This document shows, in pieces, positions 1 through 64,000 of a stretch of DNA of 64,000 bases. The DNA comes from Chondrosia reniformis (lineage: Eukaryota; Porifera; Demospongiae; Chondrillida; Chondrillidae). The stretch lies in assembly GCA_947172415.1 (NCBI GenBank), contig OX359189.1:6772501-6836500 (forward strand). The letters are read 5' to 3'. A model generated the notes under the pieces. It was not told the origin of the DNA. It did no database searches and saw nothing but the letters and a program-made list of their open reading frames with translations. Position 1 is the first letter of the stretch, and each line of letters begins with the position of its first letter. The position numbers were made by a program, and so were the translations under genes.

Positions 1-60
1 CAAGAACATGTGATAACAGTGGAAGCTGGTTTTCAACTGACCCAGTACCCTCCTGTGACA
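1..60 (+). CDS. CCP exon C0 (partial, window edge)
   Basis: 3' end of a C-type CCP exon of the giant gene. It shows the CDNSGSWFSTDPVPSCD end and a phase 1 donor (a|gtaagt). It shows that the tandem array continues upstream of the window. Confidence 0.85.
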
Positions 61-3000
61 GTAAGTCAACAAAAATATTCATTAAATAAACTTTCTAGTT
101 GTATATAGCCGAGTACGTTGACTTGCAAGACAACCTGTATGTGTACATGGATAAATGTGTTAACTCCTTCCATCAGATTGAAAAGATGAGAGCCAGTTTT
201 CACTCTAAAGGGAACTTAGAAATCAAATTGATGATAATGTTATTTCTACTAATGTGCATTTCACCTGTAAGAGCCTTGCTGTTCTATCTGCAGTAATAAC
301 TTGTCCTGCAAGAAGTTCCCCTTCTAATGGTAATGTTGAGCTAACAGATGATGCTAACTTTGGATCTGTGGCCGTCTACACTTGTGATGAGGGATATGTG
401 TTTACGGATACATCTGTGACTGTTCAAGTGTGTGAAGAGGATTCCGGTGCTTCAACCTCTCCCTATGGAGCTTGGAGTGCTCTGGAACCCGCTTGTCAGA
501 GTGAGTATCAAAGGTTGTGTGTACATAGATTCTTTTCCAAATGTTTATATGAGCCTTATAAGACTGAGTTTCAATGAAGTGTACAATGCTGGAAAGGTCT
601 ATGTTATAGGGGTCCTAATTAATGGAAGATGCTGTACTGTTTGACTTCTGGTCTCTAGCCATGAGTTAGGTAGAATGTTGCTCTACTATCTCTTTTACAG
701 TTGTGGACTGTAGAACTCCTCCTAATGTAGTCAATGGAGCATTAAATATTAGGCTTGTCGCTACTACCTTTCAGGAGACAGCTACATACACTTGTAACAG
801 TGGATATACTGCTCAGGGTGAGCAACGAACTCGAACTTGTCTGGCAAATGGTCAGTGGAGCGAGAGTGACTTGGTCTGTAGAGGTGAGTCCCATAGCTGT
901 GTTCATTATGATGAGAAGGTAGCCTGGTGAGAATGTGTCTTATTGGCAATCATAGCACACTAATGGAGAGATTCTCTATATATATACTCACCCTACAGCC
1001 AACACCTGTCCATTGCCTGCTGAGATTGACCATGGAGGTTTCTCCATTCTGAACAATGAGCTTAATGGCCAGTTATTGTATTTCTGTGAGACTGGGTATA
1101 GACTTTCCACTACTGATTCAACAAGAACATGTGATGATAGTGGAAGCTGGTTTTCAACTGACCCAGTACCCACCTGTGACAGTAAGTCAACAAAAATAAT
1201 CATTAAATAAAATTTCTAGTCGTAGCCGAGTAAGTTGACTTGCAAGACAGTCTGTATGTGTACATGGATAAATGTGTTAACTCCTTCCATCAGATTGAAA
1301 AGATGAGAGCCAGTTTCCGTTCTAAAGGGAACTTAGAAACCTAAATGATGAGAATGTTTATCCTACCAATGTGCATTTCACCTGTAAGAGCCTTGCTGTT
1401 CTATCTGCAGTAATAACTTGTCCTGCAAGAAGTTCCCCTTCTAATGGTAATGTTGAGCTAACAGATGATGCTAACTTTGGATCTGTGGCCATCTACACTT
1501 GTGATGAGGGATATGAGTTTACGGATACATCTGTGACTGTCCAATTGTGCGAAGAGGATTCTGGTGCTTCAACCACTCCGTTTGGAGACTGGAGTGCTTC
1601 AGAACCCACTTGTCAGAGTAAGTGTCAAGGGTTGCATGCACATAGATTCTTTTCCAAATGCATATGAGCCTTATAAGACTGAGTTTCAATGAAGTGTAGA
1701 ATGTTGGAAAGGGTCTGTGTTATATAAGGGTCTCAATTAATGAAAGATACTGTTTGACTGCTGCCCTCTAGCCATGAGTTAGGTAGAATGTTACTCTACT
1801 GTCTCTTTTACAGTTGTGGACTGTGGAACTGCTCCTGGTGTAGTCAATGGAGCAATAGTTCCTTCTAGGTTGACCACCTTTGGACAGACAACAACGTACA
1901 TTTGTAATAGTGGATACACTGCTCAGGGTGTGGTACGAACTCGAACTTGTCTGGCAAATGGGCAGTGGAGCGAAAGTGACTTGGTCTGTGAAGGTGAGTC
2001 CTATGGTTGGGTCCATTAGGATAAGAAGGTATTCTGGTGAGAATGTGTCTTAATGGAGAGATTTTCTACTCGCTCTGCAGCCGTAGTCTGTGATTTGCCT
2101 GGTGAAATTGACCATGGAGGTTTCTCAATTCTGAACAATGAGTTTAATGGCCAGTTATTGTATTTCTGTGAGACAGGGTATAGACTTTCCACTGCTGATT
2201 CAACAAGAACATGTGATGATAGTGGAAGCTGGTTTTCAACTGACCCAGTACCCACCTGTGATAGTAAGTCAGAAATATTATTCATTAAATACATATCCTA
2301 GTCATAGCCGAGTAAGTTGACTTGCAAGACAGTCTGAATGTGGACACGGATAAATGTGTTGACTCCTGCCATCAGAAACGATGAGAGCCAGTTTCCGTTC
2401 TAAAGGGAACTTAGAAACCTAAATGATGATAATGTTTATCCTTCTAATGTGCATTTCACCTGTAAGAGCCTTGCGTTCTATCTGCAGTAATAACTTGTCC
2501 TGCAAGAAGTTCCCCTTCTAATGGTAATGTTGAGCTAACAGATGATGCTAACTTTGGATCTGTGGCCGTCTACACTTGTGATGAGGGATATGTGTTTACG
2601 GATACATCTGTGACTGTTCAAGTGTGTGAAGAGGATTCCGGTGCTGCAACAGCTCCTTTTGGAGCTTGGAGTGCTCTGGAACCCGCTTGTCAAAGTGAGT
2701 ATCAAAGGTTGGGTATGCATAGATTCTTTTCCAAAGGTTTATATGAGCCTTATAAGACTGAGTTTCAATGAAGTGTACAATGCTGGAAAGGTCTATGTTA
2801 TAGGGGTCCTAATTAATGGAAGATGCTGTACTGTTTGACTTCTGGTCTCTAGCCATGAGTTAGGTAGAATGTTGCTCTACTATCTCTTTTACAGTTGTGG
2901 ACTGTAGAACTCCTCCTAATGTAGTCAATGGAGCATTAAATATTAGGCTTGTCGCTACTACCTTTCAGGAGACAGCTACATACACTTGTAACAGTGGATA

Positions 3001-6000
3001 TACTGCTCAGGGTGAGCAACGAACTCGAACTTGTCTGGCAAATGGTCAGTGGAGCGAGAGTGACTTGGTCTGTAGAGGTGAGTCCCATGGCTGTGTTCAT
3101 TAGAATGAGAAGGTAGCCTGGTGAGAATGTGTCTTATTGGCAATCATAGCACACTAATGGAGAGATTCTCTATATATATACTCACCCTACAGCCAACACC
3201 TGTCCATTGCCTGCTGAGATTGACCATGGAGGTTTCTCCATTCTGAACAATGAGCTTAATGGCCAGTTATTGTATTTCTGTGAGACTGGGTATAGACTTT
3301 CCACTACTGATTCAACAAGAACATGTGATGATAGTGGAAGCTGGTTTTCAACTGACCCAGTACCCACCTGTGACAGTAAGTCAACAAAAATAATCATTAA
3401 ATATAATTTCTAGTCATAGCCGAGTAAGTTGACTGGCAAGACAGTCTGTATGTGTACATGGATAAATGTGTTAACTCCTTCCATCAGATTGAAAAGATAA
3501 GAGTCAGTTTCCATTCTAAAGGGAACTTAGAAATCTAAATGATTATAATGTTTATTCTACCAATGTACATTTCACCTGTAAGAGCCTTGCTGTTCTATCT
3601 GCAGTAATAACTTGTCCTGCAAGAAGTTCCCCTTCTAATGGTAATGTTGAGCTAACAGATGATGCTAACTTTGGATCTGTGGCCGTCTACACTTGTGATG
3701 AGGGATATGTGTTTACGGATACATCTGTGACTGTCCAAGTGTGCGAAGAGGATTCCGGTGCATCAACGACTCCCTTTGGAGACTGGAGTGCTTCAGAACC
3801 CACATGTCAGAGTGAGTGTCAAGGGTTGCATGTACATAGATTCTTTTCCAAATGTATATATGAGCCTTATAAGACTGAGTTTCAATGAAGTGTAGAATGT
3901 CGGAAAGGGTCTGTGTTATATAAGGGTCTCAATTAATGAAAGATACTGTTTGACTGCTGCCCTCTAGCCATGAGTTAGGTAGAATGTTACTCTACTGTCT
4001 CTTTTACAGTTGTGGACTGTGGAACTGCTCCTGGTGTAGTCAATGGAGCAATAGTTCCTTCTAGGTTGACCACCTTTGGACAGACAGCAACGTACATTTG
4101 TAATAGTGGATACACTGCTCAGGGTGTGGTACGAACTCGAACTTGTCTGGCAAATGGGCAGTGGAGCGAAAGTGACTTGGTCTGTGAAGGTGAGTCCTAT
4201 GGCTGGGTCCATTAGGATAAGAAGGTATTCTGGTGAGAATGTGTCTTAATGGAGAGATTTTCTACTTGCTCTGCAGCCGTAGTCTGTGATTTGCCTGGTG
4301 AGATTGACCATGGAGGTTTCTCAATTCTGAACAATGAGTTTAATGGCGAGTTATTGTATTTCTGTGAGACAGGGTATAGACCTTCCACTGCTGTAGCAAC
4401 AAGAACATGTGATGATAGTGGAAACTGGTTTTCAACTGACCCAGTACCCACCTGTGACAGTAAGTCAACAAAAATATTCATTGAATAAAATTTCTAGTCG
4501 TAGCCAAGTAAGTTGACTGGCAAGACAGTCTGTATGTGTACATGGATAAATGTGTTAACTCCTTCCATCAGATTGAAAGATGAGAGCCAGTTTCCGTTCT
4601 AAAGGGAACTTAGAAATCTAAATGATGATAAAGTTTATCCTACCAATGTGCATTTCACCTGTAAGAGCCTTGCTGTTCTATTTGCAGTAATAACTTGTCC
4701 TGCAAGAAGTTCCCCTTCTAATGGTAATGTTGAGCTAACAGATGATGCTAACTTTGGATCTGTGGCCGTCTACACTTGTGATGAGGGATATGTGTTTACG
4801 GATACATCTGTGACTGTTCAAGTGTGTGAAGAGGATTCCGGTGCTGCAACAGCTCCTTTTGGAGCTTGGAGTGCTCTGGAACCCGCTTGTCAGAGTGAGT
4901 ATCAAAGGTTGTGTATGCATAGATTCTTTTCCAAAGGTTTATATGAGCCTTATAAGACTGAGTTTCAATGAAGTGTACAATGCTGGAAAGGTCTATGTTA
5001 TAGGGGTCCTAATTAATGGAAGATGCTGTACTGTTTGACTTCTGGTCTCTAGCCATGAGTTAGGTAGAATGTTGCTCTACTATCTCTTTTACAGTTGTGG
5101 ACTGTAGAACTCCTCCTAATGTAGTCAATGGAGCGTTAAATATTAGGCTTGTCGCTACTACCTTTCAGGAGACAGCTACATACACTTGTAACAGTGGATA
5201 TACTGCTCAGGGTGAGCAACGAACTCGAACTTGTCTGGCAAATGGTCAGTGGAGCGAGAGTGACTTGGTCTGTAGAGGTGAGTCCCATAGCTGTGTTCAT
5301 TATGATGAGAAGGTAGCCTGGTGAGAATGTGTCTTATTGGCAATCATAGCACACTAATGGAGAGATTCTCTATATATATACTCACCCTACAGCCAACACC
5401 TGTCCATTGCCCACTGAGATTGACCATGGAGGTTTCTCCATTCTGAACAATGAGCTTAATGGCCAGTTATTGTATTTCTGTGAGACTGGGTATAGACTTT
5501 CCACTACTGATTCAACAAGAACATGTGATGATAGTGGAAGCTGGTTTTCAACTGACCCAGTACCCATCTGTGACAGTAAGTCAACAAAAATAATCATTAA
5601 ATAAAATTTAATGATTATGCATTTCACCTGTAAGAGCCTTGCTGTTCTATCTGCAGTAATAACTTGTCCTGCAAGAAGTTCCCCTTCTAATGGTAATGTT
5701 GAGCTAACAGATGATGCCAACTTTGGATCTGTGGCCGTCTACACTTGTGATGAGGGATATGTGTTTACGGATACATCTGTGACTGTTCAAGTGTGCGAAG
5801 AGGATTCCGGTGCTGCAACAGCTCCTTTTGGAGCTTGGAGTGCTCTGGAACCCGCTTGTCAGAGTGAGTATCAAAAGTTGTGTGTACATAGATTCTTTTC
5901 CAAATGTTTATGTGAGCCTTATAAGACTGAGTTTCAATGAAGTGTAGAATGCTGGAAAGGTCTATGTTATAGGGGTCCTAATTAATGGAAGATGCTGTAC

Positions 6001-9000
6001 TGTTTGACTTCTGGTCTCTAGCCATGAGTTAGGTAGAATGTTACTCTACTGTCTCTTTTACAGTTGTGGACTGTGGAACTGCTCCTGGTGTAGTCAATGG
6101 AATGATTAGTAGTATTGTCGGTACCACATTTGAGGAGACAGTCACGTACACTTGTGATAATGGATACACTGCTGAGGGTGTACTACAACGTCGAACTTGT
6201 CTGGCAAATGGTCAGTGGAGCGAGAGTGACTTGGTCTGTAGAGGTGAGTCCCATGGCTGTGTTCATTAGGATGAGAAGGTAGCCTGGTGAGAATGTGTCT
6301 TATTGGCAATCATAGCACACTAATGGAGAGATTCTCTATATATATACTCACCCTACAGCCAACACCTGTCCATTGCCTGCTGAGATTGACCATGGAGGTT
6401 TCTCCATTCTGAACAATGAGCTTAATGGCCAGTTATTGTATTTCTGTGAGAGTGGGTATAGACTTTCCACTACTGATTCAACAAGAACATGTGATGATAG
6501 TGGAAGCTGGTTTTCAACTGACCCAGTACCCACCTGTGACAGTAAGTCAACAAAAATATTCATTTAATAAAATTTCTAGTCATAGCCGAGTAAGTTGACT
6601 TGCAAGACAGTCTGAATGTGGACACGGATAAATGTGTTGACTCCTGCCATCAGAAACGATGAGAGCCAGTTTCCGTTCTAAAGGGAACTTAGAAACCTAA
6701 ATGATGATAATGTTATTTCTACTAATGTGCATTTCACCTGTAAGAGCCTTGCGTTCTATCTGCAGTAATAACTTGTCCTGCAAGAAGTTCCCCTTCTAAT
6801 GGTAATGTTGAGCTAACAGACGATGCTAACTTTGGATCTGTGGCCGTCTACACTTGTGATGAGGGATATGTGTTTATGGATACATCTGTGACTGTTCAAG
6901 TGTGTGAAGAGGATTCCGGTGCTGCAACAGCTCCTTTTGGAGCTTGGAGTGCTCTGGAACCCGCTTGTCAGAGTGAGTATCAAAGGTTGGGTATGCATAG
7001 ATTCTTTTCCAAAGGTTTATATGAGCCTTATAAGACTGAGTTTCAATGAAGTGTACAATGCTGGAAAGGTCTATGTTATAGGGGTCCTAATTAATGGAAG
7101 ATGCTGTACTGTTTGACTTCTGGTCTCTAGCCATGAGTTAGGTAGAATGTTGCTCTACTATCTCTTTTACAGTTGTGGACTGTAGAACTCCTCCTAATGT
7201 AGTCAATGGAGCGTTAAATATTAGGTTTGTCGCTACTACGTTTCAGGAGACAGCTACATACACTTGTAACAGTGGATATACTGCTCAGGGTGAGCAACGA
7301 ACTCGAACTTGTCTGGCAAATGGTCAGTGGAGCGAGAGTGACTTGGTCTGTAGAGGTGAGTCCCATAGCTGTGTTCATTATGATGAGAAGGTAGCCTGGT
7401 GAGAATGTGTCTTATTGGCAATCATAGCACACTAATGGAGAGATTCTCTATATATATACTCACCCTACAGCCAACACCTGTCCATTGCCCACTGAGATTG
7501 ACCATGGAGGTTTCTCCATTCTGAACAATGAGCTTAATGGCCAGTTATTGTATTTCTGTGAGACTGGGTATAGACTTTCCACTACTGATTCAACAAGAAC
7601 ATGTGATGATAGTGGAAGCTGGTTTTCAACTGACCCAGTACCCACCTGTGACAGTAAGTCAACAAAAATATTCATTAAATAAAATTTCTAGTCGTAGCCA
7701 AGTAAGTTGACTGGCAAGACAGTCTGAATGTGTACATGGATAAATGTGTTAACTCCTTCCATCAGATTGAAAGATGAGAGCCAGTTTCCGTTCTAAAGGG
7801 AACTTAGAAACCTAAATGATGAGAATGTTTATCCTACCAATGTGCATTTCACCTGTAAGAGCCTTGCTGTTCTATCTGCAGTAATAACTTGTCCTGCAAG
7901 AAGTTCCCCTTCTAATGGTAATGTTGAGCTAACAGATGATGCTAACTTTGGATCTGTGGCCGTCTACACTTGTGATGAGGGATATGAGTTTACGGATACA
8001 TCTGTGACTGTCCAATTGTGTGAAGAGGATTCCGGTGCTTCAACCACTCCGTTTGGAGACTGGAGTGCTTCAGAACCCACTTGTCAGAGTAAGTGTCAAG
8101 GGTTGCATGCACATAGATTCTTTTCCAAATGTATATGAGCCTTATAAGACTGAGTTTCAATGAAGTGTAGAATGCTGGAAAGGGTCTGTGTTATATAAGG
8201 GTCTCAATTAATGAAAGATACTGTTTGACTGCTGCCCTCTAGCCATGAGTTAGGTAGAATGTTACTCTACTGTCTCTTTTACAGTTGTGGACTGTGGAAC
8301 TGCTCCTGGTGTAGTCAATGGAGCAATAGTTCCTTCTAGGTTGACCACCTTTGGACAGACAACAACGTACATTTGTAATAGTGGATACACTGCTCAGGGT
8401 GTGGTACGAACTCGAACTTGTCTGGCAAATGGGCAGTGGAGCGAAAGTGACTTGGTCTGTGAAGGTGAGTCCTATGGTTGGGTCCATTAGGATAAGAATG
8501 TAGTCTGGTGAGAATGTGTCTTAATGGAGAGATTTTCTACTCGCTCTGCAGCCGTAGTCTGTGATTTGCCTGGTGAAATTGACCATGGAGGTTTCTCAAT
8601 TCTGAGCAATGAGTTTAATGGCGAGTTATTGTATTTCTGTGAGACCGGGTATAGGCTGTCCACTGCTGTAGCAACAAGAACATGTGATGATAATGGAAGC
8701 TGGTTTTCAACTGACCCAGTACCCACCTGTGACAGTAAGTCAACAAAAATAATCATTAAATAAAATTTCTAGTCGTAGCCGAGTAAGTTGACTGGCAAGA
8801 CAGTCTGAATGTGGACACGGATAAATGTGTTGACTCCTGCCATCAGAAACGATGAGAGCCAGTTTCCATTCTAAAGGGAACTTAGAAATCTAAATGATGA
8901 TAAAGTTTATCCTACCAATGTACATTTCACCTGTAAGAGCCTTGCTGTTCTATCTGCAGTAATAACTTGTCCTGCAAGAAGTTCCCCTTCTAATGGTAAT

Positions 9001-12000
9001 GTTGAGCTAACAGATGATGCTAACTTTGGATCTGTGGCCGTCTACACTTGTGATGAGGGATATGTGTTTACGGATACATCTGTGACTGTCCAAGTGTGCG
9101 AAGAGGATTCCGGTGCTTCAACGACTCCTTTTGGAGACTGGAGTGCTTCAGAACCCATATGTCAGAGTGAGTGTCAAGGGTTGCATGTACATAGATTCTT
9201 TTCCAAATGTATATATGAGCCTTATAAGACTGAGTTTCAATGAAGTGTAGAATGCCGGAAAGGGTCTGTGTTATATAAGGGTCTCAATTAATAAAAGATA
9301 CTGTTTGACTGCTGCCCTCTAGCCATGAGTTAGGTAGAATGTTACTCTACTGTCTCTTTTACAGTTGTGGACTGTGGAACTGCTCCTGGTGTAGTCAATG
9401 GAACAATAGTTCCTTCTAGGTTGACCACCTTTGGACAGACAACAACGTACATTTGTAATAGTGGATACACTGCTCAGGGTGTGGTACGAACTCGAACTTG
9501 TCTGGCAAATGGGCAGTGGAGCGAAAGTGACTTGGTCTGTGAAGGTGAGTCCTATGGCTGGGTCCATTAGGATAAGAAGGTATTCTGGTGAGAATGTGTC
9601 TTAATGGAGAGATTTTCTACTCGCTCTGCAGCCGTAGTCTGTGATTTGCCTGGTGAAATTGACCATGGAGGTTTCTCCATTCTGAACAATGAGCTTAATG
9701 GCCAGTTATTGTATTTCTGTGAAACTGGGTATAGACTTTCCACTACTGATTCAACAAGAACATGTGATGATAGTGGAAGCTGGTTTTCAACTGACCCAGT
9801 ACCCACCTGTGACAGTAAGTCAACAAAAATAATCATTAAATAAAATTTCTAGTCGTAGCCGAGTAAGTTGACTGGCAAGACAGTCTGAATGTGGACAGGG
9901 ATAAGTGGGTTGACTCCTGCCATCAGAAACGATGAGAGCCAGTTTCTGTTCTAAAGGGAACTTAGAAACCTAAATGATGAGAATGTTTATCCTACCAATG
10001 TGCATTTCACCTGTAAGAGCCTTGCTGTTCTGTCTGCAGTAATAACTTGTCCTGCAAGAAGTTCCCCTTCTAATGGTAATGTTGAGCTAACAGATGATGC
10101 TAACTTTGGATCTGTGGCCGTCTACACTTGTGATGAGGGATATGTGTTTACGGATACATCTGTGACTGTCCAATTGTGTGAAGAGGATTCCGGTGCTTCA
10201 ACCACTCCGTTTGGAGACTGGAGTGCTTCAGAACCCACTTGTCAGAGTAAGTGTCAAGGGTTGCATGCACATAGATTCTTTTCCAAATGCATATGAGCCT
10301 TATAAGACTGAGTTTCAATGAAGTGTAGAATGTTGGAAAGGGTCTGTGTTATATAAGGGTCTCAATTAATGAAAGATACTGTTTGACTGCTGCCCTCTAG
10401 CCATGAGTTAGGTAGAATGTTACTCTACTGTCTCTTTTACAGTTGTGGACTGTGGAACTGCTCCTGGTGTAGTCAATGGAGCAATAGTTCCTTCTAGGTT
10501 GACCACCTTTGGACAGACAACAACGTACATTTGTAATAGTGGATACACTGCTCAGGGTGTGGTACGAACTCGAACTTGTCTGGCAAATGGGCAGTGGAGC
10601 GAAAGTGACTTGGTCTGTGAAGGTGAGTCCTATGGCTGGGTCCATTAGGATAAGAATGTAGTCTGGTGTGAGAATGTGTCTTAATGGAGAGATTTTCTAC
10701 TCGCTCTGCAGCCGTAGTCTGTGATTTGCCTGGTGAGATTGACCATGGAGGTTTCTCAATTCTGAGCAATGAGTTAAATGGCCAGTTATTGTATTTCTGT
10801 GAGACAGGGTATAGACTTTCCACTGCTGTAGCAACAAGAATATGTGATGCTGATGGAGACTGGTTTTCAACTGGCTCAGTACCCACCTGTGATAGTAAGT
10901 CAACAAAACTATTCATTAAATACATATCCTCGTCATAGCCGAGTAAGTTGACTTGCAAGACAGTCTGAATGTGGACACGGATAAATGTGTTGACTCCTGC
11001 CATCAGAAACGATGAGAGCCAGTTTCCGTTCTAAAGGGAACTTAGAAATCTAAATGATGATAAAGTTTATCCTACCAATGTGCATTTCACCTGTAAGAGC
11101 CTTGCTGTTCTATCTGCAGTAATAACTTGTCCTGCAAGAGGTTCCCCTTCTAATGGTAATGTTGAGCTAACAGATGATGCTAACTTTGGATCTGTGGCCG
11201 TCTACACTTGTGAGGAGGGATATGTGTTTACGGATACATCTGTGACTGTCCAATTGTGCGAAGAAGATTCCAGTGCTTCAACCTCTCCCTATGGAGCTTG
11301 GAGTGCTCTGGAACCCGCTTGTCAGAGTGAGTATCAAAGGTTGTGTATGCATAGATTCTTTTCCAAAGGTTTATATGAGCCTTATAAGACTGAGTTTCAA
11401 TGAAGTGTACAATGCTGGAAAGGTCTATGTTATAGGGGTCCTAATTAATGGAAGATGCTGTACTGTTTGACTTCTGGTCTCTAGCCATGAGTTAGGTAGA
11501 ATGTTGCTCTACTATCTCTTTTACAGTTGTGGACTGTAGAACTCCTCCAGGTGTAGTCAATGGAATGATTAGTAGTACTGTCGGTACCACCTTTGGACAG
11601 ACAACCACATACACCTGTAATAGTGGATACACTGCTCAGGGTGTGCTACAAAGTCGAACCTGTCTGGCAACTGGGCAGTGGAGCGAGAGTGATTTGGTCT
11701 GTAAAGGTGAGTCCCAAGTCCATTAGTATAAGAAGGTAGCCTGGTGAGAATGTGTCTTTATGAGAGATTCTCTACTCACTCTGCAGCCGTAGACTGTGAT
11801 TTACCTAGTGAGATTGACCATGGAGGTTTCTCCATTCTGAACAATGAGTTTGGTGGCCAGTTATTGTATTTCTGTGAGACCGGGTATAGGCTGTCCACTG
11901 CTGCAGCAACAAGAACATGTGATGCTAGCGAGAGCTGGGTTCCATCTGGCTCAGCACCCACCTGTGACAGTAAGTCAACAAAATTGTTCATTAAATAAAT

Positions 12001-15000
12001 ATCCAATTCATAGTGGAGTAAGTTGAAGGAACTTTGAAACCTAAATGATGATAATTATATATTATCCTAGCAATGTTCAGTGCACCTGTAAGAGGCTGGC
12101 TGTTTTCTATCTGCAGTAATAACTTGTCCAGCAAGAAGTCCCCCTTCAAATGGTAATCTTAATATTGAGCTAACAGATGAAGCCAACTTTGGATCCGTGG
12201 CCGTCTACACTTGTGAAGAGGGATATGAATTTGTTGGAGGATCTGTGACTGTCCAAGTGTGCGAGGAGGATCCCAGTGCTACAGTGGCTCCCTTTGGAGA
12301 TTGGAGTGCCGCAGAACCAAATTGTCAGAGTGAGTGTCAAAGGGTTTATGTGCATAGAATCTTTTATATGAGCCCTTAGTTTCAATTAAATGTACAATGC
12401 TATGTTATTGGGGTCTTAAAGGAAGATGCAGTTTGACTGCTGCTCTCTAGCCATGAGTAAGGTAGATTGGTCGTAATGTCATGTTGTATAAAATGGGGTC
12501 ATATGTATTTTATTCCTGACTAAACAGCTATATTTACGTAACTATCATATATAGACATATTTTAATTCAATTTATTCGAATTAATATAAATCTATTATTA
12601 TGAGTTTGTTATTTCTTTGCAGAGGTTAGTTGTGGCATGCCTCCAAATCTACAAAATGGACAGTTTAGTAGCAATGACAATCTCTTTGGGGATGTGGCAA
12701 GCTACACTTGTGATGGAGGATACAGAATGTTTGGAGAGACATCCACAAGGAACTGTCTGGCTATAGGACACTGGAGTGAAATTGATATAGTTTGTGTTTG
12801 TAAGTTTACCATGACCCACGTACATATGTAAATAACTTACATTATGTTTAATATAATATTTGTACATAATAATTTGGAGTGGCGAGGTGATTGTATTTGC
12901 GAATGAGTTTTATATAAGTATTGATAAGTATAGGATATTCCTTTAGACATAATTTTTCAATAAGTCCATTAAGTCTCAATGTAAACATTATTTTACAGTG
13001 TCACCCACTTAATAGGCCACAGTTGGTTTTCTGTTATTTTGGCATATTATCAAATTTGGCTTCTTAACCATTTTGCAAAATATGGTCAATAAAGGCTCTG
13101 ATTGCTTCTATAGCAACTTATCCATAGGAAACGATGGAAACAGTATACATGTAGGTACAATAAAGTGGCTCTACGGGAAAGCGATAGTGTTAACGCAAGA
13201 AACGAAAGGTGTTTTCAATGTAAATGAAAACATGTTCGAATACCCATATCGATAAAAACGTTATAATGAGAATCTATATATATGGCATAGGCACATTAAG
13301 CAGTTTGGTATATTAAGTGGCATAATATTAAGTGGATGGCACTGTACTTGTATATTGATCATTAAATGGATGCAACTTTAAATTTTCAATATTTCAGTAA
13401 TTGACTGTGAATCCCCAACAAGTATTATCAATGGAGGTGTAACTATCAATGATGATGCAACTACGTACCTCAGCACAATTACCTACTTCTGTGATATTGG
13501 ATTCACCTTGAGTGGTGATTCTGATAAGACATGTATAAATGGCAACTGGGGAGATGGATTAGTTCCAACCTGCATAAGTAAGTTTTACACAAACAGATAG
13601 AGTGAATAATTCTTGAATTGTATATGTTATATATGATATTACACAAAATATTCATAGTAAGTTGTTTTTCACATATCATTGTATAAATCAGATACGTATA
13701 TAGAAAACTATAAACCACTTTGTGTGTCAATAAAGCAAATTTTTCTTATATCGGCAACACTTAATGTACATATGATATTAACCTATGTAATTGCAGTAAG
13801 CAATTGTGGCATACCTGATGGTATTGCAGTTGGATCAGGGTCTGTTACGTATAGTGGAACTACGTTTGGGGAGATAGCTGACTACAGATGTGATTCAGGT
13901 TATGTTATATCAGGTGATTCTATCAGAAGATGTCAGGTAGACAGTTCCTGGAGTGGAACTACACCGTCTTGTATCCTACAAAGTAAGATAGTAAATTTGA
14001 TATGATTACACTCAGCATACAATTACTGTAGTGATATTGGATTTTGTGAATATTTTGTACTTTTAGTACATGGATACATTCTAACTGTTTTCTGCATTCA
14101 TATACACTTAAATAGGTGTAGTAGAAGCAGTCTCATTAGACTGTGGTTCTCCTCCAACTGTTGGCAACGCTACAGCAGATATCAGTAGAGGCACTACAGT
14201 TCATAGTATTGTGTCCTATGCTTGTCTGGAAGGTTTCCAATTAGTTGGTAACAATTTTGTGCAATGTACTCCAAGTGAAGAATGGAAAGGAACAGATACA
14301 ATTGGTTGCCAAAGTAAGGCTTATATCCAACATTCCAATGTATATATATTATCAACTTATATATTATGATAATGGCATGTAATATTTCTATAGCTGTTGA
14401 TTGTGGTTTCCCTGGAAACATTCTTAATGGAGCTGTTGATATATCAAGAGGTACAGAGTTTGGCTCGACAGCTTTGTATTCCTGTGATCCAGGTTTTCAG
14501 ATGATGGGAATGAATTCACTAACTTGTCTAGCAAATGGAAAGTGGAATAGAATTTCTCCTACCTGTCTTGGTAAGTGGAAAAATCAGAAAAATGGAAGGT
14601 ACTGCTAAAAATGGCTGAAAGTGTGGGAAAATAGTAGCCATAATAATAAATGCACAATGCCATGTACCCCTGTAAATATGTCTATATACATATAATGGAC
14701 AATTATTATACTTGCAGATGAAGTACAAAAATATAATCTTTTCAAATATTTTACTAATTTATTAACAGAAATTGATTGTGGAATTTTAGCTGGTATTAGC
14801 AATGGATTTATTGATGACATTCAGGGTACTTCCTACCAGTCTACAGTAACATATACCTGTGATAAAGGATATATCTTGAGTGGAAATAACCAAAGAACAT
14901 GTGGCTTCAATGGCTCCTGGAGCGGAACTGAGCCATCTTGCAACAGTAAGAATTCCACTGCTGAATGTAAACCTTAAGATAAATAATCCTTTGATCACCT

Positions 15001-18000
15001 AGACATTAAAATAAATAATTTGGCATATAATACATTCCAGTATAAAATAATCCTTTGATCGCATCCAGCCTTCAACAATGTCATATTATGTAAAATTTGT
15101 TATATACGTACGTATATACATGTATCTATTGTACAAAGAGACCTATACCTTACTCTGTCTTTTCATAGAAATTGACTGTTCCCAACCAGTCATTTTAGAG
15201 AACAGTGAGGTTGACACAAGCAGAGGAACGTTGTTTGGGAGTGTGGCTCTGTACTCGTGTATCGAAAACCATGTTCTAGTAGGCTTTCCATTGATTATCT
15301 GTGGGGAAGAGGGAAATTGGATTCAGATTGGTGACGTATCTTGTGAAGGTAGATATAAAAATTCAATGAATTTCTAGAACTTGCAGCATTTCTATATAAG
15401 TAATGATATGATCTAACACTTTGATTTTCTTAGCTATAAATTGTGGCTCTTTGTCGGACATTTCAAATGGCAGAGTAGCAGCACCTTCAGAAACAACACT
15501 GAATGCTGTAGCAACATACAGCTGTGATGATGGCTATGCAATAACAACCTCAGCCGAAAGAACTTGTATGAGAAATGGGAAATGGAGTGGCAATGAACCA
15601 ACATGTAATCGTGAGTATTTTTACTATTTTTTGCAATATTCAATATTTCAGTGACTAATATACGTACATTAATTCAACTGAGTCTCCTAAATGATTTTTG
15701 CATTTAATTATTAATACATAAACATCATTAAATTTTGTTGTTTATTAGCTGTTGATTGTGGAAGCCCTCCACCACTTGAAAATGGCATTATTGATGAGAG
15801 TGGTGGAACTACATTTGAATCTGCTGTTACCTATTCTTGTGATAGCGGATATGAGCTTGAAGATCCTAGCCGAGCTACAAGAGTGTGTGCTAAGGATGGC
15901 ACTTGGTCTTCTGTAATGCCAGTCTGCACTAGTTAGTTCACACACATATATACGTACATATATATACAGTATATATATTGGCTGGTGTATTTTCAAATAT
16001 TTAGAAATTAGTTGCGGAAATCTTGCAAATATTCTTCATGGCAGTGAAGATTTCAGTGATGGAACCTTATTTTTATCTGTTGCTGTGTTCTCTTGCGAGT
16101 CAGGATATGTATTACAAGGAGCACAACTGAGTGTTTGTGGAGCTGATGGAACATGGAGCAGTGAAGTTCCTACCTGTGAAGGTACGTACACACATTATAT
16201 GTATATAACACTGCATTTAAGTTGTGTATATATATAAACCCAGTAACCATATATACATATATAAATGTTCGGCCAAACTGAATATATACGTATTATATAA
16301 TAATTATATTTTGGTGGAAGTCAACAGTGCAGAATTGAAATGGTTAGTGAACGAATGCCTGAAATATGAATCAGTGACTAATTTACTCGTTACGAAGTCA
16401 AAGATTTACATCACTTCATGTATACACTTGTTCACATATATACGTACATATCCTTTTAATCAGCAATTCAGGCTGTATATAAATACGTATATATAATTAA
16501 CTAATTAATTTTATCATATAATTATTTATACATCCAATGTTTGTATATAATTAGCTGTTGATTGTGGTGAGCCTGCTCCTGTTGAAGGAGGAATCAGTGA
16601 TACTTTTCAAGGCACAACATTTGAGAAGTTTGCCCACTACAGTTGTTTGGATGGATACAAGTTAAATGGTCTTCAAACTAGAACCTGTTTAGCTAGTGGT
16701 TTATGGAGTGGAAATGAACCAGTCTGTGAGAGTAAGTTCATTAGTCTGGACAACTGCAATCATATTTCAGAACATATTACATAATTTTCACATTTCTATG
16801 TATAGTCGCTCAATGTGAAGAGGTTGCTCCTGTAAAAAATGGAGACGTTCATTACTCTAATGGACTGTTGTATGACTCAACAGCAACATATATTTGTGAT
16901 GATGGATACCAGTTGTTTGGTGCTTCAAGTAGAGTTTGCCAGGACACAGGGGCATGGAGCGAAGTACAACCAGAATGTCAAGGTAGGAGTTATATTCATT
17001 TATTATATATATACATATTCATAATAAGTAAATAATGGACATCTATATATATACGTATATACGTATGTATTATGTACACACATATATGTATGTAGTTTTG
17101 AGTTGCGGTACTCCCCAATCAGTGGAGAATGGTGTATTTGATATCAGCAGAGGGATGAACTATCTTTCAGTGGCACACTACACTTGTAATGAAGGATATA
17201 GACTGGTAGGCATATCAATCATAACCTGTCAGTTGGATCAGCAATGGAGTGGACCATCGCCAACTTGCCTCAGTAAGTAATTAATCAATATGCTGAATGA
17301 AGTAGGAAATGCCCAATTTTATGTAACTATTGAATCCAATAACATTAAATTTTGCTCTTAGTACGTTAGACAATAGAATTGAAATTTATTTTCTTTTTAT
17401 ATACATACTTATTTATAATACATCTTTTTATATTGTAATTCTGAGACAATAATATTTTTATTCTTATTACTTTGTTTAGTTATTGACTGTGGTCAACCTT
17501 GGTCTATCTCCAATGGTAATATGGTGTTGGTTACTGGTAGCACTGAGTTTAACTCAGAAGTGATGTATACGTGTGAGGCTGGTTACTCTTTAGTGAATGG
17601 TGAGACACACATTTGTCAAGCAGATGGAACTTGGAGCGGGAAGGAGCCATTGTGCAATCGTAGGTGGACATACAGCATATATAGTTTTGTATTTTATTTA
17701 CCAATTTGTTGAATCAGATACTTAAACTATATAAAATGCTTTGTACATATGTATATAGCCGTTGACTGCCAAGGCCTAGCTGCTATAAAGAATGGTGCTA
17801 TATACTACAACACTGGCAAGACCACATATAGTACCATTGCACAATACACTTGCAACACTGGGTACAATTTGATTGGCAGTGAATCCAGAATATGCCAAAG
17901 TGATGGAACATGGAATAGTACAGATCCAAGCTGTATAGGTAATCATAACACTCAAAGATACCCTGAGTATCAGCTTGTACTGATAAATAAATTACCACTA

Positions 18001-21000
18001 AAATTGTAATTAATTACTTCCTTGTTTAAAGTTAGTATAAGAGGGAAATAGGGATGGAGTATTGCTGTGGCAATTGAAGCCCTGTGTTTGATTCCTAGCA
18101 ATTGCACATGCTTCTTTTGTATTTTTCCTCTTCATGATATTTGAATATGATCACTTTTGAACAAAGGGAGTTAATTGCGTAGAGCCGGCGCATGTGCAAA
18201 ATCTGCTCCCAGTGAATATACGTACATATGCTTATCATTATTACTTTTTTGGTTCATTATCACTTGGATTATTCATTTGTTACATAGTTAATGGCATTAT
18301 ATATGCATTGACAGTATATGAATCTACTTTTGTAGCTGTAAGTTGTGGAAATCCACCAGAATTATCCAATGGATCATTTGATATCAGTGAAGGTACTTCA
18401 TACAAGTGCTCAGCTAAATATACTTGCGATAAGGGATACAAACTGTATGGATATGACAGCATTTCATGCCAAGCTGATGGAATTTGGAGCGCGCTTACAG
18501 CTGAATGCAAAAGTCAGTATTTCAATGATAGTGCTAACATTAAAATGATAAAGCTCCTTATTTGTATATTATACGTATGTTCATGTACTTTAGGAATACA
18601 GTGTGAAGAGCTATTCAACATTACTAATGGAAAATTAAGCAGCAATGGTAGAGGATATGGATCAACTACTTCTTTCTCTTGCGATGAGGGATACAGGCTT
18701 GTTGGCCTAAACGCTTCAACATGTGATGACAGTGGGTTCTGGAGTCCAGCTCCACCCATTTGTCAGAGTTAGTAAACACTTCACCAAATACATTAAATTA
18801 AAAGATTGCTTGTTGAATCTTTAAGCAAGCATTGCTTAACTTATGTATGTATATACGTACGTAGCTATTCAATGTTCAAGCATATACCCACTCTTCAATG
18901 GGGATTCACTCATTACTGGAACTGGATATCAATCTACTGTCAAGTATCTGTGCAACAATGGATACATATTAAATGGTACATCTGAGAGGGTTTGTCTCAG
19001 TAATGGGTTTTGGTACCCTGAAGAACCAAGATGTGAAGGTATATACACTACTCAGTGATTAAGTACATACGTATATAAGTAATATACCAAATATGCACTT
19101 TATTATATTGCTCTCTCTATATATACAGTCATAGATTGTGAAACTCCTCCCAGCATTGTCAATGGATATGCTGATATAAGTAGAAACACTACTTATCTCT
19201 CAGTTGCTACATATAACTGCTTAATTGGGTATGAACTCACGGAGGGAGATCAAGAGGTGACATGCAAAGAGGATGGATGGAAGGGAAAGATTCCGAAATG
19301 CAAAAGTAACCAATTTGCACGTTTAGCCTCTATTTCATTAAGTTTAAAGCCCTTAAACATTATGATTTTATCTACAAAATTATCCTTCAGTTGTAGACTG
19401 TGGTCACACTCCTCCAATAAGTAATGGATTCACTGTCTATCTTCACAATTCTACCACTTACCAATCAATTGTTGAGTATCAGTGTAATGATGGATTCAAT
19501 TTAGTTGGCCCATCAGAAAGAACCTGCTTAGAGAAGGGTTATTGGAATGGAAGTGATCCTACCTGTGAAAGTAAGTAGTATGCATGTATTGAAAGAGGCT
19601 ATGTTGTAAGAATTTCAGACTGCTGACATTCAATCAGACATTTTTGACCAGATGTTGTTACTTCCTTCCCACCCTATTTAGTTGTACAGTGCTCTGCACT
19701 TGCTGATATTGAGGATGGTAACATTGTGTACAGTGATGGAGTTAGGTTTACATCAAAGGCTTCTTATTTCTGTAACTTTGGCTATGAATTGTATGGATCT
19801 AGTGAGAGACATTGTCAGTTAAATGGCCAATGGAACGGAAGTGAACCAATTTGTAGAAGTTAGCTATATAGCCTTTTGAAACAACATTTTCACCTGATAC
19901 TCTAGAATGATACATATGTACAATACCGTGGAATTTACATAGTTGAAGAGTACTCCCGGATACCATGCCTTTTAGTTCTTGTTAAATCAATCACCAATTC
20001 TGTTTACATTAACAGTATGTATTTGTGTTAAATAATAGCTTTTTGTATCCGTTTTCCTAGTTTTTCACAAAAAGGGAAAATAATGTAAAGCATGCATATG
20101 TTTGTGTTAACCAGTTCTCACTGTATATTATATCTAGTAGTATATATGTATATGCATATAATTTCTTGTTAAAGCCATGTGTACTAACATACTTACATGT
20201 ACGTACATGTACAATTATTGTGTTTGTTATTAGGTCCTTTATTATTGTAAATGTATAATATGTAGTTGTGGATTGTGGTACTCCAGACCAACCTGACGAT
20301 GCAACTGTTCGCCAAAGTGTTGATACTACTTTTAAATCCATAGCCCTATATGACTGTGAAATAGGATACTCGTTAGTTGGTCCAGAAATAAGATCTTGCT
20401 TGGAAAGTGGCAGTTGGAGTGAGAATGTTCCATACTGTCAACGTAAGCATCTTATACTTAAATAGGAATAATTACCAATTTTAAAGTGATGCTTGTCTTC
20501 CCTGTACAGCTGTGGACTGCGGTAGCCCTCCTGTTATAGCTAATGGATACATAACACCAGACAGTAACAAAACCACATATCCATCCACAAATTACTATTA
20601 TTGCAGAGAAGGATATGAAATGTTAGGTCCTAATTTCATTACTTGTCAATCAAATGGTATATGGGATGAAGTATTCACAACTTGTGAAAGTGAGTTCAAG
20701 CTATTTCCTATAATTTGATTATACACGTACCCTACCAGATGGCATGTTCTGCTAGAAATGCATGATTACTCCTGTATAAAATTGTGTATATATTTTCCTG
20801 TTCGTGTATATAGCAATTTTAATAGTCGGATTGTGCAGGTTCTGCTATTATATGTATAATTAGGGTGCTTCAAATGTGCTATATATGCACACTAGGCCTA
20901 TTTTGCCTCATGTAGCATTGTATATACACAGAATACTGTATATACGTACATGGATTAACATGTATAGTTAAAGCCAATACATACACTATATATGTGTATA

Positions 21001-22788
21001 TATAGATTACCTTTGTATATTGTAACTTGTAATGTATATATGAGAGAGAGAGTTATTATGTATACGTACATAATATATATGTGTAAGTGTATACACATGT
21101 TTATATATACCTTGTTTTTTCTTTATTACCTTGTTTCAGTTATAGACTGTGGATTTCCTCCACCTGTTGACCATGCTATTACCACATTCACCAATGAGAC
21201 GTTGTTCAATTCCACTGTTTACTACCAATGTGATCCTGGGTATGAAATAACTAATGGATCCTTCTTCAGAATTTGTCAAGCAAATCGCACGTGGAGTGGA
21301 ATGCCACCAGTCTGTACAGGTATGCCCTGTAAACGGCTTACTATATAGTATGATAAAAGTTTCAGAAGAATTTGTAACATTTGAATTATGATGTGTGCTT
21401 TCTCTATCTAATATGTAACCATCATACCAACATTACAACTCATTTACAAGGATAACAGTATATGTACAGATATTATAAATGTGTAGTACCTTTGCCACCT
21501 GTTGAAGTAAGAGTGAGGCCATTGAACACCAGTCATTTTGAAGTAACGTGGGAATACTCTAGAGGAATTGCTCGTGAATGTGAACTAGTATATCACAAAC
21601 AACAAACAACATTTGATTCGAACGTAGGTTTACGACATGCACTCACTTCTTACAATTCTTATTACTACTATCTCTCTCCATTTCACTATGCAACATTTGT
21701 AGGGACTAGTACCTCTTCCAATGAATGAACTGGAAGCACGAACCCCAGCACCTGATAAGACGGTTTGTAAAAATAACTACTATGTATGTATGTACTATGG
21801 TAACTCCTGAAATATATGGATTAATATATAGTACCATAGTACATGAAAAATCTAAGATACCATTTTCCTACATGCTATATGCCTATTCTGTAAAAAGAGC
21901 CTATAGGGGGACTAAACCTAAAGAGAGCTTTAGATGAAGATACAGTAGTCTTTTCTTCCTTCTTTTCCCTTCTTTCATCTTCTTCTCCACTGGGTCAGAC
22001 AGCCGTTTCTGGGAATTCCACCCCCCATCAGTGATCCTGGGAGTCTTTGTCTTTTTCTTTATCTTGATCTTCTGTGAATCCTTGCATACATGCATACTTA
22101 CTACCACTTACCATAGTACATACATACTTTACACACTACCTCTTACCATAGTACATACATACTTTACACACTACCTCTGCATGGTTTCTCTTGTAGAGTG
22201 TATTATTACCAAAGGATCAGAATACGTATCTAGCTGAGATTTCTGAAGATGGAACATACGTTTTTCAGGTGAGTTGTATAAAAGCAATATTGATAGTCCT
22301 TGGTGAATAAAATACATATTGTCAGCAGGATCTCAATTGTAAATTTTCCCACCGTATTATTTGCATACAGTAGGGAAAATGGGTTTGAATTGGCAAGACT
22401 GCAGACACTGTTAAAATGACATCACATATCTTGCAATCACATATGTATACGTACATCTCTATTATAGGTTCGCTGTAATAGTTCAGTCGGTGTTACTGGA
22501 TTTTCAGAAGCAGTATCAGCTGCTATAGGCACTCCAACAGAAGCAACATGTAGTGGTTTCTTTGAATGTAACCCTGAATTGGGTCTGGCAGTGGTCATTC
22601 CTATTGTGGTGGTCGTAACAGCAGTCCTGGTGCTAATATTTTTCTGGCTGTTCTGGAAAGTGTGCAAATCTCCAAAAAAGTAAGACTTCAAATGCATTGA
22701 AATTAACTCTTATGATTAAAAATATTCTTTGATTATATATTCCATATACAGGCCTTTTCCAGTCTTAAAGCCAATCAACTCTAATTAG
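1..22788 (+). CDS. Giant sushi/CCP-array type I membrane protein (3' part; 59 CCP exons, FN3, TM)
   Basis: Predicted cell-surface protein; the 5' end lies outside the window, which opens inside a CCP exon (1-60). Every CCP module is one exon of about 174-213 bp with four cysteines, the GxxxxYxC core and a conserved Trp before the last Cys. All CCP introns are phase 1, so any module can be gained or lost in frame. After 59 CCP exons come an FN3 domain, a hydrophobic transmembrane helix and a tail of about 20 residues. Summed exons give roughly 3,760 residues in the window with no in-frame stop. No signal-peptide or transmembrane exon interrupts the series, so I read it as one gene. CCP modules usually mediate adhesion or complement-like binding; the ligand is unknown. 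Splitting into two genes cannot be excluded without transcripts. Exon positions are in the entries that follow. Confidence 0.85.
294..1181 (+). repeat. CCP array unit 1 (type I)
   Basis: Exons A 294-500, B 701-883, C 999-1181. B has the NVVNGALN form, the B-C intron is 115 bp and C starts NTCPLPAEID. Together these define the type I unit. Distance to the next unit start is 1117 bp. Confidence 0.85.
1411..2263 (+). repeat. CCP array unit 2 (type II)
   Basis: Exons A 1411-1617, B 1814-1993, C 2081-2263. B has the GAIVPSRLTT form, the B-C intron is 87 bp and C starts VVCDLPGEID. Together these define the type II unit. Period to the next unit 1077 bp. Confidence 0.85.
2488..3375 (+). repeat. CCP array unit 3 (type I)
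   Basis: Exons A 2488-2694, B 2895-3077, C 3193-3375. Type I in B, B-C intron (115 bp) and C; almost identical to unit 1 including introns. Period 1117 bp. Confidence 0.85.
3605..4459 (+). repeat. CCP array unit 4 (type II)
   Basis: Exons A 3605-3811, B 4010-4189, C 4277-4459. Type II B and C with an 87 bp intron; C carries the NGELLYFC variant. Period 1083 bp. Confidence 0.85.
4688..5575 (+). repeat. CCP array unit 5 (type I)
   Basis: Exons A 4688-4894, B 5095-5277, C 5393-5575. Type I; C reads PLPTEID. The following intron is only 81 bp instead of about 225 bp, so the period falls to 969 bp. Confidence 0.85.
5657..6541 (+). repeat. CCP array unit 6 (mixed type)
   Basis: Exons A 5657-5863, B 6064-6243, C 6359-6541. 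B is a third form (GMISSIVGTTFEET) with a type II-like start, but the B-C intron (115 bp) and C are type I. The unit is therefore chimeric. Period 1109 bp. Confidence 0.85.
6766..7653 (+). repeat. CCP array unit 7 (type I)
   Basis: Exons A 6766-6972, B 7173-7355, C 7471-7653. Type I throughout; A has a Met replacing Thr after YVF. Period 1116 bp. Confidence 0.85.
7882..8734 (+). repeat. CCP array unit 8 (type II)
   Basis: Exons A 7882-8088, B 8285-8464, C 8552-8734. Type II with an 87 bp B-C intron. Period 1078 bp. Confidence 0.85.
8960..9814 (+). repeat. CCP array unit 9 (type II with type I patch)
   Basis: Exons A 8960-9166, B 9365-9544, C 9632-9814. B and the 87 bp intron are type II. 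Exon C starts type II (VVCDLPGEID) but continues with type I sequence (ELNGQLLYFC, STTDSTRTC). This suggests a conversion tract inside one exon. Period 1080 bp. Confidence 0.85.
10040..10894 (+). repeat. CCP array unit 10 (type II)
   Basis: Exons A 10040-10246, B 10443-10622, C 10712-10894. Type II; B-C intron 89 bp; exon C is more diverged (CDADGDWFSTGSVPTC). Period 1080 bp. Confidence 0.85.
11120..11969 (+). repeat. CCP array unit 11 (array edge, diverged)
   Basis: Exons A 11120-11326, B 11527-11706, C 11787-11969. B starts like type I but carries the GMISSTVGTTFGQT form; the B-C intron is 80 bp and C is the most diverged of the array. The gradient of divergence fits an array edge. Period 997 bp. 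Confidence 0.85.
12117..12799 (+). CDS. CCP exons A12 and D (array boundary)
   Basis: Exons 12117-12329 (213 bp, A-type with a two-codon LN insertion) and 12623-12799 (177 bp, VSCGMPPNLQNG start). They are the last recognisable relative of exon A and the first single-copy CCP of the giant gene. The phase 1 pattern continues. Confidence 0.8.
12996..13344. mobile_element. TA-flanked MITE-like element in CCP intron
   Basis: The ends form an imperfect inverted repeat: left cagtgtcacccacttaata, right complement cagtgccatccacttaata. The element is bounded by TA on both sides. No coding capacity is visible. CAGTG ends with TA flanks fit a Tc1/mariner-like non-autonomous element. It lies in the 598 bp intron after exon D. 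Confidence 0.6.
13398..15348 (+). CDS. Single-copy CCP exons, block 1 (six modules)
   Basis: Part of the giant gene. Exons: 13398-13577, 13797-13982, 14116-14313, 14394-14570, 14769-14945, 15169-15348. Each encodes one CCP with four Cys and phase 1 boundaries. The third exon has two possible in-phase acceptors (exon start 14116 or 14131), a NAG-rich stretch that could give two isoforms differing by five residues. These modules are clearly diverged from each other, unlike the upstream array. Confidence 0.82.
15434..17272 (+). CDS. Single-copy CCP exons, block 2 (six modules)
   Basis: Part of the giant gene. Exons: 15434-15610, 15749-15931, 16005-16181, 16555-16731, 16806-16982, 17096-17272. 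All are one-module, phase 1-1 exons with the (I/V)xC start, the GY core and the WS/WN before the last Cys. Introns are 73-373 bp, AT-rich, often with palindromic TATACGTATA tracts. Confidence 0.82.
17480..19305 (+). CDS. Single-copy CCP exons, block 3 (six modules)
   Basis: Part of the giant gene. Exons: 17480-17659, 17759-17938, 18336-18512, 18594-18767, 18865-19038, 19129-19305. All are phase 1-1. The fourth and fifth are the shortest (174 bp, 58 codons) but keep four Cys. The intron 17939-18335 is long and holds a possible tRNA-like B-box stretch near 18085. Confidence 0.82.
19391..21319 (+). CDS. Single-copy CCP exons, block 4 (last five modules)
   Basis: Part of the giant gene. Exons: 19391-19570, 19682-19858, 20266-20442, 20510-20689, 21140-21319. 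These are the membrane-proximal CCP modules. The last exon joins the FN3 part in phase 1 (g|gtatgc). Introns 19859-20265 and 20690-21139 are AT-rich and show no other feature. Confidence 0.82.
21487..22788 (+). CDS. FN3, transmembrane and tail exons of the CCP protein
   Basis: Exons 21487-21623 (FN3 start, VEVRVRPLNTSHFEVTWEY), 22197-22268 (24 codons, TYLAEISEDGTYVFQ), 22468-22679 (end of FN3, linker, transmembrane helix rich in V/I/L ending FFWLFWKVCK) and 22752-22788 (PFPVLKPINSN, stop). Phases change from 1 in the CCP part to 0, 0 and 2 here, so this is a distinct C-terminal cassette. The FN3 domain is split over three exons with two phase 0 introns. The tail has no tyrosine, so the protein itself probably does not signal through phosphotyrosine. 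Confidence 0.78.
21997..22084 (+). repeat. Dispersed repeat, copy 1 (FN3 intron of the CCP gene)
   Basis: Sequence from gacagccgtttctggga to gaatccttg recurs, diverged, at 44284-44365 in intron 1 of another receptor gene. Around it, 22101-22178 is a direct duplication of about 39 bp containing ccatagtacatacatacttt. Class unknown. Confidence 0.55.
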
Positions 22789-23207
22789 AGTATATTATGA
22801 AATATAACAGATTTAGATGGTTATGGAGTGCTAAATGTATACAAATGGAACCATGTGCATTTATATAAAAACATTCATAATCTGTAATATATTTGAGATA
22901 TTCAAAATTCAATTCACAGTCTATTGTACACAATATCAAATCACACGGTCAATTTGATGAAGTAAATTAGTTCACCATAAAATTCAGTATACAATTTCTA
23001 TATGGTTAGTCTTATGTACGATTACCTTGTTTCAATAATTCCAACTCCAGATGTGCTAGTCAGTTCAAGCGGTGCGCATGCAATCCCTAACTGTATCCAA
23101 CTTTTATTAGTGCATAAGATTATATCGTGATATAAAGTCCTAATGATTAATCGATGTACTAAGTTTCGCCAAGCACGGAGCAACTGGCGCTTTACATTTA
23201 GTCAAAG
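22789..23207. other. Intergenic gap between CCP gene and first Ig receptor
   Basis: 419 bp between the stop of the CCP gene and the next ATG on the same strand. It must hold the 3' UTR of one gene and the promoter of the next. I see no clear AATAAA and no repeat. Confidence 0.5.
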
Positions 23208-25451
23208 ATGTTTTCAGTCATCTTTCTAGTTCTGTTAGTTCTCTTTTCAGAGCCTAAGGCCGAAGGATTGGGTACGTTAATATGCAACTTAAATCTTCTG
23301 GTATATGTGAAATTGAAGGTATATATAATATCTTATTTACAGGAGTACGGTTATCGTTAAATAACACAGCATTTGTTGTTGGAGATAATGTTACATTCAA
23401 TTGTACTGCTACACTCAGTAACTACTATAACTTTACCTACCTTATTGTTATCAACGGTACCAACTATACTTTAATGTCTGATGAGCTGGCTACATATGAT
23501 GCTGTAGTACTAAAGTCCTCAAATGTGACGAGACTACTGATCATTAGAAACATATCACAATACTTCAATGGAGCTAAAGTGATCTGCCAACAATGTAGTA
23601 GAACATTTAATTTTATCTACTGCCTGGATGATTCAGTAAATATGACAGTCAGTCCAAAAACTAGAGGTAAACATTATAGATCTAAAAGTAATAGTCTAAG
23701 AAATATTAGGCCATAATTGTATATAACATACCTAAAACTTCTCTTTTCCTTAGAAGATATGATAGACATAGTTCTACCTGGCCCAATAAATTGTACATTT
23801 TTGTACACGCCTACTAATATTCCAGTGATTGAGTGGATGTGGAAAATGGCCAATAGCGGCGAAGAAATTTATGTTTATCTTAAGTACAAAATACTAAGAA
23901 GGGACGATAATACTACGACTACAGTTTATTCTGGTTACATGAACACTACAGATGAGATCATGTACACAGTGAATGTATCCTATGGGATGTTGGAGACAGG
24001 TAGAACCTATACCTTTTACGTAACAGCAGTGAACGGAGACTATGAAAGCAAACCTTGCATGACTACATTCTTCCTAAACCAAACAGGTACAGGTGTAAGA
24101 TAAAATAGTCAAAATAGGTCATATATTTATACTTCCACCCACATGGGTTTACAGACCCCTACTGTCAAGCCATATTCATCAAACATGTAGGAGTGACTGC
24201 AACTACAGAGAATCCTGAACCTACAACAACTGAGCCAAATAGAACAATACCTTGCTGCCTAAGTAATGACAGAGGAGATTCTAAGACTATTGTTCTAGCT
24301 GCTAGCATTGGAGGAGCAGTGCTGCTAGTAGCTCTACTATGTATTCTGGTTGTGGTTATCATATTATGTAGCACTTGTAGAGTAAGACTAAGGTTTGTTT
24401 GTGGTATTTGTAATGGTTGAGTGGTGTTAGGTAATGTTATCCTAGTTACCAGACTGAACTTACTGAGTATATATTTCTCCATTGTATCAAATTTCAGAAG
24501 AGAGAAAAATACAATACACATCACAAATGCTAATTTGTACCAGAATGTCACTCAAGTGTCACCTAATCATGATCAGGTGTGAATATTTAATTAAGCACGA
24601 CAATATATATAGAATTACTAAGTACGTAATATATTATATGTATCTATCCATATACTATAACTTGTGTATAATATGATTATTATGTATAACTATTTGTGCT
24701 TTGGTGAAATGAAAGGAACTTTAAGTCTCATTGTTGTATGATATGAAAAGGTTGTTTCTTTGCCATAATATAATCCCTATAATATTTAATAGGGAAAACA
24801 ATTCAAAGTTGAAAAGATGTTTGACTATCCTTTTACTTTTATAAGGCAACAGACTATTCATTGTATATCTTGCCCAGCATGTATATATATAGTATGGTTC
24901 CCTCTCCCACATACTAATATAATAGTGTAATACATAAGACTATGTACCACTGTTTCACAGCAAATGTATTTGTGTAGGTAGTACCAGAAAGTATCGATAC
25001 AGACACCAAATATGCTGTTCTTAGTCCGGTGAGTGCGAGCAAAAATCTAATAATGTAGTACTAGTATGGCATCTTATAGTGTATTTATTAAAGTAGAAAA
25101 TTTACCAAAATACAGCAATTTATAATGGAATTAAAATGTATAGGAAACACTAAACTGCATGTGAAAGCTGCATACATTTATATGGTATTAATAACTGATT
25201 TCCTCTTGTACTGACATTTTGTCAAGGTTGTTGATGTTAAAGAAGAGAAGAGACTTGCTAATCTACCTAGTCAACGTGAGGCTGAGGGCTATTCCCTAGT
25301 CAAGGATTGCCGTAAAGCAACAACTTCCTTTACTACAGCATTGGTTAGTCCTACATACAAACTCGGTGAAGCCAAAGACACAGAAGGATATGAAATGTTA
25401 GAGCTGAACCCTTCAAAAGGAACAAAAAAAGTTAGACATGTACGTTTATGA
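23208..25451 (+). CDS. Ig-FN3 transmembrane receptor with ITSM/tyrosine tail
   Basis: Seven exons, 437 residues: 23208-23271 (signal peptide MFSVIFLVLLVLFS), 23343-23666 (Ig-like, VTFNC...VICQQC), 23754-24086 (FN3-like, many N-glycosylation sequons), 24155-24392 (stalk and transmembrane helix), 24498-24576, 24978-25028, 25227-25451 (tail). Phases are 1,1,1,2,0,0. The tail holds TKYAVL, which fits the ITSM pattern TxYxxL, plus YSLV, YKLG and YEML. I infer an inhibitory or adaptor-recruiting surface receptor that binds SH2 proteins after phosphorylation. The Ig domain lacks an obvious core Trp. Ligand unknown. AATAAATAAA at 26058-26067 may be the poly(A) signal. Confidence 0.8.
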
Positions 25452-28400
25452 CTAAACAATACGTACTGGTACTGTATGGCTTTAAATTTAACAAGTTAAC
25501 TTTTATTACATTGCAAAATACAGTTCAATGTCCTTAATTTGTTTGTATTGTTATTATTGTCAGGTATAAAATCTCTTTATATATTACAAAATTATAATGT
25601 TTCATTTGTATACAGTATTATATATGACATAGTATATCATAACAATATTCTTGTTATAACTTCTACATTATGGAAATATTGCTTTTATGTATTATGGCTT
25701 CAATTATTTCACTTCTATTTGATCACATCTACAATAGCAAGTGTACTTTGGTTCATGTACGATTATTAGGTTTAATAATAAGATGCAGTCACTGTGACAA
25801 TGTTCATTACATGAGCTGCATAATAGCCAATAATGTAAACATAATAGAGTGCACTTGTATACTGTACATATACACACATAAGCAAGGAAATTAATGTGCA
25901 GTATATAGTATATACGTATTCTATAAATATATTGTATTTAAGTATGAATCAATGATGTCATCAATTATACCAATTGTGTTACTTTGGGAATGCTATTTTT
26001 GAAAGATGTTCACACTGTGTTGAATATTGTCAGGGTTCAAGCATTTTGTCACTGTGTAATAAATAAAATTGGTTAACCGATTAATGGTCAGATTGGGAAA
26101 CTACATATTGTGTATCGTTAAATGAGGAATGTGGAATGAATAATAATAGAAAACTTTGGCATGGGACAGCATATATGCATATGTCTATATACACCACAGG
26201 ATCATCTATTGTACATGTGGAAATACACGTATACACGTACATGTATGTAAATGTGATAAGTGAATAATCACTAGAAAGTATTACACCAAACTAGCCAAGT
26301 GATTGCAGTCTAACCTTGGCTGGAGACCAAAGTCCTATTATATTGGCAACCAGTGAATGCCTGCCAGTCATCCAAAATAGAGAACATCATTGAAGTACCA
26401 CAGACAGCCATTTACTCCACATTTGGGATCATCAGTGTGGTAGATTTCATTAATGATAGGTGCTGGTAGATCACTTCATGCCCTTAACGGTTGAATGGAG
26501 ATGCTCCTATTGTATATTACTCTATCTCCTATCTTCATTTCATCTAAAGCCTATATATAAATACTGTGTCTCCTATTTTCATTTCTTCCGAAACCTATAT
26601 TATATATATGTATTGTCTATCTTCACTTCATCTAAAGCCTATATATAGATACTGTGTTCATATGGAAAGAGAGTAAATTGCATTGTGTAAACTGTGAAAA
26701 TGCTAAATTTCGTGTATATAGACTCTCTAAGACTCAATTGTACAGGTAAGAGTATGGGACAGCTAGTTTAGTGTTTTACCGTAGCAGAGCAAAAATGTGC
26801 ATGAAATATTAATGAGAACGTTTCGGTCCATAGACCTTCCTCAACCATATTTCTATCTAAAAGCGTAAACAGTTTATCTAGCCTCAAATAATCCAAATAT
26901 CATTTTTGTCTTTATAGTGATGACCCAGGTTCATTTTGGGAACCATATTAATATAAATTTTGTACAGTCTGTGTTAATGTGTAAATTTAGTTTTACTTCT
27001 TCTATAAATGGAATTCCTACTTTACTTTGCAAGCATATACAGGATGTGGTAAATATTTTAGGCCAACAAATTAAATTTTATATAACAAATTGTTATGCAA
27101 AAATTAATAATAAATAAAATATATATATATATACATACATATGCCATATTATATGTACGTACGTACATACGTATAATACGTATACTTACCAATAAGAGAT
27201 TGCCTCCAAGAAGTAATATTAATATTGTCAGCAGTGGAGGGTGAAGTGAATCCTTGCCAATGTGCTATTCAATGTGCTGGTATTATGTGAACATGCATTG
27301 TGCTTTGTACTAAAAGTGGGATTCTCAGTCACATGAAGCTGGTGTTAAAATAATTATATCACATTGTTTTGCTATAAAATTTATGTATTATAATATCTTG
27401 TGCCCAAGCTCACTTTTTATTGTACCCAAAATGTCCGAGATTTTAACTTGTGTTTAAACAATGTTAATAACTATATTCAATACAATGAAAAAGGGAGTTT
27501 TGCTTATTCAATACAATGTTATACATTGTGAAAGTGGTTGTAGGCATGTGTGGGAATACATTACATAGACGTCTTTCCTTTTAAATTAAATGTTGCATGT
27601 GATTCAGAAATAAATAATTATTGACAACATATATAATATAGCATGCAATTAATGAGATTCATACCAATGGCCTTTGATCGATGATTACGTACAAATTTAT
27701 ACAAAAGCAAATTATTATCCCTGGAAGAGAGGAGAATTTTTTAAATACATGTAATATTTAGCATATTAAAATATAAACTAGACAGCTAAATTATTTTACC
27801 AGTTATTTGTATTTGAAAAATGAGCAAAAAAGAGCACTTTAAAGATGATTATCTGAGAGATACTATTATAATAGCTGCTGATATACAACTTAAAACTTCA
27901 CTTGTATGTAATTGTACACAAAAGGAGCAAAAATCTACATATATAGTAAATTAATAAGCATGGCCAGTTTACTTATTTAAGTATCTCTAATAGTTGAATT
28001 TTGAACTGGCTAACAGAAATTGCTTAAATACAAGAATGATTGCCTTGCTGATCTGAATTTACATTTTACAAGACAATGCCCAAAAAGGATGAACATTAAT
28101 TTGCAAATTTTTTATATGTACATACGTATATACAATGTAAGAAAAAATGGCACTCTAAAAAAGGTATAAAATGTGTAAGTTATTTCTGTAGAGAAAAATG
28201 TTTAGATTGCATGGTTCATTATACATGCAGCAATAATACCAGCACAAGAATTAGCTACAATATTATCATCTAGGAATAGATATTATAAATAGTCACAGAT
28301 ATTTCATGCTAAATGGATGTATAATAATCATTATCAGAGAATTTATTAGTGCTGTGGTACAAAATACAGCTTTTTAATGTATTGTATTTGTGAATTTTAA

Positions 28401-28687
28401 AAGTATTTGCAAAAATTTATCTGGGATGTTTAACAAGTTGGATTTTGCACACTTTCTTATGTTTATGGCAATGGTAACTCTCCAGCAGTCTATTAATTGC
28501 ATGGGGCCACACCTGTCTACCAAACCATATTCCAGATCTCCAGTGACCACTTCACTATGACCACTCCATCAACCTCAGTACCTCAACCTGCATGGATGAC
28601 ATACACACCACTAGTTTTACCTCTCTTTTATTCCCATATTTGCCTCCTAATTTCCTCTTCTGCAATCACATCTATCACAGTCACATC
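25452..28687. other. AT-rich gene-free stretch
   Basis: No exon series, signal peptide or conserved domain is visible on either strand. It holds a possible poly(A) signal at 26058-26067 and a short tandem repeat at 26524-26657. Around 26819 is a stretch (acgtttcggtccatagacc) that resembles the inner part of small DNA transposons seen elsewhere in the window. Confidence 0.5.
26524..26657. repeat. Short tandem repeat (about 60 bp unit, three diverged copies)
   Basis: The pattern atcttcatttcatctaaagc followed by ctatatataaatactgtg recurs three times with substitutions and small length changes. Units are roughly 45-65 bp. Non-coding. Confidence 0.5.
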
Positions 28688-29397
28688 CCCCTCTACTGCC
28701 CCCTTCCACTACTGCCCCCCTTCCACTACTGCCCCCTTCCACTACTGCCCCCTTCCACTACTGCCCCCTTCCACTACTGCCCCCTTCCACTACTGCCCCC
28801 CTTCCACTACTGCCCCCCTTCCACTACTGCCCCCTTCCACTACTGCCCCCCTTCCACTACTGCCCCCTTCCACTACTGCCCCCTTCCACTACTGCCCCCC
28901 TTCCACTACTGCCCCCTTCCTCTACTGCCCCCTTCCACTACTGCCCCCTTCCACTACTGCCCCCTTCCACTACTGCCCCCCTTCCACTACTGCCCCCCTT
29001 CCACTACTGCCCCCTTCCACTACTGCCCCCCTTCCACTACTGCCCCCTTCCACTACTGCCCCCCTTCCACTACTGCCCCCTTCCACTACTGCCCCCTTCC
29101 ACTACTGCCCCCCTTCCACTACTGCCCCCCTTCCACTACTGCCCCCTTCCACTACTGCCCCCCTTCCACTACTGCCCCCCTTCCACTACTGCCCCCTTCC
29201 ACTACTGCCCCCTTCCACTACTGCCCCCTTCCACTACTGCCCCCCTTCCACTACTGCCCCCCTTCCACTACTGCCCCCTTCCACTACTGCCCCCTTCCAC
29301 TACTGCCCCCCTTCCACTACTGCCCCCCTTCCACTACTGCCCCCTTCCACTACTGCCCCCCTTCCACTACTGCCCCCTTCCACTACTGCCCCCCTTC
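28688..29397. repeat. Minisatellite, 17/18 bp unit, about 40 copies
   Basis: Near-perfect tandem copies of ccccttccactactgcc, with units of 17 or 18 bp that differ only in four or five Cs at the junction. The plus strand is pyrimidine-rich (C/T with ACTACTG). All three plus frames stay open, which explains long artefact reading frames (STTAPLPLLPP type); I do not call a protein. One interior unit has a single change (ctctactg near 28921). Confidence 0.95.
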
Positions 29398-29571
29398 CCT
29401 CAGAAAATTTACTCATTGTCAAATTTAACCTTCTTGTATATTCATTCAAAGATTGCATTGTAAGTACTTCTTGGTTGAAAAAGATAAATAAGACCAGTAG
29501 ACTTAAGACTATAATAATAAAGAGAAAAAAAGAAAAAAATTTGGAATAAATTTGTGGGTGTAAAAGAAAAA

Positions 29572-29637
29572 GATGGCAGTTACTGTATATATAACTGCCA
29601 TCACCCTCAGATCACTCTCACAACCGGTGAGGGTGAT
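29572..29637. other. Two adjacent perfect hairpins
   Basis: Stem 1 pairs 29572-29582 (gatggcagtta) with 29592-29602. Stem 2 pairs 29600-29609 (atcaccctca) with 29628-29637. The two stems overlap by three bases, so they would compete. Possibly the ends of a small palindromic transposon. Confidence 0.5.
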
Positions 29638-31972
29638 CTTTAAAAATAAACTCTTCAAACTTAATGACTATATATAATAAACTCATTCAGTACCTAAACG
29701 TTTGTTGTAAAGTAATAGTTGTATAGTTATGTATAACATAGCATATGTATATACTAACGCAATGTGTATTATGGCCATACTATTAAATGCTATATATTAG
29801 TGTCATGTAACAGTAAATACACTTAATAGGCCTTAATTATAAGAGACAAATATTTTCAATTGCCTGTATTGCCTGTGATTTGTAGGGCATCCGTCCCATT
29901 GGTCCATTAGCACCTTTGACTCTGAGACAAAATGCTTTGTAGAATATTTTCAACATTTAACAGAGCAAGTCATAACCTTTATGACTCCCATGATTCTGTT
30001 AAACTGTAGGTATTCATCTATGTCCCTTGGATATACACAAGGGGAAGTGTTCTATAACACATTCTTATTACAGATCTGGAATTATGGTTCATTTGGTTTT
30101 ATAGATTAGTGTATTTCCAAAAAGGAATTTATAATATAACAAACCTATTCTATATATATACGTACATTGGTAAGGTAATACGACCACATTAAATGTACTA
30201 TATGCATAGCTAAATACATAGACTAAGTCTTCTTTCATTAGTTTACAGATTTTCATGTACTTATAAAAGTAGTCACTTACAAGCTGATAATAAAGTATCA
30301 TTTTAAAGAAGAGAATACCTTCATTACATATGAGAACAGATCATATCTTAAAAGGATAGATCTAGAGTTATAGAGGTATTGCCATATAGCAGTGCCAAAA
30401 GTTGTACATATGCATAATTATATAGAAAATATGCATCCTTGAATAAAGTTAATAGTGGTTTACGTACTGAAACTGAATAACAAAATTTTTACAATTGAAA
30501 GCTGTATACAAACTGTGGTCAGTAACCATCCATACAATGGCTGAATGAAGTATATTAAAGAAAACCATAAGGTGAATACAGTGAATTAGTGTCTATACCA
30601 TATGTGGCCATGAACAATGATATTGTGCAACAGATGTATGTAATTCAAATGTATATAGTAAAACTTGATTTATGGCGAATATACGTATATATATTCTGTT
30701 TACTTTTGTTATATTATAGATTAATAATAAGCACTTTTAACAGGTTTAGATTTTATATACTGCTTCATTTTACACTAGTTATAATGGACAAAGAAATATA
30801 TATATATAGAAATTTATATAACACTCATCCAAAATTGTATAGGTTTTGGTCTAGAAAAAAGTTTCTTTTGTACAGTTTCTTTTGGTCTAGTTTCTTTTGC
30901 ACAGTTACTATAGTAACCAGCCCATTCCTTTGTCTTTAATGGATGTCATCTATGATGTTAATAAGTTTTTTTAGATTATTCAGGTTCATTTTTCAAGTTA
31001 TAATCTTTTTCATTTATTGTATATATTGTAAGAATGCACAATTTATGTAGATATACGTATATACTATAATGTGCTTATAGTGTATATACACTATTATACG
31101 TATTCTGACTTTGAATTGTGAACATTTTGGGCCTTTGTGAGAAGGATTGCTTGCTATATATTAAACTAGGTTTCACTGTTTTGTGTGTCTAAAATAATAT
31201 GGAAATTTATATTCTTAATTCTACATGCATCATAGAATACCTTATTTAGTATGTGGTTTCATACACATATAGCATTTTAGTACACCAAACATATATACAT
31301 CCTGAAAGTGTTTCCTAATGTTTGAGTTATATATAGTATAGAGAGTGTATATACGTATATTGAACTTAAATGCATATTATTATACAGAGAAACATTGCAT
31401 TGGTAATTTCATTGTGTTTGTGTACAATTATCTTTGTCAGGTATCTAATTCAATAACTAGCTGTTAAATCAAATCAAAACTTTGTATAGTATTATTTAAT
31501 TCTTCCTATTATTGAATCTTCAAAACTTGTGTATGCACAATACATATAATATATACTCTATTACTTAGAATCATGCATTTTTATACTATATATATGTACT
31601 GATATGTGTCCCAGTCTGTTAGATTGGTAATATGATAAATAGTTGAATTACTTAAATTGTCTAATTCAGTTATTTGCAATTGTAAAGTTCTTTAGATTTG
31701 TATGTACGTATATATGTATATATAATAAGAAGGGATTTGTACAGCTTTTAGAATTAACTGATGATATGAAACCCATTCTGGTTTTGAATTTCTTTCATTG
31801 AGTATTTAACAGTGACCACATACAGAAGATCAGTTTACTAAAAAAGACTTGTTACTGTGTTCATTTTGATTGGTCAGACATACTGACTTATACTTTATTA
31901 TTACAACGTGATTGAACATGAAACTAACACCACATTATACTTGTTGTTATAACGTTTCACTAAAATTATATA

Positions 31973-32031
31973 CAAGCAAGAATCGAACCAATGACTTCAC
32001 AACTACAAGCATAAACTCCGCTGCATCACTT
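31973..32031 (-). repeat. tRNA-like (SINE-type) promoter stretch
   Basis: On the minus strand a B box (ggttcgattc) lies downstream of an A-box-like segment (gatgcagcggag). The stems are too poor for a functional tRNA. A tRNA-derived SINE fragment is the likelier reading. Confidence 0.3.
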
Positions 32032-32360
32032 TTTATATATGTATGTACCTCCTAAATCTGTAAAGCTGAGATATTGAAGAATGACTTATATTATTATAAT
32101 AATATTATGAAATTAGATATTGCATCTCTCTTTCATAACTATATACAATGTATCTATATATATAATGCATACATTTATACTGTGAATTTTTATATATGTT
32201 AGTTGTATTTACATAGTAGCAGTTATAAATACAGGAGTAGCAGTGTCTAAAATGTTTTCATACACAAAACATTTGAACTGTATCTCCATGTTTATACATG
32301 AGTAGTCACCTGAAACTGTTTTAAAACGCTTAACTAAGCATGCAGAGTAAATAAACACAC

Positions 32361-32417
32361 ATCACTTGACTCTGGATTTTACCCACTCATGTGGAACGCA
32401 ATGAGCAATGGGTGGAA
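32361..32417. repeat. Dispersed repeat pair member (other copy 40551-40620)
   Basis: Shares cacttgactct, acccactcatgt and gcaatgag blocks with 40551-40620 in the same orientation, with small indels. Class unknown. Confidence 0.4.
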
Positions 32418-35400
32418 CTAAAGTTCGCTTGATGAGAACCAGAATCTCCCCTAAGCCACTCAAAGAGATGGTATCCGTAGAGGTTCAGTAGGTGTATATG
32501 CAATTCAGTTTGCAGACAAAACATGAATTTCTATATACATACACGTATGTGATTTCAATAATAAATGTAATTCTGTTTTGATTAGCTAATTATCTAATCC
32601 AATAAACCATTTAGCAATCTAAATATTCACAGCATACAGAATATATAATACCATATACTGTATGTATATACCACACTATAGATATGTTACATGTGGTAAA
32701 TATAGGTCACTTTGTCCCTTGCATTTTGAATGAACTACATAAGACCAAGAAGACTACAAGGACTCCCAAGGACAATAAATACAAAAAGAGCTGTCTGTGT
32801 TAGTGTATAGAAGAAAAAAGATTCTTGTATCCTCATTCAAGGTTCTAAGGTTATATACTAGGGTTTGTTTCCGATAGGCCTTCGATATTATATACCCTAT
32901 ATAGAATAGATGTACAAGTGGGACATATAAAATAGTGTTTTAGATTAGTTTCTTTCATTATAGATGTACATGCATTATGTATGATTTGTATACATATAAT
33001 ACGTATAATTTATAGCTTTTCGTTTGATTGGTGTATATGTATGTACGTATATAGTTGTTTAATAGGTATATCCTGTCCTTATATGAAACATGCACAGAGA
33101 ATGGGTAAGATTCATTGTAAAATAGCTTGAAAATAAATGTGAAAGGTGTTAGTGAACTGTCTATATTCAATATATAACACTAAATGTAAACTATTCGAGA
33201 AACATATATAAAGTAAAATCTGTTTGTTTACATTATCCCGTGCTAGCTATATAGTGTTAGTAGGAATTCTTTAATTTTTGCATACACAGCAGAATTAAAA
33301 GCTACCGTGTTAATTTATCAGACAAGCTCCCTTTCTCCTAACTAAATTATAAATCTTGATAAGAATCAAAGGCACTAACCGGCCCAACTCTATATATGTA
33401 AGTCCTAATGTGTACTACTTTACAATACTAATCCTATTAAACAATTGAAAATGGCATTAGTCTATATATGTGTATATATATTTTTAGTGTTAATGTAATT
33501 GATTTATTATTGTGTTATATATACTTCCTCTCAGTTGAAATGCATATATAATGCACCTCTAATGTATGCGAATGAAAGTTTTCTAATGTTAAAAGGACAT
33601 TACGACAGTTAGGAGTTTATCGTTTCTTTAGAAATAACATGTATATAAGTGACTGAGTTGCAAGTCAAAATTCCATTATGTACAAATTATGCAGTGTTCA
33701 TTTTCTGTGGTTTTTAAGAGAAAGACTAAACAGCATTTTGTTCATCAATTTTCATTTTGGTGTTACAGTATTATATGCACAGCCTTATCTGATGCACACA
33801 ATTTATATATGTAGGTATAATGTACATCAACATTGTCTTGTTTTTTTCGGTTTGTTGGGAACTCTTATGGTGATTGTATATACGTATATTCTGTGTAGTG
33901 TTGTATATATTTAAAACATTCTTCCGGAGGAGGGTATGTTTTCATATAATAAGCATGTAAGGTATAAATAGGACCCCAGAACCCCACCCCCTAAAGATAT
34001 ACCCACAAAAGAGAATGGATGGAGTTATGTATTGACTTATATGTAAACATTTTGGTAAGGAGGATAAGAAATTAACAGTTTATCAAGTTTTACATAACAA
34101 AACCTGTAGCACCATTTATTCAAATAGTTGATTGGTACCCGGTAATTCTATAAAAATTTACATGAAGTTTGGTTGGTTATTTAAAGTGGATGCAAGTAAA
34201 CTGACAGTAATAAAGAAGTAACTTTCACACATCCTAAATATTGCCTATATCTGCCTTCTCAATATTATCACATAAACAATTCATCTCATTGCTTATATCA
34301 GAACACTGATGTATAAAACTGATTTTTTACCGAGATCAGCAAAAGATCAGCAATTTGTAGAGTACATGTGACCAGAACACATGACTATTAGCCATACAAG
34401 TGTGTCACGTTGCAAAAGGAATCTTTATAGAAGTATATAGGTGATTCAGCTTTATAAAATGCTGAAATTATCAACTACTAAATAGCGGACTGTGTTTCTA
34501 TTTCAAAGGATAATGAATTAATTTAAAAATTTCCCAAATCATGAAGTTTACATTAATTCAAGCGAGTGTACATGCGACAAACACTTGTATGGTTATATAG
34601 ATATCCTTTTTTTGCAAATTGATATCCACACAATATATGCTCTATAGCTACGTACAACATGTATATAGATACCGTATATATAAATCAGGATCTATTTTAG
34701 GTACATTATCATAGGTCATTATTATTGTAAGTTTTCCTGTGTTTAATAGTAAATGTATTATATATAAGGTATTACTTTCAAGCAAAATACGTCATTTCTG
34801 GTTTGCATATAATAAAACCTCTGACTATATTATTAGGTCCTTCGAAGACCTTATTCCCCTTCCTGCTGTATGCACTGTCAAATTAAAAAGAATTTCATGT
34901 GTATGCAGTTGAAAGGACTATATATGGTTAATTACTTTATAGCCATAATAAACGAGTTACAGGAGGACAGTTCCTAAATACTTGAATAGGTTTCAGGTAT
35001 TAGGTAATCTATTCATAGTCATATATACAAAGGAACAGGGTATATATGTGCCATGTATATATACATAGTCTATTATGAATGTTGAAACCATAGGTACGTA
35101 CCCATATAGGAGGTTACACAATTGCAGTTTCATTATATCAATATCAATTACTAACAATTTTCACATAACATAGTCCTTGCAATGGAAATTTAAACATAAT
35201 GGCCGATAACTTATATAAACAATTGCAAATCACTAAATACAGATATGTTTTTATGTATTCTCCTCTGATGAATCACAAAATTACAGGTACATGAATTAAT
35301 AGTATCTTATAGCTATATACGTATATGCCTGATATATATACATATGTGCTTACACATATTTTTCTATATATTACAAAAGTTGAGTACAGATCTAGAGGTG

Positions 35401-36362
35401 TAAAGATATATAGTACTGTATACCTTCTATATATATACTTAGTATAGTTACATATACCTTTTGTATATAAGGAAAACCCACAAGTGACCCCCTATTAATT
35501 ATGGCTACTGTATATATACACCGTAGGAATGGACTACAGTCTTTTCAACTGGTTAAATTATATAGCCTAATAGTAGAATCGAATAAATCCACTTTATATT
35601 ATACTTTACACAATGTGAATAGCAACATGCACTGGGAATGTGCATATATAGTCAGTATATTGTAAATGTAGTGAAAATGCTCAAACATTAAGAGACTTAC
35701 AACTCGTACAAATAATGCAATTATTTTTAGATGAAATGTCCATTAAAAATGTAAATAGGAATGATTTGATGAGTACACACTTTAGAAGTCTATATATATA
35801 CACACATGTAATGTACCATATACTTTTGTGGTCCAATATGTACAGTTTCCACACGCATCAATTGATAGCATTATAAATAGCTGCAAAAAGAATAGAATAG
35901 TGTAAAGAAGAAAGGAAAGCTTTCACCTGTGGTATGTGATAGTTAGTATTATATTAAAACAAAATATTAGTAAGCTGTATTCAGTAAAACATGTAATTGA
36001 TGCCAGCTCGTGTATTTACACATCACATATATACCTAATTGCGTACATAATTATAAAGTATTATTATTGGATAATTAGTGTCCTTTGGTATGAATATTGC
36101 ATTACTTAGAAAAGGAATTTCAAACCTTTACATGACTGAAATTCCATATTATTGTAAAATATTTGACTCTGGTCTGGCAGAGTGAAATGAAGATATACGT
36201 ATATTGTCATATATCATTTGTAACCTGAGGTAATTTATTTGCTATTATTGCATTAAATGAATATTGAATTCATGTGTTTATATACATAATATTATACATA
36301 TATATTATAGTATATTATACTCACTTGTGATTGACCATATATAATAATTAATGACATTATTA

Positions 36363-38491
36363 TCAACTGTGTGATCCATGACGGACTCTTTTTATTTTCT
36401 TTGACTCATCAGCTACAGTAGAGTATCCGACTGTGTCCTGTACAGGTAAGTCACTGCATTGTGGAGGTGGGGGAGAGAGGGGACTGGGACTGGTCACACT
36501 GGGTGTGGTCCTTAGGGAGTGGGTGCGGCTTACTACATCCCTCACTGTAGCATACTCGGGTAACACCTGCTGTTGAGATGTAGGAGTTTGGCTGTTCCTG
36601 CTGCCATTGGGTGTTCTACTAAACCTGGCACTTAGTACTCTTTTAGGTGTCGATGATGCATTAGAGACTTCACCATAACCAGGGAGATCTTTAATGTCTG
36701 CTTCTTTCAGCCTCTCTAGTGGTTGTGGTGGTAATGGAGGTGAAGAGAGGTTGCTATTTATATGTTGTCCATCTATAGAATCCTGTACAGTTGCATATGT
36801 CTCTAGTTTAGCTGCCCACACATTATCTGCTCTTCCCTATTAATATGCACTAGTAAAGATGAAAGTATGTACTAAGGAGAAACATTTCCAAATAATTACT
36901 TACTTGGGGCTTCAAAACTTCTGAGTACAAAACAGAACTATTTGTATTTTGCTGATCATGACTCACAAAAGGAGCCTTATATGTTTCTACTTTACAATCT
37001 TTATTTTCTGATGTTAACTTCAATTAAATATTATAATATGTCAAAATAATTTTATTTAAATAAAACATAAATGACTCTACCTTATCCTTATAAATGTTTT
37101 GATCTGAAGTCGTATATACGTATATATTTTTAGATGATAAGATGCATATATAACCTTGGTATAGTAAACTAAATGCCTTTGGGTTATATACGTATATATA
37201 TCCAGTAACACCTCAGAAACCATGGTTACGGTACATACCTTGAAAGTATGTAGTTTCCTTTTTTGTTCTTGTAAGCTGTTTTTAGGATACAATATACAAA
37301 ATTATATTATTCTTTAATTACACTGATACTCTGTAAACTTACAACTTATAACGCCATGTTACTGCCACAGATACCGCTAGGCAAGCTGTAATCAATATAA
37401 CTCCAACTATTACCACAACAATCAAAACCCAAATTGATGGAAGTTTAGCTGATTGCAGAGTAGGTGACATCTCTGGTTCTATTCATATATGTATTACACA
37501 AAACAAGTGAAAAATAGTTAATTTTATTTAGGCATAAAACATACCAGTAATTCTGACTCCTTTTCTTTGGTCAATACAAGGTTCCCCTTCACCAAATACA
37601 TTAATCAGATACAAATACAAATTATAGTTTTCTTCCTTGTTGATTTTACTACTTGAAATGTTAAATGTTTTTGTAACATTAATATGCTCTTCAGAACCTG
37701 TTTTCAAGTGATATGTTTGATTGTAAATTTGTTCATGTTGTCCATCAACAATGACTACTCGGTACTTTTGAATGTAATCTTCTGAGGATTTCCAATTAAC
37801 AACTATTGAGTCTTTGTTCCATTTAAAATTGCATATTGGCTGTAATGGTGGAGAATCTGTCAAAATGAATGAAGTGATATATGTTATACAAAGAAAAGAT
37901 CATTTTAAATATAATAAATTATAGTCTATTAACTGTAATCAACACAGTTATATTCTATATATATATATAGTTCTCCCTCTAAATATCCATTACATATGCG
38001 TATGCACAACGTACCTATAATTATAAAAGTCTTGGTGACTTTGGAAGAAAGTAGATCTGTTGAGCCTAAATCAATGCAGCGACAGGTTAAGTTCACTCCA
38101 TTCAGAGACGTTGTTATATTTTGCGCAATAAAGGAAAGAGAGTGGTCAAACGTAGACACTTGTGCAAAAGTGGTTTCGTAAGTTTTATTGTTCAGATTAT
38201 CTAAGTGTTTGAAATCGTCACTTTCATTAAATTTAAATTGAAAAGTTATCTTCCTATTCTGACTGAATCCCAATGCCGTACAATTTAAGGTGATATCTTG
38301 CCAAGCGGGAAACACAAAGCTCTCAGGATAAAGTAGAGCTTTTGGTGGCTCATTAGCTGTAGCTATAAAATTAAAAAGAGTGACAGAATTTAAATTGATC
38401 TCTATAGCTATACTAGACATCGTAACAGCTTCTGCTTACCAATTTTTTTAAGGATAACAAACAAAGATACAAGTACACTAAGCCTATTCAT
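36363..38491 (-). CDS. Ig-FN3 transmembrane receptor with multiple ITIM-like tyrosines
   Basis: Eight exons, 495 residues, read on the minus strand: 38440-38491 (signal MNRLSVLVSLFVIL), 38015-38362 (Ig-like, TLNC...LTCRC), 37545-37856 (FN3-like), 37343-37478 (transmembrane WVLIVVVIVGVILITACLA), 37239-37267, 37081-37103 (23 bp), 36904-37017, 36363-36836 (long tail). Phases 1,1,1,2,1,0,0 fit only if the fifth exon starts after acaag|. Tail motifs include VLYSEV and VGYSTV (canonical V/I/L/S-x-Y-x-x-V/I/L ITIM form) plus ETYATV, PGYGEV and PEYATV, separated by proline-rich stretches. It is convergent with the receptor at 23208-25451 and shares its first three exon phases. I infer an inhibitory or docking receptor. 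The Ig domain lacks the usual core Trp. Confidence 0.8.
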
Positions 38492-41400
38492 TATATAAAA
38501 TCTCCTTTATAATTCTTAGCGGTATATGAGTCCGACTGAGGTAACAATGGAGTACACCAACGAATACGTTAACTGGAAAATTTTAACCGACCGCTACTTC
38601 TTAAATAGCTACAGTTTGGCCGGAAAAAAACATGGCCGGACTCCTCGGGGGTACGTTTTAGGCTTTCAGGGGGTCCGTTTTTGGCCAAGAAGGTGCAAGG
38701 CCAAAAAAGGTAGTGCATGCTACTTCCATGATGCAAGATGCCAGATGCATATGACTTCACGAATAAATGGCGGACGCTTACGAGTGTGAACGAGACTATA
38801 CATTATTATGATTAGGCAGTATTTCAAGACAAACATGACCAAGTGCAACCCTAGGGAAAGGACATATATTATATTACAAAGCTTCAAGTGAAAACGCGGT
38901 GTTGTAAATGACGGCTTAAAGTAATGCGTATAGCGGGAAATTTTCGAGGGACAAAATTTTCGCGAATTTCGAGGAAAATATTTTCGCGAATCCCTCCTAT
39001 AGAAATTAGGTAAGTATATGGCTTCCTGTTCGTAAACCTTGTATATCTGTCAACATCTGACGACCGTCGGATCGCTTCGCTTGAAGAACTTCAAAAGAGA
39101 CATAGGTCCTACGCGGTCCGTTTTGGATGGGGTGCGAATTTTTCGTGACAGCCGCCCTAGTCAACGCATTACCTTCAAAAAGACAGTACTTCCCACTTTT
39201 ACTTCGAGTCCATCCCCATTCACTAGGTATATACCAAACATGCCCTGCAGCTCAAGTTCTAACGTTTACTCCACTACAGGCCTAGGGTCTGAATCTGCAA
39301 TTGATGAGTGTATATAGCAGTCAGAAATTAGATTCAATTTGATATGCTTCATGGGCATGACATTGTCAGGTGGCTTTAAATTAGCAAAAATTCTTTAATG
39401 TGCTTTTGCTAGATTTGTCTTCCTGAAAGTAGTTATTGGTCGTCTTCAATCAAAAATAAAAAATCGCCTTATTTACTTATTCCCTGATTGTTCTGTGGCA
39501 GGTGCTGCAACAACGTAATCACACTGGAATTGTGGATTTTATTTGTACAAGTTGTAAAAATGATTACTGGTCATGTTCTTGGAGTGTCCGAATTAACTGT
39601 CTGAATATAATTGTTGTGCAAGAATTACCATAGGAAAACACTCGTATTCTGGCATATAGGGTTGTCAGAATCTATCTATCTTGTATATATAGCTACAATT
39701 ATATGTACGTATAGATGGTTCAGTATGCAGCTATAGCTTTGAGTAATATATATTTTATGTTGCCTATACAAAAGAGTACTATTATAGCTAGTGCAGTGAT
39801 TAAAATTTGCATCACTAGAGTCAAAGCATGTATTATGTAATTTTCATGTGTATAATAGGTAGTGAGTTTGTGTATGTATAGTCAATATGGAGTATATACC
39901 TTCTTGTTATTGGATGTCTCTGTCAAACACATCAGTGATCAAGTAGAAAAAAGAGAAGCTTGAGAAAAAAGATGGCAACAACTGGAAAAAGAAAAAAGAA
40001 GAAAGTTAAAAAAGAAAAAAATGAATTTAGGAAATACGTAGGCCTATTGCTGGTTAACCATTTGCTAACATGTTTTGACATTTAGAACAGAGTAAATAAG
40101 TGACTGATGAATTGCAAAATAACAAAAATCGCTTTGTTGTTGTTTATGAGGTATTAATTGATAAGAGTGGCCATGTTTTTTTCAGCCAACCATACTTAGA
40201 CATATAACTTTAAAGGCTTCTAAGATAAATATAAGGTCATTTTCAATTAAAGTGGCAAGCAAGGAATATCAATATATATATATATAGGCTAGCTTATCAA
40301 TATAACTGTTACACATGCAGAGTCACTTTAATTTGGGGCTGGTATGTTTGTATTAAATACATATATGTCATATAAATGGAGAAGGGCCGGGGTTTTTAAG
40401 AAATCATGTGCATAAAATATTCATATCGAAATAATTTATTTGAGGAGAACCCACTGATAAAGGGCCATGCAGTATTTGTTTTCATTGCAAAGTGCATGAC
40501 ATATATATAAACAAAAAAATAGAGCTGATCTTACTGCTGCATACATGTCTCATCATTTGACTCTAGATTTACCCTATGCACCCACTCATGTCTCTTGAGG
40601 AGTGCAATGAGTAGCAATGAGATAATACATATGCACATACATACTCTAGATCTACATTACTTTTTTGTTATTAAAATGTAATTTTATACACAGGTATATA
40701 TATGAAAATCTGGTGTGCATCAATAAGACATTGTATACGTACCATCCTTAAGCTTGATACATTCACTTTTACATTGTTGATTGATTGATATAGCTATATA
40801 TATATAGACTAAAATTTCATAGAATATTTCAAGCATTTCAAAATTTATCATTATTATATATGTAAAATTCATGATACGTAACCGTGAAATAGGTATTTAG
40901 TATACTAAAGCCATGCATATGTTGTATAATTGTAAAGGGTACACTCAAATGGTTTCCCTTGTATATAGTAACATAACACCACAGTATAGAAATTTCTGGT
41001 ATGTGTGATGCAACAATTCTGTTTATATATGAATGTCAACTATGAAGGCATGAAAATCCCAATAATATACCTACATATTACGTACAACTAGTTAACATAC
41101 GTATTCTTTTGTACTATATATCCATGAAGAAAATAGTATGAAAAATGAATATGAACATTCATTGAACTATCAACGTAAGAATAATACACATGCAGTGTCA
41201 ATGGTTCACTACAGATACCAAGCTAAATTATTGTTATTAATATTTTGATACTACATGTAAATGCACTACAAATTTCACAAAGCTGCAGATTCGAGAAGAA
41301 AAACCTATATAGAACACAAGGTAATAAAGAGTAAATATAATTAAATGTAAGTATAGCATGTACGTAGCTCATGGGGTAGTGTCATATATTAAGTCTATTC

Positions 41401-41838
41401 CTTAACAGGTTGCATGTAGAGGAAGAAAATCAAACATACAATACTAAATGGTTAACAAGCAAATTTAGCTCCAATCACTCATTTATGAGCTAACATGTTC
41501 TCCTATGCTAAGTTACTACATCACATATCCTGCTTCTAGTTTCTTAATGAACCACGGTGACCTTAAAGAGACATACAGTTACTCTAATAGAGTGACAATA
41601 AATCCTGTTTGGTCATTAGATTTTGAAGCATAGACTTACACATATAAAATATTGCTATTAAGATAATGAATCTTGTAGAGCAACAGCAAATAAAAATATT
41701 TTATATCTTTCAGATGCATATATTTCAAAGTCACACTGCATCTTTAGACACTCTCAATTAGTGATTAATGTACCAATATAACCATCTCAACGATAAATTA
41801 GACAATGTAGTTAGGAAGGCTTAAACTAATAAGTAACC
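38492..41838. other. Intergenic region with scattered repeat fragments
   Basis: 3.3 kb without a supported gene. Near 38626 a ggccggaaaaaaacatggcc stretch resembles the end of the elements at 50209 and 59771. Around 38935-38990 are tracts rich in ttttcgcgaa palindromes. The repeat at 40551-40620 matches 32361-32417. The rest shows nothing I can name. Confidence 0.45.
40551..40620. repeat. Dispersed repeat pair member (other copy 32361-32417)
   Basis: Same blocks as at 32361: tttgactctag, acccactcatgt and gcaatgag, same orientation. Class unknown. Confidence 0.4.
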
Positions 41839-44055
41839 TTATTTTCCATTTTCTGCAGATTCAGTGGAGGCACTCTTTTGCTGGGCTACCAATGCATATT
41901 CCACATCTTCTGTCTCCTTCTTAGTCCTGGTGGGGGGTTTTGTTCGTTCTGATTCAGAAAACTTAAGATCAGCATATTCAATATTCTGATCTTGCTTGGT
42001 CGTCTTGTTTTTATCCACTTGAGCATACTCTTCTGTCTTATTACTGCATGCGTATGAAAAAATGAAGGCTCGCAAACTAAAATACCAAAAATTACTTAAA
42101 TGGCTCCATCCATGCACTGGCCATGACTAGCTAGCTTTAACACTTTTCACTAGATTTTTACAACTAATAACTTAGACTTCTAATAAGCATAAACCTAACT
42201 AATACATAAATACTTACCCTTGGCTACGCGTATTAGCTGCTTTTCTAGATGTTCCTACATTGGTTTTAAAAATAACACAAATGCATGGAATACTGGAAAC
42301 GCATACGTACACCTATTCACCTACATAATATACATACGTACCTCCAAAGCAGGCCAATTTAAAGCAGTAGCAAAAGAACAAGATAAGTATAACTACAGCA
42401 GCAACTATAACAACTCCAATCACAACACCAACAGCAATACCAATTGTAGCTCCAGTAGATAAAGTAGCAGGTGGAGCAGTAGTCGACAAATCTGTATTAC
42501 ACAGATATATAGATACAACTATATGAATATGTATACATGTCACAAATTGACTTGAACCTGATTACTGTAATTTACCTCCTGTATATACTCTTGTAGCAAC
42601 AGGTTCACCCATTGTATTGAGAAGTGTTACATTGATAGTGAACACATCAGTGTAACCAATAGTGGAGAATGTGGCACACAAACCATCATTTGACAAATTA
42701 ACTCTGTCCAATTCAGGAGACTCAAAGTTACATGTAAAATCCACAAATAACTCTGAACACAGTGATGGCTTCTCACAGCATATCATTAATGGTTCAGAGT
42801 CCTTATTTGGAAGGACATATTTAAACTCCACAGCCAACTTATCAATAGCTACGTATATTCAATTGAAATTGACAATAAACAGTTTTACAATGTATACCTG
42901 ACACAACTGATAGGTACATGGTTATTGCAAAACAACAGATCATTAACTAATCAAACTCACAGTATGAGTTACTAGAAGGTAATACGGCAGTGTCACTGCC
43001 AGCTCCACAGCCATTATAAGGAATAACTGTTGTATTATAATCCTTACATTGCTCAGGTGGAGTGTAACACATCTGGTCTACAGTTTCATTACTACTGGAC
43101 TCTACATTATTGTTAGTAAATGTGACAGAGAAGTAAGTTACTGGTCGACTGCAGGTAGTAGCATTCCTGCACACATTATATGATCTGCCATTGTCAATTT
43201 CAATTCTGTACAATTCGTAACTACACTGAGGAGGACCTGGAGATATACATAAGTACCTTTTTATAGACAAGATGTAAATGAAGTGGTCCTAGAATTACAA
43301 TCTGCGACTAACCAACTGCAATAGTTGCTATTTGACTGCCAGTCTCACTTCCACTCACAACACCAGTACACTGAACAGTTGCTCCAGTATCCTCAGGTAC
43401 CAAGTTGAGTATGGTCAGTTCTGATGGTCTAGTAAATGCACGATCATCTGGAGAGGAGAACCTTGTCATAGAATTTAAGCCAAAGGCTGTAGCTTGTGTT
43501 ATATCAGAAACACCATCCAATCCTCTGATAGTCCATACAGATCCGCCACTATCTGGTGTACATGTGAAGGTGATGTTCTCTCCTTCACACAACGGTTGTA
43601 GACCAGTGGGCATCAAAAGGGGATCTATATGTATAATATACATGTATATACAAGGACCATTGACATTAGTGTATACATGGGACACAAATAACCACATAAA
43701 CATGCATATACACATCTAATAGTTCACATTAGATATATTAAATATTAGTTCATTTTAGAGGCTTACCTTATACTAAAATAATGTAATACACATCGAGAAG
43801 AAAGAGCATTAAGGTATAGATATATAGAACCTTAAGAATAACTAAATGATATAATTACTTTATAAAGTAGGTTCTAGGTACTTTCGTATACATTACCTAA
43901 AGATAGGCTAGTTTATTCATCGTAGTCATAAAGCTGACAATTTATCTGAAAACGTTACAATCTTAAAATTTTATAGTCTCACCTTGTCCCAAAACAACTC
44001 CAGACCAGACATTCAAAAGGAACAAGATGATAGTCAGCGTTACTGCCATTGCCAT
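41839..44055 (-). CDS. Pair 1 minus member: Ig/FN3-type receptor with ITIM tail
   Basis: Seven exons, 441 residues: 43983-44055 (signal, TLTIILFLLNVWSGVVLGQ), 43313-43624 (Ig: ITFTC, VWTIRG, EDTGATVQC), 42961-43236 and 42576-42848 (two Cys-rich FN3-like domains), 42342-42491 (TM, IGIAVGVVIGVVIVAAVVIL), 42218-42254 (37 bp), 41839-42043 (tail). Phases 1,1,1,1,1,2. Tail tyrosines are EEYAQV, IEYADL and VEYALV; the last two fit the ITIM consensus. By analogy with vertebrate ITIM receptors it would recruit SH2 phosphatases; this is inference. The ATG lies 134 bp from the ATG of the plus-strand partner, whose ectodomain is nearly identical. Confidence 0.87.
42390..43716 (-). repeat. Inverted repeat arm 1 (receptor ectodomain)
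   Basis: Copy of 44407-45737 in opposite orientation. Covers three ectodomain exons, the introns between them and half of the TM exon. The 76 bp intron after the Ig exon is identical, and the third ectodomain exon plus flanking intron appears identical. A few amino-acid differences occur in Ig and domain 2. Confidence 0.88.
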
Positions 44056-44189
44056 GTATTATACAATTGTTTCCAAAATATAATATATATAATAGATAGT
44101 AGTAAACGTATCTATATAATTTACATAAATTTTATATAATAGTTATGTATTACTATAATATTAAACCTGTATAAGCGTTATGTACGTAA
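44056..44189. promoter_or_regulatory. Putative bidirectional promoter of pair 1
   Basis: Only 134 bp separate two divergent start codons, each followed by a clean signal peptide exon. The interval is AT-rich (TATA-like tracts on both strands) and must contain both 5' UTRs and the shared promoter. Upstream non-coding exons elsewhere are not excluded. Confidence 0.55.
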
Positions 44190-46498
44190 ATGGAATGCCT
44201 ATATATCTACGCTTTAATACTCTTTCTCCTCGATTTTATTTTGGCACAAGGTAAGCCTTAAAGTAAAGGCCTATAGGGAACTTTGACAGCTGTTTCTGGG
44301 AATTTCACACTTTATCATTGACCCTGGAAATCTTTGTTTTCTTCTTGATCTTTTGTGAGTCCTTGACTATATACAATATTAGAGGTCATTTAATAGAACT
44401 AATAAATGTGTGTATATGCATGTTTATGTGGTTATTTGTGTCCCATGTATACACTAATGTCAGTGGTCCTTGAATCCATGTATATTATACGTCTAGATCC
44501 CCTTTTGATGCCCACTGGTCTACAACAGTTGTGTGAAGGAGAGAACATCACCTTCACATGTACACCAGATAGTGGCGGATCTGTATGGACTATCAGAGGA
44601 TTGGATGGTGTTTCTGATATAACACAAGCTACAGCCTTTGGCTTAAATTCTATGACAAGGTTCTCCTCTCCAGATGATCGTGCATTTACTAGACCATCAG
44701 TACTGACCATACTCAACTTGGTACCTGAGGATACTGGAGCAACTGTTCAGTGTTCTGGTGTTGTGAGTGGAAGTGAGACTGGCAGTCAAATAGCAACTAT
44801 TGCAGTTGGTTAGTCGCAGATTGTAATTCTAGGACCACTTCATTTACATCTTGTCTATAAAAAGGTACTTATGTATATCTCCAGGTCCTCCTCAGTGTAG
44901 TTACGAATTGTACAGAATTGAAATTGACAATGGCAGATCATATAATGTGTGCAGGGATGCTACTGCCTGTAGTCGACCAGTAACTTACTTCTCTGTCACA
45001 TTTACTAACAATAATGTAGAGTCCAGTAGTAATGAAACTGTAGACCAGATGTGTTACACTCCACCTGAGCAATGTAAGGATTATAATACAACAGTTATTC
45101 CTTATAATGGCTGTGGAGCTGGCAGTGACACTGCCGTATTACCTTCTAGTAACTCATACTGTGAGTTTGATTAGTTAATGATCTGTTGTTTTGCAATAAC
45201 CATGTACCTATCAGTTGTGTCAGGTATACATTGTAAAACTGTTTATTGTCAATTTCAATTGAATATACGTAGCTATTGATAAGTTGGCTGTGGAGTTTAA
45301 ATATGTCCTTCCAAATAAGGACTCTGAACCATTAATGATATGCTGTGAGAAGCCATCACTGTGTTCAGAGTTATTTGTGGATTTTACATGTAACTTTGAG
45401 TCTCCTGAATTGGACAGAGTTAATTTGTCAAATGATGGTTTGTGTGCCACATTCTCCACTATTGGTTACACTGATGTGTTCACTATCAATGTAACACTTC
45501 TCAATACAATGGGTGAACCTGTTGCTACAAGAGTATATACAGGAGGTAAATTACAGTAATCAGGTTCAAGTCAATTTGTGACATGTATACATATTCATAT
45601 AGTTGTATCTATATATCTGTGTAATACAGATTTGTCGACTACTGCTCCACCTGCTACTTTATCTACTGGAGCTACAATTGGTATTGCTGTTGGTGTTGTG
45701 ATTGGAGTTATTGTTGCTGCTGTAGTTATCATTTTAGCAATCTGTTACTTTTGTGGTCTCAGATGTTCCTGTTCAGTCTATTTTCAGAAACCAACTATAA
45801 GTATGTAATTGCAGTATGTGAGGGTATATCGTGAATGCTGCATGCTTGAATAAGATTATGTTAAGACAATTGCGTACTTCTAGCCCATTTTAATTTACAG
45901 TCAGTAGACTTTGAGTGGATGGGGATTGTAATTTTACCAAAAAATGTTAAGATATCTCAAAAGTTTAACTACATGGCCATTGCTCCAACTTTACCCTGAG
46001 ACTACTTTTATTTCTATTTTATCCTAGAAGGATAAATTAGAAATAAAAAGAATGAGATAAAAAATTAAAATCCACAATTAGCTGATGACTAAACATCCAT
46101 GAGCAAGCAACCATAAAATTATGCTAACTACTGCGCATGCACATACCAAGCTATCCTACTCCATGCAGGCTATTGCGTTAGTGCCCACCAAGCCTCTTAT
46201 TCGTTAATTCATAATTTATTGTGTGATCTATTTTACGTATTATTGCACAAACTGATCAGTTGGCCCATTAACCATGGCCCATGGTATCATCTACTTCATC
46301 TACTACAATTATACTGTACTATCTGTTGTAGTTGTGTTGCCAAGCTAGCAATTGCATTTTTTCTGTCTCACCTTAGGAGGTACTTCCAAACCTGTAACTG
46401 ACTATGAAAATATCGTCATGAATAGTAGAAAACAAGCAGTAAAATCTGAGGAAGATGTAAATATAGAGTGTAATCCTGCTTATGGAGTGATAAAGTAG
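44190..46498 (+). CDS. Pair 1 plus member: same ectodomain, NPAYGVIK tail
   Basis: Six exons, 404 residues: 44190-44250 (signal MECLYIYALILFLLDFILAQ), 44497-44808 (Ig), 44885-45160 and 45273-45545 (FN3-like), 45630-45800 (TM, IGVIVAAVVIILAICYFC, then a short basic/Cys segment), 46377-46498 (tail). Phase 1 throughout. The ectodomain differs from the minus partner by only a few residues (QQ for QP, V for E, S for T, D for N, A for T). The tail is unrelated: TDYENI (TxYxxI, ITSM-like) and a C-terminal NPAYGVIK, an NPxY motif. Two YxxI sites 22 residues apart give a loose ITAM-like arrangement. The last splice (576 bp intron) is the least certain. Confidence 0.85.
44284..44365 (+). repeat. Dispersed repeat, copy 2 (intron 1 of pair 1 plus member)
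   Basis: Diverged copy of 21997-22084 (gacagctgtttctgggaa through gagtccttg), same orientation. It is present in this gene's intron 1 but not in the matching intron of its inverted partner. Confidence 0.55.
44407..45737 (+). repeat. Inverted repeat arm 2 (receptor ectodomain)
   Basis: Inverted partner of 42390-43716, separated from it by about 690 bp that holds both signal exons and the promoter. Similarity starts in intron 1 and stops inside the transmembrane exon, just before the tails diverge. Confidence 0.88.
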
Positions 46499-46616
46499 GA
46501 AACACTGAGTATAAATAGTGTGTGCATAGAGTTTTAACTTAAAGTTAAGTAATTATAGACCCAGCTTCTATGTTTGCCATTCATGGGTTTTAATAGCTAT
46601 GTACATGGACATTTAA

Positions 46617-46622
46617 AATAAA
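46617..46622 (+). terminator. Possible poly(A) signal AATAAA
   Basis: AATAAA 119 bp after the stop of the pair 1 plus-strand receptor, followed by a T/G-rich stretch. Fits a 3' end but is a short motif in AT-rich DNA. Confidence 0.5.
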
Positions 46623-47854
46623 GTGTGTTTCCCTTTCTGTGATTAAGGCATTTGGCTTATATTCCTTCATATGTATTGGTCAATTTGTAATCTACCAATC
46701 ATTTCCGAAAAAGTTGTAATAGAAAATGCTTTCAAGACTTGCAAATTATACAGTTAGCTGATGCGCATTTGGATAATTCTGAGTGGAATCAGGCCTACTA
46801 TATTATTATTAACGACATTTGCAAATGACGGAAAGGTCTGGAACCGAGACTGATTACTGTACATGTGGTGAAAAATATCATTCCTGGTGTAACAGGATTG
46901 AAGGTTATAACTTCCTCTAAAATGGGAGACATCCACTGCATGTCGTCGAGCGGTATCGTTAGGATGGATCGTTTTCAAACTTCTGTTCGTCAACAGAAAA
47001 GAACTATTTCAGCTTCTGTCCGTAACTCAGAAATGCCCGTAACTCGGAAACTCGAAGAGTATAGCTGTTTTATATACAAATCGTGTAAGGTACGATGCTT
47101 GCTGTGCGAGGAAATGAATTTCAAAATCGACTTCACACTTCGCAGCTTAACTACGTATTTAACTATTTTTCGCATTCTTGTTGATCAATAAGATCAGTAA
47201 AAACGTTGGCCTTCAATAATCGCCGTGAACGCAACCGTTGTCATTGCCATTTTGTTTACTTGCTGACTCAGCAACCGCTTCATGCTGCCCGGTAGAGGGA
47301 CGTGCCCGTATCTGGGGCGTCCGTATGGCACGCCGTTCCGTACGTCCGGATAAGGGAGGATTGAGTGTATACACATTACGAGTCTATTCAGCCAGTGCTA
47401 TTCACAGAGCAGCACACATGATCAATTGCTATATACTAAGCCCTTGTATGTATTCTACAACTACTGTATGTCAATGTATGTTGTGCATTTAAACAATACA
47501 ATGAGGTTACAGAAATGCTTGAGATTGTCCTAGGTAAAAATGTACATGTAATTCCAAAAGCACTGCATGGAATCCATGTATACAGAAAGAAATCTAACCT
47601 ACAGGGAAAATAATGATTAACATAGACACCTGATTAATATTTATTGCATTTTTAGTTTAGATTTGAGTTAAAAATTTTCACCATTCTAAATCATAAATCA
47701 AATTGCCTGTTATCTTCCTATTCCAGTGGTTAAAGACAATTTCAGTAGAATAGTGAAAATTGTGTAGCAAAACAACAAAATGGACTACGTTGAGACCCTA
47801 AAAACAAAAGCTTAGATTTTATGTTTATTCCTAAAAATAATGAAGTGAAATGGA
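46623..47854. other. Intergenic region between pairs 1 and 2
   Basis: 1.2 kb with no supported exon. 46790-47390 is richer in CG dinucleotides than its surroundings and has several open frames without splice or domain support; it may be an old mobile element. Nothing else recognised. Confidence 0.4.
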
Positions 47855-48404
47855 TTAACTAACCTCATGCAAGTCACTCATTATTTCGCTCTGGCTTATC
47901 CTTTTTGGAAAGTCTACATCAGCATACATCACCATTTCCACTTCCTTCTTACTCTGAGGGGGAGGGGGTTTTGGTTGAGAGTTGTCAAATTTAAGGTCAG
48001 CATATTCCACTACATCTTGGTGTTTCTTCTTTGCGTCGGGATCTATTTTAGAGTTGGTAGCACCTTTGAATTCTTGATCTCTAAAAAGTAAACAACATGT
48101 AAACATGTATACCATGATGAGGGAAGAAAAATGGATGTCACATTGTGGTAAACACTGTCCTTATATTGTAGTAAAGTTTTCTCACATACCAAGACCCTTA
48201 GGGAGATAAAACAGGCATAGCAAAATATTAGACAATCACTAATAATAAATTAAAGCATTATTAAAGTACCTCCAGCTCCTACAATTACTCTTCTTCTTTA
48301 GATAGCAGCACAAGATTACTATACACACAACTACTATGATCACCACAATGATACATACCAGAGCTACATGCACCCACACCAATACCAGCAATTGATAAGC
48401 CTCC

Positions 48405-48640
48405 TGCAATGACTGTAACACAAGAGATACAAGTAAATAAAAAACATTTACAAAAATGATGTTAGAAGTAAGAATGGCAGTGTTCACTAATACATCAGCA
48501 AAAAGTATTGAAACAAGACACTGATTATATGATAAGGCTAATAATACAGAAGTTGCATATATACTGAAATGAAATTTAAGTAACTTAACCATACACTTCT
48601 GTGTTTGGGTGCACCAAGCTGAAGTAGGAATGCTATTCAT
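48405..48640 (+). mobile_element. Small repeat R1, copy a
   Basis: About 230 bp repeat in the intron before the TM exon of the broken receptor. Contains caagtaaataaaaaacattt, gacactgattatatgataag and ttgcatatatactgaaat blocks shared with 50747-50936 and, inverted, 60020-60222. No coding capacity. Confidence 0.6.
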
Positions 48641-49149
48641 AAAGTTGAGTCATAAATAATATCTTTAGAGGTGGGTCGATGAGGACTAGTAAAAAATTCA
48701 ATTAAAATTGCACACTGGCCACGTCCAACATATGTATCAGCACAAACGTCAACAGTGAAGCTGCTTCCCACTGGTAGGGATATATTAGTAATATAAGCTT
48801 CATTCACACGTTCAAAAGCTATAACATCATTGAAATTCTTCCCATCTCTATATAGTCACTGTAACATATAAAGTAATGGGTGTAGAATCACAAACATCTT
48901 GTCTTGATAGCTATCTAAAACAGAATTAGAATATTTGTGTAAACAAAATGTTTAACTGAATCAACAACAGTAATGCAAGAATTGGTTAAATATGTAAAGA
49001 TGCAAACTTACTGATGAAACAACTATTTCTAAGTTGACATCATTTCCATTTAAAGGTAGCAGAAACTCAATATTCCCTGTTACTATATAAAATAGATAAT
49101 CAAACTCAACGGATAGACCATAATATAATGCTTTCGATAAAAACGTATT

Positions 49150-49395
49150 ACAAAGATAAATAAAAACACTTAAAAAATGAAATTAGAAGTAGGGATGGCA
49201 GTGCTTCCAACAATCACAAATCAATCAAATCTGTAAAAAGTAGCGAAACAATTGCAAGAAAGGGATCATGTGACAAGGTTATAACCATACAGAAGTGGCA
49301 TATATACTGAAATTTAAGTGACTTAACCATACACATCACTTCCATGTTTGGGCGCATCAGGATAACTGAAGTAGGGATGGTGCACCCAAATTAAT
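49150..49395 (+). mobile_element. Small repeat R1, copy b (diverged)
   Basis: Diverged relative of R1 in the intron after the FN3 exon. Keeps gaagtagggatggcagtg, tggcatatatactgaaattt and tgtttgggcgca. Older than the other copies by its divergence. Confidence 0.5.
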
Positions 49396-50182
49396 TTTAT
49401 ACAACCAAATCGCAAAATGAAATATAATATAGGGGGCAGCACATAAAAGTGAATATATGTCACTTTTTTGAATCCTAATGAAAAGACTATCAGAAGTACA
49501 CTCTAAGTATGGATGGCTGAAAAACATGGCCATCCTATTTACAATTAAAACAAAAATAAATCTTTAACAATGGAATTTTTGGTTACATTCAACTATGTAT
49601 TTACAGTCATATATATATGATATGATACCTCCTTCCAATGTCTGTATAACTTCAGTGAGATTATGTCCACCACAAACTTGTGTCTCAACTGTTACTGAAT
49701 AGTTAGTACATCCATCAAGTCCTCTTATAGTGTATGAAGTGTCATTGGTAGTAGTTTGGTTCTCGCTCATTCCACTTTCAGACCACTTGATCATGTACTG
49801 TGTAGGACGACAACCTGATCCAACACAGTCCCAAGATAGTGATATGTTGTTTACACCAGATGAAGAAGATGTCTTGATCAGGTTGAATGGACCTGTATAT
49901 GAAGAAGTAAAATACAATACTTTGTGATGATGCGTATATAGTACATAAAGCAGGGTTCTTTTAAAAAATTACACAAGGGAGTCCCAGGTAAATACAGTAA
50001 AATTGAGGGGGTAACCAGATTCAATACATTTGCTTGCTTTTACAATTTGACTTCTTCAAGAAGAGGGAGTCAAATTGTGTAAATGTCCCCCTGTCTGCCT
50101 CCTTAAATGAAAGAAAGGAATGCAAGGAAGTGAAGAGATTATTTAGTAGTAGCTTTCTCTTAAAGTGTCAATTTTGTATAGT

Positions 50183-50746
50183 ATCAGAGAGTACGGTAGT
50201 ACTCTCTAAGTAGGAATGGCCGGAAAAAAAAATGGCCGCCCTATCCAATGTATTAGCAATCAACACCTCATAAATCGCCAACGAAGCGATTTTCGGTTAT
50301 ATTCGGTTATTTGCAGCGATTAATGCACGCTTTCCTAAATGCCAAAACATGTTTCGACGCTCTACCCGCTCTATAGCGTTCAAAAAGCGGTTAACTAGGA
50401 ATAGACCCACTTCCAAAATTCATTTTTTCTTCTTCTTCTTCTTCTTCTTTTATTGAATAGACTAGCGCTAATATGCGAACTTATGCGGGCACGTACTAGT
50501 TATAAATCGTCATAAATATTTCAGAACTAGGTAATAGACAGCCCCAAATCTGAATGCGCTCTACAATAAGCATGTTAATTGTGAAGAGCGAAAATTGTGG
50601 TCTTCTCGGACGCCATTTTTTAATTAAGAGATCATGGTTTTCGGCATATTTCTCTTGTCTAAGACGTTATTTTGAGATCTTCGCCAAGAAAACTTTCAAA
50701 TCAATTTAAAACTAGTAATATTAAGAGGAAAAAAGGGGGAATACAA
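50183..50746 (+). mobile_element. Mobile element block at the broken centre of pair 2
   Basis: Starts with a short palindrome (gagagtacggtagtactctc) followed by aagtaggaatggccgg. 50209-50470 is a close copy of 59771-60010. 50471-50746 has no second copy in the window. Together with the R1 copy after it, the block occupies the place where the Ig, signal and promoter segments of pair 2 should be. Confidence 0.6.
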
Positions 50747-50936
50747 GTAAATAAAAAACATTTACAAAAATGATGTTAGAAGTAGGAATGGTAGTGTTCA
50801 CTAATACATCTGCAAAAAGTATCGAAACAAGACACTGATTATATGATAAGGCTAATCATACAGAAGTTGCATATATACTGAAATTTAAGTAAATTAACCA
50901 TACACTTCTGTGTTTGGGCGCACCATTCCTACTTAA
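50747..50936 (+). mobile_element. Small repeat R1, copy c
   Basis: Nearly the same as 60020-60222 in inverse orientation. It contains aagtaggaatgg near its start and ends in ccattcctacttaa, which are inverted ends. It stops at the first codon of the recognisable Ig exon of the downstream receptor. Confidence 0.6.
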
Positions 50937-50937
50937 G

Positions 50938-53163
50938 GTTAGTGCGCCCAATCTTTGTGATGGAGAATCAGCTACTTTTACGTGTACCACATCTGGAAGT
51001 AACACTCTATACCACTGGTTCATATTTGGTTTGAGTGGTGAAGGAGGTATAATAGATTCTCCTGCCAGAAGTCTAATATCACGGTCATCAGGACGTTTCT
51101 CCACTACTGATGAAGCGGGTGTTATTCCTGAGTCAAACCTCATGATCTCTGGTTTTACAACTGCTGACAATGGAACCGTGATTTACTGTAACGATGCTGG
51201 TAATCCAACAGTGTTTAGTAGTACCAACATCACGATCGGAGTTGGTGAGTTGTATAGCAATAGTAAATCGCATCTTTTTAGAACAAGGAGTGGAGTACAG
51301 TGCCAAAGATTGATTATTTTTATGAAAGAGCTGGTAGAAAGTATTACATTTCTTTCTTTTTTATAATCCTACTTTTTGAATTCTCTCATAATGCTCTGTA
51401 TGTTACATCGTATTATTGTTTGATTTTACAGGTACATTCAACCTGATGAAGACATCTTCTTCATCTGGTGTAAACAACATACCATTATCTTGGGACTGTG
51501 TTGGATCAGGTTGTCGTCCTACACAGTACATGATCAAGTGGTCTGAAAGTGGAGTGAACGAGAACCAAACTGCTACCAGTGACACATCATACACTATAAG
51601 AGGACTTGATGGATGTACTAACTATTCAGTAACAGTTGAGGCACTAGTTTGTGGTGGACATAGTCTCACTGAGGTTGTACAGACATTGGAAGGAGGTATA
51701 TACATGGATATGTTTGTGGTGTGTACATTTTGAAGTAAATTTACAACTCAGGCCCGTAGGAAGCATTAAATATTTGGTGTGGCCATTTTGTGGATATCAT
51801 TATTATACGTAGAACTACAAGTACTTTATTGCACAACAAACACATGACAGAAAGGTATCAAGGTGATCGCGAACGTGAGCTACCAGTGTCAAGCTATTTC
51901 TGCTACTGTAGTCACCACTGAGAACTGCATATTTGCTTGCGATGTAGTGTATATATAGCAGTAATGAACATTTGCAATAATGCTCAAGAAATGCTTGCAT
52001 TTACAAGCTCTTTGTATAATAAAAATACCTGAGGCAGGCCAAAAAGTAGGGCAGCCTTCCTACGGCCATGCATTGAAAAGGATTAGAATTAGAAAGGTAA
52101 CCGATTTTTTTAGTGTTTCATGAAATTCCCATTCCACATTTTAATAGTATGTAAGATTTAAAATGTAGTTTACAAGATCTGATGATATTAAAAGTGATAG
52201 GTGTAAATATTATAATTAATAGTAGGCATGTAATTATAAAACTGTTTTCAAAGTGAGGGTGGATCAAATGTTTGTATTGATTTGGCTAGCTGCCAATGTC
52301 AAAATACAATGTTGAAAAGTGAGGCAATTGAAGTATGATAAGTTGACCTATACTATATATATACATGTAAGGGACATCAGCAATTGTAGAAATATTCTAG
52401 CATGACAAAATGTGCATGTTCTAGTAGTTCTAGGGTTGTGACTTGAGTATAGAGATCGTGAGGAAAAAATAGATTTTTAATCATAATATTTGTTTGACAA
52501 ACAGCTGTTCATCTAACTCATATACACTATTTTATTTCTTGTAAATCTTTAGAATATCTTGAAGCCTTCGCAGCAGTGGCCGTAGGAGATAGAATTGATG
52601 TTAGCTACATATCTGTTTGTCCAAATCTTCGAAAAATCTACTGTTGCTTTAATATTTCTGAGGTACAGTCACTTTCAGTTAGCACACTTCTAGTGGCGTT
52701 TGTTGGCAGAGAAGCAAAAGGAAGTTTTCCATATGTACGAGAAGGTGTATACACAGTATCTGTGACTCTATTGTATAGCAATGGATCAGTTATCTCAGGA
52801 AGTACAGTCCAGAGACAAGTGGAAGTGGTGTCAGGTATGCCTATTGTTTACATGTGCAGTTACTGTACTTTGAACACTGTTTGTTTATTTATAGAATCTG
52901 ATTTAGTATTAACTACAGGAGCTGCTATTGGTATATCAGTTGCCGTATGTGTGTTTATAATGATACTGCTAGTAATCGCCTCTTTCTTCCTGGGATGTCT
53001 CTTTGGAAGGAAAAGGGCCTCTTCTGATAATCATCAGGAGTCAGGAGAAAGTAAGAGTGCTTCAACTGTCACTAACAAACAAGGTAGTGCTTGCTATGAG
53101 GCAATGGAAGTGGAGCAGAAAGTCAGTTTGGAAACAAATCCTGCTTATGGAGTGCTAAAGTGA
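50938..53163 (+). CDS. Pair 2 plus member: Ig/FN3 receptor, NPAYGVLK tail, 5' end missing
   Basis: Exons: 50938-51244 (Ig: ATFTC, LYHWFIFGL, DNGTVIYC), 51432-51695 (FN3), 52553-52834 (third, FN3-like domain), 52895-53163 (TM and tail). Phase 1 joins. It is highly similar to 61007-63926, introns included. The 5' end of the Ig exon (first strand) and any signal peptide exon are replaced by mobile sequence ending at 50936; no phase 1 acceptor fits. Either the gene is decapitated or it uses a new upstream exon. Tail: CYEAMEVEQKV and C-terminal NPAYGVLK, two Yxx(hydrophobic) sites 13 residues apart plus an NPxY motif. Downstream frames show no break. Confidence 0.75.
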
Positions 53164-53396
53164 CTTAACATCCGCTAATATATGAAACATGTACAGAGTA
53201 ACAATGTGGAGATGAACTGTGTATGAACTGTGATGTAACTATAGGCAGTTGAATGCTTTTAGTCAATTTGTGTGATTGTGTGACTTTTTTTAAAAAGTGT
53301 TTTTGTGTTATTTGTAGTATTTTGTTTAAAGGCTGAATTATTCTTATAGGAAATTTGATATCAACCAATTATTGTCCATACTCCAAATAAGGTAAT

Positions 53397-53534
53397 ATTG
53401 CAATGATCGGGGAACCACACTAGCTAAAGATTCCAAACGTTTCGACCCAATCCAGGGCCTCTGTCAGTGGAAATTAACGTTTACAAAACTGAGATCTCAA
53501 TTGTTAGCTAGTGTGGTTCCCCCATTGTTGCAAT
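53397..53534. mobile_element. MITE with inverted ends
   Basis: 138 bp element with inverted ends: attgcaatgatcggggaacc at the left and the complement of ggttcccccattgttgcaat at the right, extending through cacactagcta. Contains acgtttcgaccca, also found in the element at 63102-63268. Non-coding. Confidence 0.65.
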
Positions 53535-53805
53535 ATGCAAGAACCTAGCTATGAAGTACTTCAAATAAGGATATAGCTCAATGGCCCATTCAGAGTCACT
53601 CTAAGTTGTTATATAGGTATATATATCAACTACCCTGTCACTATACAACTATATATGTGCATGGCAGCTGCAGGAGTGTTCAAATTAAGTCCAATCAATT
53701 CTGCCTATTTATAATGAATAGGATAAAAGCATTACAAACACAACTTATATTTATCGTCAGCATATTCCGGCTTATCCTTTTTGGTATTGTCTACAACCGC
53801 ATACG
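53535..53805. other. Convergent 3' region with ancestral tail remnant
   Basis: Between the tails of pair 2 plus and pair 3 minus. On the minus strand 53732-53805 is the out-of-frame continuation of the pair 3 tail (with VTYAVV) that a 1 bp deletion has removed from the reading frame. The rest, 53535-53731, shows nothing recognisable. Confidence 0.5.
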
Positions 53806-56800
53806 TCACCATTTCCGCTTCCTTCTTACTCTGAGGGTAGGAGGTTTTGGTTCAGGGTGGTCAAATGGTTCAGGGTGGTCAAGGTCGGCATATTCCACTC
53901 CATGCTTCTCATTCTTAGCACCACGGTCTACGTATACTTTAGTGTGTGTAGCACCTTCTTGATCTCTGAAGAGGGAAAATATGTAATAGATATATGCCAC
54001 GAAACAATGAATGTGGTAAATACTGTCCCTATATATACTGCATATTGTTTTCTCTTGTACCTTTCCTGGGATCCTATATAGAGAGACCAAATGGGGTTAA
54101 TTAAAAGATTGGACACAAACAACACAAAAGTATTATTTGAGTACCTTTTATTCCTACATTACTCTTCTTCTTCTTCTTCTTCTGATAGTAGTAGCACCCA
54201 ATAACTATAAACAGAACTACTACTAGAGCTACACCCACACCAATACCAGCTATTTCTGCATCAGATAAGCCTCCTGCAATGATAGTACAGCAAGTATGGT
54301 AACTGATATATTGATAAAGTAGAGCCACTAGTACTGGCATACCTGTAGTAGTTGTAGCCTTTTTATACATAATTTTACACTGTCCACGTCCAACAGGTGT
54401 TACAGCACAAACCTCAGCAGTGTAGCTACTTCCCACTGGTATATTAGTGCGGTAGACTTCATTTACACTAAGTCTTTTAAAAGCTACAGTGTCGGTAAAA
54501 GTCTCTCCATCACTTGCTACCGTAACCGTAATAGTTAGATTAATGGGTGTAGTACTGCAAATATCATTTCTTGTTAACTGTGTATAATAGAATTGTAAAG
54601 AAACTATGCAATAGTTAGAATCAACAACAACAAAATAGTTAAATATGTAAATCATTATTCCAAAGAGATACGCAAACTCACCGATGTAACAACAAATTCT
54701 AGGTTACCTTCACTTGGCAGGATCTCTGCTACAATCTTCCCCGTGACTATACAAAATGTTAGATCAAACATAACCATTGAGCGTGTAGAATGGATACATA
54801 GAAAGCTTTCAAAACATAAAATGGTCTACATGTTTCTACCTTAACATTAATGCATTGCAACATATCAACAAGTATTTTGAGTTTAAAAATTCGTGGGGTT
54901 GCTTCTTCTTAGCATCGGGATTTATATATTTTAGAGTAGATAGCAGCTTGATATCAAAAAGTAAACAACATATAAGCATGTATACCATGATGAGGAAAGA
55001 AACAAGTATTTCGAGTTTAAAAACTCACGGGGCTACCGCCCCCACATTCGCACTACTTGGCCACATCGTTGGACTTTAATGTATACATTCATAATCTTAA
55101 CAGCTTAAGCGTCCTGAACATTATAAATAACGATGGAAAAGCTTCGTTAACTAAAGCTGAACGCTGCCATTTACAAAAACAATGTATTGACGTATAAATT
55201 AAGTGTTACAATAGTACAATCTACAATTGGTGCCTTTTAGCTTTGTGCTGGCCATGAAGATGGCTGCGAAGCAGCAGTGCATGCCCTTTGCCTCATATTA
55301 GAGGGTGAAGAATCTGAATCCGTCCTCCTAGTGGATGGCACCAACGCCTTCAATAGGAGAAATGCACTTGTTAACATTAGACATACCTGTCTCCCACTTT
55401 ATACCATCTGCACCAACATTTATAGGGATAGCCGTCAGCTTTTTATTGAGCAGGAAGTCCCTCTTGTCACATGAAGGCACTACACAAGGAAATCCTCTCG
55501 CTATGGCAATCTACGTCTCTAATACATAGCCTGAAGTACCAAGATGTGAAGCAGATATGGTTTGCTGACGACTCCTCAGCAAGCGGCAAGCTCGAAAACC
55601 TCAATCAGTGGTGGCTCAGGCTACAGGAAGCTGGTCCTAGGCTTGGATACTATCCCAATCCATGTAAAACATGGATCATTGTCAAGGAAGAACATCATGA
55701 GAAAGCCAACAAAATATTTTTTAATAGCGGTATACGGATCTCCACTGGTGGACGTGAACATCTAGGATCTTCCATAGGCAAGCAGTCGTTCATTGACGAT
55801 GTCGTGAGATCCAAGGTTCAAAACTGGACTGAGGAACTAAAGCAACTATCTAAGTTTGCAGACAGCCAACCCCACTCTGCATATACACATGGATTCGTTC
55901 CTACCTGCAATTGCAATTACAGGGAAAGCAGCTTTGTCAGACCTCGAAAGATTCCTTGTAGCCTTACCCATGAAGCTGGGAGGTTTGGAAATTGAAATGC
56001 CCATGAAAGTGGCCTCACATAACTATTACATGTCCAAAAAGATTACCTCCCACCTAGTAAGCCATATCTTGTCTCAGAGCACCATACAGGTGATCTCAAG
56101 GATGCCCATCTCAAAACAAAATTTGAATGTGTCCATCTTAAGAAACAAAATCAGCACGACAAAGTTGAGGCCATTTCCCAGCAGTTATCTACCTCCGCCC
56201 GCTGTAGTCTAGACCTCTCACAAGATAGAGGTGCATCCATCTGGCTTACTGACCTGTCAATCAGGGCCCATGGTTTTGTCCTACACAAGAGTGCCTTTAG
56301 AGATGCACTGCGCTTAAGATACAGATGGGAACCTTGACATCTGGCCCCAAGTGGCACCTGTGGCAGTGCCTTTAACGTAGAACATGCACTGAGTTGTCCT
56401 ACAGGGGGCTTCCCAACCATCTGCCATAATGAGCTGAGAGACATCACTGCCACGACCGAGGTCTGCCATAGTGTATCTATGGAGACAAACCTCCAACCTC
56501 TGTCTGGAGAAAGTCTGTCTATGAGAAGCGCCATTGCAAGTGAGGACGCATGTGTAGATGTACAAGCTCTTGGTTTCTGGGGTGATCAGAAGCAAAGGGC
56601 ATACTTCGATGTGAAGGTCTTTAACCCATATGGCAAAAACTACCGCAATACCTCACTCAGTCAATGCTACTGCAGGTGTTAGCTATAGAAAAAGAGATAC
56701 TACGAAGAGCACATCTGCAAAGCATCAAACATTCACCCCACTAATCTTCTCCACATACTGTGGTATAAGCAAGCAGACAATAACAATGTACAAGCATCTT

Positions 56801-59800
56801 GCCTCTCTCCTGAGTGAAAAGAGATCTCAATCCTACGCCATGACAATGAACTGGATAAGGTGCATGCTGATTAGATTTGCCCTCGTCCTCCCAACTATCA
56901 TGTGTCTTAGAGGTGCACGTTCCTCCAGCCACCAATTTACCAACAGGAGTGGAGCCGATTCACCCATAGACCTTGCAAATAGCGAGGGAGACTATAGTGA
57001 ATATTTTTTGTAGTAAAACTGATTTAACTCTGTATAATGGTTGTGTATGAACCCGTATTTTATATAAATCTATATATATGTAGGTCCATAACATGAAGCC
57101 ATACAACAGAATCGGCAAATGAAAACAATATAAGGGGCTGCCCCTAAAAACAGATGATCAAAGTTAACTACTGGAAGTGCACACAGTACAAAAACAAGGA
57201 GTTCGAGTTTAAAAAACTCGTGGGGCGCCAGGCGCCCCTAAGTAAACTCGAACTACTTGGCTGGTTCTTATAGATATCCGGTTAACCGATTTCCGATTGA
57301 CTCTTGTTGGCGGTCAATTTTTCAAGGCCATATCTCGTAGAAAACGTTTTTGCGCAAGCTTTACGTTACATAGTATTAGTAAGGGTAGTTTTTAAGTCCA
57401 TTTCGTTCGTTCAATGTTCTACGCTAAGGAAGAGAAAGCTAATTTTAAGCTAGAAAACGAAAGCTAGCCGCACGTCCGCCATTTTTTGACAGATATATAT
57501 ACAGTACAAATATATATATATATATACAAGACTAAGAACAGGAAGCCATACGTCAACATAATTTCTGAAAACAATATAGGGGCGCCTGCGGCGCCCCAAT
57601 AATGCTTTCAAATCAAATAAAATACATGTTTCTTCCTAAATGCAGTGAGCTAGTAATAAATAGATTACTGGTAAATATTTGAACCTAGATGTTATGATTA
57701 ATTTAATGATAAATTAACAATTATTCCATTACAGAGAAGATTATACAGTTCCCTCAAGAAATCCTGAATCAGTTTATATGAATTTAGAATGTTTTTGAAT
57801 CCCAATTTAATTGTGCATGATAATGAGATGTGCTAGGTATACACTAATGAACCCCCCTACAAACATATCCATTTATGTACCTCCTTCAACTGTCTGTATA
57901 ACTTCAGTGAGACTGTGTCCACCACAAACATGTGTCTCAACTGTTATAACTCGGTATTGTCTCAATTCCCGAGTAGCCTTTCAAGGGGCTTTTGAGTATT
58001 TTTGACACCTTTTAATAGCAATATAAAATTATTAACGCCTTTGATGTCCTGAGCACTCGCTTTACCCCTTGTTATATTCTCAATATGATTATCACTCACG
58101 AGCTTGAGGCACTCGAGTGCAAGCGTTACTTTGGTCTGTACCGTAATTATATATGTACACAATCCCCCATACAAACATATGTATGTATATGTCTGACACT
58201 CAAGAGAGAAACAAAACTGTGACTTTAAACACTCTGAAGCTGAAAGATGATCTCTCAACAGCATACAAAATTAGTACATTTAAATCTTATATACCATATT
58301 AGCATATGGAATGTTAATTTCAAGAGAAAATGAAACAAAATCTAAGAAACTATCAATCTGTTACCTTTCAAAATGTAACCAGCAGTCAACCGTATATAGG
58401 TGTAAATATACTTCAAAATGTACACACCACAATACACATATCCATGTGTGTATATACGTACCTCCTTCCACTGTCTGTATAACCTCAGTGAGACTATGTC
58501 CACCACAAACTTGTGTCTCAACTGTTACTGAATAGTTAGTACATCCATCAAGTCCTCTTATAGTGTATGATGTGTCATTGGTAGTAGTTTGGTTCTCGTT
58601 CACTCCACTTTCAGACCACTTGATCATGTACTGTATAGGACGACAACCTGATCCATCACAGACCCAAGATAATGATATGCTATTCACACCAGATGAAAAA
58701 GATATATTCATCAGGTTGAATGGACCTGCATATGAAGAAGTAATATACAATGCTTTGTGATGATGCGTATACAGCAGGGTTCCTTTTATAAAATATAACA
58801 AGGGAGCCCAGGTACAAAATATAATATATAATACAGTAAAATTGAGGGGATAACCAGATTCAATACATTTGCTTGTTATTGCAATTTGTCAGAGAGAGGG
58901 GGAGTCAAAATATTTGTAAATGTCATCCCTCACCCCTACTTGTCCTCTTAAATGAAAGAAAGAAATGCAAGGAAATACATAGGATTAGTACTAGCTTTCT
59001 CTGAGTTGATTTCTATTTTGTATGGTATTATACACTTAAATAACAATTACAATCATCTACGTATATGTTATTAATTTGGCTTCTTGTTCTATAGAGATTA
59101 TTACTATCATTACAACTTACCAACTCCAATCGTGATGTTGGTACTACTAAACACAGTTGGATTAAGGGCATCAATACAGTAAATCACTGCTCCATTGTCA
59201 GCAGTTGTAAAATTAGAGATCATGAGGTTTGATTTAGGAATATCACCCTCTACATCAGTTGTGGAGAAACGTCCTGATGGTCGATCACTCAGAACTCTAG
59301 CAGTCCTCTCCCCAATATCTCCTTCACCATTCAAACCAAAGATGTACCAGTTGAATATAGTGCTACCTCCTGGTTTAGTACACGTAAAAGTAGCTGATTC
59401 TCCATCGCAGAGATCACCACTGCCTGTAGTACTTGTTAAAGTTAGACCTGTTTAATGTATAATAATGAAGAAACAACAAAAGAGCAAGTTAGTCAGTATG
59501 ATCGGTCCAAAGCGAAAACAAGTTAAGTAAATTACATTCTTATAGAACTACTTGGCTGAGACGATCCTTCTCATATAAAGGAGCTAGTGATTGGAATAAT
59601 CTCCCTATCTCATTGAAGAGGATATCCTCATTTGTGAATTTTAAAAGAAAGCTTAAGGAGTACATTTTTAATTTATAGTAATTATACTTGTAATTTTAAC
59701 TATTTTATATTAGTGCTCTTTTATTTGTTATTATATATGTATCAGAGAGTACGGTAGTACTCTCTTAATTAAGTAGGAATGGCCGGAAAAAAATGGCCGC

Positions 59801-60357
59801 CCTATCCAATGTATTAGCAATCAACACCTCATAAATCGCCAACGAAGCGATTTTCGGTTACATTCGGTTATTTGCAGCGATTAATGCACGCTTTCCTAAA
59901 TGTCAAAACATGTTTCGACGCTCTACACGCTCTATAACGTTCAAAAATCGGCTAACTAGGAATAGACCCATTTCCAAAATTCATTTTTTCTTCTTCTTTC
60001 ATAGACTAGCGCACCATTCCTACTTAAGATTAGTGCGCCCAAACACAGAAGTGTATGGTTAAGTTACTTATATTTCAGTATATATGCAACTTCTGTATGA
60101 TTAGCCTTATCATATAATCAGTGTCTTGTTTCGATACTTTTTGCAGATGTATTAGTGAACACTGCCATTCCTACTTCTAACATCATTTTTGTAAATGTTT
60201 GTTATTTACTTTATACAGGTAGACCAGCCAAATGAGCTGATGGGGCTTCCTATTCAAATGATAAATAATGAATGAATAAATACTTTAAAACAAATATTGT
60301 TAGCTCACTTTGACCAGTTACGTTGTTAAACAAGAGAATGATTCCAAAAACTAACAT
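53806..60357 (-). CDS. Pair 3 minus member: Ig/FN3 receptor with shortened ITIM tail
   Basis: Eight exons in phase (413 residues): 60309-60357 (signal MLVFGIILLFNNVTGQ), 59121-59447 (Ig), 58462-58725 (FN3), 54682-54746 and 54343-54577 (membrane-proximal domain), 54145-54273 (TM, VALVVVLFIVIGCYYY then poly-Lys), 54061-54073 (13 bp micro-exon), 53806-53965 (tail). Phases 1,1,1,0,1,1,2. The tail keeps VEYADL (ITIM form). A 1 bp deletion in the proline stretch, compared with 47855-48080, causes an early stop and removes VTYAVV. The intron 54747-58461 is 3.7 kb and holds a retroelement, a tail-exon relic and an FN3 fragment, so the two halves may once have been separate genes. I am fairly sure of each exon, less of their being one transcript. 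Confidence 0.65.
54898..55003 (-). pseudogene. Relic of an ITIM-receptor tail exon
   Basis: Minus-strand match to the 5' part of the tail exon and preceding intron at 48030-48130 (shared gcatcgggat, tattttagagt, aaaaagtaaacaacat, tataccatgatgagg). Degenerate, without splice signals in place. Indicates a further receptor once lay here. Confidence 0.55.
55240..56965 (+). pseudogene. Degenerate reverse transcriptase retroelement
   Basis: Fragments of one RT-type protein in several frames: 55240-55474 (CAGHEDGCEAAVHALCL, then LLVDGTNAFNRR), 55471-55995 (WFADDSSASGKL catalytic-box region, WWLRLQEAGPRLGYYPN), 55856-56212 (GKAALSDLERFLVALPMKLG), 56161-56340 (ASIWLTDLSIRAHGF), 56341-56682 (HALSCPTGGFPTICHNE zinc-knuckle-like, then FWGDQKQRAYFDVKVFNPYG), 56630-56965 (FTPLIFSTYCGI...). 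Frameshifts and stops break it, so it is dead. The VDxxNAFN and FADD boxes are as in retroelement RTs common in cnidarian and sponge genomes; I recognise the family but cannot name its clade. It sits in the large intron of the pair 3 minus gene, in the opposite direction. Confidence 0.75.
57201..57253. repeat. Nested hairpin repeat
   Basis: Outer stem 57201-57210 (gttcgagttt) with 57244-57253; inner GC stem 57222-57229 (ggggcgcc) with 57231-57238. A related but diverged stretch (ttcgagtttaaaaactcacg) lies near 55015 and a shorter one near 54886, same orientation, on the other side of the retroelement. Confidence 0.6.
57254..57880. other. Mobile-element-rich intron sequence
   Basis: CG-richer than its surroundings in the first half. 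A second GC hairpin (ggggcgcc/ggcgcccc) lies at 57579-57597. 57530-57600 repeats the arrangement of 57100-57150 (gaaaacaatataggggc and similar). No gene seen. Confidence 0.4.
57881..57947 (-). pseudogene. Orphan 3' fragment of an FN3 exon
   Basis: Last 22 codons of the receptor FN3 exon (VETHVCGGHSLTEVIQTVEG) with an intact phase 1 donor site, but no exon start. It directly abuts the truncated MITE at 57950. It duplicates part of 58462-58725. Confidence 0.75.
57950..58141 (-). mobile_element. Truncated copy of the 27 bp-TIR MITE
   Basis: Inverted, partial copy of 62114-62388. It keeps the end gtacagaccaaagtaacgct and the internal region and lacks the other terminus. It is fused to the FN3 fragment at 57881-57947. 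Confidence 0.7.
59547..59678 (+). pseudogene. 3' end of a non-LTR retrotransposon
   Basis: Open to a stop at 59676-59678, encoding the typical RT C-terminus RRSFSYKGASDWNNLP followed by FKRKLKEYIFNL. Only the terminal part is present, as expected for a 5'-truncated LINE insertion. Lies in intron 1 of the pair 3 minus gene, opposite strand. Confidence 0.65.
59771..60025. mobile_element. MITE with AAGTAGGAATGG ends
   Basis: 255 bp between aagtaggaatgg and ccattcctactt, a 12 bp perfect inverted terminal repeat. TTAA at each end would fit piggyBac-like target choice. Close copy of 50209-50470. Contains acgaagcgattttcggtta. Non-coding. Confidence 0.65.
60020..60222 (-). mobile_element. Small repeat R1, copy d (inverted)
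   Basis: Reverse complement of 50747-50936. Next to the MITE at 59771-60025 and sharing its ccattcctacttaa end, so the two families may be related or nested. Confidence 0.6.
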
Positions 60358-60889
60358 TGAGTGATCACGAATTACCATTTTTGGATAATGGAACTAGGCA
60401 AGATAATAGGGCTTCCTCTTGACGGCCATTTTGCGTTTTTCCGAAAGCACTTGCGTAATCCCTATATTTGCCATATGTAATACTTTTCTTCATAAAACAG
60501 TTATACTGTATTTATTAGTCTATACTATTATAATATAATATTTTCGAGCATTCTGATTGGCCCTCCAGAATCCTGGTATGCTGAGTCAGCAAGACCAAGA
60601 AATGCGGCGAAATGTGCCAGACCCACTTTACGCAGGCGTAACGGTCTATTACATTTAGAGCCACAAATGTGGCTTTCAGTCGATAAAGGGATAAAGCAAA
60701 TATTACGCAATAATGTATCCTCTGACAGTGTGGGTGTGGCTAGGGTTATAGGTTAGGTCAGGGCTAGGTTAGGTTTATACTATATTATTGCATAATAATT
60801 TCGATACCCCATTTGTTCAGCCTTCATTTCTTGCGTCTGTAAAAGGTAAACAAGGTGATTGTGCAAATTCTAAGTTGATTTCATCATAA
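60358..60889. promoter_or_regulatory. Putative bidirectional promoter of pair 3
   Basis: 532 bp between two divergent start codons, each at the head of a signal peptide exon. Holds an inverted CCAAT box (attgg at 60553-60557) and a CG-rich core around 60600-60660, unlike the AT-rich surroundings. No repeat recognised. Confidence 0.5.
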
Positions 60890-63800
60890 ATGGCCATGGA
60901 TCTAGGTGGCTTCTTACTTTTGCAGTGTTTTCTCTCAATTAGTCAGAGTAAGAAAATATTTTAATGTAGCTTGCATGTCTGTCGCATTTTAATTTATTAT
61001 CAACAGGTCTAACTTTAACAAGTACAGTTAGTGGTGATCTCTGTGATGGAGAATCAGCTACTTTTACGTGTACCACGACTGGAAGTAACACTATATTCAG
61101 CTGGTTCATATTTGGTTTGAATGGTGAAGGAGATATTAGGGAGAGGACTGCTAGAGTTCTGAGTGATCGACCATCAGGACGTTTCTCCACAACTGATGCA
61201 CTGGGTGGTATTCCTGAATCAAACCTCATGATCTCTAATTTTACAACTGCTGACAATGGAGCAGTGATTTACTGTAACGATGCTGTTAATCCAACTGTGT
61301 TTAGTAATGCAAACATCACGATCAGAGTTGGTAAGTTGTAATGAATCACATCAATAGGGTAAGAAGTGGAATGCTATTCTAAATTACTGTTTAATGGGGC
61401 TATAGAAAAACTGTACAAGGAAACACCTTCTTATACAAAACTGTTTTATTTATTGTATATAATCACATATCACTAAAATTGTCATTGCATGCAATAAAAA
61501 TAACAATAACAAGTTAATACTTTGGTGATGTGGTACTGTACTTAGTGTGTTAAACATGCTGATTGATTGTACCTGTTTATGTTGCTCTGTCATCTACATA
61601 GGTCTATTCAAAATTATTGACAGACATTTGTACCTCCTAGACCAGTCCTAGACTATATATAGTTAGTGACTCATGACCTAGTGCATATATACTTGATGGA
61701 TGTGTCAATTAAATATACAGTTATTATTATTACTATAATAAAGTCTTAATTTTCGTATAAAGTTTTGCATGTCACATCGTATTACTGTTTGGTTTTACAG
61801 GTCCAATTAATCTGACCAAGACATCTTCCTCATCTGGTGTGAACAGCATATCATTATCTTGGGACTGTGTTGGATCAGGTTGTCGTCCTATACAGTACAT
61901 GATCAAGTGGTCTGAAAGTGGAGTGAACGAGAACCAAACTACTACCAATGACACATCACACACTATAAGAGGACTTGATGGATGTACTAACTATTCAGTA
62001 ACAGTTGAGACACAAATTTGTGGTGCACATAGTCTCACTGATGTTATACAGACAGTGGAAGGAGGTATACATACATATGTTTGTATGAGGGATTGTGTAC
62101 ATATATAATTACGGTACAGACCAAAGTAACGCTTGCACTCGAGTGCCTCAAGCTCGTGAGTGATAATCATATCGAGAATATAACGAGGGGTAAAGCGAGT
62201 GCTCAGGACATCAAAGGCGTTAATAATTGTATATTGCTATCAAAAGGTGTCAAAAATACTCAAAAGCCCCCTGAAAGCGCTACTCGGGAATTGAGACAAT
62301 ACCGAATTATTTGACTATAATAGCACTCGAGTTTTTGAGTGACTCGCTCTCGAATCTCGCAAGTGTAAGCATTACTTTTGGTCTGTACTGTATATAATTA
62401 ACTCAGATACTGAATCAGATGGTGTGGAGTGTGCATTTTGAAGTATATTTACAGCTACCAGTTACATTGAAAGTGATTAGAATTAGAAAGGTTACTGAAT
62501 TTGATAGTTTCTTAGATTTTGTTTCATTATCACATGAAATTAACATTCCATATTTTAATATGGTATATAAGATTTACGTGTATTAATCATTCATTCTTTT
62601 GAGAGGATCATCTTTTGACTTCACAATTTTGTTGTCTCTCTTGAGCATGCATCAGATGTTTTGACCCCTTTTTCAGTACTAATCATGTAGGTTACAAGAT
62701 CTGATGATATAAAAAGTGTGTGATAGGTGTAAATATAATAAGAATGTAATTCAAATAACTGTATTCAAAGTGTGAGATGGATAATATTATGTTTACATTG
62801 ATTTAATTGGCTGCAAATGTCATAAGACAATGTTGAAAAGTGAGGCAATTGAAGTATGACAAGTTGACCTATAGCATACGTGTATATGTAAGGAACGTGA
62901 AAAATTGTAGAAACATTCGATCAAGCATGACACTTAAGATGTGCATGTTCTAATAGCCAGTAGTCATGATTGTGACTTGAGTATAGAGATCACAAGGAAA
63001 AGGTAGTTTTAACTTTTGTTGTAAAACTTATACAAATAGCTATTCTTCTAACTTATATACACTAATAGAGTAAGGATTTCTTCTAACTGCATCGAACTTA
63101 TCTTTGAAAAGGGTCATCTTTCGACTTTTGGGAACGTCTAGAGACGCAGTTTTTTGGTTCTTCTTGCCAGACGTTTCGACCCTGGGGGTCTTCTTCAGTG
63201 ACTGATGTTGGTGATCTTCAAGGTGTCTCTAGATGTTCCCAAAATTTGAAAGATGACCCTTTCCAAAGATTATATACACTATTTAGCTATTTCCTGTAAA
63301 TCTTTAGAATATCTTGAAGCCTTCACAGCAGTGGCTGTAGGAGATAGGATTGATGTTAGCTACATATCTGCTTGTCCAAATCTTCAAAATATTTACTGTC
63401 GCTTTAATATTTCTGAGATTCAGTCACTTCCAGTTAGCACTCTTCTAGTGGCGTTTGCTGGCAGAGAAGCAAAAGGAAGTTTTCCATATATAAGAGAAGG
63501 TGTATACACAGTATCTGTGACTCTATTGTATAGCAATGGATCAGTTATCTCAGGAAGTACAGTCCAGAGACAAGTGGAAGTGGTATCAGGTATGGCCTTT
63601 TGTTTACATGTACTATTAATGGACTTTAAACACTAGCTGTTGTTTGTTTATTCATAGAATCTGGTTCAGTATTAACTACAGGAGCTGCTGTTGGTATATC
63701 AGTTGCCGTATGTGTGTTTATAATGATACTACTAGTAATCACCTCTTTCTTCCTGGGATGTCTCTTTGGAAAGAAAAGGGCCTCTTCTGATAATTGTCAG

Positions 63801-63926
63801 GAGTCAAGAGAAAGTAAGATTGCTTCAACTGTCACTAACAAACAAGGTAGTGCTTGTTATGAAGCAATAGAAGTGGAACAGAAAGTCAGTTTGGAAACAA
63901 ATCCTGCTTATGGAGTGCTGAAGTGA
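60890..63926 (+). CDS. Pair 3 plus member: complete Ig/FN3 receptor with NPAYGVLK tail
   Basis: Five exons, 398 residues: 60890-60947 (signal MAMDLGGFLLLQCFLSISQ), 61007-61330 (Ig: ATFTC, FSWFIFGL, DNGAVIYC), 61801-62064 (FN3), 63308-63589 (third domain), 63658-63926 (TM VGISVAVCVFIMILLVITSF plus tail). All introns are phase 1. The Ig and FN3 domains match the minus partner at 58462-59447 closely, while the third domain and tail are unrelated to it. Tail sites are CYEAIEVEQKV and TNPAYGVLK: YxxI-x13-YxxL, one residue longer than the usual ITAM spacing, and an NPxY motif. The TM has no charged residue, so no adaptor pairing through Lys/Arg is suggested. Best intact example of the plus-strand class. 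Confidence 0.87.
62114..62388. mobile_element. MITE with 27 bp inverted ends
   Basis: 275 bp element with left end gtacagaccaaagtaacgct and right end complementary to gtacagaccaaaagtaatgc, about 27 bp with a few mismatches. It inserts 50 bp after the FN3 exon. Non-coding. A truncated copy lies at 57950-58141. Confidence 0.75.
63102..63268. mobile_element. MITE with about 43 bp inverted ends
   Basis: 167 bp element; left end ctttgaaaagggtcatcttt, right end complementary to ctttggaaagggtcatcttt, and the match extends to tctagaga. The centre carries cagacgtttcgaccctg. It is present in this intron and absent from the matching intron of pair 2 (52300-52550), so it inserted after the duplication. 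Confidence 0.75.
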
Positions 63927-64000
63927 CTTAACATCCACTAATACATGAAACATGTACAGAGTAACAATGTGGAGATTAACTCTTTGTAGATGTGTATATA

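Follow-up and report, generated by a model that had tools for sequence, protein, structure and literature searches.

Does a sponge carry paired receptors, a type represented in vertebrates by KIR, LILR and SIRP? The question is raised by a window of 64,000 nucleotides on chromosome 1 (C1) of the kidney sponge Chondrosia reniformis, in which an original prediction described three head-to-head gene pairs, similar in ectodomain and opposed in tail, as a recognition system of an early-branching animal. The host is indeed such an animal, and all three pairs were recovered, positions 41839 and 63926 being where the stop codons of P1m and P3p end (m, minus-strand member of a pair; p, plus-strand member). 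As predicted from the genes, this is a receptor type with a near-identical outer part and two unlike signalling tails, encoded in back-to-back gene pairs. Its design, familiar above all from the paired receptors of vertebrate immunity, here appears to occur in a sponge.

Organization of the head-to-head pairs

Each unit is predicted to encode two type-I membrane proteins with a signal peptide (SP), a V-like Ig domain, FN3-like domains and one transmembrane (TM) helix (Table 1). The gene family extends past the window, and a 242-kb stretch holds eight head-to-head pairs: P1, P2, P3, P4, P5, P7, P8 and P9. P6 (105.9-/106.9+) was rejected as a ninth pair; its Ig exons are 41% alike and its plus tail reads NPAYDEL. 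A single haplotype was analyzed, from a Hi-C scaffolded assembly with a QV of 69.8. Models spliced with GT-AG introns and open frames were built for pairs 1, 3, 4 and 7, that of P7m having a provisional tail junction and two provisional donors. The D3a acceptors modelled for P4 and P5 are a few bases off, and the protein P0001, in which the same exons are joined to NPAYGVLK (86% to P4p), together with a further comparison points to VPGPVP.

Table 1. Features of the receptor pairs in the window. Coordinates of parts are window positions; Mb positions on C1 and C3 in the text are on the chromosome scale.
Feature	Position	Strand	Description
P1m	41839..44055	-	441-aa receptor, spliced GT-AG model
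P1m exons, SP to D3	44055-43983 (SP), 43624-43313 (Ig), 43236-42961 (D2), 42848-42576 (D3)	-	
P1m exons, TM to tail	42491-42342 (TM), 42254-42218, 42043-41839 (tail)	-	
Pair 1 ectodomain block, minus copy	42389..43725	-	inverted copy of 44396-45729
Pair 1 gap between divergent start codons	44056..44189	.	134 bp
P1p	44190..46498	+	404-aa receptor, spliced model
P1p exons, SP to D3	44190-44250 (SP), 44497-44808 (Ig), 44885-45160 (D2), 45273-45545 (D3)	+	
P1p exons, TM to tail	45630-45800 (TM), 46377-46498 (tail)	+	
Pair 1 ectodomain block, plus copy	44396..45729	+	sequence comparison
P2m relict	47858..49897	-	FN3, D3a, D3b with frame break, TM with frame break, open ITIM tail
Repeat-rich stretch	50226..50947	.	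copies at 48427-48584 and 59787-60211
P2p	50950..53163	+	Ig (start lost), FN3, D3, TM, tail open
P3m	53806..60378	-	415-aa receptor, spliced model
P3m exons, SP to FN3	60378-60309 (SP), 59447-59121 (Ig), 58725-58462 (FN3)	-	
P3m exons, D3a to tail	54746-54682 (D3a), 54577-54343 (D3b), 54273-54145 (TM), 53963-53806 (tail)	-	
P3m second-ITIM remnant (VTYAVV)	53735..53851	-	different frame
Pair 3 gap between divergent start codons	60379..60889	.	511 bp
P3p	60890..63926	+	396 aa counted from second ATG at 60896
P3p exons, SP to FN3	to 60947 (SP), 61007-61330 (Ig), 61801-62064 (FN3)	+	
P3p exons, D3 to tail	63308-63589 (D3, plus type), 63658-63926 (TM + tail)	+	

The P3p Ig exon is modelled as a V-type Ig fold: the best of five AF2 models had a pLDDT of 87.9 (the others 37-56), and the PDB matches listed for it bear, for the most part, titles of antibody or nanobody chains (TM 0.54-0.66). 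Pfam ig fell below its cut-off. Pfam fn3 was above the cut-off of 25 bits in P7m (35.6), slightly under it in P3p (22.6) and P4m (22.0), and gave no match in P1p. A fold of P0001 modelled without an alignment was discarded (pLDDT 38.5).

Four of the eight pairs have a broken member: both in P2, one in each of P8 (P8m) and P9 (P9p), and P5, in which the P5m Ig exon lacks its start and the P5p TM exon carries an 8-bp deletion relative to a sister copy. P5p is counted as doubtful, its spliced model skipping the deletion by way of a weak donor. P8m and P9m have lost the second ITIM (VEYVGT). As read from its exons, pair 2 is a relict: the predicted FN3 sharing (94.9%) and both tails stand, but intact genes do not. 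Neither an SP nor an Ig exon was found for P2m, no SP exon was found for P2p, and 49900-50960 holds no SP candidate with a splice donor for either member; the repeat-rich stretch occupies the place of this missing centre.

Two tail classes on opposite strands

The ITIM consensus, [S/I/V/L]xYxx[I/L/V] in a cytoplasmic tail, is matched by IEYADL, VEYALV, VEYADL, VQYADL, VTYAVV, LQYADL and VEYAGI. The EYADL-type motifs predicted for the minus tails are all present, in P1m (EEYAQV, IEYADL at 41982, VEYALV), P2m (VEYADL at 48010, VMYADV) and P3m, where VEYADL (53898) is the sole ITIM and a frameshift follows it. When the strict ITIM count of each tail was compared with 20000 shuffles, the observed count was reached in 12 for P1m, 21 for P4m, 201 for P5m and 7 for P7m (two ITIMs each), and in 1339 for P3m (one ITIM). 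ITIMs in the minus tails are thus more than chance. The plus tails likewise have the NPAYGV(I/L)K ending and upstream Yxx(I/M) expected of them: TDYENI and NPAYGVIK (46472) in P1p, YEAM and NPAYGVLK (53137) in P2p, and YEAI and NPAYGVLK (63900) in P3p, each closed directly by a stop codon.

The predicted order and strand rule extends to all eight pairs. Every Y(A/V)DL tail found genome-wide (8/8) lies on the minus strand of this stretch, head-to-head with a plus NPAYG gene. A genome-wide search with the P4m tail returned five tails, all in the stretch (six rows, P3m being split in two), and one further weak stray (E 0.35); a search with the P7m tail returned three, again all in the stretch. 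NPAYG tails number 16 in the 242 kb, 15 plus and 1 minus, and 8 of the 16 have no head-to-head Y(A/V)DL partner. Tail class is associated with strand (Fisher p 1.2e-5, on copies that are not independent). The eight pairs do not represent eight independent events, because the minus tails form about three related subtypes. That selection acts on each pair as a unit, as the original prediction argued from this rule, was not established; duplication of the unit would pass the orientation on.

The plus tails are not of the vertebrate activating type, in which a short tail goes with a charged residue in the TM segment that engages an ITAM adaptor. They carry tyrosines of their own, and D, E, K and R are absent from the TM segments of P1p, P3p, P4p and P7p, as judged by eye. 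The ITAM consensus, YxxL/I x6-12 YxxL/I, was rejected for them: the spacing is 13 in P3p and P4p and 22 in P1p, and P7p has V at +3. P5p (VVYEDV, IIYMDV) and P7p (VYYESV) have motifs of the ITIM consensus as well, and TDYENI of P1p matches the ITSM consensus. Given these motifs and the uncharged TM, the opposing signals originally proposed were not established, though the two tails may yet have opposing outcomes. Conservation of NPxY as a PTB motif does not hold, because seven tails, five in cluster B (C1:5.88-5.95 Mb) and two others, have SPAYG rather than NPAYG; NPxY/PTB as the conserved plus motif is weakened accordingly.

Apparent ectodomain exchange and its interpretation

The ectodomain shared by the pair 1 partners was found as predicted, as a block 98.4% identical over 1339 columns that runs across Ig, D2 and D3 into the TM exon, within which it ends. 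The P4 partners are 95.3% identical over 1308 columns and the P7 partners 98.6% over 1280. In pairs 1, 4 and 7, 95-99% identity runs through about 1.3 kb of ectodomain exons and introns; on the signal-peptide side and at the TM/tail it drops in a step to background. To judge from these alignments, such a pattern marks partners that exchange ectodomains while each keeps a tail of its own. Similarity is partial in P8, P9 and P3, where the prediction of shared ectodomains was right for Ig (89.8%) and FN3 (93.2%) but not for the third domain, which is unlike; it is confined to FN3 in P2, and the P5 partners are just 72-83% alike. Unlike P3p, P4p has a plus-type SP and tail joined to a minus-type third domain. 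Among the possible assignments of partners, the actual one ranks first of 36 for Ig and within the top 2 of 144 for FN3. Tails differ, Y(A/V)DL against NPAYG, in 8/8 pairs, so that like ectodomains with unlike tails, in a paired organization, are supported by the identity blocks.

We lean, by a little, towards sponge paired receptors as the explanation: ectodomains for a shared ligand, ITIM against two-tyrosine tails, block exchange, and duplication and decay. The members of a pair would probably be transcribed from one shared region, because 100-134 bp separate the start codons in three pairs (134 bp in P1, 119 bp in P4, 100 bp in P5); the pair 1 gap is a candidate shared bidirectional promoter. 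Partners may see the same or related ligands through their similar ectodomains, because inverted partners appear to swap ectodomain blocks by gene conversion, the SP and TM/tail exons staying class-specific during the exchange. The minus member would signal through the ITIM tyrosines of its YADL-type motifs, a tandem-SH2 phosphatase being the most likely partner recruited, and the plus member through a different two-tyrosine tail (YxxI/V/M and PAYG). Units would arise and die by duplication.

Neutral conversion can homogenise inverted repeats, which is a point against paired receptors. An adhesion-type Ig/FN3 head-to-head pair might simply have been duplicated as a unit, with no paired function, its ectodomains kept alike by neutral conversion and its tails differing since they are non-homologous and unable to convert. 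The strand rule would then follow from unit duplication, and the broken members of pairs 2, 5, 8 and 9, the introns inside the identity blocks and the weak constraint on the tails all agree with such an origin. Tail dN/dS ranges from 0.30 to 1.28 where both rates could be measured; two comparisons with few differences gave 2.94 and 3.86. Tail constraint is weak, and positive selection was rejected, the NG86 values being mixed and not convincing. YADL, however, is kept in P1m and P4m tails otherwise about 40% alike, and Y-A-D-L is invariant in a four-sequence alignment. Frames remain open in pairs 1, 3, 4 and 7, and two genome-wide searches, with the P4m and P7m tails, found no YADL class outside the pairs. 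We consider a neutral origin unlikely.

A two-output adhesion receptor is possible, if rather doubtful; its tails would differ in the SH2 adaptors they use but not in the kind of signal, or the plus tail would serve in trafficking, as a YxxPhi endocytosis signal. YxxPhi and some ITIM- or ITSM-fitting motifs do occur in the plus tails, no charge was seen in the TM segments, and the tyrosine spacing does not make an ITAM, but the tails fall into two clearly separate classes that do not mix. A false inverted duplication from hairpin reads might be suspected from the arms of pairs 1 and 7, which are >98% identical. This was rejected as most improbable, since the sequences flanking the arms are non-homologous and differ by class, and all eight pairs repeat the layout at 72-99% identity; the scaffolding and quality of the assembly also speak against it.

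Relation to known recognition systems

The likeness of the sponge genes to vertebrate paired receptors is one of design, and sequence membership is not claimed. Common to both are V-like Ig ectodomains shared by partners, differing tails and ITIMs in one class. In contrast to the vertebrate receptors, the sponge units are head-to-head on opposite strands, FN3-like domains follow the Ig domain, and the plus members carry tyrosines themselves, with no charge seen in the TM segment. For CD300A/C of primates, the text available describes gene conversion that homogenises ectodomains while tails diverge (PMC12447643). The inverted sponge layout would be a concrete mechanism for holding two unlike-tailed receptors to the same ligand.

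Among invertebrates, the FcoR genes of the Botryllus fuhc locus are described, in the accessible part of a 2025 review, as clustered IgSF receptors with ITIM or other tyrosine motifs and an adjoining partner gene (PMC12065747). By description the sponge genes share these features, but FcoR pairs with fester-family genes, whereas sponge partners share an ectodomain. The Hydractinia Alr complex, with 41 members (as cited in PMC11999971), is likewise a cluster of IgSF genes whose candidates have ITIM/ITAM motifs (as cited in PMC12065747); the likeness is again by description and covers the cluster and ITIM motifs, and the excerpts available describe no head-to-head ITIM/NPAYG pairing. Proposed sponge recognition molecules include Ig types upregulated after grafting (PMC11999971, PMC2248247); they are set apart by their descriptions, which in the portions available mention no ITIM or paired organization. 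No such locus was reported in the accessible literature on sponge ITIMs, paired receptors or allorecognition, a scope that excludes most subscription journals and all preprints.

The same review states that allorecognition candidates from sponges, cnidarians and ascidians are not conserved, and describes an ITIM/ITAM logic that runs from cnidarians up to mammals (PMC12065747). ITIM-tailed, shared-ectodomain pairs in a sponge would push ITIM logic to an early animal branch, or show convergence. More speculatively, and we think improbably, the locus might be a recognition complex, made of ITIM-bearing paired receptors, by which the sponge tells self from non-self. Porifera would in that case have possessed paired-receptor logic or evolved it independently, and the short shared start region and the inverted repeats would together let gene conversion keep the two binding faces of an opposing pair alike. 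The genes named here can be taken into tests of grafting, expression and polymorphism.

A search for relatives with query A2 returned P0001 alone and one with P7m returned none, among about 7,300-8,000 candidates scored in each search, in which other sponges were perhaps poorly covered. The genome itself holds 82 SH2 exon matches, and two SH2-SH2-PTP series of exon matches lie at C3:9.1067-9.1165 Mb.

Head-to-head receptor pairs and their strand rule

The Chondrosia reniformis genome examined comprises 117,379,552 bp in 15 contigs, the window being C1:6772501-6836500 of a 10,409,357-bp contig (C1). The published description of odChoReni1.1 gives 14 chromosomes plus a mitochondrion, 117.37 Mb in all, with a longest scaffold of 10.41 Mb (PMC12181767). 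The analysis covered 242,200 bp surrounding the window and, at C1:5.88-5.96 Mb, 79,300 bp of a second cluster. Minus- and plus-strand members of a pair are denoted m and p.

All of the tails named in the original prediction are present at the locus. The three head-to-head pairs that it described are a real structure, and one that reaches further than was claimed, but one of the three, P2, is dead. Eight Y(A/V)DL tails occur in the 242,200-bp stretch, all on the minus strand, and for each a head-to-head plus-strand partner ending in NPAYG was found. NPAYG tails number 16 (15 plus, and one minus at 121916), half of which (8/16) lack a Y(A/V)DL partner; there are two SPAYG tails besides. Tail class is associated with strand (Fisher p 1.2e-5), but because the gene copies are related, this p cannot be read as the chance of independent events. 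Genome-wide, a search with the P4m tail returned seven rows, comprising five tails in this stretch (P3m split in two) and a weak stray with E 0.35, and a search with the P7m tail gave three matches, all in this stretch. The minus tails form about three related subtypes (P1; P2-P5; P7-P9).

Spliced models with GT-AG introns, mostly in phase 1, were constructed for both members of P1, P3, P4, P5 and P7. They share a layout of signal peptide (SP), Ig, FN3 or FN3-like domains, a single transmembrane (TM) helix and a tail. Models for P1, P3 and P4 are firm, and the P7m model relies on weak donors, its tail junction being provisional. The P5 models are doubtful, because the P5p TM exon has 8 bp deleted relative to a copy at 67.3 kb, a gap that the model bypasses via a weak donor, and the P5m Ig exon is missing its beginning. 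The 242,200-bp stretch contains 28 Ig and 26 FN3 matches (>170 bp each); Pfam fn3 exceeded its cut-off in P7m only among four proteins tested. For the P3p Ig exon the best of five AF2 models reached pLDDT 87.9 (the other four, 37-56), and among the PDB matches listed for the P3p Ig model most were antibody or nanobody chains by title, with TM-scores of 0.54-0.66. The paired-receptor architecture is well supported. Partner start codons are separated by 134 bp in P1, 119 in P4, 100 in P5, 511 in P3 and ~2.7 kb in P7; transcription of partners is probably shared from a common start region.

Positions of receptor tails and other features, in window coordinates unless a contig is named (positions beyond 64000 are outside the window)
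Feature	Position (strand)	Plus NPAYG tail	Observations
P1	41982 (-)	46472 (+)	
P2	48010 (-)	53137 (+)	
P3	53898 (-)	63900 (+)	
Fourth Y(A/V)DL pair along stretch	~69050 (-)	72842 (+)	
Fifth	73575 (-)	79022 (+)	
Sixth	131033 (-)	138128 (+)	
Seventh	~141494 (-)	146202 (+)	LHYVDL
Eighth	~153961 (-)	161090 (+)	
L017-L021, NPAYG genes	136-180 kb (+)		many without ITIM partner, besides P7-P9; TM/tails near-identical; some frameshifted
L009, lone gene	65346-68268 (+)		tail NPAYGAVYSN; frame-broken Ig, 97% like that of P5p; stop in FN3
Sushi-like exons	13382-22680 (+)		about twenty, then TM-like exon (most by eye); ORF 18161-18769 Pfam Sushi, E 2.2e-24, two stretches
Ig-, FN3-, TM-like exons	23258-25448 (+)		read by eye, tail motifs EGYSLV and EGYEML included; no Pfam family in first ORF
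Minisatellite	28693-29398		706 bp; 16/33-bp unit CTACTGCCCCCTTCCA-like; three plus frames with long open stretches
Ig-, FN3-, TM-like exons	36366-38435 (-)		long tail, repeated Y-A/S-T-V: ETYATV, PEYATV, VGYSTV (by eye); no Pfam family in two ORFs
Repeat-rich stretch	50226-50947		occupies expected centre of P2; copies in pair 3 at 59787-60211
Broken frames in long P3m intron	55241-57000 (+)		presumably reverse-transcriptase-like; no Pfam family in two ORFs tested
Inverted repeat	57978-58189 / 62066-62277		212 bp, 97% alike, immediately outside the FN3 exon in P3m and in P3p
First SH2/PTP series	C3 (-)		SH2 9116351, 9115303, 9113984; PTP 9112923
Second SH2/PTP series	C3 (-)		SH2 9110350, 9108757; PTP 9106746

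Probable ectodomain exchange between partners

Partners are 98.4% identical over 1339 columns in P1, 95.3% over 1308 in P4 and 98.6% over 1280 in P7. Shorter matches join the partners of the other pairs: in P3, 363 columns (89.8%) and 280 (93.2%), with three further matches that are repeats or partial; in P2, 273 columns (94.9%); in P8, 540 (93.0%) and 850 (72.4%); and in P9 and P5, three pieces each, of 85-92% and 72-83% respectively. When P1, P4 and P7 are divided into 60-bp blocks, the ectodomain, introns included, is mostly 95-100% identical between partners, and identity drops to background (mostly <55%) toward the SP and at the TM/tail. P4 is a mosaic in which the Ig exon (83-98% alike) is less similar than the next intron (100%). 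The flanks are class-specific, the SPs of P3p, P4p and P5p being mutually alike, as are those of P3m, P4m and P5m; the third domain of P4p is of minus type between plus-type ends, and that of P3p is of plus type.

We read this pattern as probable conversion or double exchange within existing opposite-strand genes. This is no proof of selection, because neutral conversion of inverted repeats may occur. Within subfamilies, the true assignment of partners ranks best of 36 for Ig and in the top 2 of 144 for FN3, although partners are not always mutually closest: P5m FN3 is 97% identical to P4p versus 75% to P5p, and P7m Ig is equally close to P8p (99%) and P7p (98%). The P1 partners differ at three positions in the Ig exon, all amino-acid-changing, and at none in D3, a later domain.

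Tails and decay of pair members

Strict ITIMs in the minus tails are IEYADL and VEYALV in P1m (observed number reached in 12/20000 shuffles), VQYADL and VTYAVV in P4m (21/20000), VEYADL and VTYAVV in P5m (201/20000), LQYADL and VEYAGI in P7m (7/20000), and VEYADL in P3m (1339/20000), which lost its second ITIM through a frameshift. The plus tails examined combine YxxPhi with NPAYG. An opposing function of the members is plausible, but the tail split is not clean: P5p carries the ITIM-like VVYEDV and IIYMDV, VYYESV occurs in P7p, and the TDYENI of P1p fits the ITSM consensus. The common core of the plus tails is PAYG rather than NPxY, since five tails of the second cluster end in SPAYGVLNTEN or SPAYGVLDTEN. 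That cluster (C1:5.88-5.95 Mb, L027-L034) consists of Ig-FN3-TM genes with domain matches all on the minus strand and EYEVV upstream of SPAYGV in five tails; no ITIM-type tail was found in the 79,300 bp read. Tail dN/dS (NG86) is 0.30-0.58 for P2m/P4m/P5m, 0.61-0.95 for P2p/P3p/P4p and 1.03-2.94 for the short P7m/P8m/P9m tails, and dN/dS of far NPAYG genes is 0.38-1.06 with one value of 3.86; two tail comparisons had no synonymous change. Tail constraint is therefore weak.

P2 is a relict pair. P2m lacks the Ig exon and is frame-broken in D3b and TM, the P2p Ig exon starts late, and no SP candidate with a splice donor was found in 49900-50960, the centre of the pair. Only two potentially complete pairs, P1 and P3, thus lie within the window. 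Members that are broken or doubtful are P2m, P2p (at its 5' end), P5p, P8m, whose Ig is broken, and P9p, with a frameshifted Ig and no TM, so that four of the eight pairs are affected.

Related sequences and known systems

A 320-aa database protein (P0001; ENA contig, 1483 bp) is 86% identical to P4p from mid-Ig through FN3, D3a, D3b and TM to NPAYGVLK. These P4p-type exons are thus joined in a separate sequence, which may be an mRNA or a spliced gene prediction, since a 1483-bp genomic piece could also contain the introns. Database protein searches, each scoring about 7,300-8,000 candidates, found no ITIM-tailed counterpart. SH2 exon matches number 82 in the genome. In both series on C3 the SH2 matches come before the PTP match, the predicted order of a tandem-SH2 phosphatase, with two matches running through stops, as across introns; the PTP matches are among those listed from a search in which 150 of 531 candidates were scored.

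By analogy, the locus would in its working most resemble the paired receptors of vertebrates. Gene conversion in primate CD300A/C keeps extracellular similarity, and tails diverge (PMC12447643). Nothing assigns the sponge receptors to a vertebrate family: inspection of the TM segments of plus members showed no charged residue, and no membership by sequence emerged. The closest analogues among invertebrates are Botryllus FcoR and Hydractinia Alr (PMC12065747, PMC11999971). A role of the locus in allorecognition is hypothetical. The accessible text of an Amphimedon grafting study has no mention of immunoglobulin, receptor, ITIM, fibronectin or locus (PMC5450542). The portions available of two further papers mention grafting in sponges, or their Ig-like receptor kinases and adhesion molecules, and ITIMs in other settings, but no sponge ITIM receptor (PMC2248247, PMC9505182). 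No report of a comparable sponge locus was found in the literature searched, as far as accessible, on sponge ITIM, paired receptors and allorecognition. The minus-strand gene adjoining pair 1, with its repeated Y-A/S-T-V tail, is possibly a further tyrosine-signalling receptor.
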